From Alistipes sp. (GTDB lineage Bacteria > Bacteroidota > Bacteroidia > Bacteroidales > Rikenellaceae), in NCBI GenBank assembly GCA_017938765.1, contig JAGBAX010000003.1, forward strand, positions 124,001 through 188,000: 64,000 bases of DNA. The letters are read 5' to 3'. Both the position numbers and the translations under genes were made by a program. This document shows, in pieces, positions 1 to 64,000 of this stretch (its first letter is position 1; each line of letters starts with the position of its first letter). The notes under the pieces were generated by a model. It saw only the letters and a program-made list of their open reading frames with translations. It was not told the origin of the DNA and made no database searches.

Positions 1-265
1 CATAGAAGCCATTTGCCGCGCCCTTAACATAGTAGCGATACTCCGCTGTAGCCATACCAAAGTAGAAGTGGCGCGAGTTTACGCGCTTCCAAGGCGAAAA
101 GGTAGCCTCAAAGTTCAGCGTAGAGTGTGGCGCAACGACAGCCTCCACCTGCGGATTAACAATACCAATAAGCGCATAAAGGGCGTTGAGCTTTGCATAT
201 ACCTGCGCCTGAGCCCCACCAGTCATTATAGTAACTGCAAAGAGTATTGATAGTATCCGTTTCAC
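1..265 (-). CDS. DUF3575-family outer-membrane-associated protein (partial)
   Basis: This gene runs off the left edge; only the first 88 codons are present. It starts at a GTG (263-265) and opens with a clear signal peptide (MKRILSILFAV...GGAQA), so export is expected. The mature part continues with an alternating hydrophobic pattern (YAKLNALYALIGIVNPQVE, then LNFEATFSPWKR), which resembles the N-terminus of Bacteroidales DUF3575 proteins, small beta-barrel-like proteins often found near fimbrial genes. The GTG start is preferred because the only later methionines lie inside or beyond the signal peptide. A TATCTTTG box lies 4 nt before the start, so the message may be leaderless. The family call is a reading of the pattern; function is unknown. 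Confidence 0.6.
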   Translation of the reverse strand, partial: MKRILSILFAVTIMTGGAQAQVYAKLNALYALIGIVNPQVEAVVAPHSTLNFEATFSPWKRVNSRHFYFGMATAEYRYYVKGAANGFY

Positions 266-277
266 GCCACAAAGATA
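266..277 (-). promoter_or_regulatory. -7 promoter box for the DUF3575 gene
   Basis: On the minus strand TATCTTTG (270-277) matches the Bacteroidota TAnnTTTG -7 element and is preceded by a T-rich stretch. Only 4 nt separate it from the GTG start, which would put the transcription start at or next to the start codon. Confidence 0.55.
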
Positions 278-486
278 GCATAAAAAGTATAAAATAAATA
301 AAAAAAGCGAGAGAAAAGAGTGGTCGGGGGTTCGGTGTGCAAACAGAAAATAAACAGAAAGATGTGTAAAACATTATCGAAGATAAGAATTAACTCCCCA
401 CGACCACCCTCTGCCCACACAATTGCAACATCTGTGCCGAAAAAACTACAAAAAAGACTATTTACAGCAAAGATTTGCAAAAATTG

Positions 487-517
487 TTTGCCAATTGAAG
501 AAATTTCATTACCTTTG
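487..517 (+). promoter_or_regulatory. rpmE2 promoter
   Basis: TTTG (487-490), 19 bp spacer, TACCTTTG (510-517) is a full match to the Bacteroides -33/-7 promoter. It predicts a leader of about 70 nt before rpmE2. The rest of the gap 266-592 holds nothing else I can name. Confidence 0.8.
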
Positions 518-592
518 CGCCGCAGAGAAGAGTGTATGCTCTCTTTATGGGAGATAACTGTCTTCTATAACTTAATTAAAAACACAAACAAG

Positions 593-856
593 ATGAAAAA
601 GGGAATTCATCCAGAGAATTATCGTTTAGTGGCGTTTAAGGATATGTCTAACGACCACGTGTTTTTGTGCAGGTCCGCCGTTTCGACAAAGGAGACCATC
701 GAGGTGAACGGCGAAACCTATCCCGTGTATAAGATGGAAATCTCCAACACATCTCACCCATTCTACACTGGTAAGATTAAGTTGGTAGATACCGCTGGTC
801 GCGTTGATAAGTTTATGAGCCGTTACGCAAAGCGCTACGATAAGAAGAACAAGTAA
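593..856 (+). CDS. rpmE2: 50S ribosomal protein L31 type B
   Basis: An 87-residue ribosomal protein of the large subunit, located at the subunit bridge. The start MKKGIHPENYRLVAFKDMS and the segment SHPFYTGKIKLVDTAGRVDKF are typical of L31. It lacks the four-cysteine zinc site of the type A (C+) form and carries only a single Cys, so it belongs to the zinc-independent type B class. An upstream in-frame extension to 320 is open but has no ribosomal similarity and contains the promoter, so ATG 593 is used. The gene stands alone between its own promoter and a terminator. Confidence 0.95.
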   Translation: MKKGIHPENYRLVAFKDMSNDHVFLCRSAVSTKETIEVNGETYPVYKMEISNTSHPFYTGKIKLVDTAGRVDKFMSRYAKRYDKKNK

Positions 857-874
857 AAAATTGTTCTTGGAGAG

Positions 875-900
875 ATAGCAGTCCTAAGGGGCTGCTATTT
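875..900. terminator. Bidirectional intrinsic terminator
   Basis: A 10-bp stem ATAGCAGTCC / GGGCTGCTAT with loop TAAG (875-898) is followed by T-rich sequence on plus. It separates convergent rpmE2 and the comEC-like gene and can serve both strands. Confidence 0.8.
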
Positions 901-2343
901 TTATTTTCTCTTCTCCCACCTAATCCCAAGGCTTAGCAGAACAAGCAGAGCCAAAAGAGTGTAGCACAGAGTCATTACACTATTATCCACCCTATACTCT
1001 GCATAGCCAAAGCCAGTAGAGACAAACCACTCAACAATACTATTCTGAACTGTTCCGCACCACGCGGCACTCTGTGCAGTAATACGAGCGACAGCCTCCG
1101 GCAGAACAAGGGCTGCAATATTACACACAATAATAACTTGAGATGTTACCAAAGCCAGTGGCGTAACGACAATACTAAGTAGAGACACCACGCCAAAGCT
1201 ATTAGATACAAGCGGTGCAGTAGATACAACGCACGCCGTAGAGATTGCCAACGCATCAACAATACCTCCAACAAAACCCCGACAATGTACTGCGCTGATA
1301 ATTGGTCGCGCGATAAATAGTATCGCCATAACAGCCACAAAGGAGAGCTCAAAGCTCAGTTCAAAGAGCATATATGGGTCAAAGGCGAGCATTATAAATG
1401 CCGTTGCGCAGAGTGAGTTTTCAGGCAGGTGGCGACTCTTTGCAATATAGGAGAGTTGCAGCACAGAGAACATTATCGCCGCACGAATAGCGCTTGTAGG
1501 GTATCCACACAGCGCTACATATACCCACACCATAGCCACCACAGCCACTGCGCGGATGATATTTCCACGCCACAGATATGCCAACGGGAAGAGTAGCATA
1601 TTGAGTAGCACAAAGACCAATCCCACATGCAGTCCAGAGACGGCCAGCAGGTGCGAAGCTCCACTGAGCGAGTACTCCTTTGCCAGCTCCGTTCCCGAAA
1701 TTGTGCGCGTACCAAGAGTTACCGACAGTGCCACATCTCGCCCTGCGCTCTGAGGCGTAAGGCCCTTAAGTCGCTCAACAGCGCGGCTATGTAGGCTCTT
1801 TGTCGGCGCAGGTGTATGGCTCACAATGGCTCCCCTGTGAACAGTCACTCGTCCAGAGTATCCCTGCCGAGCCATTGAGCGCGAATAGTCACTCCCCACA
1901 GGCGTAAAAGGTCTCACACGACCGTAAAACTCAACCACGTCTCCCTGTCGCAAGAGAGTAAGCGAGTCGGTAGTAAGGCGTACACGAGCCCGACATATAT
2001 CCCCTTGACACATAAGAACATTGGCAGCGCAAGTGCTAAAACGGCCATAATCTATACCCTCATCTGTAACCTCTACAATAAGCTTTAACCGCTGATTATG
2101 TGGCAAAATATCAAAAGAGTGTACAGTATATATAAAACCGCCAAAAGCAAACAACGCCGCAAGCACCACCACTCTATACCACCGCGCGACAACAAGAGTC
2201 ACGCCACAGAGAGCAAGCCACACCGCCCAATGCACAGCAAAGTGAGCCGATACAACAATGCCACATATCAACGCCAGCGTCAATGGCAACATAGGCATAG
2301 AGCCAAAGCGGACAACAATATTTCTGAATGAAAAATTGAACAT
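901..2343 (-). CDS. comEC: ComEC/Rec2-family membrane channel lacking the MBL domain
   Basis: An inner-membrane protein of 480 residues related to the channel that passes single-stranded DNA into the cytoplasm during transformation. Seen: several hydrophobic helices at the N-terminus, a small soluble segment (about 80-170, the DUF4131/OB-like region), then the Competence domain with HLLAVSGLHVGLVF, YPTSAIRAAIMFS and ELSFELSFVAVMAI. It ends with a helix and a basic tail, without the C-terminal metallo-beta-lactamase domain of the full-length (about 700-800 residue) proteins. ATG 2343 is chosen over a TTG five codons upstream; a later start near MPMLPLTLAL is possible. No competence pilus genes are in view, so a DNA-uptake role is family knowledge only. 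Confidence 0.85.
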   Translation of the reverse strand: MFNFSFRNIVVRFGSMPMLPLTLALICGIVVSAHFAVHWAVWLALCGVTLVVARWYRVVVLAALFAFGGFIYTVHSFDILPHNQRLKLIVEVTDEGIDYGRFSTCAANVLMCQGDICRARVRLTTDSLTLLRQGDVVEFYGRVRPFTPVGSDYSRSMARQGYSGRVTVHRGAIVSHTPAPTKSLHSRAVERLKGLTPQSAGRDVALSVTLGTRTISGTELAKEYSLSGASHLLAVSGLHVGLVFVLLNMLLFPLAYLWRGNIIRAVAVVAMVWVYVALCGYPTSAIRAAIMFSVLQLSYIAKSRHLPENSLCATAFIMLAFDPYMLFELSFELSFVAVMAILFIARPIISAVHCRGFVGGIVDALAISTACVVSTAPLVSNSFGVVSLLSIVVTPLALVTSQVIIVCNIAALVLPEAVARITAQSAAWCGTVQNSIVEWFVSTGFGYAEYRVDNSVMTLCYTLLALLVLLSLGIRWEKRK

Positions 2344-2346
2344 ATA

Positions 2347-2354
2347 CAAAATTA
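2347..2354 (-). promoter_or_regulatory. -7 box for the comEC-like gene
   Basis: TAATTTTG on the minus strand ends 3 nt before ATG 2343. If used, the mRNA is leaderless or translation starts at an internal ATG about 60 nt inside. No good -33 TTTG is seen at the usual distance, so this is tentative. Confidence 0.4.
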
Positions 2355-2396
2355 ACAAATAATTATATTGTGAAGAAAATTTATTAAAAATTCATC

Positions 2397-2404
2397 TATT
2401 TTTG
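2397..2404 (+). promoter_or_regulatory. Possible -7 box for the PepSY-like gene
   Basis: TATTTTTG fits TAnnTTTG and lies about 60 nt before ATG 2465. A -33 TTTG at 19-20 bp is not present. Confidence 0.4.
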
Positions 2405-2464
2405 CACAATATTAGCATACATACTTGCGTTAACATTTTAGAAAATAACTTAAAACTGTAAACA

Positions 2465-2899
2465 ATGAAAAGATTTATTTTGACTATTGCTGTAATGCTC
2501 GGCTTTGCTTATGTAGCAAGTGCAGACGAGCGACCAATTGAGGTATCGCAATTACCAAAGGCAGCACAGGAGTTTATCGCAAAGAACTTCAGCAATCAGC
2601 CTGTACTCTATGCCAATGTAGACCGTGAGATACTGGATACAGATTACCAGGTACGCCTTGAGGATGGAACAAAGATAGAGTTTAACGGCAGCGGACAGTG
2701 GACAGAGATATCCAACAAGCGCACAGGTATCCCACATAGCATAATTCCAAAGAAACTTATTGAGTATGTGGGCAAACAGTACCCAGAGGCGCACTTCCTC
2801 AGTATTGAGCGCGACAGCCGCGACTACGAGATTAAACTCTCTAACGGCATCGAGCTGACCTTCACCCTTGACGGTAAACTCATCGGCTTTGACGATTAA
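2465..2899 (+). CDS. Periplasmic PepSY-like (DUF2874) protein
   Basis: A 144-residue exported protein with a signal peptide (MKRFILTIAVMLGFAYVASA). Two similar halves follow, each starting with an amphipathic helix that reads LPKAAQEFIAKNF or IPKKLIEYVGKQYP, then strands of the form YQVRLEDGTKIEFNGSGQW and YEIKLSNGIELTFTLDG. This is the pattern of the BLIP-like/PepSY-like fold common in Bacteroidales periplasmic proteins. No enzyme residues are apparent; such proteins are thought to bind peptides or inhibit proteases. It is monocistronic and ends just before a cloverleaf repeat. Confidence 0.75.
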   Translation: MKRFILTIAVMLGFAYVASADERPIEVSQLPKAAQEFIAKNFSNQPVLYANVDREILDTDYQVRLEDGTKIEFNGSGQWTEISNKRTGIPHSIIPKKLIEYVGKQYPEAHFLSIERDSRDYEIKLSNGIELTFTLDGKLIGFDD

Positions 2900-2910
2900 C
2901 GCTGATGGCT

Positions 2911-3100
2911 GTACCGAAGCTTTTTGAAAAAAGCTTCACCAAAAACTTTATGAAAAACTTCGTTTTTCTTCCGTGCTGATGCGGATTTAGGATAGCCTTA
3001 CAGCTATTACGACAAAAAATAGAGCCATTCACTTTCAAGCAAGCTTGAGTGAGGCTCTATTTTTTTGTCGTACTCTCTGCGAGAGTTTTCCTAAATCCGA
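2911..3100 (+). repeat. Cloverleaf dispersed repeat, copy 1
   Basis: One of three related 190-200 bp elements (others at 8710 and 57370). Parts in order: hairpin 2916-2937 (perfect 10-bp arms); hairpin 2952-2968 (GAAAAAC/GTTTTTC); outer stem CGGATTTAGGA 2982-2992 with TCCTAAATCCG 3089-3099; inside it a small hairpin 2992-3007 (ATAGC/GCTAT), a long central hairpin 3009-3071 with the conserved apex TTTCAAGC..GCTTGA, and a small hairpin 3072-3086 (ACTCTC/GAGAGT). The T-run on the 3' side of the central arm may also stop transcription. It directly follows a stop codon, between convergent genes. Confidence 0.85.
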
Positions 3101-3120
3101 ACATCAATCAGCATACCGCA

Positions 3121-3246
3121 TTTTGTCGTCAGAGCGGGGCAGGTACGGTGCATCGTGAAAAAAAGTAGTGGCGGATAGTACTAAAAGGTACAGCCGCCAC
3201 TACTTTTTAAGGGATGTGCCGTAGATGCCCCGCTATCACGACAAAA
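3121..3246. terminator. Large imperfect palindrome, probable bidirectional terminator
   Basis: TTTTGTCGT (3121-3129) pairs with ACGACAAAA (3238-3246); AGCGGGGC pairs with GCCCCGCT; the inner 15-bp stem 3160-3174 / 3194-3208 (AAAAAGTAGTGGCGG with its complement) is perfect and ends in T5. It abuts the stop codon of the minus-strand gene at 3247. The size, about 125 bp, is well beyond an ordinary terminator. Confidence 0.75.
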
Positions 3247-4635
3247 TTAGAATAGGTAGCCGGTATTGATATAGAAAGCCCCCTTACCATCCTGCTTACG
3301 ATACTTTCCAACAGGCATACCGTACTCAAAAGCGACGATGAAGTTCTGATTCATAATAAAGCGAAGGCCTAAACCAGCGGTGATATGTGGCAGATCCTTA
3401 GGCTGACCCTTTGCCATATACTCCTCATACTCAGCACGATACTTATCCTCACCCTTGAAGGTCATATCATACCCGCGAGTGACATACGTTCCATCGCTAA
3501 AGAGGTTAAGACCAAAGGCTATATTCTGCTTCCAGAGTGTGAAGTTTACAAATCGCCAGCGGATTTCGGCGTTATAGGATGCCATATCAAGACCATTTAC
3601 GCGGTTACGCATAATACCACGAACAGTGCGATAGCCACCCATACCGTCGCGGTCATACTGCGGACCCATAGTCGTTAGATATGGGTTTACGTAGTATGGG
3701 GAGTTACTGCCGATACTACCCTCATAATTAAGGCGATAGGCGATAGTAAGTATATCGTTCTTAACCACAGGGATATAGTGGCGGAAGGTTACTGAGTAGC
3801 GGTAGTAAGGGTTTGTTGTTCCGAGCCACTTAGGGGCAAGGATAAGGTGTGCCTCTGCCCAGATGCCGCGTGACGGTGCGCCCTCCTTATCGCGGGTATC
3901 AAAGAGCAGACCTGCGCGAATAGTGCTATTAAGACCTCCATCAGCCTCACTATCAGAGATTAGTCCCCACTCGCGATACTGCTCGTAGAGGGTCTTCTCT
4001 GTATCTGGGAACATCTTATAGTCTGCCTTATTCTTGTTAATCTTCTCGCGGTTGATAGTCCCCTGCTTGAAGTAGCTGAAGTGGTAGCCTGCCTCCCAGA
4101 AGAGCTTATTTTTCCAAATATTACCGACAAAATCGCTCTTAAAGAGAATTGCAAGGCGGTTAATACGGTACTTTGGAGTGTAGATATACATATTCTGATT
4201 GCTCTTATCCTTTCCTGCAGCAACCTTCTCGTGGTCAAAGTAGGACATATAACCATTAAAGCCATAAAAGTCCATTGCCTTATCGTTATAGATAGTAAGA
4301 GCTGACGACCAGCGAACACCAGGGATAAGGAAGCGGTTGTCGTAAGAGACAATATACTGCTGAGAGCCCTTTGTAAAGAATGAACCCTCAATATACCACT
4401 GCTGACGGGTATTTGGATATGTGCTACCGTCGCCAAAGTCGTAGATATTGAGCAGTGCGCCGAGCTGGAAGCCCTTATCGGCATCAAAGGCTACGGCAGG
4501 CAGCGGGCCGAAGTTATAGCCCTTCTTTACAATCTCCTTTTTAGACTCTGTAGTAGTCTGACTCTTTTTCTCTTTTGCCTGCACTGCAACCGCACCAAAG
4601 CAGAGCAGAAGGGCAAGAATAACGATTCTCTTCAT
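3247..4635 (-). CDS. BamA/TamA-like outer-membrane barrel protein (DUF5982-type N-terminus)
   Basis: A 462-residue exported protein: signal peptide (MKRIVILALLLCFGAVAVQA), a short charged linker, then YNFGPLPAVAFDADKGFQLGA and a series of amphipathic beta strands rich in aromatic residues, ending with a C-terminal strand YINTGYLF whose last residue is Phe, as in barrels inserted by BAM. No POTRA domains fit in the short N-terminus, so it is an Omp85-like barrel alone. Such proteins are annotated as surface antigen D15/BamA family; the substrate is unknown. It is the last gene of a minus-strand operon, one base after the acyltransferase gene. Confidence 0.75.
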   Translation of the reverse strand: MKRIVILALLLCFGAVAVQAKEKKSQTTTESKKEIVKKGYNFGPLPAVAFDADKGFQLGALLNIYDFGDGSTYPNTRQQWYIEGSFFTKGSQQYIVSYDNRFLIPGVRWSSALTIYNDKAMDFYGFNGYMSYFDHEKVAAGKDKSNQNMYIYTPKYRINRLAILFKSDFVGNIWKNKLFWEAGYHFSYFKQGTINREKINKNKADYKMFPDTEKTLYEQYREWGLISDSEADGGLNSTIRAGLLFDTRDKEGAPSRGIWAEAHLILAPKWLGTTNPYYRYSVTFRHYIPVVKNDILTIAYRLNYEGSIGSNSPYYVNPYLTTMGPQYDRDGMGGYRTVRGIMRNRVNGLDMASYNAEIRWRFVNFTLWKQNIAFGLNLFSDGTYVTRGYDMTFKGEDKYRAEYEEYMAKGQPKDLPHITAGLGLRFIMNQNFIVAFEYGMPVGKYRKQDGKGAFYINTGYLF

Positions 4636-4636
4636 A

Positions 4637-5965
4637 TTATTTAGTTAGTATTATTTCTCTAATTTCACGATAAATAGCTCGCAAACGACTGTTAGCCAAC
4701 AGTTTAATATCTGACACGCCGAGTCGTAGCAGTCGCCAAGTCTCGTGCGCCACGATAGGTGCTGGTAGCAGAGCGAGGGTCACTGGCAGAGCCCACTGCC
4801 AAGGCAGAACAGCGTACGCCACAGCGGAGTAGATAATCATCAGCAGTGGCCAAACAAACAGGTTTACAAGATATCGGACAGAGTTGCGGAAGGCGTAATC
4901 GCGCAACTTAGTGAAGATAAAACTGCACAGTATATTTATAGGTAGCGTAAGCACAGAGACTGGTATGCAGTATGGCAGAGCCACGAGCGCAAAGAGAGTC
5001 TTGAGCACTCGCGAGAGCACTGGATACTTTACCGACACAGAGGCGAGGCTTATTCGCTGGCTCTTGCGCATCACAGAGGCTGAATTTCCAAGTTCCATAA
5101 GGCGCGCTGCCCTATCGGGGTCGTTCTGCCGAAGCTCTGCAATCTCCCTTACGGTGGTATTGTTTGCCTCAAAGTGCAAATCGAGCGGATGTTGTCGGCG
5201 AGCCGACACTGCACTCATACGGCGCACCTGACCCTTAACAACGGCGGCACAAATCTCGTATGTAGCGTCGTAGTTCTCGTCATTAGGGATGTAGAAGATG
5301 GTGTTTTTCATTCGCTCTGTAAGCACATCCTTCATCTCAACCATCTGCTCGGCTGCCTTCTGGTCGCTATGCGCGGCGATAAACTCGCCCACATTTATCG
5401 GGTCGCCAATCTGTACGCGAACAGTAGAACGGAAGCGGAAGAAGTTGCCATAACGAAGCCCCACAGGGACGATATAGAGTGGCATATCGGGCATCATCTC
5501 CTGTGCTTGAAAGGCGATGCGGAAGATACCCTTTGACAGCGGCAGTGACGAGTATTTTGCCTGATGCGTACCCTCTGGAAAGATGCAGAACGGGATTTTG
5601 TCGCGAAGTACATCTACAGCCTTCTCAAAGGTTTCGTTATTCTTCTTAACCTCATCATAGCCGTCGCGGATACGCATAATAGGCATAATCTTGAGCCATG
5701 TGAGAATCTTTGCTAACTTAGGATTACGGAAGATATCTGCGCGGGCAACAAAGACCTTTGGACGGCGATCCATAGCAAGCAATACAAGGGCGTCCATAAG
5801 GGCATTTGTGTGGTTTACGGCATATATTACCGCTCCATCCTGCGGAATCTTCTCGCGACCAACATACCTCACATTGCGATACGAGAGGCGTAGAACAAAG
5901 TCTACATAGTATCGCAAGAGGTTGTAGAGGTGGTCGTTATCCTGTATTTTACGCTCTTTTCGCAT
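4637..5965 (-). CDS. PlsC-type 1-acylglycerol-3-phosphate acyltransferase
   Basis: A membrane-associated 442-residue acyltransferase that moves fatty acyl groups onto glycerol phosphate backbones in phospholipid synthesis. Seen: the catalytic block I as NHTNALMD near residue 51 (the H-x5-D form found in this subfamily rather than H-x4-D) and block III FPEGTHQAKYS near 130. The C-terminal third has paired hydrophobic helices (about 320-400), an extension absent from short PlsC proteins. It lies between the BASS transporter gene (3 bp away) and the outer-membrane barrel gene (1 bp away), so the three are cotranscribed. Which acyl acceptor it uses cannot be told. Confidence 0.85.
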   Translation of the reverse strand: MRKERKIQDNDHLYNLLRYYVDFVLRLSYRNVRYVGREKIPQDGAVIYAVNHTNALMDALVLLAMDRRPKVFVARADIFRNPKLAKILTWLKIMPIMRIRDGYDEVKKNNETFEKAVDVLRDKIPFCIFPEGTHQAKYSSLPLSKGIFRIAFQAQEMMPDMPLYIVPVGLRYGNFFRFRSTVRVQIGDPINVGEFIAAHSDQKAAEQMVEMKDVLTERMKNTIFYIPNDENYDATYEICAAVVKGQVRRMSAVSARRQHPLDLHFEANNTTVREIAELRQNDPDRAARLMELGNSASVMRKSQRISLASVSVKYPVLSRVLKTLFALVALPYCIPVSVLTLPINILCSFIFTKLRDYAFRNSVRYLVNLFVWPLLMIIYSAVAYAVLPWQWALPVTLALLPAPIVAHETWRLLRLGVSDIKLLANSRLRAIYREIREIILTK

Positions 5966-5968
5966 AAT

Positions 5969-6922
5969 CTACTCTGTAATTGGTTTGCGGCGGAAGAAGT
6001 ATGCCACCGTGAGGCCAGAAACAATATGCCAGATACCCCACCAAGCTGTCACAATCAGCATACCGCCATAGTGTCCGTGCCAAATCTCTGGCGGGAAGAT
6101 AGCGGGGTTAAAGAGCAATATAAGTCCCAAGCCAGAGTTCTGAATGCCGACCTCAATAGTGAGCGAGCGGCAATCCTTCAAAGGCAGCTTTGATAATCGG
6201 CCACCGAAATATCCTGTAGCGAGCGCGCAGGCATTATGCAAAAGGACAATAAAGAAGATATAGAAGATATTATCTACAATAATCTGGAAGTTCTGCGAGA
6301 AGGATGCTATAACCATTCCGATAAAGAGCAGAATAGAGACCACCTGCGCAGGCTTAGTAATCCTCTTTGTGGCATTAGGGAAGTACTTTGCAAAGACAAG
6401 ACCCAGCACAATAGGCACACCGAGCAGCAGCAGAATCTGCTCAAGCATAGGCCAGAACGGAATAACAAGCACTGGAATATCGTTATGCACAGTGGCAAAG
6501 TGGCTGTAGAGATTACCCCAAACAAAGAAGTTGAGCGGGGTGATTATCGGAGCAAAAGCCGTAGAGATAGCCGTCATAGATACGCTCAACTCCACATTAC
6601 CCTTTGACAGTGACGAGATAAAGTTAGATATGTTACCACCTGGACAGCAGGCAACAAGTATCATACCCAGAGCGACCATCGGCGTGATAAATGGATTAAG
6701 CACCAACGCCACAGCAAAAGTGACAGCCGGAAGAGCAACCCACTGCAAGAGAATACCGACAATTACTGATTTAGGTTTCTTAAATACATCCCTAAATGTC
6801 TCTGTCTTAATGCCCAGCGCCACGCCGAACATCACAAAGGCCAGGATAATATTTACAATCATCATACCTCCCTGGCCGAAGTTGATTGTAAGACTGCTTA
6901 AAGACTCTAATTGTTCTCTCAT
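5969..6922 (-). CDS. Bile acid:sodium symporter (BASS) family transporter
   Basis: A polytopic inner-membrane protein of 317 residues. Hydrophobic segments run the full length, with family landmarks: MVALGMILVACCPGGNISN (the CPGG.SN loop), the following SKGNVELSVSMTAIST, and EVGIQNSGLGLILL (ExGxQN), which line the sodium and substrate site in BASS proteins. Bacterial members carry organic anions; bile acids need not be the substrate. It heads the three-gene minus operon 6922-3247. A TATATTTG box on minus at 7041-7048 could be its promoter, giving a leader of about 115 nt. Confidence 0.85.
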   Translation of the reverse strand: MREQLESLSSLTINFGQGGMMIVNIILAFVMFGVALGIKTETFRDVFKKPKSVIVGILLQWVALPAVTFAVALVLNPFITPMVALGMILVACCPGGNISNFISSLSKGNVELSVSMTAISTAFAPIITPLNFFVWGNLYSHFATVHNDIPVLVIPFWPMLEQILLLLGVPIVLGLVFAKYFPNATKRITKPAQVVSILLFIGMVIASFSQNFQIIVDNIFYIFFIVLLHNACALATGYFGGRLSKLPLKDCRSLTIEVGIQNSGLGLILLFNPAIFPPEIWHGHYGGMLIVTAWWGIWHIVSGLTVAYFFRRKPITE

Positions 6923-7242
6923 TTTAGGTATGTTCTATAAATTAGTATAAAGGTGAATCAAAGTCTGTTGCGATATCTGAGAGCAATATCGGACTGAGCA
7001 CCAACCACTAATATCACCCTCACACTATCCCAATCAGTCACAAATATAGCAATTTTTCACGATATTACACCTTTTTACACATAATTTCCGACTTTTTATG
7101 ATAAAATATCTCAAAAACAACAGCTCAGCAATATATAAGCAACACTTATAGTATCATAAAAATTTCCGATTTGACAGATTAATTTATTTGCACTATCTTT
7201 GCAATAGAAACAGGAAGTTAAACATTAAAAATTTTAGAAACT
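6923..7242. other. Divergent intergenic region, 320 bp
   Basis: AT-rich region between the BASS operon (minus) and the thioredoxin operon (plus). It holds the candidate minus -7 box at 7041-7048, a small hairpin CGATAT...ATATCG near 6991-7011 and the plus promoter at 7170-7201. No open frame with recognisable content and no riboswitch pattern that I can see. Confidence 0.6.
7170..7201 (+). promoter_or_regulatory. Promoter of the trx-ftn-dfx operon
   Basis: TTTG (7170-7173), 20 bp, TATCTTTG (7194-7201). A leader of about 38 nt follows. Confidence 0.8.
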
Positions 7243-7599
7243 ATGGCAACCATCAATCTAACCAAAGGAGGTTTTGTAAGACGAGTAGCCGATATAGATA
7301 CAATGGCTACTGATTGGAAGTTTTTGGGCGACAAGCCAGCGCTGATAGATTTTTATGCATCATGGTGCGGCCCATGTCAGCGACTGCTACCGATAGTAGA
7401 GTCTCTCTCGGAGGAGTTTGCAGGCAAGATTGACATATACAAGGTCAATGTAGACCAAGAAGAGGAGCTTGCAGCAGCATTTAACATTCGCACAATTCCC
7501 ACACTGATTTTTATACCTATGTCTGGCAAGCCAGAGCGCGAGGTGGGAGCAAAGAGCGAGAGTGAGCTACGCGAAAAGCTAAACAACTTACTTAAATAA
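7243..7599 (+). CDS. trxA: Thioredoxin
   Basis: A cytoplasmic 118-residue dithiol oxidoreductase. The active site WCGPC is at 41-45, the cis-proline segment RTIPTLI near 84, and the fold is complete. It has no signal peptide or lipobox. It is followed at 23 bp by ferritin and then desulfoferrodoxin, all behind one promoter, which suggests a joint role in oxygen and peroxide stress of an anaerobe. Regulation by an OxyR- or PerR-like protein is plausible but no operator was identified. Confidence 0.93.
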   Translation: MATINLTKGGFVRRVADIDTMATDWKFLGDKPALIDFYASWCGPCQRLLPIVESLSEEFAGKIDIYKVNVDQEEELAAAFNIRTIPTLIFIPMSGKPEREVGAKSESELREKLNNLLK

Positions 7600-7622
7600 C
7601 AACAACTTAAAACTATACGACT

Positions 7623-8147
7623 ATGATTAGCACAAAACTTCATGCAGCAATTAACGACCAGATTAACGCTGAGCTATGGTCGGCATACCTCTACCTCTCT
7701 ATGTCACTTGACGCTGAGGCAAAGGGTCTGAAGGGTATAGCAAATTGGTTCTATGTTCAGTGGCTTGAGGAGCAGGACCACGCTCGCATACTGATGAACT
7801 ATCTCAACTCTCGCGACGCCAAGGTTAGCTTAAAGGCTATAGAGCCAGTGCGCACCGAGTGGAACTCCGTCCTTGAGATGTTTCAGGAGACACTGCGCCA
7901 CGAGAAGGTTGTAACGGGGCTTATCAATAACCTTGCAGCCATTGCAGCTGAGGACCGTGACTTTGCATCGTCAAATATGCTTGTATGGTTTGTCAACGAG
8001 CAGGTAGAAGAGGAGGAGTCCGCTCGCGAGATGATTTTCGCCACCGAGAGCGTTGAGGGCGACAAGTATGGAATGTATCAACTTGACAAGGAGCTTGCAA
8101 CGCGAGTATATAAGCAGGCTTCACCACTTGCAACAAGCGCAGAGTAA
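7623..8147 (+). CDS. ftnA: Bacterial non-heme ferritin
   Basis: A 174-residue iron-storage protein expected to form a 24-subunit cage. Ferroxidase ligands are visible: E17, E50 and H53 (in LEEQDHARIL), with further acidic residues in helices C and D (AAIAAEDRDF, NEQVEEEESARE). It oxidises Fe(II) and stores it as ferric mineral, limiting Fenton chemistry. It is the second gene of the thioredoxin operon. Confidence 0.95.
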   Translation: MISTKLHAAINDQINAELWSAYLYLSMSLDAEAKGLKGIANWFYVQWLEEQDHARILMNYLNSRDAKVSLKAIEPVRTEWNSVLEMFQETLRHEKVVTGLINNLAAIAAEDRDFASSNMLVWFVNEQVEEEESAREMIFATESVEGDKYGMYQLDKELATRVYKQASPLATSAE

Positions 8148-8174
8148 TAATTAACCAGTAAATATTAGAAAAAT

Positions 8175-8549
8175 ATGGCAACGAAGTTTTTTAAGTGCCG
8201 CCACTGTGGCAATGTAATTGAGAAGGTAGTAGATTCAGGCGTAGCAGTTGTCTGCTGCGGCGAGAAGATGGAGGAGCTTGTTCCTAATACCGTTGAGGCA
8301 AGCGGTGAGAAGCACATCCCAGTAGTTACTCGCATAGACGAGTGTTCAATAAAGGTTGAGGTGGGCAGTGTACCGCACCCAATGCTCCCAGAGCACCACA
8401 TCGCCTTTATCTATGTTGAGACCGAGGATGGCGGCATCCGCATCAACCTCAAGGATAAGCCAGAGGCTATTGTCTGCACCTGCAGCAGCAAGCCAGTGGC
8501 AGTATATGAGTACTGCAACCTGCACGGTCTGTGGAAGACAGAGCTGTAG
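8175..8549 (+). CDS. dfx: Desulfoferrodoxin (class I superoxide reductase)
   Basis: A 124-residue enzyme that reduces superoxide to hydrogen peroxide without making oxygen. The N-terminal desulforedoxin domain carries the Fe-Cys4 ligands C8, C11, C27 and C28. The catalytic Fe centre has H47 (in GEKHIPV), H68, H74 or H75 (PEHHIAF), C114 and H117 (CNLHG). The flexible loop residue before H47 is E45-K46, as in active enzymes. Last gene of the stress operon, closed by a terminator. Confidence 0.95.
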   Translation: MATKFFKCRHCGNVIEKVVDSGVAVVCCGEKMEELVPNTVEASGEKHIPVVTRIDECSIKVEVGSVPHPMLPEHHIAFIYVETEDGGIRINLKDKPEAIVCTCSSKPVAVYEYCNLHGLWKTEL

Positions 8550-8571
8550 TAGATAACCAACCCATAGTAAG

Positions 8572-8603
8572 AGAACTGCCCGTAATGTGGCAGTTCTTTT
8601 TTT
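8572..8603 (+). terminator. Intrinsic terminator after dfx
   Basis: Stem AGAACTGCC / GGCAGTTCT (8572-8580 / 8589-8597) with an 8-nt loop, followed by a run of T. Confidence 0.9.
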
Positions 8604-8612
8604 ATCCAGAAA

Positions 8613-8644
8613 TTTGGATATTTAATCTTTTTTGCTTACTTTTG
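8613..8644 (+). promoter_or_regulatory. Orphan promoter facing cloverleaf copy 2
   Basis: TTTG (8613-8616), 20 bp, TACTTTTG (8637-8644) fits the Bacteroides promoter as well as those of real genes here, and lies just after the dfx terminator. The next plus-strand gene is recQ at 16603, so the only nearby target is the repeat at 8710-8912. It could drive a small RNA, or be a chance match. Confidence 0.45.
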
Positions 8645-8709
8645 TCATAGCAAACCTGCCTACCCTCACCCTCGACTCTGGCGAACAACTCTCATATCAT
8701 AATTAGAGC

Positions 8710-8912
8710 TGACGCGTACTGCCCGCTTTTTGAAAAAAGCAGGGCGTGCAAAAACTTTCTGAGAAACTTCGTTTCTCTTCTGTGTTGATGCGGATTTAGG
8801 GTAACTCTACGAGTTATTGAAATAGTAAATATCCACCTTTGGTTTCAAGCGAGCTTGACCTTTGGTGGATATTTTATATTTCACTGCCTTGCGGCAGCAA
8901 CCTAAATCCGAA
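8710..8912 (+). repeat. Cloverleaf dispersed repeat, copy 2
   Basis: Same architecture as copy 1: hairpin 8722-8744; hairpin 8761-8777 (GAGAAAC/GTTTCTC); outer stem CGGATTTAGG 8791-8800 with CCTAAATCCG 8901-8910; left hairpin 8802-8816 (TAACTC/GAGTTA); central hairpin 8818-8883 with arms ending ATATCCACC / GGTGGATAT and the conserved TTTCAAGC..GCTTGA apex; right hairpin 8884-8897 (CTGCC/GGCAG). The inner arms differ in sequence from copies 1 and 3 but remain paired. Confidence 0.85.
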
Positions 8913-9078
8913 TAGACTCAAAAGCGAATTCAAATTTCCTTAACCTCATTAATTTCCTTAAATTCTCTATTCTGCGTTAGATAGCCAACGCTGCGATTAA
9001 GCCGAGAGCAATCAAACTTGTTTGAATTGCCGAGGCGGAGCGGTGAAGGGTCACCAAAGGTGAGCCAATGGCTAACGG
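8913..9078. repeat. Hairpin-rich spacer with TTAGC/GGCTAA repeats
   Basis: Between copy 2 and the gene ending at 9079. Contains short hairpins GCGTT/AACGC, CAAAC-TT-GTTTG (about 9013-9024), GGTGA-AGGG-TCACC (9042-9055) and overlapping TCACC-AAA-GGTGA, then a tandem of GGCTAA/AGCTAA units running into the stop codon. The same units recur near 32978-33103, 38444-38475 and 39001-39022. No coding content. Confidence 0.6.
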
Positions 9079-10392
9079 CTAATAGCTAACAGCTACCTTG
9101 TAAGGTACTCCATTCAGCACACTACGATAACTACGATAGTAAGTACCATACTTATTCATAGCAGTAGTGACGGTAGTCTCGCAGCGGACGGAGATATACC
9201 AGCGGCCAGGCTTAGGGTTGTTGATTGTAAGGCTCTTCTTGCAGCCGCGAGAGACAACCTTTTCGGTGGTATTGTCGTGGAAGGCCAACTCTCCGCGCTT
9301 GGCTAACAGTGTAAGGTCAAACTTCTTTGCTTCCTCGTAACCGTCAAGAGTGATTTTCAAACTCTTACACCCTCTTGGAACATCTACAGCAAAGTGGTGG
9401 TACTGAAGGTCGCCAATGCGAGTATAGTCGGGGTCGTTATCCTCGGTGCGCTTGTTCATCTCGCGCACAATGCCATTTTCAAGCACTCCCTTAATCTGAG
9501 GCTCTGGATTGCCGTCCATAGCATAGAGGAGCATTGCTGCAGTGAGTTTTAGTCGCTCGCCCTCGGCAATAGCCTCTGGGTGAGAGCCACACAGCACCGT
9601 TCTACCGACGCTCTGCATAGGCTTATATGCCCAGATGCACAGCTCGCCATCAATCTTCACTTTGTCTGTATTGTTAAACTTATATCGCGCCAGCGGCTCA
9701 GTTTCCACAGGAAGTTCACAGGCATAGCAGCCGCCATTGTGGCGCACATCATCTACTGCGTTATCCTTGCCAAAGTCAAAGTATCGCAAAAGTGGGCAGC
9801 CGCGCTCAAGATTAAGGGTTGTAGATTGCTTTTTTAGACCTGTAGAGTATCCATAACCAGGCCAGAGGCTGAAATATTTATCTACATTTCTATATCCCTT
9901 GCTATTTTTACCACCCCTTGCGCCGAGATACGCACCCGCGCAAGTGCCGAAGTATGAGCCACCTGCCGCGACAAACTCTCTAACGCGCTCGCGACCACTT
10001 TCGCCCAAAGAGCGGGCGTGCTTAAGTGCCGAGCCACCATTGACATATATCATACGAAAGCGTGGTGCGCCATCGGGATAGAGAAGCCAACCGTTTGTAT
10101 CCTCCTCACTACCACAGAAGACCTTTGACTGCAGAAGGGTATCTTTTTCGGTAAGTTTTTTGTTTGACGCCGATGCAAAGTACTCTATATCAAGGCCTAA
10201 GTATCGTGCCGAAGGAAGATATGTGCGCGAGGTAAGGGCAATGCCGCTATCCATAAAGATATCCTTATAGTATCCGCGACCTCGGTCAAGGACTTGCTGT
10301 CGCGCCTTGTCGCGCTTGTCGGCAAATGCCTCTGCTGGCACAACTGCTCCAATCAAAAAGAGGGTTAAAGCGGTAAAAATTGCTCGTTTCAT
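9079..10392 (-). CDS. Exported GATase1-like (BPL_N-type) protein with C-terminal PPC-like domain
   Basis: A 437-residue exported protein. After a signal peptide (to about residue 22) comes a class I glutamine-amidotransferase-like domain with YVNGGSALKHAR and the nucleophile elbow GGSYFGTCAGAYLGAR, where C151 would be the nucleophile; this resembles the BPL_N family. The C-terminal 110 residues (HFAVDVPRGCKSLKITLDG ... PKPGRWYISVRC) look like a pre-peptidase C-terminal beta domain. Substrate unknown; such proteins may be peptidases or hydrolases. Last gene of the seven-gene lptB operon, 15 bp after the M23 peptidase gene. Confidence 0.7.
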   Translation of the reverse strand: MKRAIFTALTLFLIGAVVPAEAFADKRDKARQQVLDRGRGYYKDIFMDSGIALTSRTYLPSARYLGLDIEYFASASNKKLTEKDTLLQSKVFCGSEEDTNGWLLYPDGAPRFRMIYVNGGSALKHARSLGESGRERVREFVAAGGSYFGTCAGAYLGARGGKNSKGYRNVDKYFSLWPGYGYSTGLKKQSTTLNLERGCPLLRYFDFGKDNAVDDVRHNGGCYACELPVETEPLARYKFNNTDKVKIDGELCIWAYKPMQSVGRTVLCGSHPEAIAEGERLKLTAAMLLYAMDGNPEPQIKGVLENGIVREMNKRTEDNDPDYTRIGDLQYHHFAVDVPRGCKSLKITLDGYEEAKKFDLTLLAKRGELAFHDNTTEKVVSRGCKKSLTINNPKPGRWYISVRCETTVTTAMNKYGTYYRSYRSVLNGVPYKVAVSY

Positions 10393-10407
10393 ATAGTGAG
10401 GTTAGGT

Positions 10408-12129
10408 TTAGCGATAAAATCCACTCTCAAAGGTTGTAATATTTCCCACGCCATCTACCACCTGCAGTCGGACTTTGTGGTTGCACTTTTTACCCGCAGC
10501 TAATGGAGTGTCAAAGGTGTGGTAGATAACCCCCTGCAGAGGGTTGTAGTTGAGCGTTTTCCACTCTCCATCTATCCAGAGGTTGTAGTTATCAACGCCC
10601 GCGAAGTTATCCGAAACATTGAAAGTCAAGCGTTTAGCATTGGTAAGAGTAGCACCCTCTTTCCAATTTGGGCGCACAGCGGGCGCAACAGTATCTGCCA
10701 CGACAACCATATCTCCAACTCTACGAGTGCGCAGATATGCCCTACCACCACCTGCATAGTAGCCACCTGCCGAAGTGTAGTTTCCTCGGCGATTTTTTAC
10801 CGCCACAAGGCACTTTGTCATAAGCTCAAGTGGCACTTGTGCATCAAGCGACACAGTAACGCGTCCCTGCATAGGCACTGCAGGGTCAAGCACCCGATAC
10901 TCATCAGAGAGCACAACAACGCCAGCAATTTCCGGCCTATTTTCTGTTCTCTCCACGCGGCAAAATGTCGGTGCATAGTAGGTATTGTTTCCCACAAACG
11001 CCTTCACTCCCCTATCAGCAACTACCACACTACGCCCAGCACCTGCAACAACGGCTACGCAGTCACGGACAGGCGTAAAGAGCTCACTATCAGCCTTACC
11101 CTTAACCTCAAAGGTTAGCTGTGAGACATTACCACAGTCGTCCTCAACAGCGACCACAACCCGTCGTTCCTCGCCCGCCGCAGTGCGAATAGCACCTCTT
11201 CCAACCGACTTGCGATAGAGGCGCTCTGGAGCACCTGCAACCCTTGCCAGACGAACAACCTCGCAACGCGCACCCTGCTGCATAGCGTAGTGGCTAACAA
11301 GGTTACATAGGCGCGTATCACTAAAGGCGTAGCCATCCATCCTATACTCAAAAATTGGCTCACTATCCACCCACATCGCTACGCGATAAACACCAAAGCG
11401 GCTCGTTGCATTTCCTGTCTGGCTATCTCTGCACTCAAGGACAAAATATCCTACACGGCCAACAGAGATTCTCCCCGCCACCTTATAAGAGCCATCTTTG
11501 CCCGAAAGGTTAAAACTCCTCACTGGCGCCTCAACAGCTACGCCGTCAAGTGTATCAACCTCAATATAGTGGAGTCGGAGCAGTCGTGGCTTGGCACTAT
11601 CCTTGGGGCGGAACAGAGCTTGGCGGACAATGTTATATGTATGCGTACCCTCGGCGTTACGCAACTCATAGTGCAGATGTGGTCCAAAGGAGTTGCCCGT
11701 ATTTCCCGAATAGCCAATTACCTCGCCACGCTTTACGGGGTGTTCATTTGGCTGGAAACGCAACTCGGCGCTACTTGCACGGTGTGCATAGCGATAGTTT
11801 CTTACAAGGCTTTCAATCTCGTCGGTAAAGCGCGAGAGGTGTCCATAGAGAGTCATCGTACCCCTCTGAGGATGAACAACATAGACCGCCAGTCCATATC
11901 CAAAGGGAGAGTGGCTCACGCGCGAGATATAACCATCTTCAGCCGCTACAACAGGCTTTCCAATCCTGCCATCGGTCTTGATATCTACGCCAGAGTGGAA
12001 GTGGTCGGGGCGCATCTCTGCAAAGGATGCCGAGTGTAACCCCTTAACATCCTTTACGGGGTATTGATAGGCCATAGCGGCAGCCACAGCCTGAGTAAGC
12101 AGTAATATTAAAAATCCCAGTCGTCGCAT
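10408..12129 (-). CDS. Exported M23 (LytM) metallopeptidase
   Basis: A 573-residue exported protein, probably a cell-wall endopeptidase. Signal peptide to about residue 20; the peptidase domain follows at once with zinc ligands H45 and D49 (HFHSGVDIKTDG), H97 (LYGHLS) and H151/H153 (GPHLHYEL). The remaining 400 residues are beta-rich and include repeated Ig-like stretches (FNLSGKDGSYKVAG, LTFNVSDNFAGVDNYNLWI). An M23 domain at the N-terminus is the usual order in this Bacteroidota family. The start overlaps the end of recX by 22 bp. Confidence 0.85.
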   Translation of the reverse strand: MRRLGFLILLLTQAVAAAMAYQYPVKDVKGLHSASFAEMRPDHFHSGVDIKTDGRIGKPVVAAEDGYISRVSHSPFGYGLAVYVVHPQRGTMTLYGHLSRFTDEIESLVRNYRYAHRASSAELRFQPNEHPVKRGEVIGYSGNTGNSFGPHLHYELRNAEGTHTYNIVRQALFRPKDSAKPRLLRLHYIEVDTLDGVAVEAPVRSFNLSGKDGSYKVAGRISVGRVGYFVLECRDSQTGNATSRFGVYRVAMWVDSEPIFEYRMDGYAFSDTRLCNLVSHYAMQQGARCEVVRLARVAGAPERLYRKSVGRGAIRTAAGEERRVVVAVEDDCGNVSQLTFEVKGKADSELFTPVRDCVAVVAGAGRSVVVADRGVKAFVGNNTYYAPTFCRVERTENRPEIAGVVVLSDEYRVLDPAVPMQGRVTVSLDAQVPLELMTKCLVAVKNRRGNYTSAGGYYAGGGRAYLRTRRVGDMVVVADTVAPAVRPNWKEGATLTNAKRLTFNVSDNFAGVDNYNLWIDGEWKTLNYNPLQGVIYHTFDTPLAAGKKCNHKVRLQVVDGVGNITTFESGFYR

Positions 12130-12620
12130 TGTTCATTTTCACTCTTTACAAGGCTCTCAACTACCTCTTTAGCAGTTGAGAAGTCATACCCCTGACCTGC
12201 CGCATAGCGCAGAAGTTTAGCTCGCAAGTCAGTGCCGTTTTTAGCCTTTACAGTTCTCAATTTTCGTGTCAGCAGTGCGGTCAGCCGCTCAGTCATATCC
12301 ACACCACTACACTGCTCAAGGGCTGATGAAATTACCTCGCCACTAATACCCTTTTGTCGCAGTGTTGCCGTAATCTTATACACGCCCCAGCCGCTGAGGT
12401 TTATCTTCTCGCGGACAAAGGACTCTGCATAACGGCTATCATCTATAAATCGCTCAGAAATAAGGCGTTGCAGCACGCGCTCCGCTTCCGCACCGCTCAC
12501 TCCCCAGCCCCGCATAAGTCTTCGCGCATCGGCCGAACACTTCTCACTCTTGGCACAGAGGTTCATCAGTGAGGCGAGCGCCTGCTCGGCTGATTTTGTA
12601 CGCTTTACCTTCGGCTCCAT
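12108..12620 (-). CDS. recX: RecX regulatory protein
   Basis: A 170-residue cytoplasmic helical protein that limits RecA filament growth. Three-helix repeats are seen: AEQALASLMNLCAKSEKCSADARRLMRGWGVSGAEAERVLQRLISERFIDDSRYAESFVREK carries the RecX landmarks (L...RF.DD.RYA..FV), then SGWGVYKITATLRQKGIS. It overlaps prmC by 16 bp upstream and the M23 gene downstream, so translation is probably coupled. Confidence 0.88.
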   Translation of the reverse strand: MEPKVKRTKSAEQALASLMNLCAKSEKCSADARRLMRGWGVSGAEAERVLQRLISERFIDDSRYAESFVREKINLSGWGVYKITATLRQKGISGEVISSALEQCSGVDMTERLTALLTRKLRTVKAKNGTDLRAKLLRYAAGQGYDFSTAKEVVESLVKSENEQCDDWDF

Positions 12621-13435
12621 ACCATACGCTCCTTTCCGAAAACATCCTTTACAACCTCACACTCTCTATATCCCATCTCCTCTAACATCTTAACCACTTG
12701 CGCCCCATAATGCTCGTAAATCTCAAAGTATAGACTGCCTCCCTCTCTTAACATCTTGACTCCATTTTGAGCAATAGAGCGATAGAAGCACAGAGGGTCG
12801 CTATCCGCCACAAAGAGTGCTGTATGTGGCTCATATTCAACAACATTCCTATGCATAGCAGAGATATCCGACTGCGGGATATATGGCGGATTGGAGACAA
12901 CGATGTCAAACTCTCCCAGCTGCGACATATCCCCCAACGCATCGGCCTTTACAAGGGTTACATTGGCACTATGGCGAGCCACATTCTCTGCTGCCACCCA
13001 TAGAGCCTCATCCGATATATCAACAGCCACGACCTCTGCCCCCTCAACTTTTTTCGCGAGAGCAACGGCAATAGCACCACTGCCAGTACCAACATCAAGA
13101 ATGCGCGCACCCCTTTTAGCCCCACTTGCTATCCACTCTACAAGCTCCTCAGTCTCTGGGCGAGGGATAAGCACACCCTCGCGAACATAGAACTCAAGGT
13201 CGCAGAATAGAGCATTCCCAAGCACATACTGCACTGGTTTTGCTGCTGCAAGCTCCGCCACAATAGACTCTAAATCAGCGATTTGCACCTCATCATCATA
13301 GTGCACAACAAGTTGAGAGAAGTTAAATCCGCACCTTGTGCAGACCACACTGCGGGCAATAGCCGTAGCCTCCCGACTATCGTACAGCACAGAGATTGCC
13401 CTCTCAATTTTCTGTATCGTCTCTCGGATAGTCAT
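12605..13435 (-). CDS. prmC: Peptide chain release factor N5-glutamine methyltransferase
   Basis: Methylates the GGQ glutamine of release factors RF1 and RF2 using S-adenosylmethionine. The 276-residue protein has the N-terminal helical domain, the SAM motif ILDVGTGSGAIAVALA (113-128) and the substrate-binding NPPY at 182-185. Located between aroC (2 bp) and recX (overlap) in the minus operon. Confidence 0.92.
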   Translation of the reverse strand: MTIRETIQKIERAISVLYDSREATAIARSVVCTRCGFNFSQLVVHYDDEVQIADLESIVAELAAAKPVQYVLGNALFCDLEFYVREGVLIPRPETEELVEWIASGAKRGARILDVGTGSGAIAVALAKKVEGAEVVAVDISDEALWVAAENVARHSANVTLVKADALGDMSQLGEFDIVVSNPPYIPQSDISAMHRNVVEYEPHTALFVADSDPLCFYRSIAQNGVKMLREGGSLYFEIYEHYGAQVVKMLEEMGYRECEVVKDVFGKERMVWSRR

Positions 13436-13437
13436 CG

Positions 13438-14418
13438 CTACAGACTCAATTTAAGTTCCGCCAAAGCGATAGCCATAACCGCCTCAACGACAACCGCCGC
13501 GCGAAGCACTATGCAAGCGTCGTGACGGCCACCAATATTCAGTTCCTCTACCCTCTGGCTCTCAAAATTATAGGTCTGCTGACCGCGCCCAATGCTCGGC
13601 GTAGGCTTTATCGCCACGCGGACAACAACGGGGTTTCCATTTGTTATTCCGCCATTTATTCCTCCCTCATTATTTGTCGCTGTAGTACCTAAAGAGTCAA
13701 TAATCAGGTCGTTACGCTCGCTACCACGCAGACGCACACCCTCAAAGCCACTACCAAACTCTACACCCTTAACTGCCGGAACAGCAAAGAGCAGGTGCGA
13801 GGCAGTACTCTCCACAGAGTCAAAGAATGGCTCGCCAAGGTCGCGCCCTGCGCCCGTTACAGTACACTCAACAACGCCACCCACAGAGTCGCCCTCGCGC
13901 TGCGCCGTAGCAACAATAGTCTCAAACTGCTCTGCATCACGACAGCCACCAATCTCTACAATACGGCTACTAAAAGTAGCACCGCGCAGAATCTTCTTTG
14001 CCACAACGCCCGCAGCGACAAAGAGCAGTGTCATACGACCAGAGAAGATGCCCCCTCCGCGAAGGTCAAACTTTTCGCCATACTTATGTCGTGCCGTAAG
14101 GTCGGCGTGTGAAGGGCGTGGATGCACTCTGAGACGGTCGTAGTCCCCTGAGCGGGTATTTTCGTTATAGAAAACAATCTCTAATTTATCTCCCGTAGTC
14201 ACGCCCTCCTCTACTCCACTAACAATATGAGGCACATCCCTCTCACGGCGCGGTGTAGTACCCTTAGCGCCCGCACGACGACGATCAATATCTGCCGTAA
14301 AGTCCGCCTCGGTAAGTTGTAGCCCCTGTGGCACTCCGCAGATAATAACACCGAGTGACTCTGTGTGAGAGCCACCATAGAAGGTTATGTTGAAGTGTTT
14401 TCCAAAATTATTATTCAT
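13438..14418 (-). CDS. aroC: Chorismate synthase, divergent
   Basis: Converts EPSP to chorismate with reduced FMN; final step of the shikimate pathway. Family motifs are present: DIDRRRAGAKGTTPRRE, NTRSGDY, RPSHADLTARHKYG and GGGIFSGRMT (compare the Bacteroidales form GGGHFSGRLT). At 326 residues it is shorter than the usual 350-360, and the N-terminal FGESHG signature reads YGGSHT: the histidine is kept but the glutamate and last glycine are changed. It overlaps aroA by 8 bp, and the two act consecutively. Function is likely retained because the operon and other motifs are intact, but this should be kept in mind. Confidence 0.88.
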   Translation of the reverse strand: MNNNFGKHFNITFYGGSHTESLGVIICGVPQGLQLTEADFTADIDRRRAGAKGTTPRRERDVPHIVSGVEEGVTTGDKLEIVFYNENTRSGDYDRLRVHPRPSHADLTARHKYGEKFDLRGGGIFSGRMTLLFVAAGVVAKKILRGATFSSRIVEIGGCRDAEQFETIVATAQREGDSVGGVVECTVTGAGRDLGEPFFDSVESTASHLLFAVPAVKGVEFGSGFEGVRLRGSERNDLIIDSLGTTATNNEGGINGGITNGNPVVVRVAIKPTPSIGRGQQTYNFESQRVEELNIGGRHDACIVLRAAVVVEAVMAIALAELKLSL

Positions 14419-15661
14419 ATCTCAGCCTCTCTATATCCTCAAAAAAGTTGGGATAACTCTTTGCTACGCACTCTGCGCCAGTAATAGTCACTCCGCGCTC
14501 ACTTATCAGTCCCGCAACGGCAAGAGTCATAGCCATACGGTGGTCGCCGTGACTATCAACCTCTACGCCACCCACAATCTTTCCACCGCGAATCTTCATC
14601 ACATTGTCGGTACTTAAATCTACCTCAATACCCAGTCTACCAAACTCCCTTGCAATAGCCTCGGCACGATTACTCTCCTTATGCTCTAAACGGTGCGTGC
14701 CGATAATAGTACTCTCCCCCTCGGCTGCCGCAGCAAGGGTCGCAAGGGCTGGAAAGAGGTCTGGGCAGTGTGTAGCATCAAACTCAAAGCCGTGCAGTGG
14801 ACGATGCGCTGCGGTAATAGTATCGTGCTCGGAGATGAGCTCCGCACCTGCAGCCACAAGGGCGCGACAGACTGCCACATCCGCCTGCTTAGATAGCATA
14901 GATATATTTCCGACAGTAACCTCGCCCGCAACAGCACCTGCAACAAGCAACATTGCAGCTGCACTCCAGTCCCCCTCTATAGAGTATGTCGTTGGCGCAT
15001 AGCTCTGACCACCAGCAACATAGAACTGCTCGTAGTCATTATGCTCTATAGCCACACCAAAGTGTGAGGCGATGTCAATAGTCATATCAAGATAGGGCTT
15101 TGAGACCGCCCTTGATACATTTATCACAGTATCTTGCTCGGCAAGTGGCAGCGCAAGGAGAAGCCCAGTAATAAACTGCGACGAGACTGACCCATCTACC
15201 GTAATCTCACCACCGCGCATAGGTCCGCACACCTCTATAGGCAATCTTCCGCCACCATCTCTCACATCTACACCCAACGCTCTGAGAGGCTGTATCATCA
15301 TATCCATAGGACGATAGAGCAGCGTTCCCTCGCCACTGATTACAATAGGCTCACTACACAGTGCCGCAATCGGCGTAAAGAGCCTTGCCGACAGACCCGA
15401 CTCCCCAACCGAAAGCAGATTGCCTTGTGGCTTCACTCCTCCCTCAACAACTATCGTATGCTCGTCAGTGCGCTCAGCCTTAGCGCCGAGCATCTTGATA
15501 CAATTTAATGCAGAGAGAGTGTCATTGCAAAAATCCATATTCCGCAAAACACTCTTCCCATTTGCAAGCAGAGCGACAGCCAGTGCCCTCTGCGCATAAC
15601 TCTTTGAACACGGTGGCTGTACAGACCCCTGTAACCGCCCCGCAGATATCGTTTTATCCAA
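14411..15661 (-). CDS. aroA: 3-phosphoshikimate 1-carboxyvinyltransferase (EPSP synthase)
   Basis: Transfers enolpyruvate from PEP to shikimate-3-phosphate. The 416-residue protein shows CSKSYAQRALAVALLANG (phosphate-binding Lys/Ser), GESGLSARLFTPIAAL, VDGSVSSQFITGLLLALPL, HCPDLFPALATLAA and the C-terminal SHGDHRMAMTLAVAGL. The loop after VGESG lacks the usual NAGT form and reads SGLSARL, a change known in some glyphosate-tolerant (class II-like) enzymes; tolerance is inference only. It is 14 bp after lptB and overlaps aroC. Confidence 0.92.
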   Translation of the reverse strand: MDKTISAGRLQGSVQPPCSKSYAQRALAVALLANGKSVLRNMDFCNDTLSALNCIKMLGAKAERTDEHTIVVEGGVKPQGNLLSVGESGLSARLFTPIAALCSEPIVISGEGTLLYRPMDMMIQPLRALGVDVRDGGGRLPIEVCGPMRGGEITVDGSVSSQFITGLLLALPLAEQDTVINVSRAVSKPYLDMTIDIASHFGVAIEHNDYEQFYVAGGQSYAPTTYSIEGDWSAAAMLLVAGAVAGEVTVGNISMLSKQADVAVCRALVAAGAELISEHDTITAAHRPLHGFEFDATHCPDLFPALATLAAAAEGESTIIGTHRLEHKESNRAEAIAREFGRLGIEVDLSTDNVMKIRGGKIVGGVEVDSHGDHRMAMTLAVAGLISERGVTITGAECVAKSYPNFFEDIERLRYE

Positions 15662-15675
15662 TTTTTAGATTGTTT

Positions 15676-16470
15676 TTATTCTTCTGTAGTCGGTAATAAA
15701 GCCTCAACATCCTGCTCAACATCCTTACGCTTGCGCTTGAGCTCAAAGTTCTTACCAAGGTATACTCGGCGCACCATCTCATCCGCAGCAAGCTCCTCGG
15801 CAGTACCTGTCTTTAGAATCTTACCCTCATAGAGCAGGTATGTGCGGTCGGTAATCTCAAGGGTCTCGTCCACATTGTGGTCTGTAATAATTACACCGAT
15901 ATTCTTACCCTTCAGCGTTGCCACAATGCTCTGGATATCCTCAACAGCAATAGGGTCTACACCCGCAAATGGCTCATCAAGAAGAATAAAGGCGGGATTG
16001 ATAGATATCGCACGAGCAATCTCCGTTCTACGGCGCTCACCACCAGAGAGCTGGTTACCGTAGCTCTTACGCACCTTCTGTAGTCTAAACTCCTCAATAA
16101 GCTCCTCAAGACGATGTCGCTGGTACTCCTTTGTATAGTTTGTCATCTCAAGCACCGCGCGGATATTATCCTCAACACTCAAATGGCGGAACACAGAGGC
16201 CTCCTGGGCAAGGTAGCTCACACCAAGCTGTGCGCGCTTATAGACAGGTAGCTGAGTAAGCTCACTAACCTCTCCATCATCCTTCTCAAGGAAGATTCTA
16301 CCCCCATTAGGCTTGATAAGTCCCACTATCATATAGAACGAGGTAGTCTTTCCCGCTCCATTAGGTCCAAGCAGTCCGACAATCTCGCCCTGATTGACCT
16401 CTATAGAGACATGATCTACTACGGTACGCGACTTGTATCTCTTGATTAGATCGGTTGTATATAGCTTCAT
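15676..16470 (-). CDS. lptB: LPS export ABC transporter ATP-binding protein
   Basis: Cytoplasmic ATPase of the LptB2FGC complex that extracts lipopolysaccharide from the inner membrane. 264 residues with Walker [10 protein letters not shown] (35-43), Q-loop, ABC signature [14 protein letters not shown], Walker [16 protein letters not shown] and switch histidine [10 protein letters not shown]. The spacing and the RRRTEIAR variant are typical of LptB. First gene of the minus operon; a CAAAGTTA (TAACTTTG on minus, 16496-16503) lies 26 bp upstream as a probable -7 box. Confidence 0.93.
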
Positions 16471-16526
16471 AGAAACTTTTTTGTTGAATTTTTTACAAAG
16501 TTATAGTTTTTTTCCAAAATTATCAC

Positions 16527-16534
16527 TATCTTTG
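16527..16534 (+). promoter_or_regulatory. Probable -7 box of recQ
   Basis: TATCTTTG, with the start codon about 69 nt downstream. The leader contains three near-copies of ATTTAGTATTTAG just before the ATG. The minus -7 box of lptB (16496-16503) lies close by, so the two promoters are back to back. Confidence 0.6.
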
Positions 16535-16602
16535 AGTAAGAATTTCCGATTTTGAAACGATTAGGGAATATAAATTAGGATTTAGTATTTAGTATTTAGG
16601 AT

Positions 16603-18795
16603 ATGGAGCAGCAACTGACCGACAGAGAGTTAATACATGCAAAGCTCAAAGAGTACTTCGGTTTTACCTCCTTCAAGGGCAACCAAGAGGCGGTAATTCT
16701 CAATCTACTCTCTGGTCGTGATACATTTGTTCTTATGCCGACAGGTGGCGGAAAATCGCTCTGCTACCAGCTTCCGGCGCTTATGATGGAGGGTGTAGCA
16801 ATTATTATATCTCCACTTATCGCTCTGATGAAGAATCAGGTCGATGCTATGCGTACATTTTCGGACAATCCAGGCATTGCCCACTTCCTCAACTCGTCCC
16901 TGTCTAAGAATGCTGTGCAGCAGGTGCGCGAGGATGTGCTGGCGGGCAAGACCAAGCTACTCTACTTTGCTCCAGAGTCTCTTACCAAGGAGGATAACAT
17001 CGCCTTCCTTCACAAGATAAAGATTTCGTTCTACGCCATTGACGAGGCGCACTGTATCTCTGAGTGGGGTCACGACTTCCGCCCAGAGTATCGCCGTATA
17101 CGTCCGATTATCAACGACATCGGCCAGGCTCCGCTCATTACACTCACTGCAACAGCTACGCCAAAGGTGCAGATGGATATTCAGAAGAACCTCGGCATGA
17201 CAAACGCCACAGTGTTCAAGAGTTCGTTCAACCGTCCAAACCTCTACTACGAGTTGCGTCCGAAGAACGACCCAGACCGCGACATCATCCGCTTTATAAA
17301 GCAGAATGAGGGCAAGAGTGGTATTATCTACTGCTTGAGCCGTAAGAAGGTTGAGGAGCTTGCCGAGCTTCTTGTAGCCAACGGCATAAAGGCGTTGCCT
17401 TACCACGCAGGTATGGATGCGCAGACCAGAGCCGACAATCAGGATGCCTTCCTTAAGGAGGGGGCAGATGTTATTGTGGCAACAATCGCCTTCGGTATGG
17501 GCATTGACAAGCCCGATGTCCGCTTTGTAATCCACTACGACATTCCAAAGTCACTGGAGGGATACTATCAGGAGACTGGTCGCGCTGGTCGTGATGGTGG
17601 CGAGGGTTTCTGCCTTACCTTTTATAATTATAAGGATATACAGAAGCTTGAGAAGTTTATGCAGGGTAAGCCCGTTGCCGAGCAGGAGATTGGCAAGCTA
17701 CTGCTTCTTGAGACACAGTCGTACGCCGAGAGTAGTATGTGCCGTCGCCGTACGCTGCTGCACTACTTTGGCGAGGAGTATACAGAGGAGAACTGCGGCA
17801 ACTGCGACAACTGCTGCAACCCTCGTCCACGCATAAATGCAACAGAGGAGTTAGCAACCGCACTGGAGGCTCTGAGGAGCATTGGCGACAAGTTTAAGAT
17901 TGACCACCTCATAGCTCTGCTTATCGGAAAGACTACAGCCATAATTAAGAGCTACGGGCACAACAATAGCGAGTTCTTCGGCGTAGGAGCCGAGAAGAGC
18001 AGTAACTTCTGGAGCGCCGTAATCCGTCAGGGACTTATCATGGGCCTGATAAGCAAAAATATTGAAAATTACGGACTTATATCCATAACCCCTGCGGGCG
18101 AGAAGTTTATTGACAACCCAACAACTGTCCGCATAGCCGAGGACCGCGACTACGACGAGGAGGAGGATACAAAGAGCGCAGCACCTGCTCACGGAGGCGT
18201 GGCAGATGAGGAGCTCTATGCTATGCTCAAAGATTTGCGTAAGAAGGTTGCCAAGAAGCACGACCTGCCACCATATGTTATCTTCCAGGACCCTTCTCTT
18301 GCCGATATGGCTATACAGTATCCAATAACTATTGAGGAGATGCAGAATATCTCTGGCGTGGGTGCTGGCAAGGCTAAGAAGTTCGGCGAGGAGTTTATAG
18401 CCCTCATCAAGGCATACGTAGAGGAGAAGGAGATTATCCGCCCACAGGATATGGTCGTAAAGGCCGTTGCAAACAAGGCGAGCAACAAGATCTTCATCAT
18501 CCAGTCTATAGACCGCCAGATGGACTTTGACGATATCGCAAGGGCGAAAAACCTCACTTTTGACGAACTGCTGACAGAGATAGAGGCCATCGTAAACTCA
18601 GGAACACGCCTTAATATCGGATACTTCATCGATAACTATATGGACGAGGAGAAGATAGACGACATCTTCCTCTACTTCAAGGAGGATGCCGAGTCAGACT
18701 CCCTTACAGATGCCTACGAAGAGCTTGGCGATGAATATACCGAGGAGGAGATTCGCCTTGTGCGCATCAAGTTCCTCTGCGAGGCGGGCAATTAG
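16603..18795 (+). CDS. recQ: ATP-dependent DNA helicase RecQ
   Basis: A 730-residue 3'-5' DNA helicase for replication-fork repair and recombination. Seen: Walker A MPTGGGKS (46-53), the DEAH box AIDEAHCISEWGHDFRP, motif V/VI TIAFGMGIDKPDVRFV and QETGRAGRDG, the RecQ-C zinc site (CRRRTLLHYFG ... CGNCDNCC), a winged-helix region and one HRDC domain (about 540-605, PYVIFQDPSLADMA). About 120 acidic residues beyond HRDC (ending in EEIRLVRIKFLCEAGN) form an extension found in Bacteroidota RecQ. Single gene. Confidence 0.95.
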   Translation: MEQQLTDRELIHAKLKEYFGFTSFKGNQEAVILNLLSGRDTFVLMPTGGGKSLCYQLPALMMEGVAIIISPLIALMKNQVDAMRTFSDNPGIAHFLNSSLSKNAVQQVREDVLAGKTKLLYFAPESLTKEDNIAFLHKIKISFYAIDEAHCISEWGHDFRPEYRRIRPIINDIGQAPLITLTATATPKVQMDIQKNLGMTNATVFKSSFNRPNLYYELRPKNDPDRDIIRFIKQNEGKSGIIYCLSRKKVEELAELLVANGIKALPYHAGMDAQTRADNQDAFLKEGADVIVATIAFGMGIDKPDVRFVIHYDIPKSLEGYYQETGRAGRDGGEGFCLTFYNYKDIQKLEKFMQGKPVAEQEIGKLLLLETQSYAESSMCRRRTLLHYFGEEYTEENCGNCDNCCNPRPRINATEELATALEALRSIGDKFKIDHLIALLIGKTTAIIKSYGHNNSEFFGVGAEKSSNFWSAVIRQGLIMGLISKNIENYGLISITPAGEKFIDNPTTVRIAEDRDYDEEEDTKSAAPAHGGVADEELYAMLKDLRKKVAKKHDLPPYVIFQDPSLADMAIQYPITIEEMQNISGVGAGKAKKFGEEFIALIKAYVEEKEIIRPQDMVVKAVANKASNKIFIIQSIDRQMDFDDIARAKNLTFDELLTEIEAIVNSGTRLNIGYFIDNYMDEEKIDDIFLYFKEDAESDSLTDAYEELGDEYTEEEIRLVRIKFLCEAGN

Positions 18796-18848
18796 GACAC
18801 TCAGTGTGGCTACACAGAATTAGGAGATTAGCGAGGTTAGAGAATTTA

Positions 18849-18857
18849 GGGGGGGGG
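18849..18857 (+). repeat. Intergenic G9 tract
   Basis: Nine consecutive G residues, 54 bp after recQ and about 50 bp before the tRNA promoter. A second long G tract (G10) lies 1 kb downstream inside susC. Role unknown. Confidence 0.85.
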
Positions 18858-18907
18858 TAGAGAAATCCTGCCCAAACCTTAAAATTTTAAACTTTTTTCA
18901 GAAATAT

Positions 18908-18938
18908 TTTGCAGATACAAAAATTTGCACTATCTTTG
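18908..18938 (+). promoter_or_regulatory. tRNA-fMet promoter
   Basis: TTTG (18908-18911), 19 bp, TATCTTTG (18931-18938): a full consensus promoter ahead of the tRNA gene. Confidence 0.85.
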
Positions 18939-18981
18939 CACCTGCAAACGAGAAATTTCGCTTCGGCAAATTACGATACAT

Positions 18982-19039
<58 letters not shown>

Positions 19040-19055
<16 letters not shown>

Positions 19056-19223
19056 CTAAAAAAGACAAATCGCAAGATTTGTCTTTTTTGTTAGTGGAGT
19101 GGAGGCGAGAACCACTGGTTCGAACCGACGCTGCGGAGCGAGAGCAGAGGGTGCTTGCACACTTTGCCGAGCCGCGAGGAGGAAAAGCAAATCTTTGATT
19201 TGATTAGTCCCACTCCCGCTACT
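19040..19223 (+). repeat. Direct repeat of the tRNA 3' end flanking a 148-bp insert
   Basis: AGTCCCACTCCCGCTACT occurs at 19040-19057 (end of the tRNA plus 2 nt) and again at 19206-19223. The intervening DNA holds its own terminator and several hairpins: GAACC-ACT-GGTTC, CGCT-GCGG-AGCG, GTGC-TT-GCAC and CAAATC-TTT-GATTTG. A duplicated tRNA 3' end is what site-specific integration leaves behind; no integrase is present, so this would be a small remnant or a local duplication. Confidence 0.6.
19058..19089 (+). terminator. Terminator after tRNA-fMet
   Basis: 14-bp stem AAAAAAGACAAATC / GATTTGTCTTTTTT with loop GCAA, ending in T6. Confidence 0.9.
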
Positions 19224-19225
19224 TT

Positions 19226-19255
19226 AACGGATAACTTTGGTTATCCGTTTTTTTT
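19226..19255 (+). terminator. Second terminator after the duplicated tRNA end
   Basis: AACGGATAAC / GTTATCCGTT with loop TTTG followed by T-run. It lies 3 bp after the second copy of the tRNA tail and may be the original tRNA terminator, displaced by the insert. Confidence 0.85.
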
Positions 19256-19594
19256 GTTTTTATCTGTAATATACGACGCGGCAGAGGCAACTGCGTTGCT
19301 TTGTTATAAGATGTGATGATGTTTGAAAAGAACTTTTCACATCACACATCTTACAACATCGCCTTTGGCGACTCTGTCGCTCGTTGTAAAAATCGGTAGT
19401 GGCTCTTTGTAGTGTGGTTACCTCCTCGGTCTTTCGCGCACCAAGCGGTGCTTGACTGTCTCTACGGCGATGATGAAAAAAATTGCAGAAATTAAAAAAT
19501 CTACCAATAAGCCCATTCTCCTTTACGCCTATAAATAATTTAAGACTAATAATATAGCTACATTAAGCCAAAATAAAGGAGGGGATAAATTTTA
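19256..19594. other. Hairpin-rich non-coding region upstream of susC
   Basis: No gene. A long hairpin 19307-19353 has arms TAAGATGTG / CACATCTTA, then TGATG / CATCA and TGAAAAG / CTTTTCA. Directly next, TTACAAC / GTTGTAA encloses TCGCC-TTT-GGCGA (about 19351-19388). GCACC-AAGC-GGTGC follows near 19438-19451. The part from about 19490 is AT-rich and leads to the susC promoter. Regulatory use is unknown. Confidence 0.5.
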
Positions 19595-19626
19595 TTTGGA
19601 TGTAACAATTATTATTTGTATATTTG
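19595..19626 (+). promoter_or_regulatory. susC operon promoter
   Basis: TTTG (19595-19598), 20 bp, TATATTTG (19619-19626). The leader (about 62 nt) contains a small hairpin TAACTC-TTTA-GAGTTA at 19635-19650. No sigma/anti-sigma pair or hybrid two-component gene lies nearby. Confidence 0.75.
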
Positions 19627-19692
19627 CTTATGTGTAACTCTTTAGAGTTAAGGACAAACTAAACCTAATTATAAACCTTAAAACTCAGTTCT

Positions 19693-22600
19693 ATGAAAAA
19701 ACTGCTACATCTATCTGCAAGGCTACTACTTGTGGCACTTGCTTGCTGTTTCAGTTTGACCGCCCTAGCGCAGAAGGTATCTGTGAAAGGAACTGTTACT
19801 GACGAAAATGGAGAGCCTCTTTTTGGAGCCTCTGTAGTCGTAATGAGCGGCAAAACAATCTTGGGGGGGGGGAACAACCACCGATCTATCTGGTAGTTTT
19901 ACCATCACCGCAGAGGCAGGACAGTCTCTGGAAATCTCTTTTATCGGTTACAAATCGCAGATCGTAAACATCACAGCGCAGAAGACCGTCTACGCCGTAA
20001 AGATGGAGGTAGACAGCCGCGTTGTTGATGAGGTTGTGGTTATCGGTTACGGTACTGAGAAGAAGGTAAACCTTACTGGTTCTGTATCTTCTGTATCAAC
20101 CGAGGAGTTTAACTCCCGTCCGATTACACAGCTCTCAACTGCCCTTCAGGGTATTGCTCCGGGTGTGACAGTAACTACTGCCGGTGGTGCTCCGGGTGCT
20201 GATACTGGTAACATCCAGATTCGTGGTATCGGCTCATTTGGTGGCTCTGACTGCTCTCCACTCATTCTGATTGACGGTGTTGAGGGCGACATGAACTCTG
20301 TAGATGCATCTCAGATTGACCAGATTACAGTGCTTAAGGATGCAGCTTCATCTGCAATCTACGGTTCGCGTGCTGCAAATGGCGTTGTGCTGATTACTAC
20401 AAAGCGTGCTGGCAAGGATAAGTTCGGTGTAACTTATCGTGGATATGTTGGTTGGCAGCAGCCAGTGGTCTACCCAGATGTTGTTGGTCCAGAGGATTTT
20501 ATGACCCTGCAGAGCATTGCCGAGGCTAACGATGGCCTTACAAAGCTCACTTACTCACCTGAGTATATTGCTAACTACCGCAAGAACAACTTCCTTGACC
20601 CAGATGCATATCCAATCATTGACTGGCAGAAGCGACTGATGACAGGTAACGGCTTTACACACAGCCACATCGTTACTATGAGCGCTGGTACAGAGCGTAT
20701 CCGCAACATGGCTTCATTCGGCTACCTTGACCAGAATGGTATCATCAAGGATGCATCATTCCGCCGCTTCAACCTGCGCAACAATCTCGATGTACAGCTT
20801 CACAAGCGCCTTAAGCTGAGCTTTGATGTTGCTGGAACATACTCAAATCGCGAGATTAACCCATATCAGGGTGGTATCTTCAGCTTTATGAATGCTAAGG
20901 ACCCAGTGATGCTTGCACAGTGGAGCGATGGTAGCTACGCACCATTTACTGGTGGAACAACCAACCCTCTTCCTATGATTGAGACTGGCGTAGGTGGTAA
21001 CCGTCACTACCAGAAGCTCAACCTTAAGACCTCTATCGTTCTGGAGTACAAGCCTGCTAAGTGGCTGACCCTTGAGGCTAAGGTTGCTCCGCAGTTTGCT
21101 GCAACAAAGAACCACCTGTTCAAGGATATGGTTGAGTATCACTCAGACCCTTATGGTTCAAAGTCGCCTATCTCAAATGTTGAGTTTAACTCTCTTGAGG
21201 AGAGTATTGCTACAACATACAATGGATACTATCACGGTATGCTTACTCTGGCTCACAGCTTCGGCAAGCACCACCTCAAGTTCCTTGCTGGTGTATCTTA
21301 TGAGAACTATGAGTATGCAAGCCTGGGCGCATATCGTCAGGACTTCTCTTATCCACAGTACGATGTTATCGACGCGGGTGGTAAGAACGAGTTTAAGGAC
21401 AACAGCGGTAGCCGCAGTCAGATTGCCCTTGCTTCATTCTTCGGCCGACTGAACTACAACTACGACAACCGTTATCTGTTTGAGGCTAACCTCCGCTATG
21501 ACGGCTCATCTCGCTTTGCGAAGAAGAATCGTTGGGGTCTGTTCCCATCATTCTCTGCTGCTTGGCGTCTGAGCGAGGAGGCATTTATGGATAGTGTCCG
21601 CGACGTGATTACAGAGGCTAAGGTTCGTGCATCTTACGGTACACTGGGTAACCAGAACATCGGTAGCAACTACCCTACTGCTCAGATGCTTACAATATCT
21701 TCTATTGCTGCAGCAGGTAAGATTTACCCTATCGTTGCACAGCAGTCTTTAGCTAACAAGGATATCACTTGGGAGACAACTTATATGGCTGACATCGGTA
21801 TTGATATGACATTGTGGGAGAAGTTCACTATTACTGCTGACTACTACTACAAGAAGACTGACGGCATCCTTATGCAGCTTGATATCCCATCAACAATCGG
21901 TCTTAACGCACCTTATCAGAATGCCGGTGTTGTAACAAACAACGGTTGGGAGGTTGCTTTGGGCTACAACAATCGCTGGGGCGACTGGTCATTTGGCGTG
22001 CAGGCAAACCTTTCAGATGTTATCAACGAGATTGTTGATATGAAGGGTACTTACGGCACAAGTGGCGTTATCCGCAACCAGGAGGGCTCATCAATCAACT
22101 CACTCTACCTTCTCAAGTGTCTCGGTTTTGTTCAGACACAGGAGCAGGCTGACTGGGTAAATGCAAACTGCCCACAGTATGGTCAGATTACAAAGCCTGG
22201 TGACATCATCTATGAGGACTACAACCAGGATAACAAGATTGACGACAGCGATAAGCAGATTGTCGGCTCGCTGATTCCTCGTTATACATACGGTCTTACA
22301 CTGAACGTGGGCTGGAAGGGCATCAACCTGAGCGCACAATTCCAGGGCGTAGGTAAGGCAGACGCTTATATCAGCGGTGCTTATACTCAGCCTTGCGTTA
22401 GCGGTGGTACATTCCAGAAGAGCCACCTTGACAACTGGACACCAGAGAATACAGATGCTAAGTATCCACGTCTCTCTTACCAGTCTGACCTCAACAAGAA
22501 GGTATCTACCTTCTGGATGGCAAATGGCGCATACTGCCGTCTGAAGAACCTTCAGCTTAGCTACACCTTCCCTAAGAAGATTGTTAAGGCTATGAAGATT

Positions 22601-22777
22601 AAGGGACTTATGGTATATGCTAATGCTACAAACCTCTTCACTATTAGTAACTACTACGAGGGTTACGACCCAGAGACTGCTTACCAGAGTGGTTCACAGG
22701 GCGCAACAACTGGTAGCATCGGAAATAACTATCCACTTTGTAGCACATATACATTTGGTGCAGAGATTAAATTCTAA
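19693..22777 (+). CDS. susC: SusC/RagA TonB-dependent transporter, frameshifted at a G10 tract (probably phase-variable)
   Basis: Outer-membrane TonB-dependent importer that pairs with the SusD lipoprotein downstream. Reading starts at ATG 19693 with a signal peptide (MKKLLHLSARLLLVALACCF...LAQ) and the carboxypeptidase-regulatory-like domain (VSVKGTVTDENGEPLFGASVVV). At 19863-19872 ten G residues shift the frame and a TAG follows 8 codons later. Removing one G (G9) restores one protein of 1027 residues: ...ILGGGTTTDLSGSFTIT... then the plug (DEVVVIGYGTEKKVNLTGSV, QIRGIGSFGG, PLILIDGVEGD) and barrel (from about residue 220), ending in YTFGAEIKF. Downstream genes may be affected by polarity. 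An assembly error in the homopolymer is the main alternative. Confidence 0.9.
19863..19872 (+). repeat. G10 tract inside susC
   Basis: Ten G residues after ATCTT. Lengths of 9 or 12 give an open frame; 10 (as here) or 11 give early stops. A homopolymer of this length is prone to slippage during replication. Confidence 0.95.
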
Positions 22778-22791
22778 AAGATATTGCAACT

Positions 22792-24588
22792 ATGAAAAAG
22801 TATATATTATCAATTCTGTCGGTGGCGCTGTTAGCAACCAGCTGCTCACTTGACCGCGAGCCACTCACAGGTCCTTCAACAGGAACTTTCCCTGCAAGTG
22901 CTCAGGAGGCAGAGGCGGGTCTACTTGCTGCATACAAGAGCCTTGCAAACGACATACATCAGTACAACCCTGCTGACCGCTGGTTTGATGCGTTGACAGA
23001 TATCTCTGCAATGCGTACCACACTCTCAAAGTGGCCAGATTTCAGACTATCTATCGTCACTTCTAACCTCTCTCACGTTGAGGATACATATGCTCGTATC
23101 TACAAGGGTCTGGGTCGTATCCACCTTGTATTAGACAACCTTGACAACCTGCGCGGCGTTGTAACTGACGAGCAGTACTATCAGTTTAAGGCTGAGCTGC
23201 TTTGCCTTCGCGCATATCAGTATGACAAGGCTTGTAAATTCTATGGCGATGTGCCTTGGGTTGACCACTGTCTGACTCTTGACGACTACGCCTATGCTCG
23301 TACTCCAAAGGCAGAGGTTATTGACAACATTCTTCGTGACCTTGACGACGAGCTGCTTAACCACCTTCCAATTGCTTGGGATCGTGCTACATGGGGCACT
23401 TGCCGTATTGGCCGCGTAGGCGCTTATGCTCTTAAGGCTCGTATCTGTCTTGAGTGGGGTCGCTTTGCTGATGCTGCGAAGTACTCAAAGATAGCTCTTG
23501 ACCTTGCTGCAGGTGTTTATGACCTCACTCCACTGGACTGCACATACTACCCTACTCACGCTGATGGCGAGCCAGATCCAACACCTCTCTTTGGCTTTGA
23601 CGCAGAGAAGAACTCTATGGAGTGGATTTGGGCTATCCAGTTTGACCGCCTTGCTGCAAGTAATGTACATCACGGTGTATACACCTTCGCATCACGCGTA
23701 CACAACGGTGCCGCAGGTGCTGGTCCATCACAGGCTCTGATTGATAGTTTCCAGACTAAGGAGGGCAAGAAGATTACAGACCCTGATAGTGGTTATGACT
23801 GGAAGAACCCTTGGAAGAACCGCGACCCACGCCTTGACCTCTACTGTCTGCGTACTGGCGCTCGCTCAATGGGTGTACAGTTCTCTATTGACCCTGCTGA
23901 CAAGACTGTATTTGACTACAACATTGAGAAGGCAGTGCCAAATGGTGATGTTACTGGTAACAAGAATGAGTATGGTCCTAACGGCACAAAGGGTCCTGGT
24001 GGCTACCTGTGGCGTAAGCACCTTGACCCAGTATACTACGCAAGCATCCCTGGCAAGGCGTACGAGGATGAGCTTGATGTGCCTATTATGCGTCTTGCGG
24101 AGCTTCTTCTTGTTGATGCTGAGGCAAATATTGAGATGGAGGGCGGCGACCTTGCTCGCGCAAAGGCCGATATTAACCGTGTTCGTGCTCGCGTGAATAT
24201 GCCTCCTGTAACAGCTACTGACCGTGACGGTCTCCGCTCTGCACTGCGCTATGAGCGTAAGGTTGAGCTCTGCTGCGAGGGCTTCCGCTGGTTTGACCTG
24301 CGTCGTTGGAAGAGCGCTGATGGTAAGATTGTGGCTGTTAAGGCTCTTAATGGCGACCAGTATGCTCCAGGCTTCGGTCTTACAACAAGCAACGCAAAGC
24401 CAATTATTGACGAGGACTGGATTGTAACATACGATCCTAACCAGACATTTGACGGAGCAAAGTGTAACGCTCGCGTACATACAACATTTAAGTTTGTAGA
24501 GGGTAAGGATGAGCTTTGGCCATTCCCATACAGCGAGATGATTACCAATCCTCTGATTGGCGAGGGAAATAACAACCCTGGTTACTAA
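22792..24588 (+). CDS. susD: RagB/SusD family surface lipoprotein
   Basis: A 598-residue lipoprotein that caps the SusC channel and binds the nutrient. The lipobox is ALLATSC with Cys at residue 18, followed by SLDREPLTGPST. The helical SusD fold is recognisable (EAGLLAAYKSLAND, YARIYKGLGRIHLVLDN, KAELLCLRAYQYDKACKFYGDVPWV) and so is the C-terminal signature AEANIEMEGGDLARAKADINRVRARV ... LRYERKVELCCEGFRWFDLRRW. The fold matches general glycan-type SusD proteins, but the substrate cannot be read from it. It is 14 bp after susC. Confidence 0.95.
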   Translation: MKKYILSILSVALLATSCSLDREPLTGPSTGTFPASAQEAEAGLLAAYKSLANDIHQYNPADRWFDALTDISAMRTTLSKWPDFRLSIVTSNLSHVEDTYARIYKGLGRIHLVLDNLDNLRGVVTDEQYYQFKAELLCLRAYQYDKACKFYGDVPWVDHCLTLDDYAYARTPKAEVIDNILRDLDDELLNHLPIAWDRATWGTCRIGRVGAYALKARICLEWGRFADAAKYSKIALDLAAGVYDLTPLDCTYYPTHADGEPDPTPLFGFDAEKNSMEWIWAIQFDRLAASNVHHGVYTFASRVHNGAAGAGPSQALIDSFQTKEGKKITDPDSGYDWKNPWKNRDPRLDLYCLRTGARSMGVQFSIDPADKTVFDYNIEKAVPNGDVTGNKNEYGPNGTKGPGGYLWRKHLDPVYYASIPGKAYEDELDVPIMRLAELLLVDAEANIEMEGGDLARAKADINRVRARVNMPPVTATDRDGLRSALRYERKVELCCEGFRWFDLRRWKSADGKIVAVKALNGDQYAPGFGLTTSNAKPIIDEDWIVTYDPNQTFDGAKCNARVHTTFKFVEGKDELWPFPYSEMITNPLIGEGNNNPGY

Positions 24589-24609
24589 ACCGCTAAAAAA
24601 CAGAAAGAT

Positions 24610-27144
24610 ATGAAAAAGATATTTAAATATTTGTGCTACTGCCTGCCACTTATGGCTGTTGCAGTAGGTTGTAGCGAGGCGGAGGGAATTTCAGAGTTCC
24701 AGCCCGATACAAACAAGACGGGCAATGTAACCCTTCTTGCCTCTATAGAGAATGCCGACAGCCGTGCATCCCTCGTGGCTACGGGCGAGGCTCGTTGGCA
24801 GGATAATGATGCTATTAAGGTTGTTTGCAATGATGGTTCATCTGAAGTATTCAACATTGACGGCACGGGCGAGACCCGCCGCGCACTGTTTACTGGAAAT
24901 CTTGAGGGTAAGGCTGTAGGTCAGTACGCCCTCTACCCAACATCTGTTGAGCTCTCTGGCGACAATATCTCTATTGACCTTCCTTCACAGATTGCTCCAT
25001 CGCCAACTGGCTCTTGCGCCTTTATGGCGGGTGTTATTGACGAGAAGAACGAGGTTGTCTTCAAGCAGCTTACAGCCTATGTGACTGTGCAGATTAACAA
25101 GCTCGCCTCTGAGACTGCATCTATCGTCTTTACATCAGACAAGAACCTCTCTGGTCTGCACTCTGTAACCCTTCCAGAGGGTATGGAGAGTGGTGCGGCT
25201 GCAACTACTGGCGACAAGAGTGTTGTTATGACCTTTACCGAGGCAGCTCCAACAATGGTAAACGCATTCTTTGCCCTTCCAGTTGGAAACTACTCTCACC
25301 TTACTGCTACGGCTTACAATGCTGCGGGTAAGAAGTTGAACGAGATTGTTCTTGGTACCCTTGTCGCTGCATCTCGCGGACTGTTGCTTGACTATCAGAT
25401 TGAGATGCCAGCAGCCGTACCATCAAAGCCAGAGCCTATTGAGGGTACTGTAAATGTGGCAGGTATCTACTGGGCATTAGGTAATCTCCAGCATGACAAG
25501 GATTGCACTGCTACTGCAGGATTTAATGCAGGCTGGAGAATTGCTCCTAACCAAGCACACTTTATCCGTTGTGAGGAGAAGGCTGTGGGCGACATTACTG
25601 GTCTAACGAACTTCGATAAGTACGACCACTTCAACTTTGGTGGTATCGCTGCTCCATTTAGCGCTGCGGTAGCTGATGCGATTGACAATGTAGCAGCAGG
25701 CTTTAACTTCGGCGGTAAGATGTATACTGACCAAGCTTGTCAGGCAGAGACTACTGACTTTGTGGCTGCTAAGTATGGCGATATTGCCTACTGGGCATCT
25801 AACGGCCAGTATCGCATGCCAAGCGACGAGGACTTCAAGACTCTGTTTGAGAAGGCATCTGTTCAGGTGGCAACATACTCACTTAATGGCACTGTAATCA
25901 AGGGTGTATACTTCACTGACCCTGCATGGGGTGAGGAGCCTGTAATTAACGCAGAGGAGAAGGCGCTTACAGACGAGGATCTTAAGAATGGTCTATTCCT
26001 GCCATATGCAGGTCGTGGTTACAACAAGGAGAGCACACAGTTCAACATCTACAAGCTCGGTGCACAGTGCTGGCATCGTACATCTGTTGTGGATGTAAAC
26101 ACTGCTGCTGGTGCTTGTTTTGGAGTGCTGTTTGCACCTCACTACTTGTTTACTGAAGCTACTAAGGCAAGCTACTTCTACAACGCTGCTTATGGATCAA
26201 CTGGTCGTTACTCTATCCGCCCAGTATATCTTGGTAAGGGTACAGGCGTAGTTCCTACACCTCCAACACCAGGTCCAGAGCCAGAGCCAGAGCCAGATCC
26301 AGGTACAGACACAGACCCTGTTCCAACAACTGGCACAGTAACTGTTGCTGGCGTTGAGTGGGCTATTGGTAACCTTCAGTTTGTAAACGGTGGAACAGGC
26401 GCCGAGGGCTTTGCTGCAGGTTGGAGCATTAGCGCAGGTCAGCACTACCACCACTATCTTGGTCAAACTGGCAACATCGACATTACTGACCTTACATCAA
26501 TGGCACACTTCAACTTTGGTGGTATTGAGAACCCTTGCATCAATGACGCAACAATGTGCGCATCTATTGCAGGTAGTAAGGATATCAGCGGTAAGATGTA
26601 CACAGACCAGACATGTGTAAATGAGACTACAGACTTCTCTGCAGCTAAGTTTGGTGATATTGCTTACTGGGCTTCAAATGGTAAGTATCGTATGCCTACT
26701 GGCGAGGAGATGCAGAAGCTCTATACTGATGCATGTCGCGTAAAGGCGAGCTACACTACTGCCGAGGGTGTTGAGGTTCTTGGAACATACTACTACGACC
26801 CTGCTTCAGGCGAGACTCCAGGCGCAGTTGAGGCAGATGCTCCACGCGTGTTGAAGAATGCCGATATGAAAAAGGGTCTGTTCCTGCCTTATACAGGTCG
26901 CTTCTACAGCACAGCACTCACAAAGCTCTATGGCATTAATGCTCAGGGTGTATATCGCTCATCAACAACTATCAGCGCATCTACACTTGAGCAGACATAC
27001 GGTGCTATCTACCGTCCTCACACTCTAACAGAGAAGGAGGGTAAGTATCCAGCTGACTTTATCTACACATACTGGGAGGCAAAGAATCAGGGTGCATATG
27101 GCGTAATCAGCCTCTATGCCATCCGTCCAGTAAAGGTAAAATAG
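24610..27144 (+). CDS. Fimbrillin-like lipoprotein with two tandem FISUMP-like domains
   Basis: An 844-residue lipoprotein (lipobox MAVAVGC, Cys near 21), expected at the cell surface. An N-terminal region of about 250 residues (ARWQDNDAIKVVCNDGSSEVF, YALYPTSVELS) fits fimbrillin-like Mfa domains. Two related modules of about 260 residues follow, joined by a linker rich in Pro, Glu and Asp near residue 550. Each module has VAG-x2-WA-x-GNL, HFNFGGI, GKMYTDQ, a GDIAYWASNG segment followed by YRMP, GLFLP and a final IRPV. This resembles the FISUMP / C-type-lectin-like modules of Bacteroidota surface proteins. The modules are not identical, so the duplication is old. Ligand unknown. Confidence 0.7.
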   Translation: MKKIFKYLCYCLPLMAVAVGCSEAEGISEFQPDTNKTGNVTLLASIENADSRASLVATGEARWQDNDAIKVVCNDGSSEVFNIDGTGETRRALFTGNLEGKAVGQYALYPTSVELSGDNISIDLPSQIAPSPTGSCAFMAGVIDEKNEVVFKQLTAYVTVQINKLASETASIVFTSDKNLSGLHSVTLPEGMESGAAATTGDKSVVMTFTEAAPTMVNAFFALPVGNYSHLTATAYNAAGKKLNEIVLGTLVAASRGLLLDYQIEMPAAVPSKPEPIEGTVNVAGIYWALGNLQHDKDCTATAGFNAGWRIAPNQAHFIRCEEKAVGDITGLTNFDKYDHFNFGGIAAPFSAAVADAIDNVAAGFNFGGKMYTDQACQAETTDFVAAKYGDIAYWASNGQYRMPSDEDFKTLFEKASVQVATYSLNGTVIKGVYFTDPAWGEEPVINAEEKALTDEDLKNGLFLPYAGRGYNKESTQFNIYKLGAQCWHRTSVVDVNTAAGACFGVLFAPHYLFTEATKASYFYNAAYGSTGRYSIRPVYLGKGTGVVPTPPTPGPEPEPEPDPGTDTDPVPTTGTVTVAGVEWAIGNLQFVNGGTGAEGFAAGWSISAGQHYHHYLGQTGNIDITDLTSMAHFNFGGIENPCINDATMCASIAGSKDISGKMYTDQTCVNETTDFSAAKFGDIAYWASNGKYRMPTGEEMQKLYTDACRVKASYTTAEGVEVLGTYYYDPASGETPGAVEADAPRVLKNADMKKGLFLPYTGRFYSTALTKLYGINAQGVYRSSTTISASTLEQTYGAIYRPHTLTEKEGKYPADFIYTYWEAKNQGAYGVISLYAIRPVKVK

Positions 27145-27155
27145 TGTTTAACTCT

Positions 27156-27185
27156 ACTCTGCGCCCTAACTTCGGGGTGCAGAGT
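27156..27185 (+). terminator. Hairpin between lipoprotein genes (partial terminator or processing site)
   Basis: ACTCTGCGCCC / GGGGTGCAGAGT with loop TAACTTC, not followed by a strong T-run. It may reduce expression of downstream genes or stabilise the upstream mRNA. Confidence 0.5.
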
Positions 27186-27207
27186 ACCTATATATTTATT
27201 TACGACA

Positions 27208-27336
27208 ATGAAAAGATATCAAGAACCAAAGCTTAAGCAGCTAAATGTTAAAATAGAGGCAGGATTTGCCACATCAGTAGTTTTCAACACCCCAGGTGGA
27301 GAGTTTGACTATAATGATTACGGTACTGAACTATAA
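27208..27336 (+). CDS. Small protein of 42 residues
   Basis: ATG 27208 to TAA 27336 encodes MKRYQEPKLKQLNVKIEAGF, then ATSVVFNTPGGEFDYNDYG and TEL. It has a basic N-terminal part, a short hydrophobic middle and an acidic Asp/Tyr-rich tail, with no signal peptide or cysteine. It sits 13 bp before the next lipoprotein start, inside the locus. Short peptides with a 'MKKYxxPxL' start followed by an acidic, Gly-rich tail are, as far as I recall, common beside surface lipoprotein genes in Bacteroidales, but I cannot name a family. It might be a leader peptide, a secreted peptide or a spurious frame; the pattern favours a real gene. Confidence 0.6.
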   Translation: MKRYQEPKLKQLNVKIEAGFATSVVFNTPGGEFDYNDYGTEL

Positions 27337-27349
27337 AAAATGCAGAGCT

Positions 27350-29092
27350 ATGAAGAAGTTTATAACATCTATACTTATCGCAGCAGCTGCATTGACAGCT
27401 TGCTCTAAAAGTGAGCCTATCACTCCAAATATTGAGAACAACAAGGTTATCCTTCAGGCAAATATTGACGCGCCACAGTCTCGTAGCGTGCTTGTAGAGA
27501 AGGATGGTAAGTACACAGCCGAGTGGGTCGCTGGCGACTATATTGAGCTGTATGAGATTACCATTACTGGAGGCACAAAGAAGAAGGCTAACAATGTAAA
27601 CACTACTCTTACTGCGGGTGGCACAAGTGCTACAGTAAACTTTGAGCTTGCAGCAAAGACAGCAGACTCATTTGCATACATCCTCTCGCACAACAACGCA
27701 TCTATCAACGGTGCTGCTACATACTTGGCATTTACGGTGCCTACAAATCAGACTCCGACTGCGATGAATACTTACGACCCACTTGCAGACCTTATTCTGT
27801 CAAAGGGCGTAAGCACAGCTACACAGCCTACAGAGCCGCTGAACTTTGAGATGGTACGCGTGACTGCTCTGGCAAAGATTAGCATCAAAAACTTGGCACT
27901 TGCTACTGGTGACGCTGTAAAGAGCGTAAACTTTGCTTGCGAAAAGGTGCTGACTGGTAAGAAGACCAATATGCTTACAGAGCATATTATTGCAGGTAAT
28001 GACCCACTTACAGAGGTTAAGGACTCATCTCCAGTAGCCAACAATGTTATCGTTACACTGCCAGAGCCACAGACAGGCGACTTTAGCTACTACGCATCTG
28101 TATGGCCTGCAACTCTTGCCACTGGAACAAAGTGCACCCTTACTGTGATTACAAACAACGACGGCCTCTACACAAAGGAGATTACACTGCCAAAGGATAT
28201 GGTATTCACATCGGGCGACATTACAGCCTTTACTGTAAATATGGCAGGTGTTCCTAACTCAAACGCAACTCCTGAGCAGCCAGAGGTTCGTCCAGACTAT
28301 ATCACCGTAGCGGGCATTAAGTGGGCAGCTGGTAACCTTGAGTATGAGAAGGATGGAGCAACTGACACAGGCTTTGCAGCTGGTTGGGCTATCGCTCCTA
28401 CACAGTATCACCACTTCTACGCTGGTGTGACTGGCGATGTAAATGGCGAGGAGAAGAGAAATAATTACGACAAGTCGGCACACTTCAATTATGGTGGTAT
28501 TGAGAATCCATTCACATACTTAATTGATTATGTTGCTGCTGTCGCTGCTTCTGACCCTGCATTTGACATTAGCGGTAAGATGTACACTGACAAGAGTTGT
28601 ACAACTGCTACTACTGACTTTGCAGCAGCCAAGTTTGGAGATATTGCCTACTGGGCATCAAATGGTAAGTACCGCACACCTACAGCAGCCGAGTTCAAGA
28701 AGCTCTATGACGAGGCTTGCCGCATAAAGGCTACATATGTAGATGGAGTAAATACTATCAACGGTACATACTACTACAACCCAGGCGAGGGCGAGACTGC
28801 TGGCGTTGTTGAGGGTACAAAGACAGTTACAGATGAGGATCTAAAGGTCGGTATTTTCCTTCCTTGGTCTGGTCGTGGTTACAACAAGGTATCTGGCTCT
28901 AATACAGAGTGGGGCGTATTTAAGGTAAACTCACAGGGCGTATATCGCACCTCTACTGTAAACACCACCTCTACAGTTGAGGCTACAAACGGTGTAATCT
29001 ACCGCATTCAGTCTCTTGCAGAGGGTGCATACTACAATGCAGCATATGGTGCAGAGGCTCGCTATGCAATTCGCCCAGTGTTTGTGGAGTAA
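27350..29092 (+). CDS. Fimbrillin-like lipoprotein with one FISUMP-like domain
   Basis: A paralogue of the preceding large lipoprotein, 580 residues from ATG 27350 (an in-frame start at 27296 would add 18 residues and hide the signal peptide, so it is rejected). Lipobox LTAC with Cys near 18. The N-terminal 310 residues form a fimbrillin-like region (VILQANIDAPQSRSVLVEKD, YTAEWVAGDYIELYEI, FTVNMAG). The C-terminal module repeats the same motifs (VAGIKWAAGNLEYE, HFNYGGIENPF, GKMYTDKSC, a GDIAYWASNG segment, GIFLPWSGRGYNK, IRPVFVE). Probably a surface binding protein encoded with SusCD. Confidence 0.7.
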   Translation: MKKFITSILIAAAALTACSKSEPITPNIENNKVILQANIDAPQSRSVLVEKDGKYTAEWVAGDYIELYEITITGGTKKKANNVNTTLTAGGTSATVNFELAAKTADSFAYILSHNNASINGAATYLAFTVPTNQTPTAMNTYDPLADLILSKGVSTATQPTEPLNFEMVRVTALAKISIKNLALATGDAVKSVNFACEKVLTGKKTNMLTEHIIAGNDPLTEVKDSSPVANNVIVTLPEPQTGDFSYYASVWPATLATGTKCTLTVITNNDGLYTKEITLPKDMVFTSGDITAFTVNMAGVPNSNATPEQPEVRPDYITVAGIKWAAGNLEYEKDGATDTGFAAGWAIAPTQYHHFYAGVTGDVNGEEKRNNYDKSAHFNYGGIENPFTYLIDYVAAVAASDPAFDISGKMYTDKSCTTATTDFAAAKFGDIAYWASNGKYRTPTAAEFKKLYDEACRIKATYVDGVNTINGTYYYNPGEGETAGVVEGTKTVTDEDLKVGIFLPWSGRGYNKVSGSNTEWGVFKVNSQGVYRTSTVNTTSTVEATNGVIYRIQSLAEGAYYNAAYGAEARYAIRPVFVE

Positions 29093-29115
29093 GGCTAACA
29101 AATTTACACTACTAA

Positions 29116-30321
29116 ATGAAACGAATAGTATCAATAGTGTTGTTGTCGCTGGCGGTGGTTCTCTTCACCGCCGGCTACAACGGCAAAAAGGCACGCATAG
29201 GACAAACTCTACCCGCTTGGAGTGAGGGGTACTTTGATATCCACACCATAAGCACGGGTCGAGGTGAGTGTCTGCTGCTTATTATGCCCGATGGAACAAC
29301 AATGGTTGTTGATGCAGGCGAATTTAGCCGCGAGGGCAAGAAGCACAAGAATGTACTTCAGCGTCCAAATGACAAGACTCGCCCTACAAAGGCCTTTGCC
29401 GACTATATCCGCCACTTTATACCTGAGGGCAGAAGTGCTGTAGACTACTTTAACCTCTCGCACTTCCATATGGACCATATGGGAAACCTTGAGCCAGAGT
29501 ATGAGCACTTCGCAGAGGGTAACTACACCCTTACGGGCGTTATGTCGCTCTACCACCACATCCCTTTCCGCGAGATTAACGACCGCGCTTATGGCGCATA
29601 TGACTCGCTGAAGGTTAAGGCTATGAGCGTAGGGGTTATGGAGCACTACAAGCGATTTATCAACTACAACATGGCTAAAAATGGCCTTAAGGCGACCCGC
29701 TTTGAGCTTGGCGCAGTAAATCAGTTTGCGATGCAGTATAAGCCTGAGAAGTATCCAAACTTCAGAATTGAGAACGTCTGCTCAAATGGCTATGTGTGGG
29801 ACAATGGCAAGGCTGTGGATGTCTACGAGGATATTCGTAGTAAGATTCGTGAGAATGCATCTTCGTGCGGCTTTGTTGTTCGCTACGGCAAGTTTGACTT
29901 CCTCACAGCGGGCGATATTGGCGACTACAACGACCTTGAGCTTTGTGTAGCAAAGGCCGTAGGAGAGGTTGATGCCGTAAAGGCACATCACCATCTATCG
30001 CCACACTCTATGTGCCGTCCATCTATGGAGGTGCTACGCCCAAAGACCCTTGTGGCAACAAGTTTCTATGTGCGTGAAATTCAACCTGATAAGAGCAAAT
30101 TCGGGTTTATAAACAATCTTGGCTGCGACATCTATTGCACAAGTGTTGGCGAGGCTCTTCTTGAGCAGTATCCGCAGGAGTATGCAGCATGCAAAGCCAC
30201 CAGCGGACATATCGTCATCCGTGTGGCTCCTAAGGGAAACAAGTACTGGGTATATACCCTTGATGATAGTAATAGCGAGTACCGAGTAACAAGAATTGAC
30301 GGTCCATTCAAATGTAAGTAA
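29116..30321 (+). CDS. Exported ComEC-type metallo-beta-lactamase-fold hydrolase (paralogue 1 of 3)
   Basis: A 401-residue exported protein with an N-terminal hydrophobic segment (MKRIVSIVLLSLAVVLFTAG) and no clear lipobox. The MBL fold of the ComEC C-terminal type is visible: STGRGECLLLIMPDGTTMVVDAGEF (compare VGQGDAxLI...DGG in ComEC), the metal-binding SHFHMDHMG near residue 118, a GDIG late motif and KAHHHLSPHS near 295. These residues suggest a two-metal phosphodiesterase or related hydrolase in the periplasm or at the surface. First of three tandem copies, 23 bp after the FISUMP lipoprotein gene. Substrate unknown. Confidence 0.8.
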   Translation: MKRIVSIVLLSLAVVLFTAGYNGKKARIGQTLPAWSEGYFDIHTISTGRGECLLLIMPDGTTMVVDAGEFSREGKKHKNVLQRPNDKTRPTKAFADYIRHFIPEGRSAVDYFNLSHFHMDHMGNLEPEYEHFAEGNYTLTGVMSLYHHIPFREINDRAYGAYDSLKVKAMSVGVMEHYKRFINYNMAKNGLKATRFELGAVNQFAMQYKPEKYPNFRIENVCSNGYVWDNGKAVDVYEDIRSKIRENASSCGFVVRYGKFDFLTAGDIGDYNDLELCVAKAVGEVDAVKAHHHLSPHSMCRPSMEVLRPKTLVATSFYVREIQPDKSKFGFINNLGCDIYCTSVGEALLEQYPQEYAACKATSGHIVIRVAPKGNKYWVYTLDDSNSEYRVTRIDGPFKCK

Positions 30322-30323
30322 AA

Positions 30324-31637
30324 ATGAGAAGCACTCTCTATTGGATAACTACCCTACTCTCTGTCCTGCTACTCTCTTGTGGTGGGGATGATGTAAAGAT
30401 GCCTTGGGAAGACGACCTTGGCAAGGGCGAGCAGGAACAGCAGAAGCCAGAGCCAGAGCCTGACAATCCAGAGCCTGACAACCCTACGCCAGACCAGCCT
30501 GCTGACAACATTATCGGTCAGCCACTTGCTGCGTGGAGCGAGGGCGAATTGGATATTCACACCATAAGCACTGGCCGAGGCGAGTGTCTGTTCTTCATTC
30601 TTCCAGATGGAACGACTATGGTTGTTGATGCAGGCGAGTTTAGCCGCGAACCAGCCGACTACAAGAATGTACTTCAGCGTCCAAATGCTCAGACTCGTCC
30701 AACGAAGGTCTATGGCGACTACATCAAGCACTTCCTGCCTCGTGGTCGCAGCGCGATAGACTATATGCACATCTCACACTTCCATATGGACCATATGGGT
30801 AACCTTGAGAAGGAGTACACAAAGGATGAGAGTGGTACATATACCCTTGCGGGCGTTACTGCCCTCTATCATCACATTCCGTTTATAGAGGTTATTGACC
30901 GCGCATATGGCAACTACGATGGGCTGAAGGTAAACAGTATGAGTGAGGCAGCCCTTGCCAACTACCGCAAGTTTGTAGAGTATCAAGTGGCTAAGAAGGC
31001 TCTGCAGGCATCGCAGTTTAAGGTGGGTGCAGTAAATCAGTTTGCAATGAAGTACAACGCGGCAGCATATCCCAACTTCCGCATTGAGAATGTCTGCGCA
31101 AACTGCTCTCTGTGGCAGAACGGACAGTCGGTAGATATCTATGCCCAGAAGGGTGCAGCAAAGGCCGAGAATGCCGCTTCGTGTGGATTTGTTATCCGCT
31201 ATGGAGACTTTGACTTCCACACAGCAGGCGATATTGGCGACTACTACGACTATGAGTATGCTGTGGCAAGCGTGGTAGGTCAAGTGGAGGCTACAAAGGC
31301 GCATCATCACCTCTCTCCGCACTCAAACTGCAAGAAGGCTATGAATGTTCTCAAGCCAAAAGTTCTCGTAGCAACGAGCTTCTATGTGCGTGATATTCAG
31401 CCTGATAAGAGTAAGTTTGACTATATCACAGCTGGCGGTTGCGACATCTACTGCACAAGCGTGGGCGAGAGTCTGCTTGAGCAATATCCACTGGAGTATA
31501 TCAAGTGTAACGCCACAAGTGGACACATCGTTATCCGCGTGGCTAAGGGTGGCGAGAGCTTTATGGTCTACACCCTTGATGACAGCAACAGCAATTACAC
31601 AGTAAAACGAGTTGATGGACCATATAATAACTATTAA
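30324..31637 (+). CDS. ComEC-type MBL-fold lipoprotein (paralogue 2 of 3)
   Basis: A 437-residue lipoprotein (lipobox LLLSC, Cys near 19) with a Pro/Glu/Asp-rich spacer (about 35-65) that would hold the enzyme away from the membrane, as in surface-exposed lipoproteins. The MBL domain closely follows paralogue 1: STGRGECLFFILPDGTTMVV, SHFHMDHMG, ALYHHIPFIEVIDRAYG, GDIGDYYDYE and KAHHHLSPHSN. All putative metal ligands are kept. It begins 2 bp after the previous stop, so the three copies are cotranscribed. Confidence 0.82.
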   Translation: MRSTLYWITTLLSVLLLSCGGDDVKMPWEDDLGKGEQEQQKPEPEPDNPEPDNPTPDQPADNIIGQPLAAWSEGELDIHTISTGRGECLFFILPDGTTMVVDAGEFSREPADYKNVLQRPNAQTRPTKVYGDYIKHFLPRGRSAIDYMHISHFHMDHMGNLEKEYTKDESGTYTLAGVTALYHHIPFIEVIDRAYGNYDGLKVNSMSEAALANYRKFVEYQVAKKALQASQFKVGAVNQFAMKYNAAAYPNFRIENVCANCSLWQNGQSVDIYAQKGAAKAENAASCGFVIRYGDFDFHTAGDIGDYYDYEYAVASVVGQVEATKAHHHLSPHSNCKKAMNVLKPKVLVATSFYVRDIQPDKSKFDYITAGGCDIYCTSVGESLLEQYPLEYIKCNATSGHIVIRVAKGGESFMVYTLDDSNSNYTVKRVDGPYNNY

Positions 31638-31643
31638 TACGAA

Positions 31644-32942
31644 ATGAAAAAGATTCTTTGGATAGTACCACTTGCCACACTGTTAGCCGTAGGCTGTGGC
31701 GGTGAAAGTAGTAGTATGCCTTGGGAGGATGACCTCGGCGGCGGAAATCAGAAGCCAGAACCAAAACCAGACGACACTCTTGTTGAGGTTGGCAAGCCAT
31801 TGCCAGTATGGAAAAAGGGAGAGCTTGACATCCACTTCATTAACACTGGTCGTGGCGAGTGTTGCTACTACATTCTGCCTGACGGCACAACGCTTCTTGT
31901 AGATGCAGGAGAGGTTAAGGCAACGCACGATGCAACTGATACATCTGCTGATGCGGCTGTGCCACAGAGGCCAAATGCCGATGTGCGCCCATATATTGCC
32001 CAAGCTCGCTATATCAAGCACTTCGCACCAAATGGTAGAGTGTTTATTGACTACTGCGCACCATCGCACTTCCATATTGACCACATTGGCTCAACAGGTA
32101 TGGCCACAGAGACTGCTGCTGCAGGATATAAGAAGTCTGGACTTACGGCACTCTATGATGAGGTGCCATATGGTAAGGTTATTGACCGCGCATACCCAGA
32201 CTACCCTACTGATGACAGCCACTCTACAATCCCAGCGATGGACGGCCAGTTGCGTAACGACTGGGCAAAGTTTGTCAAGTGGGGCGTTGCTGAGGGTAAA
32301 TTTAAGGCTGAGCGATTTGAGGTCGGCAAGCAGCAGATAACACTGCTTAACGACCCTAAGGCATATGCAGGCTTTAAGATATTTAACATCTGCGCAAATG
32401 GTTTTGTATGGTCTAAAAATGGCATTAGCGGCTCAAAGTCAGGCGCGGGAAATCCTGCATCGTGCGGCTTCCACCTCAGCTATGGACTATTTGACTATAT
32501 CGCCTGCGGAGACCTTACCTCTGCACCTCAAAACCTTGTGGCATACTACTTCCGCGATTTTATCGGCGAGGGACACCTTGACGCCTTTAAGTGCCACCAC
32601 CACTTGAGCGCAAATGCGTGGGGCTCGCAGATGCAGGCTCAAAATTTCAACCCTCGCGTGATTGTCAACCAGAACTTCTACACCAAGCAGCCTGATGCTG
32701 GACATGTTAATGACCTTATGGACAACAAGTACTCCTTCTGGGTTAAGGACTTCTTCACTACAAACCTACATCCATACTACCACCAATCAAACAAGGATGC
32801 TGTAAGTAAGATGACAGGCTACGACGGCCATATCGTTATCCGCGTGGCAAACGGTGGCGGAGAGTTCTATGTCTATATGCTTGACGACACCGACTTTGAA
32901 TATAAGGTAAAGTCTATTCACGGCCCGTATACTTCAAAATAA
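31644..32942 (+). CDS. ComEC-type MBL-fold lipoprotein (paralogue 3 of 3, divergent)
   Basis: A 432-residue lipoprotein (lipobox LLAVGC, Cys near 18), with the same short acidic motif after the lipid anchor as paralogue 2 (MPWEDDLGGG against MPWEDDLGKG). The MBL core is conserved but the sequence is the most diverged: NTGRGECCYYILPDGTTLLVDAGE, SHFHIDHIGSTG, CGDLTS in place of GDIGDY, and KCHHHLSANAW in place of HHHLSPHS. The middle has an insertion with YPTDDSHSTIPAMDG. This points to different substrate recognition. Last gene of the locus, ending in a strong terminator. Confidence 0.8.
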   Translation: MKKILWIVPLATLLAVGCGGESSSMPWEDDLGGGNQKPEPKPDDTLVEVGKPLPVWKKGELDIHFINTGRGECCYYILPDGTTLLVDAGEVKATHDATDTSADAAVPQRPNADVRPYIAQARYIKHFAPNGRVFIDYCAPSHFHIDHIGSTGMATETAAAGYKKSGLTALYDEVPYGKVIDRAYPDYPTDDSHSTIPAMDGQLRNDWAKFVKWGVAEGKFKAERFEVGKQQITLLNDPKAYAGFKIFNICANGFVWSKNGISGSKSGAGNPASCGFHLSYGLFDYIACGDLTSAPQNLVAYYFRDFIGEGHLDAFKCHHHLSANAWGSQMQAQNFNPRVIVNQNFYTKQPDAGHVNDLMDNKYSFWVKDFFTTNLHPYYHQSNKDAVSKMTGYDGHIVIRVANGGGEFYVYMLDDTDFEYKVKSIHGPYTSK

Positions 32943-32977
32943 ACAAATAGCAGTGCAAATTGCACTGCTATTTGTTT
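32941..32977. terminator. Perfect palindromic terminator
   Basis: An 18-bp inverted repeat (AAACAAATAGCAGTGCAA and its complement around a single A) overlaps the stop codon of the last MBL gene and ends in T-rich sequence; it can work on both strands. Confidence 0.9.
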
Positions 32978-33103
32978 ATTAGCCTTTAGCCATTGGCCAT
33001 TAGCTATTGGCCTTATAGAGGTGTCGGCAGAGCCGACTAATATAAATCCGCGTAGCGGATACCACTGAAAAGCTAATGGCTAAAGGCTAATAGCTAATGG
33101 CTA
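32978..33103. repeat. TTAGCC-repeat palindromic element
   Basis: Left arm 32979-33012 and right arm 33071-33103 are built from TTAGCC / ATTAGCT units in opposite orientation and can pair roughly. Between them are two perfect 6-3-6 hairpins, GTCGGC-AGA-GCCGAC (33023-33037) and ATCCGC-GTA-GCGGAT (33046-33060). It fills the gap between convergent genes and touches the asnA stop. Related units occur at 9060, 38444 and 39001. Confidence 0.7.
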
Positions 33104-34141
33104 AATAAGCTGTATTCCGTGCTGTAGGCACTCATTGCGCATAGTGTCGGGCCAGATGCTGGACTGGGTTTCGCCGATGTGGGCTTTATGGAGCAGAATC
33201 ATACAGAGGCGCGACTGGCCGATACCGCCACCAATACTCTGCGGAAGGCTTCCCTCAAGGAGTCGGCGGTGGAAGTAGAGTGATTTGCGACACTGTTGGC
33301 CACACTGTTCTAATTGATGCTCAAGGGCAGCACTATCTACGCGGATACCCATAGAGGATAGCTCTATAGCTCTGTCAAGGAGTGGGTACCAGACAAGCAA
33401 ATCGCCATTAAGGCCTGCATAGGTACTGTCAGCAGCCACTGTAGTGTAGTCGTCGTAGTCAGGTGCGCGGTTATCGTGAGGCTCTGAGTTGGTAAGGCGA
33501 CCGCCTATGCCGATAATGAATACTGCACCATACTCTCGGCAAATAGCATCCTCTCGCTCTTTAGGAGTGAGGGTTGGGTAGCGGTCAAGAAGCTCCTGAG
33601 CGTGAATAAAGGTTATCTTCTCGGGCAAAAATGGCTCTATCTGCGAATAGGTCTCACAGATGTAGAACTCTGTTCTGAGAATGGTGTTATAGATGCGTGT
33701 AACAACATCCTTAAGGTAGGCTACAGTGCGCTGTGAGCTATCCATAACCCTCTCCCAGTCCCACTGGTCTACATAGAGCGAGTGGAGGTTATCAAGCTCT
33801 TCATCGGCGCGAATGGCGTTCATATCTGTAACAATGCCATAGCCACTTCTAACCCCATACTGGGCAAGGGTCACCCTCTTCCACTTAGCAAGCGAGTGTA
33901 CTACCTCCGCCTCAGCATTCTCCATGTCGCGTATAGGAAAGGTTACGGCGCGCTCAGTGCCACTCAAGTCGTCATTCATACCCAGACCTTTAAGCACAAA
34001 GAGCGGTGCTGTAACGCGACGCAGGCGTAGCTCTGTTGATAGACTGCTGAGGAAGAACTCCTTAATCTGCTTAATGGCTATCTCGGTCTGCTGTAGCGAG
34101 AGCAGAGGCTTATACTGTTTGGGAAAAATCACTCCACTCAT
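33101..34141 (-). CDS. asnA: Aspartate-ammonia ligase
   Basis: Makes asparagine from aspartate, ammonia and ATP, in the cytoplasm. The 346-residue protein shows the class II aminoacyl-tRNA-synthetase-like core: YKPLLSLQQTEIAIKQIKEFF, RVTAPLFVLKGLGMNDDLSGTERAV, HSLAKWKR, DQWDWERVM and GGGIGQSRLCMILL. Length matches the family (about 330-345). It starts 1 bp after the end of the epimerase gene and is read in the same direction. Confidence 0.95.
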   Translation of the reverse strand: MSGVIFPKQYKPLLSLQQTEIAIKQIKEFFLSSLSTELRLRRVTAPLFVLKGLGMNDDLSGTERAVTFPIRDMENAEAEVVHSLAKWKRVTLAQYGVRSGYGIVTDMNAIRADEELDNLHSLYVDQWDWERVMDSSQRTVAYLKDVVTRIYNTILRTEFYICETYSQIEPFLPEKITFIHAQELLDRYPTLTPKEREDAICREYGAVFIIGIGGRLTNSEPHDNRAPDYDDYTTVAADSTYAGLNGDLLVWYPLLDRAIELSSMGIRVDSAALEHQLEQCGQQCRKSLYFHRRLLEGSLPQSIGGGIGQSRLCMILLHKAHIGETQSSIWPDTMRNECLQHGIQLI

Positions 34142-34142
34142 A

Positions 34143-35270
34143 CTACTTTGTATAGAATCTATAAACGCAGGTGTGGCGATACTCCTCCTCTGGACGAAGA
34201 ACTACGCTTGGGAAGCTACGGTGGTTTGGCGCATCTGGGTAGCGCTGGGTCTCAAAGACAACACTCTCGCGGAAGGCAAGCGGCCTACTATACTTGCCCA
34301 TATAGCTACCATCAAAGAAGTTACCGCTATAGAACTGCAGGGCAATTTGGTCTGTCAGCACATCCATAGCGCGGCCAGATTGTGGCTCATAGAGAGTCAG
34401 CACCCTTACAACCTCGCCATTATCCTCGCGGTTAAGCACCCAGTTCATATCGTATCCGCGACCTGCAGCGAGTTGCTCGTCACTGCTATCAATCATATCG
34501 CCAATGGCATGAGCAGAAAGGAAGTCGTATGCTGTGCCTGCCACTGGGCGAATTTCGCCCGTAGGGATAAGGTTGCTATCGGTAGGGGTAATACTATCGG
34601 CATCAATCTGCAGTATGTGGTCGGTAATAGTTCCTCCAGCCTCGCCCTTGAGGTTGAAAAATGAGTGGTGCGAGAGGTTTACGACCGTAGTCTTATCGGT
34701 CGTGGCTCTATAGTCCACGCGAAACTCATTCTCTGGGGTCAGAGTATAGGTCATTGTGATATCTAAATTTCCTGGGAAGCCATCCTGACCATCAGGGGCG
34801 ATGTAGTGAAGCACTATGGAGTCTTCTGCCACGCTGACAACATCCCACACAACCATATCAAGCCCCTTGTCGCCACCGTGCAGGGTCTGTCCGTTGTTAT
34901 TCTTGGGAGTGGTATACTCTACCCCCTCAAGGGTAAACTTACCCGCGCCGATGCGGTTTGCCACTCTTCCGACAACAGAGCCGAGGAAGCGCTCGCCCGT
35001 ATTATTTATATATCGGTCTATCTTCTCATATCCCAGTACAATGTCCGCCATATTTCCCTCACGGTCTGGCGCCCAAAGGGATACTACGCGCGCACCGAAT
35101 GTTGTCACTTGCATCGTAAGAGTGCCGTTAGTAAGTGTGTAGAGGTCTGTTGTCTTGCCATCTACTGTTGCGCGGAAATCCTCCGCCTTCATAAGGTTTA
35201 GCTCATTGCTCGGTGTGTTGCAGCAGCCCACAAAAAGTAGTGCTACAGCCAAAAAATAGGTTAGTCTCAT
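34143..35270 (-). CDS. galM: Aldose 1-epimerase, lipoprotein form
   Basis: A mutarotase for alpha/beta anomers of galactose or related sugars. 375 residues with a lipobox (LLFVGC, Cys near 16), so it is anchored in the periplasm or outer membrane. Family landmarks: NRIGAGKFTLEGVEY, GQTLHGGDKGLDMVVWD (substrate His), VNLSHHSFFNLKGE (catalytic His) and the C-terminal LQFYSGNFFDG with RPLAFRESVVFETQ, where the catalytic Glu is expected. It overlaps the GT2 gene by 4 bp. Confidence 0.92.
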   Translation of the reverse strand: MRLTYFLAVALLFVGCCNTPSNELNLMKAEDFRATVDGKTTDLYTLTNGTLTMQVTTFGARVVSLWAPDREGNMADIVLGYEKIDRYINNTGERFLGSVVGRVANRIGAGKFTLEGVEYTTPKNNNGQTLHGGDKGLDMVVWDVVSVAEDSIVLHYIAPDGQDGFPGNLDITMTYTLTPENEFRVDYRATTDKTTVVNLSHHSFFNLKGEAGGTITDHILQIDADSITPTDSNLIPTGEIRPVAGTAYDFLSAHAIGDMIDSSDEQLAAGRGYDMNWVLNREDNGEVVRVLTLYEPQSGRAMDVLTDQIALQFYSGNFFDGSYMGKYSRPLAFRESVVFETQRYPDAPNHRSFPSVVLRPEEEYRHTCVYRFYTK

Positions 35271-36160
35271 AGTTGTTTTACTCCTTTATATATTCCTTTT
35301 CTCATTCTTATAAGATACTGTGCCTTTGGCAGTTGGAAGGTCAGCGTATAGAGCACTGCCAAGATATAGGCAACCACCATCTTTTGTCGCTCGGTGGCTA
35401 TAAGTCTGCTTACATTATCTGTACGCATAGCCTTGCTCACGCCGATATTGTAGCAGAGGCGGTCAAAGTACTCGTCAGTAGTCTTTGCGGCTGGTATATA
35501 GTGGTCTATAGCCGCATTTGGCACAAAGAAGATGTCGTATCCTCTCTCCCTGATGCGGGCAAAGAGGTCGTTCTCCTCGCCACCCATAAGGCTCTGTCCG
35601 TTGCGCCCTAACTGGGGATTGAACACCCCTACACTATCAAAAATCTCACGGCGGAAGGCCATATTGCCACCCGCAGGGACACGGTTTTTCGGAAAGAGTG
35701 TCACAGCGATGTCAAGGTCAAGGGTGTTGGCAATCATCCGCTCCGTGTAGTGCGACATCCAACGGGGGCGACCACTCTCAAAAACAGCTCTAACAGCTCC
35801 CCCTGCAGCCATAGCCTGTGGGAAGGAGTCAAAGAACTCTATATAACTCTCAATAAAACTCTGTTCAATAGTCTCGTCGTCATCAATAATGGCGATATAC
35901 TCCCCTACTGATGCCTCAATACCGCAGTTGCGGGCATTAGAGAGTCCCTGCTTGACCTCGGTAACCATACGAAGATTGCAATCCGCGTGTTCAGAGGCAA
36001 AAGCGGCGAAGGCTTCAGCTGTATCGTCCGACGAGTTATTGTTCACAACAACGCACTCCCACTGTTCTTTTGGGGCCGACTGGCTAACCACAGAGCCGAG
36101 CAGTCGGAGCAGACTTTGACTGCGATTGTAGGTCGCAATGATGAGTGATAACTTTTTCAT
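35267..36160 (-). CDS. Family 2 glycosyltransferase
   Basis: A 297-residue inverting glycosyltransferase, GT-A fold. It starts directly at the first strand (MKKLSLIIATYNRSQSLLRL), shows VVNNNSSDDTAEAF, the ADGNS-like GLSNARNCGIEAS, the metal-binding AIIDDDETIEQ, and GGNMAFRREIFDSVGVFNPQLG with GGEENDLFARIRERG as acceptor-site and catalytic region. Probably adds a sugar to a surface polysaccharide or glycan. No polysaccharide cluster surrounds it. The ATG lies 4 nt after a TAAATTTG box. Confidence 0.85.
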   Translation of the reverse strand: MKKLSLIIATYNRSQSLLRLLGSVVSQSAPKEQWECVVVNNNSSDDTAEAFAAFASEHADCNLRMVTEVKQGLSNARNCGIEASVGEYIAIIDDDETIEQSFIESYIEFFDSFPQAMAAGGAVRAVFESGRPRWMSHYTERMIANTLDLDIAVTLFPKNRVPAGGNMAFRREIFDSVGVFNPQLGRNGQSLMGGEENDLFARIRERGYDIFFVPNAAIDHYIPAAKTTDEYFDRLCYNIGVSKAMRTDNVSRLIATERQKMVVAYILAVLYTLTFQLPKAQYLIRMRKGIYKGVKQL

Positions 36161-36164
36161 AGAG

Positions 36165-36172
36165 CAAATTTA
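36165..36172 (-). promoter_or_regulatory. -7 box of the GT2 operon
   Basis: TAAATTTG on minus ends 4 nt before ATG 36160, predicting a leaderless or nearly leaderless message for a gene whose start is fixed by its fold. Confidence 0.55.
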
Positions 36173-36194
36173 CTATTTTTTGCGGAATTTTTCC

Positions 36195-36202
36195 TATCTT
36201 TG
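36195..36202 (+). promoter_or_regulatory. -7 box of the esterase operon
   Basis: TATCTTTG about 30 nt before ATG 36233. A TTTG at 36179-36182 is too close to be the usual -33. Confidence 0.6.
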
Positions 36203-36232
36203 GGAAATTTTAATCAATAAAACGACCGTAAA

Positions 36233-37528
36233 ATGAAAAAACTCGCTATCTATCTGATGTTTATCCTCTGTGGAGCATCTGTTGTTGTGGCAGCACCGCC
36301 ACGAACATCTTTTGTAAAAGTAACCGTAACGCCAGACCACGCCGACTGGTGCTACAACTGCGGTGAGAAGCCAGTGTTCAGCGTAACCGTTACTGACTGC
36401 AGCAACGCCCCTATTAAGGATGCACAAATCTACTATGAGATTTCAGAGGACTTCCTCGCGCCTCTTGAGAAGGGCGACAAGACCCTTGCTAACGGTACTG
36501 TTACCTTTACTGGCCACACGATGAAAAAGCCTGGTTTCCTCCGCTGCCGCGTATGGGCAAAGGTGGATGGCAAAAAGTACGACGAGTGCGCTACAGCAGC
36601 CTTTGAGAAGGAAAAAATTGAGCCAAAGACCATTATGCCAAAGGACTTTGAGGCCTTCTGGCGTGCCGAGATAGAGAAGAATCAGAAGATTGATATGCTG
36701 CCACAGCTTGACCTTGTGCCAGAGAAGTGTACACCAAAGGTAAAGGTCTACTCTGCATCATTCCAGAGTTTTAGCAAGGGCTCGCGCATCTACGGAACTC
36801 TCTGCGTGCCAGCTAATCACGACGGCAAATGCCCTGCAATACTTATTGTTCCAGGCGCAGGCTGTCGCTCTCGCAAGGGATACTATACAGAGGCCGAGAA
36901 GGGCTTTGTAACCTTTGAGGTAGGCATTCACGGCATACCTACAGTTCTTCCTGACGAGCGTATATATGAGACCCTCAAGCAGGGCTCGCTGCAGAACTAC
37001 CCATCGGCAAATGTGGACGACAAGGATAAGTACTACTACAAGCGCGTCTTTGTATCTTGTGCCCGCGCTGTTGATTTTCTCGCATCGCTCGACTTTGTAG
37101 ATGCTGACCGTATCGGCGTTATGGGTGGCAGTCAGGGTGGCGCGCTCACCATTACAACATCATACCTCAACCCTAAAGTTAAGGCTGGTGCAGCCTTCTA
37201 TCCCGCTATGTGCGACCTTACAGGCTATCTCTACGACCAAGGTAATGCGTGGCCATATCTTTTCAAGAACAAGAAGCTCGCTACAAAGGAGCGACTTGAG
37301 ACTGTCAAGTACTACGATGTTGTAAACTTCGCACGTAACGTTAAACAGCCTATGTGGGTATCATACGGATACAACGACCTTGTGGTCTGCCCAACATCTA
37401 TTCAGGGTGCTATAAACGAAATGCCAGTAGCACCAGAGGTGATGATTGTTCCGCAGTCACGCCACTGGACATACCCAGAGCAGGATAGCGCCCGCTCAAA
37501 GTGGATGATGAAACAATTAACAAAATAG
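36233..37528 (+). CDS. Exported acetylxylan-esterase-like alpha/beta hydrolase
   Basis: A 431-residue exported esterase with signal peptide (MKKLAIYLMFILCGASVVVAA) and an N-terminal Ig-like domain of about 120 residues (VKVTVTPDHADWCYNCGEKP). The hydrolase domain resembles the AXE1/cephalosporin-C deacetylase family: nucleophile elbow IGVMGGSQGGALTI, acid in YGYNDLVVCPTSIQGA and His in PQSRHWTYPEQD. Typical substrates are O-acetyl groups on plant or host glycans; here this is inference. An esterase of another family follows 8 bp downstream. Confidence 0.82.
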   Translation: MKKLAIYLMFILCGASVVVAAPPRTSFVKVTVTPDHADWCYNCGEKPVFSVTVTDCSNAPIKDAQIYYEISEDFLAPLEKGDKTLANGTVTFTGHTMKKPGFLRCRVWAKVDGKKYDECATAAFEKEKIEPKTIMPKDFEAFWRAEIEKNQKIDMLPQLDLVPEKCTPKVKVYSASFQSFSKGSRIYGTLCVPANHDGKCPAILIVPGAGCRSRKGYYTEAEKGFVTFEVGIHGIPTVLPDERIYETLKQGSLQNYPSANVDDKDKYYYKRVFVSCARAVDFLASLDFVDADRIGVMGGSQGGALTITTSYLNPKVKAGAAFYPAMCDLTGYLYDQGNAWPYLFKNKKLATKERLETVKYYDVVNFARNVKQPMWVSYGYNDLVVCPTSIQGAINEMPVAPEVMIVPQSRHWTYPEQDSARSKWMMKQLTK

Positions 37529-37536
37529 AACAGACT

Positions 37537-38412
37537 ATGAAGAAATTAGTATTACTTATCGTGGCGATGTTTGCCATTACAGCCATCGCTACAGCCGACA
37601 ACAAGGGCAAGGGAACTCTTACCGAGCACACCTTCAAGCATAAGGGTGTTGAGTACACCTATTGGCTCTACAAGCCACAAAATCTGCCTGAGGGCGCACC
37701 GCTGATTATGGCCTTTCACGGCTATGGCAGCCGCAACATCCCCTCTGTAGGCTACGGCTTCCACCCAGTGGCAGACGAGCACGGCTTTGCTGTCTGCTAC
37801 CCTAAGGGCCCTAAGGATAACAAGGGAAGACACTGCTGGGCAGTGGGTTACGACTTCCACTTTGCCGAGGGCTGGGAGCGTGACGATGTAGGATTTGCTG
37901 TCCGCCTCGTCAAGCACCTGCAGAAGAAGCACGGACTGTCAAAGCACAATGTATTCGCTACAGGCCACTCAAATGGTGGCGAGATGAGCTACCTGCTCGC
38001 GTACAAGGCATCTGATACCTTCGCCGCAGTAGCACCAATCTCTGGTCTTACTATGGAGTGGATGTACCGAGAGCTTGAGGCAAAACGCCCTGTGCCAGTA
38101 ATGGAGGTACACGGAACTGAGGATAAGACCTCTAAGTGGAACAGCAACCTCAATAAGGTTGATAAGTGGGGCCCATATATCGCCGTGCCACGCGCTGTGG
38201 GCTACTGGGCTGCCGTAAACCGTTGCACACACGAGGTTACAGAGGAGCTGCCCGTTCTTCGCAATAAGGTCGTTGCCCACCGCTATGTAGGAGGCGTAAA
38301 TGGCAACGAGGTATGGCTCTATGAGGTCATCGGAGGAAAACACTCTTGGGCGGAAAAGGATATGAACACCGCCGCTGAAATCTGGAAGTTCTTCAGCAAA
38401 TACTTGAAGTAA
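37537..38412 (+). CDS. Exported PHB-depolymerase/feruloyl-esterase-like hydrolase
   Basis: A 291-residue exported alpha/beta hydrolase. ATG 37537 gives the signal peptide MKKLVLLIVAMFAITAIATA; an in-frame ATG at 37501 would overlap the previous gene and is rejected. LpqC/CE1-like landmarks: PLIMAFHGYGSRN (oxyanion loop), GFAVCYPKG, GHSNGGEMSYLLA (nucleophile Ser), MEVHGTEDKTSKW (acid) and GGKHSWAEKD (His). Together with the preceding esterase it probably removes ester side groups from polysaccharides. Confidence 0.82.
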   Translation: MKKLVLLIVAMFAITAIATADNKGKGTLTEHTFKHKGVEYTYWLYKPQNLPEGAPLIMAFHGYGSRNIPSVGYGFHPVADEHGFAVCYPKGPKDNKGRHCWAVGYDFHFAEGWERDDVGFAVRLVKHLQKKHGLSKHNVFATGHSNGGEMSYLLAYKASDTFAAVAPISGLTMEWMYRELEAKRPVPVMEVHGTEDKTSKWNSNLNKVDKWGPYIAVPRAVGYWAAVNRCTHEVTEELPVLRNKVVAHRYVGGVNGNEVWLYEVIGGKHSWAEKDMNTAAEIWKFFSKYLK

Positions 38413-38443
38413 AAAAAAAGAGTCCCGCAGGACTCTTTTTTTT
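38412..38443 (+). terminator. Terminator of the esterase operon
   Basis: A-run then GAGTCC / GGACTC with loop CGCA, then T8; 14-bp stem including the A/T part. Confidence 0.92.
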
Positions 38444-39185
38444 GGCTATTAGCCGTTGGCCTTTAGCCATTGGCTTTTTTTAGAGTACGGTTAACAAAGA
38501 GTGTAACGATGTAACTCGTGTAACAGCTGTGCGTACCCCTGTTACAGCGTTACATTGTTACATTGTGTATTACAACCCACCGTGCGGATAGTCTTGCTCT
38601 CTGTCAAGGAGTGACGACTGACGAAAGTATAGGGGTTTCGTCGGTCGTCACCCTCTCTACTATCAATGTCCAGTAAATAGAGTCTCAGTAATTCAATGAT
38701 TGATAGCTCATTGCTTCCTATCGCATTGATATTACCAAGCCTTATATATAGGCAGAGCCTATGATTGCCATAGATGGCAGTTGTCTCTGCTCGGCAGGTA
38801 ACATCTCGGCCATAGTAGGCGAGGCAAAGAGTAAAAAGACCTCTCTTACGACGGCTCTTGTGGCGAGTGCTATTGCCTATCGCGTCAAGGCCACACAAGC
38901 CTTTAAAAATATATCTAATAATATAACACTCAATGTGTTATGGTTAGATACGGAGCAGAGCGAGTACTACCGAGTGTGAACTCGCGGAGCGGATACCGCA
39001 TAGCTAACAGCTAACGGCTAACCGAGATGTAACAATGTAACAATGTAACGCCGTAACAGGGGGTGTGTCGTGCTGTTACACTATGTTACACTACCCGTTC
39101 TGAGATGAGTTGAGAGGGTGACGACCGACGAAACCCCTATACTTTGGTCGGTCGGTCACCCCTTGACAGAGAGTATAAGGAGATT
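38444..39185. mobile_element. Degraded element bounded by inverted modules
   Basis: Non-coding, apart from the fragment listed separately. Two modules occur on each side of it in opposite orientation. Module B is an iteron-like series of TGTTAC/GTAACA units (38501-38575 and 39026-39094). Module A holds GGGTGACGACCGACGAAA...CCCCTATAC and GACAGAGAG (about 38597-38658 and 39110-39173); each copy also folds on itself. Order on plus is B', A', fragment, B, A, so it is not a plain terminal inverted repeat. GGCTAA-type units flank at 38444-38475 and 39001-39022. This looks like the wreck of an integrated or mobilisable element; no transposase or integrase is left. Confidence 0.5.
38761..38979 (+). 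pseudogene. Fragment of a RepA-like AAA ATPase/helicase
   Basis: A 72-residue frame contains SAGNISAIVGEAKSKKTSLTT, a Walker A of the GxAKSxKT type, and LNVLWLDTEQSEYY, a Walker B-like strand, with the spacing expected of the AAA_25/RepA-like helicases of Bacteroidales mobile elements. It stops directly after SEYYRV, far short of the 300 or more residues of such proteins, and has no N-terminal part. So it is a remnant, in keeping with the inverted modules around it. Confidence 0.6.
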
Positions 39186-39321
39186 AAGGAGATTAGCGAA
39201 ATACTCACTAAATTCCCTAACTTCCCTAACTTCTCTGTACTGCGTTAGCAAGCCACCAAGGGTAATTCGCGCACCTCGGAGGAGAAGTGGGCAGATTTCT
39301 CTGCCCGCTATGACGACCAAG

Positions 39322-39342
39322 TCCCCCTTTGCCAAAGGGGGA
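39322..39342. repeat. Short palindrome TCCCCCTTT-GCC-AAAGGGGGA
   Basis: A perfect 9-bp stem with 3-nt loop, followed by TTTAGGGGGAA. The same kind of C5/G5 palindrome is, as I recall, dispersed in many bacterial genomes. The tail GGATTTAGG equals part of the outer arm of the cloverleaf repeats. Confidence 0.7.
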
Positions 39343-39392
39343 TTTAGGGGGAATGTCAATATTTATTATTATTCTGTATGTCAGCCTGTTCT

Positions 39393-39502
39393 CGGCTTTC
39401 AGAGACCTACAAAGTAGGTGTTACAAGAAAAGGACTGCCTGCAAGTTTATTTGCAAAGGCAAGTCCTTTTGTTGTGACAACAGCTCTGCTGTCTGAAAGT
39501 CG
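39393..39502 (+). repeat. Cloverleaf element with unrelated sequence
   Basis: Outer 11-bp stem CGGCTTTCAGA (39393-39403) with TCTGAAAGTCG (39492-39502, one G-T pair); inside it a left hairpin CCTAC-AAA-GTAGG (39406-39418), a long central hairpin 39421-39477 (AAAAGGACT/AGTCCTTTT, GCCT/AGGC, GCAA/TTGC) and a right hairpin ACAGC-TCT-GCTGT (39480-39492). Arm order and lengths match copies 1-3 of the cloverleaf repeat although the sequence does not. It lies just before the flippase promoter. Confidence 0.7.
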
Positions 39503-39523
39503 CAATGTAACAGCCTCCACCAT

Positions 39524-39554
39524 TTTGCGTTTCGCAAAAATTTTACTACCTTTG
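39524..39554 (+). promoter_or_regulatory. Promoter of the flippase-holB-folK operon
   Basis: TTTG (39524-39527), 19 bp, TACCTTTG (39547-39554); leader about 40 nt to ATG 39597. Confidence 0.85.
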
Positions 39555-39596
39555 CTCCCTACTATGTGCGTATGCGTGTACGCACGGGCGCAAATT

Positions 39597-41054
39597 ATGT
39601 TAGAGAAGTTAGCAAAGCAGACAGCGATTTATGGCATTAGCACCATTGTAGGCAGGTTTTTGAGTTACCTGCTCACGCCATTCTACACCCGTATTTTCGG
39701 TGTGGAGACCTACGGTGTGATTACCGATGTCTACGCGCTGATACCTTTTGCACTTGTTGTGCTGACTATGGGTATGGAGAGCGGATTCTTCCGCTTTACT
39801 GCCAAGGCGGAGGAGGCTGGGGGCGATGTAGCTGCGGCCAAAAAGCGCATTTTTACCACTATGTGGGGCATAACGACCCTTGCGGCGGTTATCTTCTTTG
39901 TGCTTGTGGCGGCATTTGCGCCTGAGTGTTCAGCCCTTATGGGCGAGGTCTATACTGCGCATCCTGAGTATGTTGTCATTGTTGCGGCGATAGTGATGTT
40001 TGATGTGGCGGGGTGTATCCCCTTCTCGCGACTGCGTGAGGGTGGTCGTGCGCTGACATTCGTGGGCTTCAAGATGGCAAATATCATTATGCAGGTGGGC
40101 TTTGCGGTGCTCTTTTGGGCTGTGGGGCTCTTTGAGAGCGACTTTGGCGTGGGCTGGGCGTTTGTTGCCAACCTGCTTGCCAGCGCTGTGACGACCATTG
40201 GCGTAGCCATTTCGGGCAGGGCAGTGCCTAAGATTCACTGGGCGATGCTTGCGGCGATGTTTGCATACTCTCTTCCGCTGCTTATCTCCTCTGTGGCGGG
40301 TACGGCGGGCGAGTTTATAGACCGACAGCTCATCAAGTACCTTGTACCAGAGGGCTCTATGGCGCAGCTCGGTATCTATGGCGCGATAACCAAGATTGCC
40401 GTTGTGATGACCCTCTTCACGCAGATGTACCGTCTGGCTGCCGAGCCGTTTTTCCTCGCCAACTTCCGCAAGGATGAGTTCCAGCAGACCAATGCTGCGG
40501 CGATGAAGTACTACATCATTGCCTCAATGATAATTTTCCTCGGCATTGCCCTCTACAGAGACCTCTTTGCACTTATCGTGGGCAGTAACTTCCGCGAGGG
40601 TATCTACATCCTGCCCGTAGTGCTGGGTGCTAATGTGCTGAGTGGCGTGTGGCTCAACCTCTCGTTCTGGTATAAGCGCGAGGAGAAGACCTCCTACGCC
40701 CTGTGGGTCACCCTGTCGGGTCTTGTGGCAAGCGTTGTGGCGGGATACGCCCTTATTCCGCAGTGGGGATACTATGGCGCAGCGTGGAGCCGTTTTATTG
40801 CCGAGGTGGTTATGGTTGCCGTAAGCCTTACGATGAACCGCATCTGCTACCCTACGCCGTATGAGTTTGGTCGCATTGGGGAGTATGTTGCGGTGGCTCT
40901 TGCGCTCTTCTTTGCTACCGAATGGTTAGGCGTGGAGAGCATAGCACTTAGGTACACAGTAAGCACAGCCGTGCTTCTGCTCTATATGGCGTATGTTGTT
41001 CGCCGCGAGAAGATTGATGTAGTAGCACTTGTTAAAGCAATACTAAGACGATGA
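39597..41054 (+). CDS. Polysaccharide/lipid flippase (MOP superfamily, Wzx-like)
   Basis: A 485-residue inner-membrane protein with about 14 hydrophobic segments. It starts MLEKLAKQTAIYGISTIVGRFLSYLLTPFYTRIFG, typical of oligosaccharide flippases (YT..F....YG). An in-frame extension to 39378 runs through the promoter and cloverleaf, so it is rejected. Probably moves a lipid-linked sugar or precursor across the membrane. First of a ten-gene operon; its stop overlaps holB by 4 bp. MurJ-like function cannot be excluded. Confidence 0.85.
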   Translation: MLEKLAKQTAIYGISTIVGRFLSYLLTPFYTRIFGVETYGVITDVYALIPFALVVLTMGMESGFFRFTAKAEEAGGDVAAAKKRIFTTMWGITTLAAVIFFVLVAAFAPECSALMGEVYTAHPEYVVIVAAIVMFDVAGCIPFSRLREGGRALTFVGFKMANIIMQVGFAVLFWAVGLFESDFGVGWAFVANLLASAVTTIGVAISGRAVPKIHWAMLAAMFAYSLPLLISSVAGTAGEFIDRQLIKYLVPEGSMAQLGIYGAITKIAVVMTLFTQMYRLAAEPFFLANFRKDEFQQTNAAAMKYYIIASMIIFLGIALYRDLFALIVGSNFREGIYILPVVLGANVLSGVWLNLSFWYKREEKTSYALWVTLSGLVASVVAGYALIPQWGYYGAAWSRFIAEVVMVAVSLTMNRICYPTPYEFGRIGEYVAVALALFFATEWLGVESIALRYTVSTAVLLLYMAYVVRREKIDVVALVKAILRR

Positions 41055-42199
41055 GATTTGCAGATATAATCGGACATACAGCACTCAAGGAGCACCTTGT
41101 TCGCAGTGTAGATAGTGGCAGAATAAGCCACGCGCAGCTCTTCACGGGCATTGCTGGTGCGGGCACGCTACCTCTTGCTATTGCCTATGCGCAGTATATC
41201 CACTGCCGTAACCGACAGAATGGCGATAGCTGTGGTGTCTGCCCCGCTTGTCAGCAGATTGCCGCCCTTGAGCACCCCGACCTGCACTTTGTCTACCCCG
41301 TAAATAAGCAGGGTAAGAAGAGTGGCGAGGTTGTTATCAGCACTGCCCGCGAGTTTACGGATAAGTGGCGCGAGATTATCGCCTCTACGGGTGGCTACTT
41401 CACCCCTCAGCAGTGGTTTGACAGCCTCAATTTAGGCAAGACCCTCAAGGGTATGATAACGGCCAAAGAGGCTGAGGAGATTATTCGCCGATTGGGCTTC
41501 AAGAGCTTTGAGAGCGAGTATAAGAGTATGATAATTTGGCTACCTGAGACGATGAACGAGGAGGCGGCCAACAAACTGCTCAAGATTCTTGAGGAGCCTT
41601 GGGGTAAGACCATCTTTATCCTTGTCTCTGAACGCCCTGACCGCCTACTGAAGACCATCCTCTCCCGCACGCAGGAGGTTACAGTACCACGCCTAACCAC
41701 TGAGGAGCTACTGCCAATAGCCCTACAGAGTGAGAGTGATAGTGTTAAGGCGCAGAATATCGCCCGCCTTGCTACTGGAGACATCATTGAGCTGCGTAGA
41801 TTGCTCGGACAGAGCACGGACGAGGCTCGTGAGGAGAATTTCGGCCACTTCTGCACCGTTATGCGCCTTAGCTACAACGACAAGCACCTTGAGTTGATGA
41901 ACTGGGCAGATGAGGTTGCAGCGCTCTCTCGTGAGCGCCAGCGCGGTATGCTTACAGAGTTCAGCCGCCTGCTGCGTGAGGCCTTTATGATTAACGCAGG
42001 CCTTAGCCAGATAAGCTACCTATGGGGCGAGGAGGCAGATTTTTGCAAGAAGTTTGCACCATTTATTGACGACAAGAATATAGAGCCTATCGTGGAGCAG
42101 ATAGAGCAGGCAACACGAGAGATTAACCAGAATGGCAATCCGCGAATTGTCTTTACACACTTCGCCCTTGCAGTAAGTAAATATATCCGCAGGAGGTAG
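41051..42199 (+). CDS. holB: DNA polymerase III subunit delta'
   Basis: Clamp-loader subunit, 382 residues. The AAA+ fold is seen: IIGHTALKEHLVRSVDSGRISHAQLFTG, a degenerate P-loop (GIAGAGTLPLAIAYA), the zinc site CGVCPAC after an upstream Cys, and EEAANKLLKILEEPWGKTIFILVSE with SRTQEV (sensor/SRC-like). Delta' does not need ATP binding, so the lost P-loop lysine fits. Cotranscribed with the flippase and folK. Confidence 0.9.
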   Translation: MRFADIIGHTALKEHLVRSVDSGRISHAQLFTGIAGAGTLPLAIAYAQYIHCRNRQNGDSCGVCPACQQIAALEHPDLHFVYPVNKQGKKSGEVVISTAREFTDKWREIIASTGGYFTPQQWFDSLNLGKTLKGMITAKEAEEIIRRLGFKSFESEYKSMIIWLPETMNEEAANKLLKILEEPWGKTIFILVSERPDRLLKTILSRTQEVTVPRLTTEELLPIALQSESDSVKAQNIARLATGDIIELRRLLGQSTDEAREENFGHFCTVMRLSYNDKHLELMNWADEVAALSRERQRGMLTEFSRLLREAFMINAGLSQISYLWGEEADFCKKFAPFIDDKNIEPIVEQIEQATREINQNGNPRIVFTHFALAVSKYIRRR

Positions 42200-42202
42200 G
42201 CT

Positions 42203-42685
42203 ATGAGGAGTGTTGTCGTTCTTGGAGGTGGTAATGTTGGGGATGTCACTCAGACCCTTAACCGCGCAGAGAGGATTATTGCCGAGCGCATTGGAGAGAT
42301 TATCTCCCGCTCAACAGACCATACCTCTGAGGCGTGGGGCTTTGAGAGTAGCTCTCTCTTTACCAACCGCGCGTGGGTTGTTCAGACGACAAAAGAGCCT
42401 ATGGAGGTAATGGATAGTCTGCTTGATATAGAGGCTCAGTGTGGCCGTGACCGCAAGGGCGAGTACCGCAGTAAAGTGCTTGGAGGAGAAAGCTACGCCA
42501 ACCGCGTGGTAGACCTTGACATACTGCTCTATGGAAGCGAGCTTGTAGTGACCCCGCACCTGCAAATTCCGCATCCGATGCTCCTTGAGCGCGACTTTGC
42601 ACTGCAGCCAATGGCAGAGGCTATGGGGATAAGCGTTGAGCAGGCGGTAGAATTAGTGACTAAAATTGTGAAAGATGAGATATAA
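42203..42685 (+). CDS. folK: HPPK-family 2-amino-4-hydroxy-6-hydroxymethyldihydropteridine pyrophosphokinase
   Basis: Folate-pathway kinase of 160 residues. The N-terminal GGGNVGDVTQTLNRAERII corresponds to the LGSNxGD loop, with GN for SN. Further landmarks: SEAWGFESSSLFTNRAWVVQT, DIEAQCGRDRKGEYRSK (ExxxGR.R), VDLDILLYG (metal-binding DxD) and IPHPMLLERDFALQPMAE. It starts 3 bp after holB and overlaps the next gene by 11 bp. Confidence 0.92.
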   Translation: MRSVVVLGGGNVGDVTQTLNRAERIIAERIGEIISRSTDHTSEAWGFESSSLFTNRAWVVQTTKEPMEVMDSLLDIEAQCGRDRKGEYRSKVLGGESYANRVVDLDILLYGSELVVTPHLQIPHPMLLERDFALQPMAEAMGISVEQAVELVTKIVKDEI

Positions 42686-43229
42686 AGTGATAGTACTATG
42701 CTGCGTGGCACTCACTGCTGTGGGGTGCTTCAAGAGCGTTACAAAGGATACAAACCTTGTTATCAAGACCCTTGTGCAACAGACCTCTGGCGCAGGAAAC
42801 ACCCTTGCTACAGATACCTACTCCTATGCCTACTATACGGGTACGGACAAGTGGATGGTGGCAAGCTATGAGGATGCTGTGGCGAGGATAGTTACCGACT
42901 CACTGGGCGTAGAGCGCAAAACAGTTCCCGATGTGGAGTCTGAGGTCTTGGAGCGCACTGATGATACGAACTACTACGTCAGCCTGCCGCTAAACCAGTC
43001 GCCTGCCCTTGTGGTGCTTGTTGCGCCGAGCATCAGAATGTACGCCACAACCTTCAAGTACCTCAACGTTGAAAACCTATACGAGACATACATAACCCTA
43101 CTGCTCCACCCTTGGAAAAAAGCCCCCTATACCGAGGGCAGCGAGAAGAAGGGCGGTGTGTGGACCATAGTTCCACCCGCGCCAGAGCAGACAGAGAGTG
43201 ATAACACCGCAACAGATACTGTAGAATGA
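42675..43229 (+). CDS. Hypothetical lipoprotein
   Basis: A 184-residue protein with a lipobox (LTAVGC, Cys near 18) that I do not recognise. The mature part mixes helix and strand (LVIKTLVQQTSG, MVASYEDAVARIV) and ends in a Thr/Glu/Asp-rich tail. It overlaps folK upstream and the Ig-like protein gene downstream by 4 bp; the latter overlap suggests the two products may work together at the envelope. Confidence 0.7.
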   Translation: MRYKVIVLCCVALTAVGCFKSVTKDTNLVIKTLVQQTSGAGNTLATDTYSYAYYTGTDKWMVASYEDAVARIVTDSLGVERKTVPDVESEVLERTDDTNYYVSLPLNQSPALVVLVAPSIRMYATTFKYLNVENLYETYITLLLHPWKKAPYTEGSEKKGGVWTIVPPAPEQTESDNTATDTVE

Positions 43230-45304
43230 AAAATAGCACGCTGATACTCAAAGTGGCCGTGACGCTCCTCTTCCTTGGTGCGTTTCTGACTCGCTGTGCC
43301 AACATTATGAGCCCTGAGGGTGGCCCAAAGGATACTCTGCCACCTGTCATTGTAAACCTTACCCCAAATAACTTCGCCACTAACTTTAAGGAGAAGAAGA
43401 TATACATTGAGTTCAACGAGTACGTGCAGATAAAGGACCAGAACAAGGAGATGTTCACCTCTCCACAGATGAAGAAGATGCCCCTTATCTCTACTCGTGG
43501 CAAGGGCATTGTCATCACTATCCGCGACACACTCAAGGAGAATACCACCTACGCCATTGACCTTGGTAGCGCCATTCGTGATAATAACGAGGGTAACCCA
43601 ATCAATGCAATGCGCTATGTCTTCTCTACGGGCGATACGGTAGACTCGCTGATGTGCTCTGGATATACGGCCGACTCTTATAAGGCGGACTCCGTTAGCC
43701 GAACATTCCTCTGGTTTTATATCGCAGACTCTCTGCCCGATACACCAGACTACGACTCTACAATCTTTAACCGCAAACCCGATGTTATTGCCCGCGCGCA
43801 GAACAACGGAATCTTCATTGCGCAGAACCTTAAGCCAGTAGCCTACCGCATCTACGCCTTCGGAGATAAGAACGACAACCAGATGTATGAGCCAGGCACA
43901 GACCTTGTGGGTATCCTTGATACGCTCTATAACCCCGCCACAATGCCACCATTTGCTGTTTGGTTTGACTCTCTGCGCCACTATCCATCTGCCGACCCGC
44001 AGCTCTACTTCCGTATGTTTACCGACAAGGCATTCAAGGGCCAGCGCCTTGTGGAGGCTATGCGCCCCGACTGCAAGCAGATAACCCTCTACTTCAACAC
44101 CGCCCTGCCTATCATTGACTCTATCCGATTGGACTCAATCCCTTCTGATAAGATACTCTTTGACCCTCGCACAAAGGGCAAGGATACCCTTAACCTATGG
44201 CTCAATGTCCCTGCCGAGAGCCTCCCAGACACCATCAAGGGAACTATCACCTACCACAAGCACGACTCTATCCGCCAGCTTGTGCCGACAACAGAGCCAC
44301 TCAAACTTGCTTGGAAACTCGTAGAGAGTAAGGAGGAGCAGAAGGAGCGCGAGAAGGAGGAGCGCGAGCGCAAGAAGGCCGAGGAGGAGGGTCGCGAGTA
44401 TACCCCACCGAAGAAGCCAAACCCATTCAAGTTCAAGTGTAGCGCCTCGGCAGAGATAAACCCAGAGAAGGGCTTTGACATTACTATTGACTACCCTCTT
44501 GTAGCCTTTGACTCTACAGCCGTAAAGCTCTACAAACTCTCTGGCGACGAGAAAAATCCTACCGAGACAGAGATAGAGAAGAGCTTTGTTCAAGACACTA
44601 TGCACATCGGCCGCTATGCTGTTCGTGCCAAGTGGGAGAAGAAGACCAAGTACCGCTTCTACATCCCTAAGGATGCTATGACAGATGTTATGGGCTATAA
44701 GAACGACTCTATCAGCCAGAGCTTTGCCACCTACGACCCTGAGAAGTACTCAAAGATAGTTCTTACAGTCAAGGGTCAGGGCGATAAGCAGTATATCATC
44801 CAGCAGACCGACTCTTCGGGCAAGACCCAGCAGGAGCTGAAGGGTGTCAAGACGGGTAAGCATACTATCAACTATGTCAGCCCAGGTGAGATTCGCATTC
44901 GCGTTATTGAGGATACAAATGGCAATGGAGTGTGGGACGCAGGCGATGTAGTTGCCCGCCTACAGCCAGAGCGCGCCGAGATGTACATTAACGACACGGG
45001 CGAGGATGTTTTTGCCACGAAGGCCAACTGGGATATCGAGATAGATATCGACATGAGCAAGGTATTCAAGCCGATGACTATGGAGAACCTTATCAAGATG
45101 CTTGAGGATAAGGAGGCTTCACGCCTCAAGAAGCTCTACGAGGAGTGGCAGAAGAAGCAACTTGAGAACCCACAGGGCAACAACAACCAGAACAACTCCG
45201 GCATGGGAGGTATGGGCGGTATGATGGGCGGCATGGGCGGCATGATGGGAGGCCTTGGAGGTCTTACTGGCAGCGGCTCAGGCAGCACAGGTAGATTATT
45301 CTAA
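43226..45304 (+). CDS. Ig-like (Big_5) lipoprotein with GM-rich C-terminus
   Basis: A 692-residue probable lipoprotein (AFLTRC, Cys near 24, then ANIMSPEGGPKDTLPPVIV). The region 36-135 is a bacterial Ig-like Big_5 domain (PNNFATNFKEKKIYIEFNEYV, LKENTTYAIDLG). A second family-wide segment (YRIYAFGDKNDNQMYEPGTDLVG) and, near residue 555, IRIRVIEDTNGNGVWDAGDV follow. A Glu/Lys/Arg-rich helix sits at about 365-395. The last 40 residues are made of GGMGGMM units, unusual for an exported protein. Conserved in Bacteroidota and of unknown role; possibly gliding or envelope related. Confidence 0.75.
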   Translation: MKNSTLILKVAVTLLFLGAFLTRCANIMSPEGGPKDTLPPVIVNLTPNNFATNFKEKKIYIEFNEYVQIKDQNKEMFTSPQMKKMPLISTRGKGIVITIRDTLKENTTYAIDLGSAIRDNNEGNPINAMRYVFSTGDTVDSLMCSGYTADSYKADSVSRTFLWFYIADSLPDTPDYDSTIFNRKPDVIARAQNNGIFIAQNLKPVAYRIYAFGDKNDNQMYEPGTDLVGILDTLYNPATMPPFAVWFDSLRHYPSADPQLYFRMFTDKAFKGQRLVEAMRPDCKQITLYFNTALPIIDSIRLDSIPSDKILFDPRTKGKDTLNLWLNVPAESLPDTIKGTITYHKHDSIRQLVPTTEPLKLAWKLVESKEEQKEREKEERERKKAEEEGREYTPPKKPNPFKFKCSASAEINPEKGFDITIDYPLVAFDSTAVKLYKLSGDEKNPTETEIEKSFVQDTMHIGRYAVRAKWEKKTKYRFYIPKDAMTDVMGYKNDSISQSFATYDPEKYSKIVLTVKGQGDKQYIIQQTDSSGKTQQELKGVKTGKHTINYVSPGEIRIRVIEDTNGNGVWDAGDVVARLQPERAEMYINDTGEDVFATKANWDIEIDIDMSKVFKPMTMENLIKMLEDKEASRLKKLYEEWQKKQLENPQGNNNQNNSGMGGMGGMMGGMGGMMGGLGGLTGSGSGSTGRLF

Positions 45305-45324
45305 ACTATTGTCTAAAATTGACT

Positions 45325-46146
45325 ATGAAGCGATTACTAACAATACTAATGCTTATTGCAGCGACACTCTGTGGTCAAAAAGCCTCAGCGCAGCACGTTA
45401 TTGCTGTTACTGGTGGAGCGGGTATGGCGACCAGTAGACTATACCCTGCGCAGGAGACTCGCCCAATCTGGGGTGTTGGTCAGGCAGGAGTTTCGTGGCG
45501 ATACTACTCATTGCCACGCTTTGTGGGCGGCTTTGGTATAGACCTTGACTGGATGCAGCGCGGATTTTCCTATGCCCCTTATGCCTCTATTTACGAGGAT
45601 AAGAAGGATTATAAGTACTACCGCCGCAATGTCAATACGCTGATGATGCCTATCGTTTGGCAGCCACACTTCTACCTGTTCAAGAACCACTTGAGGGTCT
45701 ACCTTGAGGCTGCTGTGACCTTCTCCTACAACTTCGCCTCAACATTTGAGAACCGCGAGCCATACACCTTTGGAGGCACTGCGGCGGGCGATGTAATGAA
45801 GGACAAGTACGATATGCGCCCTGAGCGCGACAACCGCTTCGGCTTTGGACTTGCTGGCGGTGGAGGTATAGACATTATTGTCGGCCAGATGGAGTTTGGT
45901 CTCCGCGCACGATATGACTTCGGATACTCGGACATCCTTAAAAACCGCAACAAATACTACGACAACGGCCTTGACCAGAAGAACAAACCGGGCGAAAACC
46001 CATTCTGGTATACTCCTCTGCGCTCGCCGTTAGACAATCTGATGATTAGCCTTCGCATCGGTTGGCGATTTAACAAGAAGGGCTTTGATGAGTGGTTCTA
46101 CAAGCCACCAAAAAGGGATAAAGAGGTAATAAAATTTGCACTATAA
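45325..46146 (+). CDS. Outer-membrane beta-barrel protein (PorT-like)
   Basis: A 273-residue exported protein: signal peptide MKRLLTILMLIAATLCGQKASA, then short amphipathic strands with many aromatic residues (VGGFGIDLDWMQRGFSY, RVYLEAAVTFSYNFAS, MEFGLRARYDFGYSDIL, NLMISLRIGWRFN). The pattern fits the OMP_b-brl_2/PorT group of eight-stranded barrels. ATG 45325 is used rather than an in-frame TTG two codons before. Its stop TAA shares the A with the start of rbfA. Confidence 0.75.
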   Translation: MKRLLTILMLIAATLCGQKASAQHVIAVTGGAGMATSRLYPAQETRPIWGVGQAGVSWRYYSLPRFVGGFGIDLDWMQRGFSYAPYASIYEDKKDYKYYRRNVNTLMMPIVWQPHFYLFKNHLRVYLEAAVTFSYNFASTFENREPYTFGGTAAGDVMKDKYDMRPERDNRFGFGLAGGGGIDIIVGQMEFGLRARYDFGYSDILKNRNKYYDNGLDQKNKPGENPFWYTPLRSPLDNLMISLRIGWRFNKKGFDEWFYKPPKRDKEVIKFAL

Positions 46147-46490
46147 TGGAGAGTACAAACACAAGGCAACAGAAGATTGCCAAACAGATTCAGAAAGATG
46201 TTGCTGGCATTATCCAGCGCGAATACTCAGCCGCCCTGCGCGGGACACTGGTTACGGTAACCACCGTGCGCGTATCGGTAGACCTTGCATACGCCAAGAT
46301 ATATGTGAGTGTCTTCCCCTTTGACCGCGCCGAGGCTACCCTTGCACTGCTTACCGAGCAGAATCGCGCCATTCGCGGTCTGTTAGGCAACCTTATGCGC
46401 AATCAGGTGAAGTCAATCCCAGAGCTTCAGTTCTTTATTGACGACTCATTGGAGTATATTGAGAATATAGACAACCTGCTCAACAAGTAG
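46146..46490 (+). CDS. rbfA: Ribosome-binding factor A
   Basis: A 114-residue 30S maturation factor with a KH-like fold. Landmarks: RQQKIAKQIQKDVAGIIQRE, VTVTTVRVSVDLAYAKIYVSVFP and IPELQFFIDDSLEYIENIDNLL. It overlaps the stop codon of the barrel gene and is 3 bp before the permease gene. Confidence 0.93.
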   Translation: MESTNTRQQKIAKQIQKDVAGIIQREYSAALRGTLVTVTTVRVSVDLAYAKIYVSVFPFDRAEATLALLTEQNRAIRGLLGNLMRNQVKSIPELQFFIDDSLEYIENIDNLLNK

Positions 46491-46493
46491 TCT

Positions 46494-47669
46494 ATGCAGT
46501 GGTTTTTTGCCCGTAGATACCTGCTCTCTCGCTCGTCACACTCGGTGATAAACATCATCGCGAGCGTGAGCCTTATCTCTGTGGCAATACCCGTTGCAGC
46601 AATGGTTATCCTGCTCTCGGTCTTCAATGGCTTTGAGATTCTGGTAAAGGGGATGTACGCCCAGAGCGATGCAGATATAGAGATTCTCGGTGTTGGTACT
46701 CCTTCAGAGGAGTTACGCAGTAAAGTCCTTGATACAGAGGGGGTTAAAGCGGCTACTTATATAGTTGACGGTCAGGCACTTGCCGCATCAGAGACCCGCC
46801 AGACGGCAGTTCAAGTTCGCGGAGCTGATAGCCTCTACTACGAGGTCTTTCCCGTAGACCTTCGCTCTGTGCAGGGTAGTGTAGCCCTTACTCACGGCGA
46901 GATTAACAATGCGCTGATGACAAGCGATATCTCGCAACTGCTTGGTATATACACCGTTGTCTCCTCTCGCATAACCCTCTACTCACTCGGTGGTGGAGAT
47001 ATCGGCTCACTGCTTCCCATTAGGGGTATGCGCCAGACAAGGGTACATGCAGGGGGCATTATCCGCGCAAATCAACAGCACAAGAGCACTATTGTGGTGC
47101 CTATGCGCGCTGCAAGCGAGATTTTTGATACCAGCACAGCCAAACTCTGCCTGCGCACAGACCAGAGTGCCGAGCGCGTTAAGGCTCGCCTACAGCAGAC
47201 TCTGGGGGATGATGTAACCATAAAGACGCGCGAAGAGAAAAACTCTCTTTTCTACCAGATTATGAAGTACGAGAAGTGGGCTGTATTCCTTGTAGCACTG
47301 CTCGTTCTTGTAATCGCTTCACTATCAATCATCGGCACAGTGATTATGCTGATTGTTGAGAAGCGCGACCAGCAACTTACACTTCGCGCTATGGGCGCAG
47401 ATAGCCGCTTTATCCGAGGGATATTTGTCCGCGAGGGGTTGCTCATCTCTGGCATTGGTGGAGGCATAGGAGTGCTTATAGGCGTTGTTGTGGTGCTTGT
47501 TCAGCAGTGGTTTGGGGTTATCGCTCTGCCTTCGGCTGGTTTTATTGTTGAGAGTTACCCCGTACAATTAGAGATAACTGACCTAATACTGATATTGATA
47601 ACCTTTGTCGCCATTGCGTGGTCTGTCTCGCAAATTGCGGCTAACACTATGATAAAGAGGAAGATATGA
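46494..47669 (+). CDS. LolC/E- or FtsX-type ABC transporter permease
   Basis: A 391-residue inner-membrane protein: one N-terminal helix (IIASVSLISVAIPVAAMVILLSVFNGFE), a periplasmic domain of about 230 residues, then three helices (VFLVALLVLVIASLSIIGTVIML, LISGIGGGIGVLIGVVVVLV, LILILITFVAIAWSVSQIAA). This topology is that of lipoprotein-release permeases (MacB_PCD plus FtsX). The ATPase partner is not in the window. The neighbouring lipoprotein genes fit a role in lipoprotein sorting, but that is inference. Confidence 0.85.
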   Translation: MQWFFARRYLLSRSSHSVINIIASVSLISVAIPVAAMVILLSVFNGFEILVKGMYAQSDADIEILGVGTPSEELRSKVLDTEGVKAATYIVDGQALAASETRQTAVQVRGADSLYYEVFPVDLRSVQGSVALTHGEINNALMTSDISQLLGIYTVVSSRITLYSLGGGDIGSLLPIRGMRQTRVHAGGIIRANQQHKSTIVVPMRAASEIFDTSTAKLCLRTDQSAERVKARLQQTLGDDVTIKTREEKNSLFYQIMKYEKWAVFLVALLVLVIASLSIIGTVIMLIVEKRDQQLTLRAMGADSRFIRGIFVREGLLISGIGGGIGVLIGVVVVLVQQWFGVIALPSAGFIVESYPVQLEITDLILILITFVAIAWSVSQIAANTMIKRKI

Positions 47670-48547
47670 AACGACTGATATATACCCTTCTTGCCCTATT
47701 ATGCTTTATGGGCTGCCAAGGCCGAAAGGAGATTGACGACAAGACCCTTGCGATGATTTTCCGCGATGCCTACATCACCAACGCATACCTTGGTGTCAAC
47801 TACCTCAATATAGACTCTATCCAGATTTATGAGCCTATACTGGGTAAGTACGGCTACACGGCTGAGGACCTTAGATATACCATCGGAAACTTCTCTCGCC
47901 GCAAGAGCGCCCAGCTTGGTCGTGTGCTTAAAGATGCTGAAAATCAGATTACAGAGGTCGCTACCGACTATGAGAAGCGCGTAGTTGTGCTTGACACAAT
48001 CAAAAATGTCGCTATCCGCACCTTCAAGCGTACTATACACCGCGACTCGCTTATAGAGATTAAAAAGAGGGCGGATACAACAAAACTTCAGCTTGTCGTA
48101 GAGCCACTACAGCCTGGAACATACTCTCTGCGCTATAAGTACATCTACGATAAAAAGGAGGATACAAAAAAGCGCAAGAAGAGGAGAAACACAACTGATG
48201 AGATATCATATCGTGGAGCGCTATATGTTGAGACCTATGGCGGTAGCCACCGCAACAACTACTCCTATAATCTTCGTCCAGAGGAGAGTATCCGCCGAAC
48301 TATTATCACTGACACGGCAGCGCACAAGCTTGTCATAACCTTCGCCAAGCCATCTGATGCTCGCCACAAGATGGGTAAAATTGACCTTACAGTCCGCGAC
48401 CTTGAGATTATCTACACCCCAAGTGAGGAGCTGGCTGTAGACTCACTGTTCCGTAAGTATGTAGACATTAAAATATTTGACGATGCCTTCTTCATCACTC
48501 CGACAGATAGCCTCTCACTACCTGCTGACACCACAAGGGTTTTATAG
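47666..48547 (+). CDS. DUF4296 lipoprotein
   Basis: A 293-residue lipoprotein (lipobox LLCFMGC, Cys near 17). The first 100 residues match the DUF4296 pattern: IDDKTLAMIFRDAYITNAYL, YEPILGKYGYTAEDLRYTIGN, followed by a long helix. The C-terminal part is beta-rich and basic in its middle (KKEDTKKRKKRRN). Function unknown. It overlaps the permease gene by 4 bp and the amidohydrolase gene by about 65 bp. Confidence 0.8.
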   Translation: MKRLIYTLLALLCFMGCQGRKEIDDKTLAMIFRDAYITNAYLGVNYLNIDSIQIYEPILGKYGYTAEDLRYTIGNFSRRKSAQLGRVLKDAENQITEVATDYEKRVVVLDTIKNVAIRTFKRTIHRDSLIEIKKRADTTKLQLVVEPLQPGTYSLRYKYIYDKKEDTKKRKKRRNTTDEISYRGALYVETYGGSHRNNYSYNLRPEESIRRTIITDTAAHKLVITFAKPSDARHKMGKIDLTVRDLEIIYTPSEELAVDSLFRKYVDIKIFDDAFFITPTDSLSLPADTTRVL

Positions 48548-49607
48548 CCAACCACTGATAACTATTGACTGTGCAAGTGGGGATATTGTCCGCCTTGAAC
48601 ACTACTCGGACAATTTAGACTCTCTTGCAGGTGTTGAGTTCTACTCTGGCATCCTCTGTAGGGGATTTGTTAATGCACACTGCCACAGCGAGTTATCATA
48701 CCTTAAGGATGCTATTGCTGAGGGGTGCGGATATAGCGGTTTTGCTGGGGCAATGGCTCGCGTAAGAGAGCGTTTTACAGCAGAAGAGAGACTCTCTGCG
48801 CTCCAGACTGCCGACCGTGATATGTGGATGGAAGGGGTAGATTTTTGCGCCGATATTGTCAATGACAACAGCTCCTTTGCCGTTAAGGAGAAGAGCCAGA
48901 TTTACTACCGCTCCTTTGCCGAGGTTTTCGGCCTTAAACAGAGCAATCTTGACCGCTGCCGCGACCTTGTAACCTCATACCCAAATACCACGCTTTCGCC
49001 CCACTCAACCTACTCCGTTCAGCAGTCCGACTTTGAGGCTGTGTGTAGTAGCCATCCTGACCTTATGACTATCCACTTCAAGGAGTCAGAGGGCGAGCAG
49101 CAACTATTTGATAATCAAGGTGCTTTGGCAGAGTGGTATAGAGCCGTAGGCTTTGAGTGTGACTTTCTTGACTACCGCTCTCCAGCCGAGCGAATTGTAA
49201 GGACAATTCCCGCCTGTCAGAGTGTAATGTTTGTCCACAACTGCCACCTTACACAAGCAGATATTGACACCATTATGAGCCATTTCACAGCACCCGTATA
49301 CTGGGTGCTCTGTCCCCGCTCAAATAGCTATATCAGCGGAGCCAAAACTGCTGTCCACAAACTGCTTATGGCAAACAATCTTAATATACTTATCGGCACA
49401 GACTCGCTTGCCTCAAACAGCAGTCTGTCTATTATTGAAGAGCTGAAATGTTTTGCCGATGTTCCGCTTCAAACTCTGCTTGGTTGGGCAACAACAAATG
49501 GCTATAAAGCCCTTAATTGCAGCCCTCGCGGATGGGTAAACATTGACGGCGTTGATTTACAGACGATGACCATCACAGAGCAGGCAACTGCCAAAAGGGT
49601 GCTCTGA
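48483..49607 (+). CDS. Amidohydrolase-superfamily protein
   Basis: A 374-residue cytoplasmic metal-dependent hydrolase of the deaminase/chlorohydrolase type. Metal and catalytic residues are visible: HxH in FVNAHCHSELSYL, His in MTIHFKESEGE, FVHNCHLT and Asp in IGTDSLASNSSL. The N-terminal strand LRQIASHYLLTPQGF lies inside the end of the DUF4296 gene and is needed for the fold, so the 65-bp overlap is real (ATG 48483; ATG 48477 is also possible). The substrate may be an aminated nucleoside such as aminodeoxyfutalosine, but the sequence does not decide. Last gene of the operon. Confidence 0.85.
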   Translation: MPSSSLRQIASHYLLTPQGFYSQPLITIDCASGDIVRLEHYSDNLDSLAGVEFYSGILCRGFVNAHCHSELSYLKDAIAEGCGYSGFAGAMARVRERFTAEERLSALQTADRDMWMEGVDFCADIVNDNSSFAVKEKSQIYYRSFAEVFGLKQSNLDRCRDLVTSYPNTTLSPHSTYSVQQSDFEAVCSSHPDLMTIHFKESEGEQQLFDNQGALAEWYRAVGFECDFLDYRSPAERIVRTIPACQSVMFVHNCHLTQADIDTIMSHFTAPVYWVLCPRSNSYISGAKTAVHKLLMANNLNILIGTDSLASNSSLSIIEELKCFADVPLQTLLGWATTNGYKALNCSPRGWVNIDGVDLQTMTITEQATAKRVL

Positions 49608-49673
49608 AAGAGCAAAAAGTAATATTCACGCAATATTTTTCAGAGAAAATAGTTAATATTCAAAAATAAAGAG

Positions 49674-49681
49674 TATCTTTG
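49674..49681 (+). promoter_or_regulatory. -7 box of the OmpA/TPR lipoprotein gene
   Basis: TATCTTTG, with a leader of about 35 nt. The -33 region is not canonical. Confidence 0.65.
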
Positions 49682-49719
49682 TGAACAGAATAACTTTTAA
49701 TTAAAATTATAACAGAACT

Positions 49720-51444
49720 ATGAAGAAAATTTTATCACTCATTGCAGTGTTGGCTGTAGCCCTTACACTGTCAAGCTGTAACTGCTTCAAGAAGATGGCA
49801 AAGGATCCAGCAGCCATCCAGGTAAGTTGCACTCCAGAGGTTTTAACCCTCAATAATGGTAAGATTGTAGCAGACATCACCGCCTCTATTCCTGCAGGCT
49901 ACTTCAATAAGAAGGCTGCTCTTAAGGTAACTCCAGTCCTCTTCTTTGAGGGTGGTGCTGTTGCTGGCGAGACTCTTCTTCTCCAGGGTGAGAAGATTGC
50001 ATCTAACGGTATGGTAGTAAAGTCTAAGGAGGCGATGTCTATCACTCGCCGTGTAGAGTTTGACTATCAGCCAGCTATGGATGCTTGCGCTCTCAAGCTG
50101 CTTGTTGAGGTTAAGTGCAAGAGCGGTAAGTGCAAGGAGTTCACACTTATCAACGCAAACAATGGCGCTATTCTTTCACAGAATCAGCTCGCTATCCTTG
50201 CTACTAATGGCAACGCTGCTTACACTCTTAAGAATGAGTGTGGTCTTCAGGTTGCAGTAGGTCTTAACACTCTTCAGAAGGATATCGACTTTGCTGTAGC
50301 AATGGCTCCAGAGGCTAACAACTACCGCAATGTAACTACTTCTGTTGTTACTGCTGACCTTGTTTACAAGATTAACTCTTCTAAGCTTGCAAAGAAGGCA
50401 ACTGCTACTGATGAGGTTGCAGCCCTTAAGGCTTCTGTAGAGAGCAATCTTCAGAACGACCGCGCATCACAGACTGTTTATGTAAACGGTTATGCATCTC
50501 CAGATGGTCCAGAGAAGTTCAACGACAAGCTCTCAAGCAAGCGTAGCCAGAGTGGTCTTGAGGCTGTTCAGGAGCTGCTGAAGGATACTGGTCTTAACAT
50601 TGACGCTGCTGCTTACGGTGAGGACTGGGATGGCTTCAAGGCTGCTGTTGCTGCTTCAAACATTCAGGATAAGGACCTTATTCTTCAGGTGCTGAGCATG
50701 TACTCTTCTGCTGCTGAGCGTGAGAAGGAGATTAAGAATCTTGCAAGCGTATTTGGCGCACTTAAGACTGAGGTTCTTCCACAGCTTCGTCGCGCACAGA
50801 TTGTAAACTCTATTGACCTTACTGGTAAGACTGACGCTGAGATGGTTGCTCTCATTAACGCAGGTAACGCATCAGAGCTTAACCTTGAGGAGCTTCTCCA
50901 CATCGCAGAGGTTCAGCCAGCTGTTGCAGAGGTTGCACTTAAGGCTGCTGTAAATAAGTATGGTGATGCTCGCGCATACAACAACCTTGCAATCGTTCTT
51001 GCAAAGCAGGGTGACTACGCTGGCGCACTTAAGGCTCTTGACAGCGCAGCTAAGGCTGGTAGCAAGTCTGAGGAGCTGAATAACAACTACGCACTTGTTT
51101 ACCTTGCAATGGGTGAGACTGACAAGGCTGCAGAGTACGCTAAGGGTGCAAATGCAGAGGTTAAGGCTCTTGCTGCTGCTGCAAAGGGTGAGTACAACGC
51201 TGCTGTAAACGGTCTTGAGGGTTACAATGCTGCTATCGCACAGGTACAGCAGGGCAACCTCGCTGCTGCTAAGAAGAGCATTGAGGCTGACCAGAGCGCT
51301 AAGGCTGACTATCTCCGTGCAGTAATCGCTGCTAAGGAGGGTAACGTTACTGCAGCAAAGGCTGCTCTTCAGAGCGCAATTGCTAAGGATGCTTCACTTG
51401 CAAAGAAGGCTGCTAAGGATGTAAACCTTGCTGCTCTTCGCTAA
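49720..51444 (+). CDS. Lipoprotein with OmpA-like and TPR regions
   Basis: A 574-residue lipoprotein (lipobox LTLSSC, Cys near 20). An N-terminal beta domain (about 35-200) is followed by an OmpA-like stretch (VYVNGYASPDGPEKFNDKLSSKRSQSG), then TPR-like helical repeats (DARAYNNLAIVLAKQGDYAGAL, SEELNNNYALVYLAMGETDKAAEYA). It is rich in Ala and Lys, and its codons favour GCT and GGT, which suggests high expression. Probably links the outer membrane to peptidoglycan. Single gene with its own promoter and terminator. Confidence 0.8.
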   Translation: MKKILSLIAVLAVALTLSSCNCFKKMAKDPAAIQVSCTPEVLTLNNGKIVADITASIPAGYFNKKAALKVTPVLFFEGGAVAGETLLLQGEKIASNGMVVKSKEAMSITRRVEFDYQPAMDACALKLLVEVKCKSGKCKEFTLINANNGAILSQNQLAILATNGNAAYTLKNECGLQVAVGLNTLQKDIDFAVAMAPEANNYRNVTTSVVTADLVYKINSSKLAKKATATDEVAALKASVESNLQNDRASQTVYVNGYASPDGPEKFNDKLSSKRSQSGLEAVQELLKDTGLNIDAAAYGEDWDGFKAAVAASNIQDKDLILQVLSMYSSAAEREKEIKNLASVFGALKTEVLPQLRRAQIVNSIDLTGKTDAEMVALINAGNASELNLEELLHIAEVQPAVAEVALKAAVNKYGDARAYNNLAIVLAKQGDYAGALKALDSAAKAGSKSEELNNNYALVYLAMGETDKAAEYAKGANAEVKALAAAAKGEYNAAVNGLEGYNAAIAQVQQGNLAAAKKSIEADQSAKADYLRAVIAAKEGNVTAAKAALQSAIAKDASLAKKAAKDVNLAALR

Positions 51445-51467
51445 TAAGTATCTGAAAGCATAATATA

Positions 51468-51493
51468 GGGTGGCTGATTTAGCCACCCTTTTT
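51468..51493 (+). terminator. Intrinsic terminator
   Basis: GGGTGGCT-GATTT-AGCCACCC followed by T5. Confidence 0.92.
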
Positions 51494-51540
51494 GCTATAT
51501 TTTCCCGTCACCACCCTCTATATAGTAAACAGCAAACGCC

Positions 51541-52593
51541 ATGAAACAGAAAACACCACTCAGCGTTACTAGCGAATTTTTCTATCGTCTATGTGTTGTC
51601 ACCGCTTTCACCACTATTGTTGGACTTATTTGTGGAGCGGTAGGCGTCAAGGTTGCACTCATCATCTGTGCTGTAATCTTCGGTCTTGTGGCCGTGAGTG
51701 ACATACTCTCTAAGCCCACAACTGAGACCATTGGACATATTGTAATAACAGTGCTTTGCGTTGCAGGTACTTTTGTAGCCTCCGCCTACAACAAAGCCAA
51801 GAAGGATTACGGCTCTATATCCGAATATCCAACTATCGCTGATTGTGAAACATATCTTAGCAAGCATACACACTTCTTTAGGGGCAATGTGCTGGATATG
51901 TACCTTAACTGCGCTATTGAAAAGGGCATCTTTGAGCTTGACAAACTTGCAGACAACTATCCACAGACCGCTCAGGGCGAGGATGCAGCACACAGAGCTA
52001 GCGTAATTGCCTACGAGCTCTACAAGCAGGCAGAGGAGCAAGATTACACCGATTCGTGGGAAAACTACTATGAAAATGTACCAGAAAAGTACCACGCCGA
52101 TGCTAAAGAGCGTGCCGAGAGGGCAGAATTACGTGATTGGGGCACAGACGAGTCTGCATGGAAGACCGCACAAAAAAGAGACGAGCTGAAATACTATCAA
52201 AAGTACCTTGAGAAGTATCCTAAAGGGGAATACACAGCAAGTGCAAAGAAAGGTGTAATTGACACTCGCGTACGCGATATAATGGTCAAATCAAACGGCA
52301 AGTTACCAAGCGCCACTAAGATAAGCAGCAATAACAGTTCTATTGCCACTCAGCGTATTACGAACAATACTGGCTATACCCTCACAGTTCTCTATAGCGG
52401 TGCAAAACGCAGCTACGAGTTCACAATTGAGCCTAACCAAACTCGCTCCTTCAACATCCTTGTAGGCAGCTACAACATTGCCGCTACAGTACCTAATCCG
52501 CTTGTTATAGGATACTATAAGAATGAGAACTACTCTGGCGGAGTGTACGACACATCATACTATATTATCAAAAGTCGATTTAGATTTCCATAA
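51541..52593 (+). CDS. Hypothetical membrane protein
   Basis: A 350-residue protein that I do not recognise. Three hydrophobic segments at about 17-36, 37-56 and 65-83 are followed by a long helical, charged region with repeated short motifs of the outer-membrane lipoprotein/TPR kind (DKLADNYPQTAQGEDA, YYQKYLEKYPKGEYTASA), then a small beta domain (ITNNTGYTLTVLYSGAKRSYEFTIEPN). The codons are less biased than those of the preceding gene. It is a single gene with no clear partner. Confidence 0.7.
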   Translation: MKQKTPLSVTSEFFYRLCVVTAFTTIVGLICGAVGVKVALIICAVIFGLVAVSDILSKPTTETIGHIVITVLCVAGTFVASAYNKAKKDYGSISEYPTIADCETYLSKHTHFFRGNVLDMYLNCAIEKGIFELDKLADNYPQTAQGEDAAHRASVIAYELYKQAEEQDYTDSWENYYENVPEKYHADAKERAERAELRDWGTDESAWKTAQKRDELKYYQKYLEKYPKGEYTASAKKGVIDTRVRDIMVKSNGKLPSATKISSNNSSIATQRITNNTGYTLTVLYSGAKRSYEFTIEPNQTRSFNILVGSYNIAATVPNPLVIGYYKNENYSGGVYDTSYYIIKSRFRFP

Positions 52594-52621
52594 TAATATT
52601 ATTTGACACCTATTTACTATT

Positions 52622-52669
52622 CTCTCATAATTTATTATCTTTGCAAAAAAAGATAGTATATTATGAGAG
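52622..52669. promoter_or_regulatory. Palindrome over the panE promoter and start codon
   Basis: Arms 52622-52642 and 52649-52669 match at 19 of 21 positions around GCAAAA. The left arm contains the -7 box TATCTTTG (52636-52643) and the right arm contains the ATG (52663). It could be an operator for a dimeric regulator that occludes the promoter. Confidence 0.6.
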
Positions 52670-53664
52670 TTGCCATTTACGGAGCTGGCTCACTCGGAAC
52701 AATCCTTGGAGCCTATATTACTAAGGGAGGGGTGCAGATTGAGCTGATAAATCGCAATAAGGCTCATATTGAGGCGCTTCAAACCTCTGGAGCAAAGATT
52801 ACGGGCACAGTAGATTTCTGTCAGGCCGTTACCGCCTATACACCCGACAAGATGAGCGGGCAGTACGACATCGTCTTCCTTATGACTAAGCAGCAGCATA
52901 ATGCTGAGGTTGTTAGTATGCTGAAGGATTTTCTTGCACCAGACGGCGTTATTGTCTCCTTCCAGAATGGTCTTCCAGAGCTTGGTATAGCCCAGATTGT
53001 AGGCGAGCAGCGCGTTCTTGGATGTACTGTTGCTTGGGGTGCTACGATGGTAAGTCCGGGCGTGTGCGAGCTTACGAGCTCTCCAGACGCACTCTCTTTC
53101 TCTCTCGGTGCAATCTCTGACAAGCCAAATAAACACTTTGACACAGTCAAGAGCCTACTTGAGAGGATGGGCACGGTAGATGTTGAGCAGAACTTTATCG
53201 GCACACGTTGGAGCAAGCTGCTTATTAATGCCGCCTTCTCTGGTATGAGTGCAGTGCTTGGATGTACCTTTGGCGAGGCTGCGGGCGACAGAGCCTCTCG
53301 TCGTATTGTGCAACTGCTTATCAAGGAGTGCATAGATGTCTGCGCTGCGGGTGGTATTCGCATAGAGCCAGTGCAGGGCAAGGATATCGTAAAACTTCTC
53401 AACTATACAAACGCTCTAAAGCGCGCCTTCTCTCTCTTTATCATCCCAATAGCTATTCGTAAGCATGCACGCCTGAAGGCAAGTATGCTTCAAGACCTTG
53501 AGAAGGGTAAACTTACGGAGGTAGATGCCATAAACGGAGCAGTCTCTGCCTTTGGTCGCACAGTGGGCTGTCCAACACCTATGAACGACCGCGTTGTGGA
53601 GATTATCCACCGCATAGAGCGTGGCGAGCTCACTCCATCATTTGAGAATCTCAAACTATTCTAA
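52663..53664 (+). CDS. panE: 2-dehydropantoate 2-reductase family protein
   Basis: An NADPH-dependent reductase of 333 residues; the family makes pantoate for coenzyme A. Seen: Rossmann motif GAGSLGTILGAY (7-18), MTKQQHNAE, FQNGLPELG, the catalytic lysine in GTRWSKLLINAAFSGMSAV, and the C-terminal domain with SMLQDLEKGKLTEVDAINGAV. Members of this family also act on other 2-keto acids, so the role in pantothenate synthesis is likely but not certain. It is followed at 2 bp by the GH123-like gene. Confidence 0.85.
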   Translation: MRVAIYGAGSLGTILGAYITKGGVQIELINRNKAHIEALQTSGAKITGTVDFCQAVTAYTPDKMSGQYDIVFLMTKQQHNAEVVSMLKDFLAPDGVIVSFQNGLPELGIAQIVGEQRVLGCTVAWGATMVSPGVCELTSSPDALSFSLGAISDKPNKHFDTVKSLLERMGTVDVEQNFIGTRWSKLLINAAFSGMSAVLGCTFGEAAGDRASRRIVQLLIKECIDVCAAGGIRIEPVQGKDIVKLLNYTNALKRAFSLFIIPIAIRKHARLKASMLQDLEKGKLTEVDAINGAVSAFGRTVGCPTPMNDRVVEIIHRIERGELTPSFENLKLF

Positions 53665-53666
53665 CT

Positions 53667-55436
53667 ATGAAGATAAAACCTATCATTGTCGCACTATCAG
53701 CGATACTCTTTGTCGCTTGTGCCACCCCTACAGTAGAGACCTTTACCGAGGCCGCTGACCCCGTAGCTCTTACCGTAGAGCAGACGGAGGCTTGGAGAGG
53801 TGTTAAGAGCGGAGTAAATACCGCATGGGCAAGTTGCGATGCTCTCTATTCGCGCAGCATCGTTCCTACAGCTACTGACAAAACAATATCTGTCACTGGT
53901 TGGCAGGGCGAGAGGGTCAGTGCGCAGCTACTAATATGGAGCAGTAGCGAGCTGAAGGCTGTAGAGTGCAACATATCAGACTTTAACTCAAAGTCGGGCA
54001 AACTCCCTTCAGATATTGCCACACCGCACTTTGTGCGCTACACCCTTGGCGACAAAAGAGACAAGAGCTGCCTCTGCGGACGAGCAAATGGTCACCCAGC
54101 AATCCTTCAGGCCGATATGCTTGATAACCTCCACTACTACGACATCCCTGCCAATACCGTACGCCCAGTGTGGGTCAGCATCGCCATTCCAAGGGATGCA
54201 GCTGCAGGACTCTACGATGCAAAGCTAAAGATTTCGCATAGTGGCTGTGGCTCTACAACGCTTGACCTACAGCTTGAGGTTGTAGGTGTTGAACTTCCAG
54301 AGCCTAAAGAGTGGTCGTTCCACCTTGACCTGTGGCAGCACCCATCTGCTGTTGCCCGTATGGAGGGTGTTGAGATGTGGAGCGAGGAGCATTTCGCTGC
54401 TATGCGACCTATTATGCAGATGCTTGCCGATGCAGGGCAGAAGGTTATCACAGCAACGCTCAACCGCGACCCTTGGCGCTACCAGTGCTTTGACGACTAC
54501 GAGCCGATGATATACTGGACCCTTAACGACAACGATGTTTGGAGCTACGACTATACTATCTTTGACCGCTGGGTAGAGTATATGATGAGCCTTGGCATAG
54601 ATAAGCAGATAAACTGCTACTCAATGCTTCCTTGGGGCGACTGCATCCTTGACTACCACGATATGCGCACAGGTAAAGTGCACCGCAATCGCACCGTCTC
54701 GGCTACACCAAAGAGCGAGAACTTTGAGGCTATGTGGGGGCCATTCCTTACCGATTTTGCCGCTCACCTGCGCGAAAAGGGGTGGCTCGGCATTACAAAC
54801 ATAGCCATTGACGAGCGTGCACCAGAGGATATGGATGCGGCGGCAGCACTTATTGCCAAGTACGCCCCAGAGCTTGGATTTGCCATTGCCGACAACCACA
54901 ACTCATATAAGCGTTACGCCAATATGCGCGATGTCTGCGTGGGTCAGAAGCAGGCTGCAATGAGCTTTGAAGAGATTGCCACTCGCAGAGCAAATGGCTT
55001 TGTTTCGACATACTATGTCTGCTGCTCTACCCTATTCCCAAACACATTTACCAACTCGCAACCTTTTGAGAGTGAGCTACTTGGTGCGTATGCCATCGCC
55101 TACGACTACGACGGTATGCTCCGCTGGTCGTACAACTCTTGGCCAGCAAATCCACAGTACGACTCACGCTTCCGCTACTGGGCTTCAGGCGACACTTTCC
55201 TTGTCTACCCTGATGCTCGCTCATCGGTGCGCTTTGAGAGGCTGATAGATGGTATTGAGCTCTATGAGAAGGTTCGCACTCTACGCAAAAAGTGCAGTCC
55301 AGAGGCTCTTGAGACCCTTGAGGCGCAACTTGGCGAACTGCGCAACCAGAATATCAACGACCAGAGCTACGACTGGGCAGGATATCTCAAAAATCTCAAT
55401 GCCGAGGTGAACAGAGTAGCAAAAGAGACTCTTTAG
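53667..55436 (+). CDS. GH123-like / DUF4091 glycosidase lipoprotein
   Basis: A 589-residue lipoprotein (lipobox LFVAC, Cys near 18). An N-terminal beta-sandwich (VTGWQGERVSAQLLIWSSSELK) leads into a TIM-barrel region with HLDLWQHPSAVAR, YSMLPWGDC and IAIDERAPEDM. The adjacent Asp-Glu pair (DE in IDERAP) is what GH123 beta-N-acetylgalactosaminidases use in substrate-assisted catalysis. The C-terminal DUF4091 part carries YDYDGMLRWSYNSWPANP. Likely removes N-acetylgalactosamine from host or microbial glycans. It is transcribed with panE. Confidence 0.75.
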   Translation: MKIKPIIVALSAILFVACATPTVETFTEAADPVALTVEQTEAWRGVKSGVNTAWASCDALYSRSIVPTATDKTISVTGWQGERVSAQLLIWSSSELKAVECNISDFNSKSGKLPSDIATPHFVRYTLGDKRDKSCLCGRANGHPAILQADMLDNLHYYDIPANTVRPVWVSIAIPRDAAAGLYDAKLKISHSGCGSTTLDLQLEVVGVELPEPKEWSFHLDLWQHPSAVARMEGVEMWSEEHFAAMRPIMQMLADAGQKVITATLNRDPWRYQCFDDYEPMIYWTLNDNDVWSYDYTIFDRWVEYMMSLGIDKQINCYSMLPWGDCILDYHDMRTGKVHRNRTVSATPKSENFEAMWGPFLTDFAAHLREKGWLGITNIAIDERAPEDMDAAAALIAKYAPELGFAIADNHNSYKRYANMRDVCVGQKQAAMSFEEIATRRANGFVSTYYVCCSTLFPNTFTNSQPFESELLGAYAIAYDYDGMLRWSYNSWPANPQYDSRFRYWASGDTFLVYPDARSSVRFERLIDGIELYEKVRTLRKKCSPEALETLEAQLGELRNQNINDQSYDWAGYLKNLNAEVNRVAKETL

Positions 55437-55445
55437 AGTCTACAG

Positions 55446-55476
55446 TTTGCAATTCAAACAGTTTTTAGTAACTTTG
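55446..55476 (+). promoter_or_regulatory. Promoter of the FAD oxidoreductase gene
   Basis: TTTG (55446-55449), 19 bp, TAACTTTG (55469-55476); leader of about 26 nt. Confidence 0.85.
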
Positions 55477-55505
55477 CAGTATAAAATACCTAAAAAACCA
55501 ATTAT

Positions 55506-57359
55506 ATGAACTCTATTATGCGAATTTTTGCGGCAGCCCTTGTTCTGCTTATGCCGCTAACAGCCTCGGCTCAAATGAGAACAGAGGCCAACACCCCTGA
55601 AGTAAAGAAGCAGGTTGAGCTTACTGCAGATGTTGTTGTCTGCGGTGGTGGTCTGGCTGGCGTCTGCGCAGCCGTTTCTGCTGCTCGTCACGGCGCAACT
55701 GTCGTTCTTGTTCAGGACCGCCCAGTGCTTGGTGGTAATGCCTCAAGTGAAATGCGTATGGGTATTGTCGGCACAAAGATTGACGATACTCAGGAGACTG
55801 GTATCCTTGAGGAGATGCAGCTCCGCAACTTCTACTACAACCCACTCCAGCGCTACACTATGTGGGATGATGCTATCTACTCAACCGTTGTTTCAGAGCC
55901 AAATATCACCCTGCTGCTTAACACATCTGTAAACGATGTTGTTATGAACGGCGAGCGCATTGCTGCTGTAAAGGCTTGGAACATAAACGCTTACACAGAG
56001 TACAAGATTAACGGTACTATCTTTGCCGACTGTACTGGTGACGGTATTCTACGCCTCTCTGGTGCAAAGTATCGTCACGGACGTGAAAACCCTGCCGAGT
56101 TCAACGAGAACTGCCAGGCCGAGGGCAACGACACAAAGACTATGGGTAACTCAATCCTTATCCAGCTTCGCAAGACTGATGTAGATGTACCTTTCAAGGC
56201 TCCAGAGTGGGCATACCACTTTACCGATGCAGACTTTGACTACACCGTGCCAGAATCTACAATCCCTGGTATGAAGTTCAACTACAAGCGCATCTACCAC
56301 CCACACGACAACAACTTCTGGTGGTGCGAGTTCGGTGGTAACTTTGACACTATTGCCGATGCAAACGATATTCAGTATGAGCTCAAGCGCATCGTTTATG
56401 GTATTTGGGAGTATATGAAGAACCACCCAGATGGTCGTGGTAAGGGTTATGAGCTTGACTGGATTGGCTCTCTGCCTGGTAAGCGCGAGAGTACCCGCTT
56501 CGTAGGTCCACACATCCTCACGCAGCACGATGTACTCTCTGGCGGTCACTTCCCAGATGTTGTCGCTTATGGCGGTTGGACCCTTGATGACCACCACCCA
56601 GATGCATTCCACAAGAAGGGTGCAATCTCTGTTGAGTATACCGTACCACAGGGCTTCGGAATCCCATTTGGCTGCCTCTACTCTGTCAATGTACCAAACC
56701 TTATGTTCGCAGGTCGTGACATCTCGGCTACACATATGGGTCTCTCTGCTACCCGCGTAATGGCTACTTGCGCGCTGCTCGGTCAGGCAGCAGGTACTGG
56801 CGCAGCTGTGGCTATTGAGAAGGGCATTGACCCAGCACAGGTACACAAGGAGCATATCGCTCAGGTGCAGGCAATGCTTGAGGATGACGATGTTATGCTC
56901 CCTTACCGCTGGCGTAAAATCTCTGAGCTTACTGCAAAGGCAAAGGTTAGCGAGGATATTGAGATTCTGCGCAACGGTATCGACCGCAACTGGCAGGGTC
57001 AGGATAATGGCGTATGGGTAGCTCCAAATGAGAATACTATCACCTACACTTGGAAGAAGCCTGTTACAGTGAGCGCTGCGCGTATGATTTTTGACTCCGA
57101 GCTTAAGGTGCGTAGCAAGCGTATGCGTAAGCTTGAGGCTACAACAGAGCGCGTAGAGATTCCAAAGGTTATGGCTAAGGGCTTCAAGATTGAGGCGCTT
57201 GTTGGCAAAGAGTGGAAGACCCTCTACTCTGACGACGATAACTACCTGCGCCTGCGTAAGGTTACCTTTGAGCCAGTAGAGACCAAACAGCTCCGCCTCG
57301 TAGTTACCGAGACTTGGGGCGCTGAAAAGGCACATATCTTCGCCTTTGACGCACTGTAG
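55506..57359 (+). CDS. Exported FAD-dependent oxidoreductase
   Basis: A 617-residue exported flavoprotein. Signal peptide ends near TASAQ (residue 23). The FAD-binding motif is ADVVVCGGGLAGVCAAVSAARHG (about 41-63), followed by LVQDRPVLGGNASSEMRMG. A CTGDG motif (FADCTGDGILRLSGA) and the late FAD motif NLMFAGRDISATHMGLSATRVMATC complete the FAD_oxidored fold. The C-terminal 120 residues form a beta domain resembling F5/8-type modules. Redox reaction and substrate unknown; its place behind a GH123-like enzyme suggests glycan processing. Codons are GGT/GCT rich. Start ATG 55506. Confidence 0.85.
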   Translation: MNSIMRIFAAALVLLMPLTASAQMRTEANTPEVKKQVELTADVVVCGGGLAGVCAAVSAARHGATVVLVQDRPVLGGNASSEMRMGIVGTKIDDTQETGILEEMQLRNFYYNPLQRYTMWDDAIYSTVVSEPNITLLLNTSVNDVVMNGERIAAVKAWNINAYTEYKINGTIFADCTGDGILRLSGAKYRHGRENPAEFNENCQAEGNDTKTMGNSILIQLRKTDVDVPFKAPEWAYHFTDADFDYTVPESTIPGMKFNYKRIYHPHDNNFWWCEFGGNFDTIADANDIQYELKRIVYGIWEYMKNHPDGRGKGYELDWIGSLPGKRESTRFVGPHILTQHDVLSGGHFPDVVAYGGWTLDDHHPDAFHKKGAISVEYTVPQGFGIPFGCLYSVNVPNLMFAGRDISATHMGLSATRVMATCALLGQAAGTGAAVAIEKGIDPAQVHKEHIAQVQAMLEDDDVMLPYRWRKISELTAKAKVSEDIEILRNGIDRNWQGQDNGVWVAPNENTITYTWKKPVTVSAARMIFDSELKVRSKRMRKLEATTERVEIPKVMAKGFKIEALVGKEWKTLYSDDDNYLRLRKVTFEPVETKQLRLVVTETWGAEKAHIFAFDAL

Positions 57360-57369
57360 TTCGGCTACG

Positions 57370-57563
57370 CAGTACTGCCCGCTTTTTGAAAAAAGCAGGG
57401 CGTGCAAAAACTTTCGGCAAAACTCTGTTTTGCTTCCATACTGATGCGGATTTAGGATAGCCTTGCGGCTATTACGACAAAAAATAGAGCCATTCACTTT
57501 CAAGCACGCTTGAGTGTGGCTCTATTTTTCTTCGTACTCTCTGCGAGAGTTTCCTAAATCCGA
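57370..57563 (+). repeat. Cloverleaf dispersed repeat, copy 3
   Basis: Hairpin 57378-57400; hairpin 57417-57433 (GCAAAAC/GTTTTGC); outer stem CGGATTTAGGA 57447-57457 with TCCTAAATCCG 57552-57562; left hairpin 57457-57472 (ATAGCC/GGCTAT); central hairpin 57474-57535 with the conserved TTTCAAGC..GCTTGA apex and two mismatches near its base; right hairpin 57536-57550 (ACTCTC/GAGAGT). Closest to copy 1, from which it differs by compensating changes in the left and second hairpins. Between convergent genes, directly after a stop codon. Confidence 0.85.
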
Positions 57564-57604
57564 ATAAATACACGCAATCCCTAATCTCCTTAACTTCCCT
57601 AAAT

Positions 57605-58405
57605 TCACTTATCACAACAAAATCCGAGCAAGGCCTCTGCACACGCCTTGGGCTCCTCAATAAAACTCATATGTCCTGAATTTTCCATCCACACGACCTT
57701 TGCCTGTGGGTGAGCTGCGACCATAGCCTCTGCAACGGGAGCTGTTATATACTCATCCTTACGACCGAGGATAAAGAGCTGTGGGACAGATAGTTTACGG
57801 AGCATTTCGTTCTGGTCTTTGCGCTCCATCATACCTGAAAGCAGGGCTATAATACCCTCATCCTCTGCAAGGAGTGCAATCTCTGCCAAATCCTCTATCC
57901 AATCCTTAAAGCGAGCACGGTTGTCAGCCGCAAAGCCATATTGAGGAGCTGTGCGAGCGATAAGTTCCTTCTTGCCAGACTTTATAAGAGTAATTTCGCG
58001 CTGGCGGTTCTTGCGTTTCTCCTCGCTATCGGCATTTGGTGTTGAGTGCAGCAGAACGACTCCTGCCACTGCTTCTGGATGACGCTCTGTGAGTGCGAGG
58101 GCTACATATCCACCCATAGAGTGTCCGACAATATATGCCTTATCTATCGCCAAAGCTTTAAGCGCATCAGCCACAACATCAGATAGGTAATCCATCGTAT
58201 GAATCTCGCCCTTTACCTGCGAGATTCCGTGACCTGGAATATCTATAGTAACCACGCGTAGACTCTTGTAAATGAGCGGAATAAACTCATCCCAAACGAG
58301 CATACTCTCTAAGTATCCGTGTAGCAAAACTACACACTTTTCGCCCTTCTCAGAGTCGCAAATATGCAGGGGCGTATCGCCCGCCATTATAAATTTTTCA
58401 ACCAT
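57605..58405 (-). CDS. Alpha/beta hydrolase
   Basis: A 266-residue cytoplasmic hydrolase of the MhpC/esterase type. Oxyanion loop [14 protein letters not shown], nucleophile elbow [15 protein letters not shown] (Ser near 99), acid in [12 protein letters not shown], and His in [12 protein letters not shown]. Lid region about 125-190. No clue to the substrate. Single gene on minus, divergent from dapF. Confidence 0.85.
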
Positions 58406-58452
58406 AATTATCTAAAATAGTATCTAAAGCCCAAAATTACAAAAAAAAATTG

Positions 58453-58460
58453 TAACTTTG
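58453..58460 (+). promoter_or_regulatory. -7 box of the dapF operon
   Basis: TAACTTTG; leader about 25 nt to ATG 58488. Confidence 0.65.
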
Positions 58461-58487
58461 AACGTTTTATATACACTATTACACATA

Positions 58488-59426
58488 ATGAAGGTTGAGT
58501 ATATCAAGTGTCACGGGTCGGGCAATGAGTTTGTGATGATAGATACGGTGGCGCAGAAGATGGATAATAACATACTGTCAACTCTCTCTGTGGCCGTTTG
58601 CGACAGAGTGCGTGGTATAGGTGCAGATGGCATACTACTGCTTGTACAGAACGAGCAGGGACTCTATGGTATGCGTATGTTCAACCCCGACGGCTCGGAG
58701 GCCGAGATGTGCGGCAACGGCATTCGCTGCATTGCCCGTCTGGCAGAGGGTTATGTTGGCGCAGAGCAGTTTGACCTCACCTCTGGTGGCAAGGTATACC
58801 CTACCGCGCGCTATGCACCAGTCTTTGGGGATATCCCGACATATGGCGTAGAGATTGATGTAAATCTGTGGAGCAAGGACTTCGCCTTTACACCTTCAGA
58901 GAGTGGCGATTTTATCGGTGGGGTTATTGAGCCTTTACACCCAACACTGCGTTGGACGGCTATCTCTGTTGGCAATCCACATATTGTATCTGTGGTAGAG
59001 AAAACAGACCTTGAGCTGTTAAGTGAGCTTGGAGATAGGGTAAAATCGCTTACTGATATTTTCCCTAATGGCGTAAATATCAGTATGGTAGAGCTACGCG
59101 GGGAGAATTATATCTTTGTTACAACCTTTGAGCGCGGTGCAGGCATAACTCCTTCGTGTGGTACGGCTATGACAAGTTCCGCGACGGCTATGGCACTGCA
59201 GGGGCTGTGTAGCTACAATAGTGACATTACTGTTGAGAATCGCGGTGGCGCAGTAAGGTGTATTTGCAGGCGCGACACGGGTCTAAAGACCACCCTTATT
59301 GGCAATGCTACATATACAGAGAGGGGGCAGATAGAGTTTGACGGCAAAACTTTTGCATTCCAGACTAAAGATGTTTTCAGTGGCGAGATTGAGGCGTGGA
59401 ACTCATTTTTAGAGAGCAGAAAATAG
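58488..59426 (+). CDS. dapF: Diaminopimelate epimerase
   Basis: Converts LL- to meso-diaminopimelate for peptidoglycan and lysine. 312 residues from ATG 58488, where the family N-terminus (MKVEYIKCHGSGNEFVMID) begins; the frame is open to 58458 but that start lies in the promoter. The two catalytic cysteines are in EMCGNGIRC and ITPSCGTAMTSSA. Also GADGILLL and VGNPHIV. First gene of the dapF-tamL-dxs-TIR run. Confidence 0.94.
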   Translation: MKVEYIKCHGSGNEFVMIDTVAQKMDNNILSTLSVAVCDRVRGIGADGILLLVQNEQGLYGMRMFNPDGSEAEMCGNGIRCIARLAEGYVGAEQFDLTSGGKVYPTARYAPVFGDIPTYGVEIDVNLWSKDFAFTPSESGDFIGGVIEPLHPTLRWTAISVGNPHIVSVVEKTDLELLSELGDRVKSLTDIFPNGVNISMVELRGENYIFVTTFERGAGITPSCGTAMTSSATAMALQGLCSYNSDITVENRGGAVRCICRRDTGLKTTLIGNATYTERGQIEFDGKTFAFQTKDVFSGEIEAWNSFLESRK

Positions 59427-59429
59427 TAA

Positions 59430-61808
59430 ATGAGAAGATTGATTGCAAATATAGTAGCATTTGTGGCGGTAGTATTGACTCTTACCGCCTGCAATGTTAC
59501 GCGCAATCTTCCAGAGGAGAGCTACCTACTGCAACGCGTTATAGTTCAGCCAGATAAGAGTACGAATCGTCACGAGCAGATAACCTCCGAAGATGTATAC
59601 AAGTATATCCGCCAGACGCCAAACAAGCACTTTTTAGGCACTAACTTCTACGTAGAGGTATACAACCTTGCAAACCCTGAGAAGGATAACTGGTGGAACA
59701 ACCTCAAGCGTCGTATTGGCGAGGAGCCAGTGCTCTTTGACCACACGCAGACCGAAAAGTCAGCAGAGAATATTAAAATTTATCTCGACTCACGCGGCTA
59801 CTTCTCCTCTGATGTCTCGTATAGCGTAGATACCACCTATCGCCGCAAGAGGGCGAAGGTTACCTACTCCTTCAAGCAGGGCAAGCCATATATTATTGAC
59901 CGTATAGACTACGACTTTAGGGACCGCTTCCTTGAGCCGATTCTACTACCAGATAGCGTCAACCGTCTGATACACACTGGCGATATCTTTAACATCGCCA
60001 CGCTTGATGCCGAGCGCGAGAGAATCGCCGCCCTGCTAAAGAATCGTGGATACTACAACTTCTCGGTAAACAACATCTCCTACATTGCCGACACTCTCAA
60101 GGAGCCATACCGCGTGGCGCTGACGATGATAGTTAAGCAGAAGCTGGCGGGATATACCCCTCGTGGCGAGGCTATCTATGATAACAATGCCGTCTACCGT
60201 CTGCGCAACATTGAGATTATCCCTGGCTATAATGCTGCCGAGGATAAGAGCCGTAGTGACTATATGCAGAGCCTTGACACAACGACCTATAACGGTCTTG
60301 AGATACTCTTTGACGGCAAGAAGCCATATATCCGCCCAAAGGTGCTTCGCCCAGCGCTGCCACTCTACTCTGGCGCGATATATAACCACTCGCTGGTTCA
60401 GCGCACCTACGACAATCTGCTTCAGATGGGCTTTAAGAGCGCCCGCGTTGCCTTTAGTGAACTTCCAGACTCGCTCTACGAGCATAAGAATTTCCTCACC
60501 TATGTCGGAGGCTCAGACTCTGTGCTTCTGAACTACACACGCGAGAAGTATCTGGACTGTAGGATACTATGCACACCGTCACTAAAGCAGAGTGTCAAGG
60601 CGGAGCTTGAGGGCTCAACGACATCAAGCTTCTACGGCGTAAAGGCGACTGTGGGATACCAGAACAGAAATATCTTTCGTGGTGCCGAGATGCTGGAGAT
60701 TACTGGTACTGTAGGATACGAGTATATGAAAGTCCCTGATGCGCTACGCCGCAGTGCTATTGAGTTTGGACTCTCGGCAGGGCTATCACTCCCGCGCTTC
60801 CTCTTCTTTGAGGCCTATGGTCAGAGCCGCATAAATGCTCCTAAGACTCGCTTTGAGATATCGTATAACCACCAGAATAGGCCATACTACCGTCGTGATT
60901 TGTCAAGTATCGCGTGGTCGTACTCTTGGCGAAATACCCAGCACTCCTCATTTATCATTAAGCCGATAAATATCAACTGGGTGAATGTTGGCTATATCAA
61001 TCAGGATTATTTCAACTCGCTACAGAACGAGTACCTCAAGCGAAGCTACGAGTCTCAGCTTATTGTGGGACTTGCTGGCTCATATACATACAACAACCCA
61101 CGCATAGAGAGTTCGCTCAACCAGACGCACATTCGTGTCAATACGGAGCTTGCTGGAAATACAGTAGACGGCCTTATGCACCTATTCTCTAAGCCTGTTG
61201 CAGGTAGCGACTACTACAACTTCCTTGGCATCCGCTACTCTCAGTACTTCCGCGTAGATGTAAATGCTTCACAGCGAGTTATGCTTGGCGAGAAGTGTAG
61301 CTTTGCAGCGCGAGTATATGCGGGTTTTGGTGTTGCCTATGGCAACTCGCAGGCTATACCATTTGACCGTATGTTCTACGCTGGCGGTAGCAACAGTATG
61401 CGTGGTTGGGCTCCTCGTACCCTTGGACCAGGTTCAAGTCCTCTGCCAGAGAATGTGGTCTACCCTACCCAGCTGGGAGATATGAAATTGGAGGCCAATG
61501 TAGAGTTCCGCTTCCCAATATGGAGTATGTTTCACGGTGCAACATTCTTTGACTTGGGAAATATCTGGTATATGGGGCGTGATGGTGTAGAGTACCCAGA
61601 CAGTTCAGTGTTCCACTTCAAAGACTTCTATAAGCAGTTGGGATTTAATACTGGTATCGGCATCCGCCTTGATATTAAGTTTGCCATACTGCGCCTTGAT
61701 TGGGGTATACAGCTTCATAACCCTAATAAACCCGCTGGCGAGCGTTGGATTCATAACTTTAAGTGGAAGAACACCTCACTCAACTTTGGCGTAGGATACC
61801 CATTCTAA
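59430..61808 (+). CDS. tamL: TamL-type Omp85 lipoprotein
   Basis: A 792-residue outer-membrane Omp85 protein with a lipobox (LTLTAC, Cys near 21), which marks the Bacteroidota TamL group. POTRA-like repeats (about 30-400) show YLDSRGYFSSDVSYSVDT and LLKNRGYYNFSVNNISY. The barrel contains the L6 motif region FYAGGSNSMRGWAPRTLGPG and ends with FGVGYPF, a C-terminal Phe. It acts with a TamB-like protein in outer-membrane protein or lipid traffic. It begins 3 bp after dapF. Confidence 0.88.
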   Translation: MRRLIANIVAFVAVVLTLTACNVTRNLPEESYLLQRVIVQPDKSTNRHEQITSEDVYKYIRQTPNKHFLGTNFYVEVYNLANPEKDNWWNNLKRRIGEEPVLFDHTQTEKSAENIKIYLDSRGYFSSDVSYSVDTTYRRKRAKVTYSFKQGKPYIIDRIDYDFRDRFLEPILLPDSVNRLIHTGDIFNIATLDAERERIAALLKNRGYYNFSVNNISYIADTLKEPYRVALTMIVKQKLAGYTPRGEAIYDNNAVYRLRNIEIIPGYNAAEDKSRSDYMQSLDTTTYNGLEILFDGKKPYIRPKVLRPALPLYSGAIYNHSLVQRTYDNLLQMGFKSARVAFSELPDSLYEHKNFLTYVGGSDSVLLNYTREKYLDCRILCTPSLKQSVKAELEGSTTSSFYGVKATVGYQNRNIFRGAEMLEITGTVGYEYMKVPDALRRSAIEFGLSAGLSLPRFLFFEAYGQSRINAPKTRFEISYNHQNRPYYRRDLSSIAWSYSWRNTQHSSFIIKPININWVNVGYINQDYFNSLQNEYLKRSYESQLIVGLAGSYTYNNPRIESSLNQTHIRVNTELAGNTVDGLMHLFSKPVAGSDYYNFLGIRYSQYFRVDVNASQRVMLGEKCSFAARVYAGFGVAYGNSQAIPFDRMFYAGGSNSMRGWAPRTLGPGSSPLPENVVYPTQLGDMKLEANVEFRFPIWSMFHGATFFDLGNIWYMGRDGVEYPDSSVFHFKDFYKQLGFNTGIGIRLDIKFAILRLDWGIQLHNPNKPAGERWIHNFKWKNTSLNFGVGYPF

Positions 61809-61826
61809 CGAAAAAACAGAACTACT

Positions 61827-63698
61827 ATGACTCATATTGAATATAACTACCTCTACAAAGTAAATTCGCCGTCAGAACTACGACAGCTGACCCTTGATGA
61901 GCTTCCACTCTACTGCCGCGAGCTACGCCAGTATATCATTGAGCAGTGCGCTGTAAATCCGGGACACCTCGCCTCATCTCTTGGTGCGGTGGAGATTGCT
62001 GTGGCAGTCCACTATGTATACAACACCCCTACAGACAAACTTATCTGGGATGTGGGACATCAGGCATACGCCCATAAGATCATCACCGAGCGCCGAGATG
62101 CCTTTGTCCGTAACCGCAAAATAGATGGTATCAGCGGCTTCCCGCGTATGGCAGAGAGTGAGTATGACGCCTTTGGTGCAGGCCACGCATCGGTCTCTAT
62201 CTCCGCTGCGCTGGGTATTGGCAAGGCTGCACAGCTTCGTGGCGAACTGATTAAGACTATCGCCGTTATTGGCGACGGATCTATGACTGGCGGACTGGCC
62301 TTTGAGGGACTTAATAATGCGGGTGCAGACAAGAATAACGACCTGCTTGTTATCCTTAACGACAACAACATGGCTATAGACCACGCTACAGGAGCGCTGA
62401 ATAACTACCTGCTGCGTATGTCCACCTCGCGCACCTACAACCGCTTTAAGCGCGGGCTATGGTCTATCTTCTCGCACATCCCGCCACTGCTTCGCCTATG
62501 CCAAAAGGCGGGCAACGCCATTAAGCATGGACTGCTGCAAAATAGCAACCTCTTTGAGAGCTTCGGCTTTAGGTATTTCGGACGTATAGATGGGCACGAT
62601 GTAAAACAACTTGTCACAACACTTACCGCACTGAAGGATATCCGCTCGCCAAAGCTTCTGCACGTTATTACTACAAAGGGACATGGCTATCAGCCTGCCG
62701 AGCAGGACCTTACCGTATGGCACGCGCCAGGTAAGTTCAACCCCGACACTGGCGAGAGAATAAAGTCTGCCAGCGACATAGACCGCTATCAGGATGTCTT
62801 CGGACAGACACTTACAGAGCTTGCCGAGCTTGACAGCTCTGTTGTCGGCGTCACCCCTGCAATGCCTACAGGCTGCTCTATGAACATAATGATGAGCAAG
62901 ATGCCCGACCGTTGCTTTGATGTGGGTATTGCCGAGGCTCACGCCGTAACCTTCTCGGCGGGCCTTGCTGCAGGTGGACAAACACCGTTCTGCAATATCT
63001 ACTCAACCTTTATGCAGCGTGCATACGATAGCATTATCCACGATGTGGCACTGCAACGCTTACCTGTCGTCCTCTGCCTTGATCGTGGAGGTATCGTTGG
63101 CGAGGATGGAGCTACACATCACGGTGCATTTGACCTCGCATACCTTAGCTGTATCCCCAATATGATTGTTGCCGCGCCGAGTGATGAGTTGGAGCTACGC
63201 AACCTTATGTATACCGCCCTCAAGGCTGGCACGCCATTCGCAATCCGCTATCCTCGTGGCACGGGTCGCGGCGTGGAGTGGCGCAATGCAGAGTTTAAGG
63301 AGCTACCTATCGGTAAGGGACGAGTGCTATGCGAGGGAGAGGATGTGGCAGTACTTGCTATCGGCAAGACCTGCGCCTTTGCCCTTGAGGCGGCTCAGAG
63401 AGCAGAGGCGGAGGGAGTTTCTGTTGCTGTCTACGACCTGCGCTACGCAAAACCACTTGATTGTGAGATGATTAAGAGTGTCGGCAGTCGCTTTAGCAGA
63501 ATTATCACCGTTGAAGATGGGGTACTGCGCGGTGGCGTTGGCGAGGCCGTTACAAAACTGCTTACAGATGCTGGTAGTAGTGCAAAGATTACAACTCTGG
63601 GCATAGACGACACCTTCGTTGAGCAGGGTACCCCAGCCGAGCTTTACCGCCTCTGCGGATATGATGCTCAGGGGATACTTGAAGCGATAAAAGAGTAA
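61827..63698 (+). CDS. dxs: 1-deoxy-D-xylulose-5-phosphate synthase
   Basis: First step of the MEP isoprenoid pathway; thiamine diphosphate enzyme of 623 residues. Landmarks: HLASSLGAVEIAVAVHYVY, DVGHQAYAHKI, GAGHASVSISAALG, the ThDP motif GDGSMTGGLAFEGLNNAG...NDNNMAI, the pyrimidine-domain DVGIAEAHAVTFSAGLA, and CLDRGGIVGEDGATHHGAFD. Complete length. 18 bp after tamL and 8 bp before the TIR gene. Confidence 0.95.
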   Translation: MTHIEYNYLYKVNSPSELRQLTLDELPLYCRELRQYIIEQCAVNPGHLASSLGAVEIAVAVHYVYNTPTDKLIWDVGHQAYAHKIITERRDAFVRNRKIDGISGFPRMAESEYDAFGAGHASVSISAALGIGKAAQLRGELIKTIAVIGDGSMTGGLAFEGLNNAGADKNNDLLVILNDNNMAIDHATGALNNYLLRMSTSRTYNRFKRGLWSIFSHIPPLLRLCQKAGNAIKHGLLQNSNLFESFGFRYFGRIDGHDVKQLVTTLTALKDIRSPKLLHVITTKGHGYQPAEQDLTVWHAPGKFNPDTGERIKSASDIDRYQDVFGQTLTELAELDSSVVGVTPAMPTGCSMNIMMSKMPDRCFDVGIAEAHAVTFSAGLAAGGQTPFCNIYSTFMQRAYDSIIHDVALQRLPVVLCLDRGGIVGEDGATHHGAFDLAYLSCIPNMIVAAPSDELELRNLMYTALKAGTPFAIRYPRGTGRGVEWRNAEFKELPIGKGRVLCEGEDVAVLAIGKTCAFALEAAQRAEAEGVSVAVYDLRYAKPLDCEMIKSVGSRFSRIITVEDGVLRGGVGEAVTKLLTDAGSSAKITTLGIDDTFVEQGTPAELYRLCGYDAQGILEAIKE

Positions 63699-63706
63699 AC
63701 GACTAT

Positions 63707-64000
63707 ATGACACCTTTTAACCCCAACGAGTATATCAAGTCCAAACAGCGACCCTTCGTAACTATAGACCTCAATCGGCCCGAAACCTACGAAGATAGAG
63801 TTCTGGAGCTCAAACGCCGTGCGCAGATTTTTATATCTTATAGCCGCCATAATATTGATATCGCCAGAAAGATTGAAAGTTCATTAACCGCCAGAGGCTT
63901 CAACACTTTTACAGATTTTAATAACCTTGATTATGGTTGCGATTTCGCGTTGACTATTTATAATAATATAGAAGAGGCTTCAAAGAATGGCTATTTTCTA
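63707..64000 (+). CDS. TIR-domain protein (partial, cut at the window edge)
   Basis: 98 codons are present from ATG 63707. After about 38 residues (FNPNEYIKSKQRPFVTIDLN) the segment RAQIFISYSRHNIDIARKIE, then SSLTARGFNTFTDFNNLDYG and CDFALTIYNNIEEASKNGYF, matches the TIR fold: first strand FISYSR with the BB-like region, helix, FNTFTD strand, and the alpha-C region. Bacterial TIR proteins often cleave NAD in anti-phage systems, or act in signalling. The coding sequence is richer in A and T than dxs (AAT, GAT, TTA, ATA codons), which hints at acquired DNA. It lies 8 bp after dxs. What follows it is unseen. Confidence 0.8.
   Translation, partial: MTPFNPNEYIKSKQRPFVTIDLNRPETYEDRVLELKRRAQIFISYSRHNIDIARKIESSLTARGFNTFTDFNNLDYGCDFALTIYNNIEEASKNGYFL

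Follow-up and report, generated by a model that had tools for sequence, protein, structure and literature searches.

Cloverleaf-shaped intergenic elements of Alistipes: probable two-way terminators with inherited positions and apparently exchanged interiors

Why should a folded repeat return at the ends of converging genes while the sequence of its stems changes from copy to copy? The question is raised by a stretch of 64,000 nucleotides of Alistipes sp. DNA, called here the window, in which a sequence-only reading had pointed out three elements formed by two 5' hairpins and a three-armed cloverleaf. The elements are present at those places, all on the + strand, and reading the sequence confirmed the listed arms and their compensating changes. 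The cloverleaf of copy 1 (2982..3099) is closed by the stem CGGATTTAGG/CCTAAATCCG and preceded by hairpin 1 (2916..2937) and hairpin 2 (2952..2968, GAAAAAC/GTTTTTC). In copy 2 (cloverleaf at 8791..8910) the hairpins lie at 8721..8745 and 8761..8777 (GAGAAAC/GTTTCTC, the latter also terminator-like in a simple scan), and in copy 3 (57447..57562) at 57377..57401 and 57417..57433 (GCAAAAC/GTTTTGC). The gene coordinates agree with the three copies lying between convergent genes. Copy 1 is flanked by the gene of a PepSY-like protein (2465..2899, +), with 82 nt between its stop codon and the cloverleaf, and by an Omp85-domain gene (3247..4635, −), and copy 3 by those of a FAD-dependent oxidoreductase (55506..57359, +) and an alpha/beta hydrolase (57605..58405, −). 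The convergent gene of copy 2 encodes BPL_N and PPC domains (9079..10392, −) and its nearest intact upstream gene a desulfoferrodoxin (8175..8549, +), but the element is directly preceded by the relic of a lost gene (8662..8706, +), a remnant of the 3' end of a gene present at greater length in a relative (SIG178, L122).

A covariance-model search of the same genome, in which 150 of 992 candidates were scored, gave at least 35 distinct element sites, well beyond the three of the window, and a pattern search gave 31 matches against 5 for a reversed control pattern. Within one genus, 51 of 180 species have related copies, in some cases by a single weak match, and a limited scan of the phylum gave one weak match outside the genus. 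Since these scans, made with a model (R2) built from 16 of 20 diverse copies, scored 20 (genus) and 12 (phylum) candidates per genome, copy counts are minimum values, and the element can be called absent from other genera only provisionally. The named carriers are Alistipes/Rikenellaceae genomes, mainly from ruminant gut; the scan that gave them demanded an exact closing stem (95 stretches, 80 loci) and possibly left out the window's own records. Two sets of copies were compared. The first holds 84 copies from named genomes (79 distinct rows). Of these, 83 were picked up solely through the closing-stem pattern and the remaining one through the model, so that the interior was hardly selected for. 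The second holds 60 diverse elements (64 sites with repeats counted once) found with a structure model; their high pairing is therefore partly selection, which makes the 84-copy set the cleaner test of the interior. The assemblies are drafts, largely metagenomic (that of the window's genome is 87% complete), and the gene calls come from a simple ORF routine. The family matches no curated RNA family: at gathering scores Rfam gave only a tRNA in the window, and for 9 loci searched at E up to 1 it gave nine miRNA/sRNA matches, all far below gathering. A phage origin was rejected, with 0 exact pattern matches in viral contigs.

The element is a four-way junction of about 106–127 nt, made of a closing stem, a left hairpin, a long central arm and a right hairpin. 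The closing stem, of about 10 bp, covaries across lineages and forms terminal inverted repeats as in a MITE. The apex TTTCAAGC..GCTTGA, described earlier as conserved, is indeed present in the three window copies, whereas family-wide it is kept more loosely. What persists while the stems change is an apical mark consisting of a T-rich bulge on the 5' side, 3–6 bp and usually a 4-nt loop: among the 60 diverse elements, 53 have a loop of 4 nt, 53 have the first bulge below it on the 5' side only, and 44 have exactly two bases there. Both strands of each window core are more stable than dinucleotide shuffles by 9.6 to 11.7 SD, whether RNA or DNA energies are used. DNA energies give the cloverleaf on either strand of every window copy, and the three-branched shape in 59/60 sense and 60/60 antisense strands of the diverse set; with RNA energies the latter numbers are 48/60 and 52/60 (1 and 0 in shuffled sequences). 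Multiloops and G-T pairs are handled differently by the DNA energies, which keeps the comparison between both foldings from being a clean test.

Covariation is strong over the 84 copies: both partners vary in 28 of the 44 pairs, pairing holds in 96.0% of 3453 cells (92.6% in the basal, non-contiguous stem), and the score of 0.373 compares with 0.142 in shuffles and with no more than 0.087 when partners are slid. Of five covariation measures, one, the number of further pair types, showed no excess (55, against 55.1 in shuffles). None of the outcomes that the sequence-only reading had named as grounds against itself appeared: the copies number at least 35, covariation is strong and Rfam gives no match. 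The claim that covariation means selection on the fold calls for caution. The shape is kept, as can be seen from the basal stem, whose strands are not contiguous, and from stems unrelated in sequence between species; on the other hand, whole arms appear to be swapped between copies, and one such event alters both sides of an arm.

Within the window's genome, 28 of 30 copies follow a gene in sense, and the closing stem starts about 74–99 nt past the stop codon in 22 of these 28; copy 2 of the window is the 23rd when its spacing of 84 nt is counted from the stop of the gene relic. The downstream gene is convergent for 22 of the 30. In the 84-copy set, 69 of 83 scored upstream genes run in sense, and 52 of 69 scored downstream genes are convergent. 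Convergent junctions carry 23 of 32 copies, though they are only 114 of 949 junctions (1.18 Mb).

This placement suggests a role in ending transcription. A simple consensus terminator scan caught only a small part of the elements, mostly missing the bulged central arms, and a fold-based scan was therefore used. It predicted terminators in both directions at all 23 element-bearing convergent junctions; when the cloverleaf was masked, predictions remained at most of these junctions, 15 in sense and 16 in antisense. The other convergent junctions had 46/70 and 45/70, and divergent control junctions 20/93 and 33/93; element junctions are longer than the rest, which makes chance predictions likelier there. 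An A-tract and a T-tract flank the central arm, giving a stem followed by a T-tract whichever way it is read. The location at gene 3' ends, and the bidirectional terminator as a prediction, both proposed from the window alone, thus gain support, and we think that the element is probably a two-way transcription stop signal. Termination needs the central arm only, so it leaves the closing stem and the side hairpins unexplained.

Could the cloverleaf instead work as a structured RNA in the 3' untranslated region, stabilizing the mRNA or binding a protein, with selection acting on the transcript? The sense orientation directly past the stop codon, the very stable fold, the apical loop and bulge that resemble a recognition feature, and the cloverleaf that most diverse sense strands retain with RNA energies all speak for it. 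A structured RNA should favour wobbles on the transcribed strand, yet G-T pairs (G-U in RNA) did not exceed A-C in any of three counts: 42 against 44 in the 84-copy set, 17 against 56 in the 60 diverse elements, and 6 against 15 in fully stacked cells (p = 0.08). Judged by RNA energies, sense is more stable than antisense in only 12/60 diverse elements, and in 13/108 of the CGGATTTAGG family, and with the same energies copies 1 and 3 prefer a rod to the cloverleaf in sense. The 3'-end RNA of the sequence-only reading keeps its location but is weakened as to function: sense-RNA function is less supported, because the sense strand carries no G-U signature, even if selection on both RNA strands would likewise leave no wobble asymmetry. 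All considered, we find this explanation rather unlikely.

In this family, sites and contents seem to have separate histories. Where proteins are at least 90% identical, 20 of 22 comparisons show an element after the ortholog; below 90% it was found by pattern in 4 of 15, so that slots are lost, or come to hold other elements, as distance grows. The loci in this comparison were chosen as element carriers. Over the whole ortholog table, the pattern picked up an element within 700 nt in 72 of 101 comparisons and none in the other 29; among those starting from the window's genome, 13 of 37 are without one (2 with an identity of at least 90%, 11 with less). Some of these element-less sites hold a second structured family, and others neither. 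The cloverleaves at orthologous sites are hardly more alike than any others, with a median identity of 0.75 in 22 orthologous pairs, which overlap one another and are drawn from four genomes, against 0.73 in 1045 non-orthologous pairs (p = 0.16); five of the 22 are at least 90% alike. Normalised linkage, pooled over nine genomes, is 0.72–0.98 between paired strands and 0.43–0.73 between unpaired parts of the cloverleaf, with no clear dependence on distance inside it (0.66 for left and right arms about 85 nt apart), whereas it falls to 0.08 between the cloverleaf and hairpin 2, about 30 nt away. Moreover, closing-stem families differ at one slot between species (G000_L018/L094, L026/L087, L009/L088, N_L180/L256).

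We think it somewhat more likely than not that these are bidirectional terminators housed in a DNA-level cruciform element and homogenised by exchange between copies. The elements would be genus-specific, long-resident and set just past stop codons; the central arm, with its A-tract, stem and T-tract, would serve as intrinsic terminator for both converging genes, within a larger palindrome completed by two side hairpins and the closing stem, whose four-way junction is predicted to form on either DNA strand. Slots would pass down between close species while their interiors are repeatedly overwritten from other genomic copies, the cloverleaf being the likely unit of exchange, apart from its 5' hairpin. 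The simplest route would be ectopic gene conversion, or else template switching, between palindromes at which replication is stalled or broken. Near-perfect complementarity would be kept if DNA folding or two-way termination is selected, or if palindromes are corrected against themselves.

The exchange itself has to be weighed against an assembly artefact, given that all the named carriers listed are MAGs, that a number of copies lie near contig ends, and that short reads could mis-join the interiors of repeats of about 190 bp and so imitate exchange. Random mis-joins would break complementarity, but this is intact in most copies, including the basal stem; five of the 22 orthologous pairs retain their content, and one slot can hold different closing-stem families in different species. 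We thus hold an artefact to be very unlikely as the general cause, although one mosaic copy with a broken basal stem (L182:426-546) might be a mis-join. It is similarly improbable, in our opinion, that the exchange is addressed by shape, with a putative protein reading the bulged apical hairpin on one strand and swapping or re-copying interiors between slots. The near absence of linkage to the neighbouring hairpin, the asymmetric mark kept while stems change and the different closing-stem families at one slot would fit such a mechanism, but no candidate enzyme was found, and ordinary gene conversion between copies would yield much the same pattern. Integron-like recombination was set aside, as no genome of the 180 has an integron integrase (TIGR02249) over the 265-bit cut-off (best score 140.1), in a search without positive control, none of 14 control genomes passing either. 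The TIGR02249 model matches general tyrosine recombinases in 179 of the 180 genomes, which says nothing on integrons. A wider version of the same idea, a class of DNA elements defined by shape only, with inherited position, an interior traded as a unit and a bulged-T hairpin as strand mark read by a protein, is distinctly doubtful too; if true, sequence would be free, and shape and address heritable.

A mobile palindrome of REP or MITE type, moved by a transposase in trans and inserting near stop codons or terminators, would account for the dispersed copies, for slots so often unshared below 90% identity and for the near-identical copies seen at several sites of a relative (G102). A hairpin with a bulged T is also reminiscent of the sites that single-strand recombinases read. 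However, the HUH/RAYT movement suggested for the window is unsupported and was rejected: a search for Y1_Tnp gave none in the window's genome (87% complete) and positives in 2 of 180 genus members, one of them a fragment, while 5 of 14 control genomes were positive. A search for IS91-type Y2 transposase gave 0/180, and control genomes were likewise negative, which makes it uninformative. The size exceeds the 20–40 bp of REP palindromes, and the four nucleotides preceding the closing stem are variable (GATG, GTTG, GCTG and others), the GTAG tag being confined to G006-type copies and L256 among the 60 diverse elements. No clean empty site appeared when eight slots of G000 were compared with G028 or G081: five hold an intact element in both genomes, and at the other three G028 retains a truncated remnant, in one case at a contig end. 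We therefore give little credence to mobility of this kind.

How do the proposed terminator-bearing cruciforms compare with known systems? Dispersed palindromes are common in bacteria, and normally their sequence is conserved. EFAR of Enterococcus faecalis is a palindromic intergenic family of about 170 bp that provides bidirectional terminators; like YPAL of Yersinia, it is a sequence-conserved family of one or few species, and we know of no shape conservation with free sequence in either. Integron attC sites do conserve shape over sequence, mark the strand by extrahelical bases and lie past a stop codon, three traits shared by the cloverleaf; attC is, unlike it, one long hairpin found in arrays, whereas the cloverleaf is a dispersed four-way junction. 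Within the genus, the content of a site appears to be swapped faster than the neighbouring genes diverge, while shape, apical mark and post-stop place stay. The family offers a naturally occurring set of versions of one fold that are unrelated in sequence, in which one can ask whether cruciform, RNA or two-way terminator is selected, and a warning that a palindrome can give strong covariation statistics with no sign of selection on the sense RNA.

Among published families, YPAL is likewise palindromic, intergenic and about 170 bp long (PMC2267715). REPs measure 20–40 bp, carry a GTAG or CGTC tag and often go with a RAYT; the cloverleaf differs from REP, BIME and REPIN as described there in its ~106–127 bp, inconsistent tag and lack of a detected RAYT, and its wobbles are rare whereas GT pairing is frequent in REP stems (PMC3733652). 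SPRITE, BOX and RUP of Streptococcus pneumoniae are dispersed structured repeats enriched between convergent genes, with slow new insertions at present; BOX is modular, and SPRITE resembles an intrinsic terminator with its 18 bp duplex and U-rich tract (PMC3049150). As described in that source, they are without a four-way junction, stem change at constant shape across species or interior exchange at fixed slots (PMC3049150). Finally, a survey of human microbiomes gave 250 palindromic candidate RNAs, of which 230 are predicted terminators and some mostly from Bacteroidetes; in the part of it consulted no three-armed element is named, and one Alistipes candidate is a 49 bp palindrome upstream of ribosomal protein L20 (PMC8040213).

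The three elements that the sequence-only reading had described in the window were found as described when the sequence was read at their places, and the observation stands. Each element comprises two small hairpins (hairpin 1 and hairpin 2), followed by a cloverleaf core of 116–120 nt, in which a closing stem, a left hairpin, a central arm, and a right hairpin meet in a four-way junction. The folding energy of the window copies lies 9.6 to 11.7 SD under that of shuffles. In the assembly that includes the window (GCA_017938765.1; 2.10 Mb, 29 contigs, 87% complete), the closing-stem pattern occurs at 31 sites vs. 5 with the reversed pattern. The proposed genome-wide search was performed with a covariance model made from 30 of these 31 sites (R1), which located at least 35 distinct sites in the same genome with 150 of 992 candidates scored; 31 of its 66 matches there are the opposite strand of an already counted site. 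Named genomes supplied 84 copies, 83 collected via the closing-stem pattern and one via the model, and these confirmed the compensating stem changes, with a covariation score of 0.373 vs. 0.142 for shuffled copies and 0.087 or less for slid partners. Both sides change in 28 of 44 pairs and 96.0% of 3453 cells are paired, the closing stem being almost invariant by construction because it was selected by its pattern, and further pair types, one of five measures, equal the shuffles (55 vs. 55.1). The cloverleaf fold is genuine.

R1 was positive in 11 of 61 genomes, our own included, all 11 belonging to one genus, and part of its matches are quite unlike in sequence. Minimum-energy folds, judged by eye, gave the same four-way junction for 17 of 20 fetched diverse copies; locus L204 lacks the left arm in its minimum-energy fold, and L217 and L218, the latter a truncated copy, fold differently. 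A second model made from 16 of the 20 (R2) was positive in at least 51 of 180 genus members, again with our own and in some cases through one weak match, and outside the genus in 1 of 295 genomes sampled from the phylum, also weakly. The named carriers are Alistipes sp. and Rikenellaceae bacterium MAGs with mostly ruminant-gut labels. A set of 60 distinct elements has 2580 stem cells, of which 93.7% are Watson–Crick, a figure partly selected since these elements were found by structure, and most stem positions hold three or four pair types. Across the genus, the cloverleaf shape stays while its sequence is replaced. The apical loop measures 4 nt in 53 of the 60. For 44 of the 60, the first irregularity below the loop is limited to two bases of the 5' side, and these are TT in 38 elements. 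Counting all sizes, this irregularity is confined to the 5' side in 53 and to the 3' side in 3, and because of this the near-palindrome is directional. At L182:426-546, a mosaic cloverleaf has a different ring type on its left and right, which breaks the basal stem; it is either a recombinant or an assembly chimera. In relative G102, the cloverleaf copy at L249 starts within the 5' hairpin 1, as though a deletion had fused the shared CGAGAA motifs.

The position of the element is tied to gene ends. In our genome, a gene in sense precedes 28 of 30 copies, with about 74–99 nt from the stop codon to the start of the closing stem in 22 of the 28, and the downstream gene is convergent in 22 of 30, not convergent in 6, and replaced by a contig end in 2. 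Window copy 2 (cloverleaf 8791–8910) is one of the six distance outliers; upstream of it is a relic of a gene 3' end (8662–8706), whose stop codon lies 84 nt 5' of the cloverleaf. A longer version of the relic gene exists in relative SIG178 (L122), and the element has persisted despite the loss of most of the gene. Among 83 scored copies of the named genomes, the upstream gene is in sense for 69, opposite for 11, and not found for 3. In joined contigs from three genomes, convergent junctions, 114 of all 949, hold 23 of 32 copies, tandem ones 6, and others 3; in our genome, 17 of 79 convergent junctions hold an element. Some copies in relative G006 stand head to head, spaced 73 or 193 nt. A single housekeeping gene, presumably queA, has an element on both sides (L024/L025): the 5' one keeps the same unusual orientation in several species, and the 3' one is missing in six comparisons at about 85% identity.

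The place of an element after a given gene, its slot, can be followed between species. For the upstream genes of our genome, 22 comparisons reached ≥90% protein identity, of which 20 showed an element after the ortholog, vs. 4 of the 15 at lower identity, the loci being mostly chosen for bearing an element. Of the two misses above 90%, one is window copy 2, where the relic serves as the slot gene, and the other has a remnant in the slot. Between contigs of genome G000 and those of G028 and G081, 5 of 8 comparable slots contain an intact element in both; in the other three, G000 carries an element and G028 keeps a truncated remnant, at a contig end in one case. The interior at a shared slot is usually a different version: in 22 shared-slot pairs for which one or both flanking proteins are 90–100% identical, the median interior identity is 0.75 vs. 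0.73 in 1045 non-orthologous pairs (p = 0.16), with ≥90% identity in 5 of the 22. A weak ortholog signal is retained in the stretch of the 5' hairpins (mean 0.84 vs. 0.77, p = 0.001). As slots are shared, interiors changed, and remnants present where an intact element is missing, the slots look old and their contents young among close species; in more distant ones, entire closing-stem families differ at one slot. In the alignments, hairpin 1, hairpin 2, cloverleaf, and downstream modules vary independently between conserved junction boxes. Normalised mutual information reaches 0.72–0.98 for paired strands (0.76 for the basal strands, about 65 nt apart) and 0.43–0.73 for unpaired cloverleaf parts, without clear effect of distance (left vs. 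right arms, about 85 nt apart, 0.66; basal stem vs. adjacent central arm, 0.54), and is 0.08 for hairpin 2 vs. the cloverleaf about 30 nt away. Several combinations of central arm and basal stem occur (109 of 114 copies scored), and the most frequent central arm is present in 8 of 10 genomes.

Selection on a sense RNA would be expected to tolerate G-U more than A-C. No G-U excess was observed in the named set (42 vs. 44), in the diverse set (17 vs. 56, some A-C cells being poorly aligned stem ends), or in fully stacked cells (6 vs. 15, p = 0.08). Greater stability of the sense strand was calculated for 12 of 60 elements with RNA energies and for 9 of 60 with DNA energies. With DNA energies, the three-branched shape forms in 59 of 60 sense strands and in all 60 antisense strands (shuffled controls, 1 and 0), and with RNA energies, which handle multiloops differently, in 48 and 52; in the CGGATTTAGG family (108 copies), the counts are 99 and 107 (DNA) and 83 and 98 (RNA). 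The lack of G-U preference and these predicted folds make a sense-only RNA less likely, in our view, than a shape at the DNA level or a two-way constraint. The central arm is bordered by an A-tract and a T-tract, and a fold-based scan predicted terminators both ways at 23 of 23 element junctions. With the cloverleaf masked, 15 sense and 16 antisense predictions are left, and the cloverleaf is the sole predicted terminator in 8 and 7 cases, respectively. Predictions were obtained in 46 (sense) and 45 (antisense) of 70 other convergent junctions and in 20 and 33 of 93 divergent controls, sets unmatched in length to the long element junctions (205–624 nt). These predictions support bidirectional termination, and we think that termination, as predicted, is the likeliest function of the element.

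Mobility by a Y1/HUH transposase, which the sequence-only reading had considered, is not supported, the gene being found in 2 of 180 genus members and not in our 87% complete genome. No integron integrase scored over the cut-off in 180 genomes, in a search run without positive control, the IS91-type search had no functioning control, and neither Rfam nor, for exact matches to the pattern, viral contigs returned the element. No earlier description was found in the open-access literature searched, although one may exist. The nearest known kinds are REP/BIME, the pneumococcal BOX/RUP/SPRITE, YPAL, and EFAR. The element belongs to the dispersed palindromes, among which it is distinguished by free sequence with conserved shape and by interiors that are apparently exchanged at slots shared between species.

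Other repeats were noted as well. A second structured family, with ends TTTTGTCGT...ACGACAAAA and a nested rod enclosing an A/T-tract hairpin (window ~3117–3246; also L001, L004, L097, and L156), often lies 3' of the cloverleaf or replaces it directly after a stop codon, and its arms differ between species. Short tandem 9-mer-like runs (GGCTAATGGCTAAC) adjoin gene ends at 9063–9095, 33071–33103, 38438–38478, and 38988–39020, and a small TTCCCTAACTTCC-like repeat occurs at 8937–8968, 39196–39245, and 57578–57609, two of the three adjoining elements. A 47-nt inverted repeat (38615–38661 and 39108–39154; 94% complementary, 446 nt apart) is overlapped in span by a 31-nt inverted pair (38536–38566/39032–39062). 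A tRNA gene (18982–19055) has its 3' end repeated 166 nt downstream (19040–19092 and 19206–19258); each copy precedes an inverted repeat carrying a T-run, and this duplication is possibly an integration remnant. Finally, three tandem ORFs of 401, 437, and 432 aa at 29116–32942, with common repeats spaced ~1316 nt, are probably paralogous genes.
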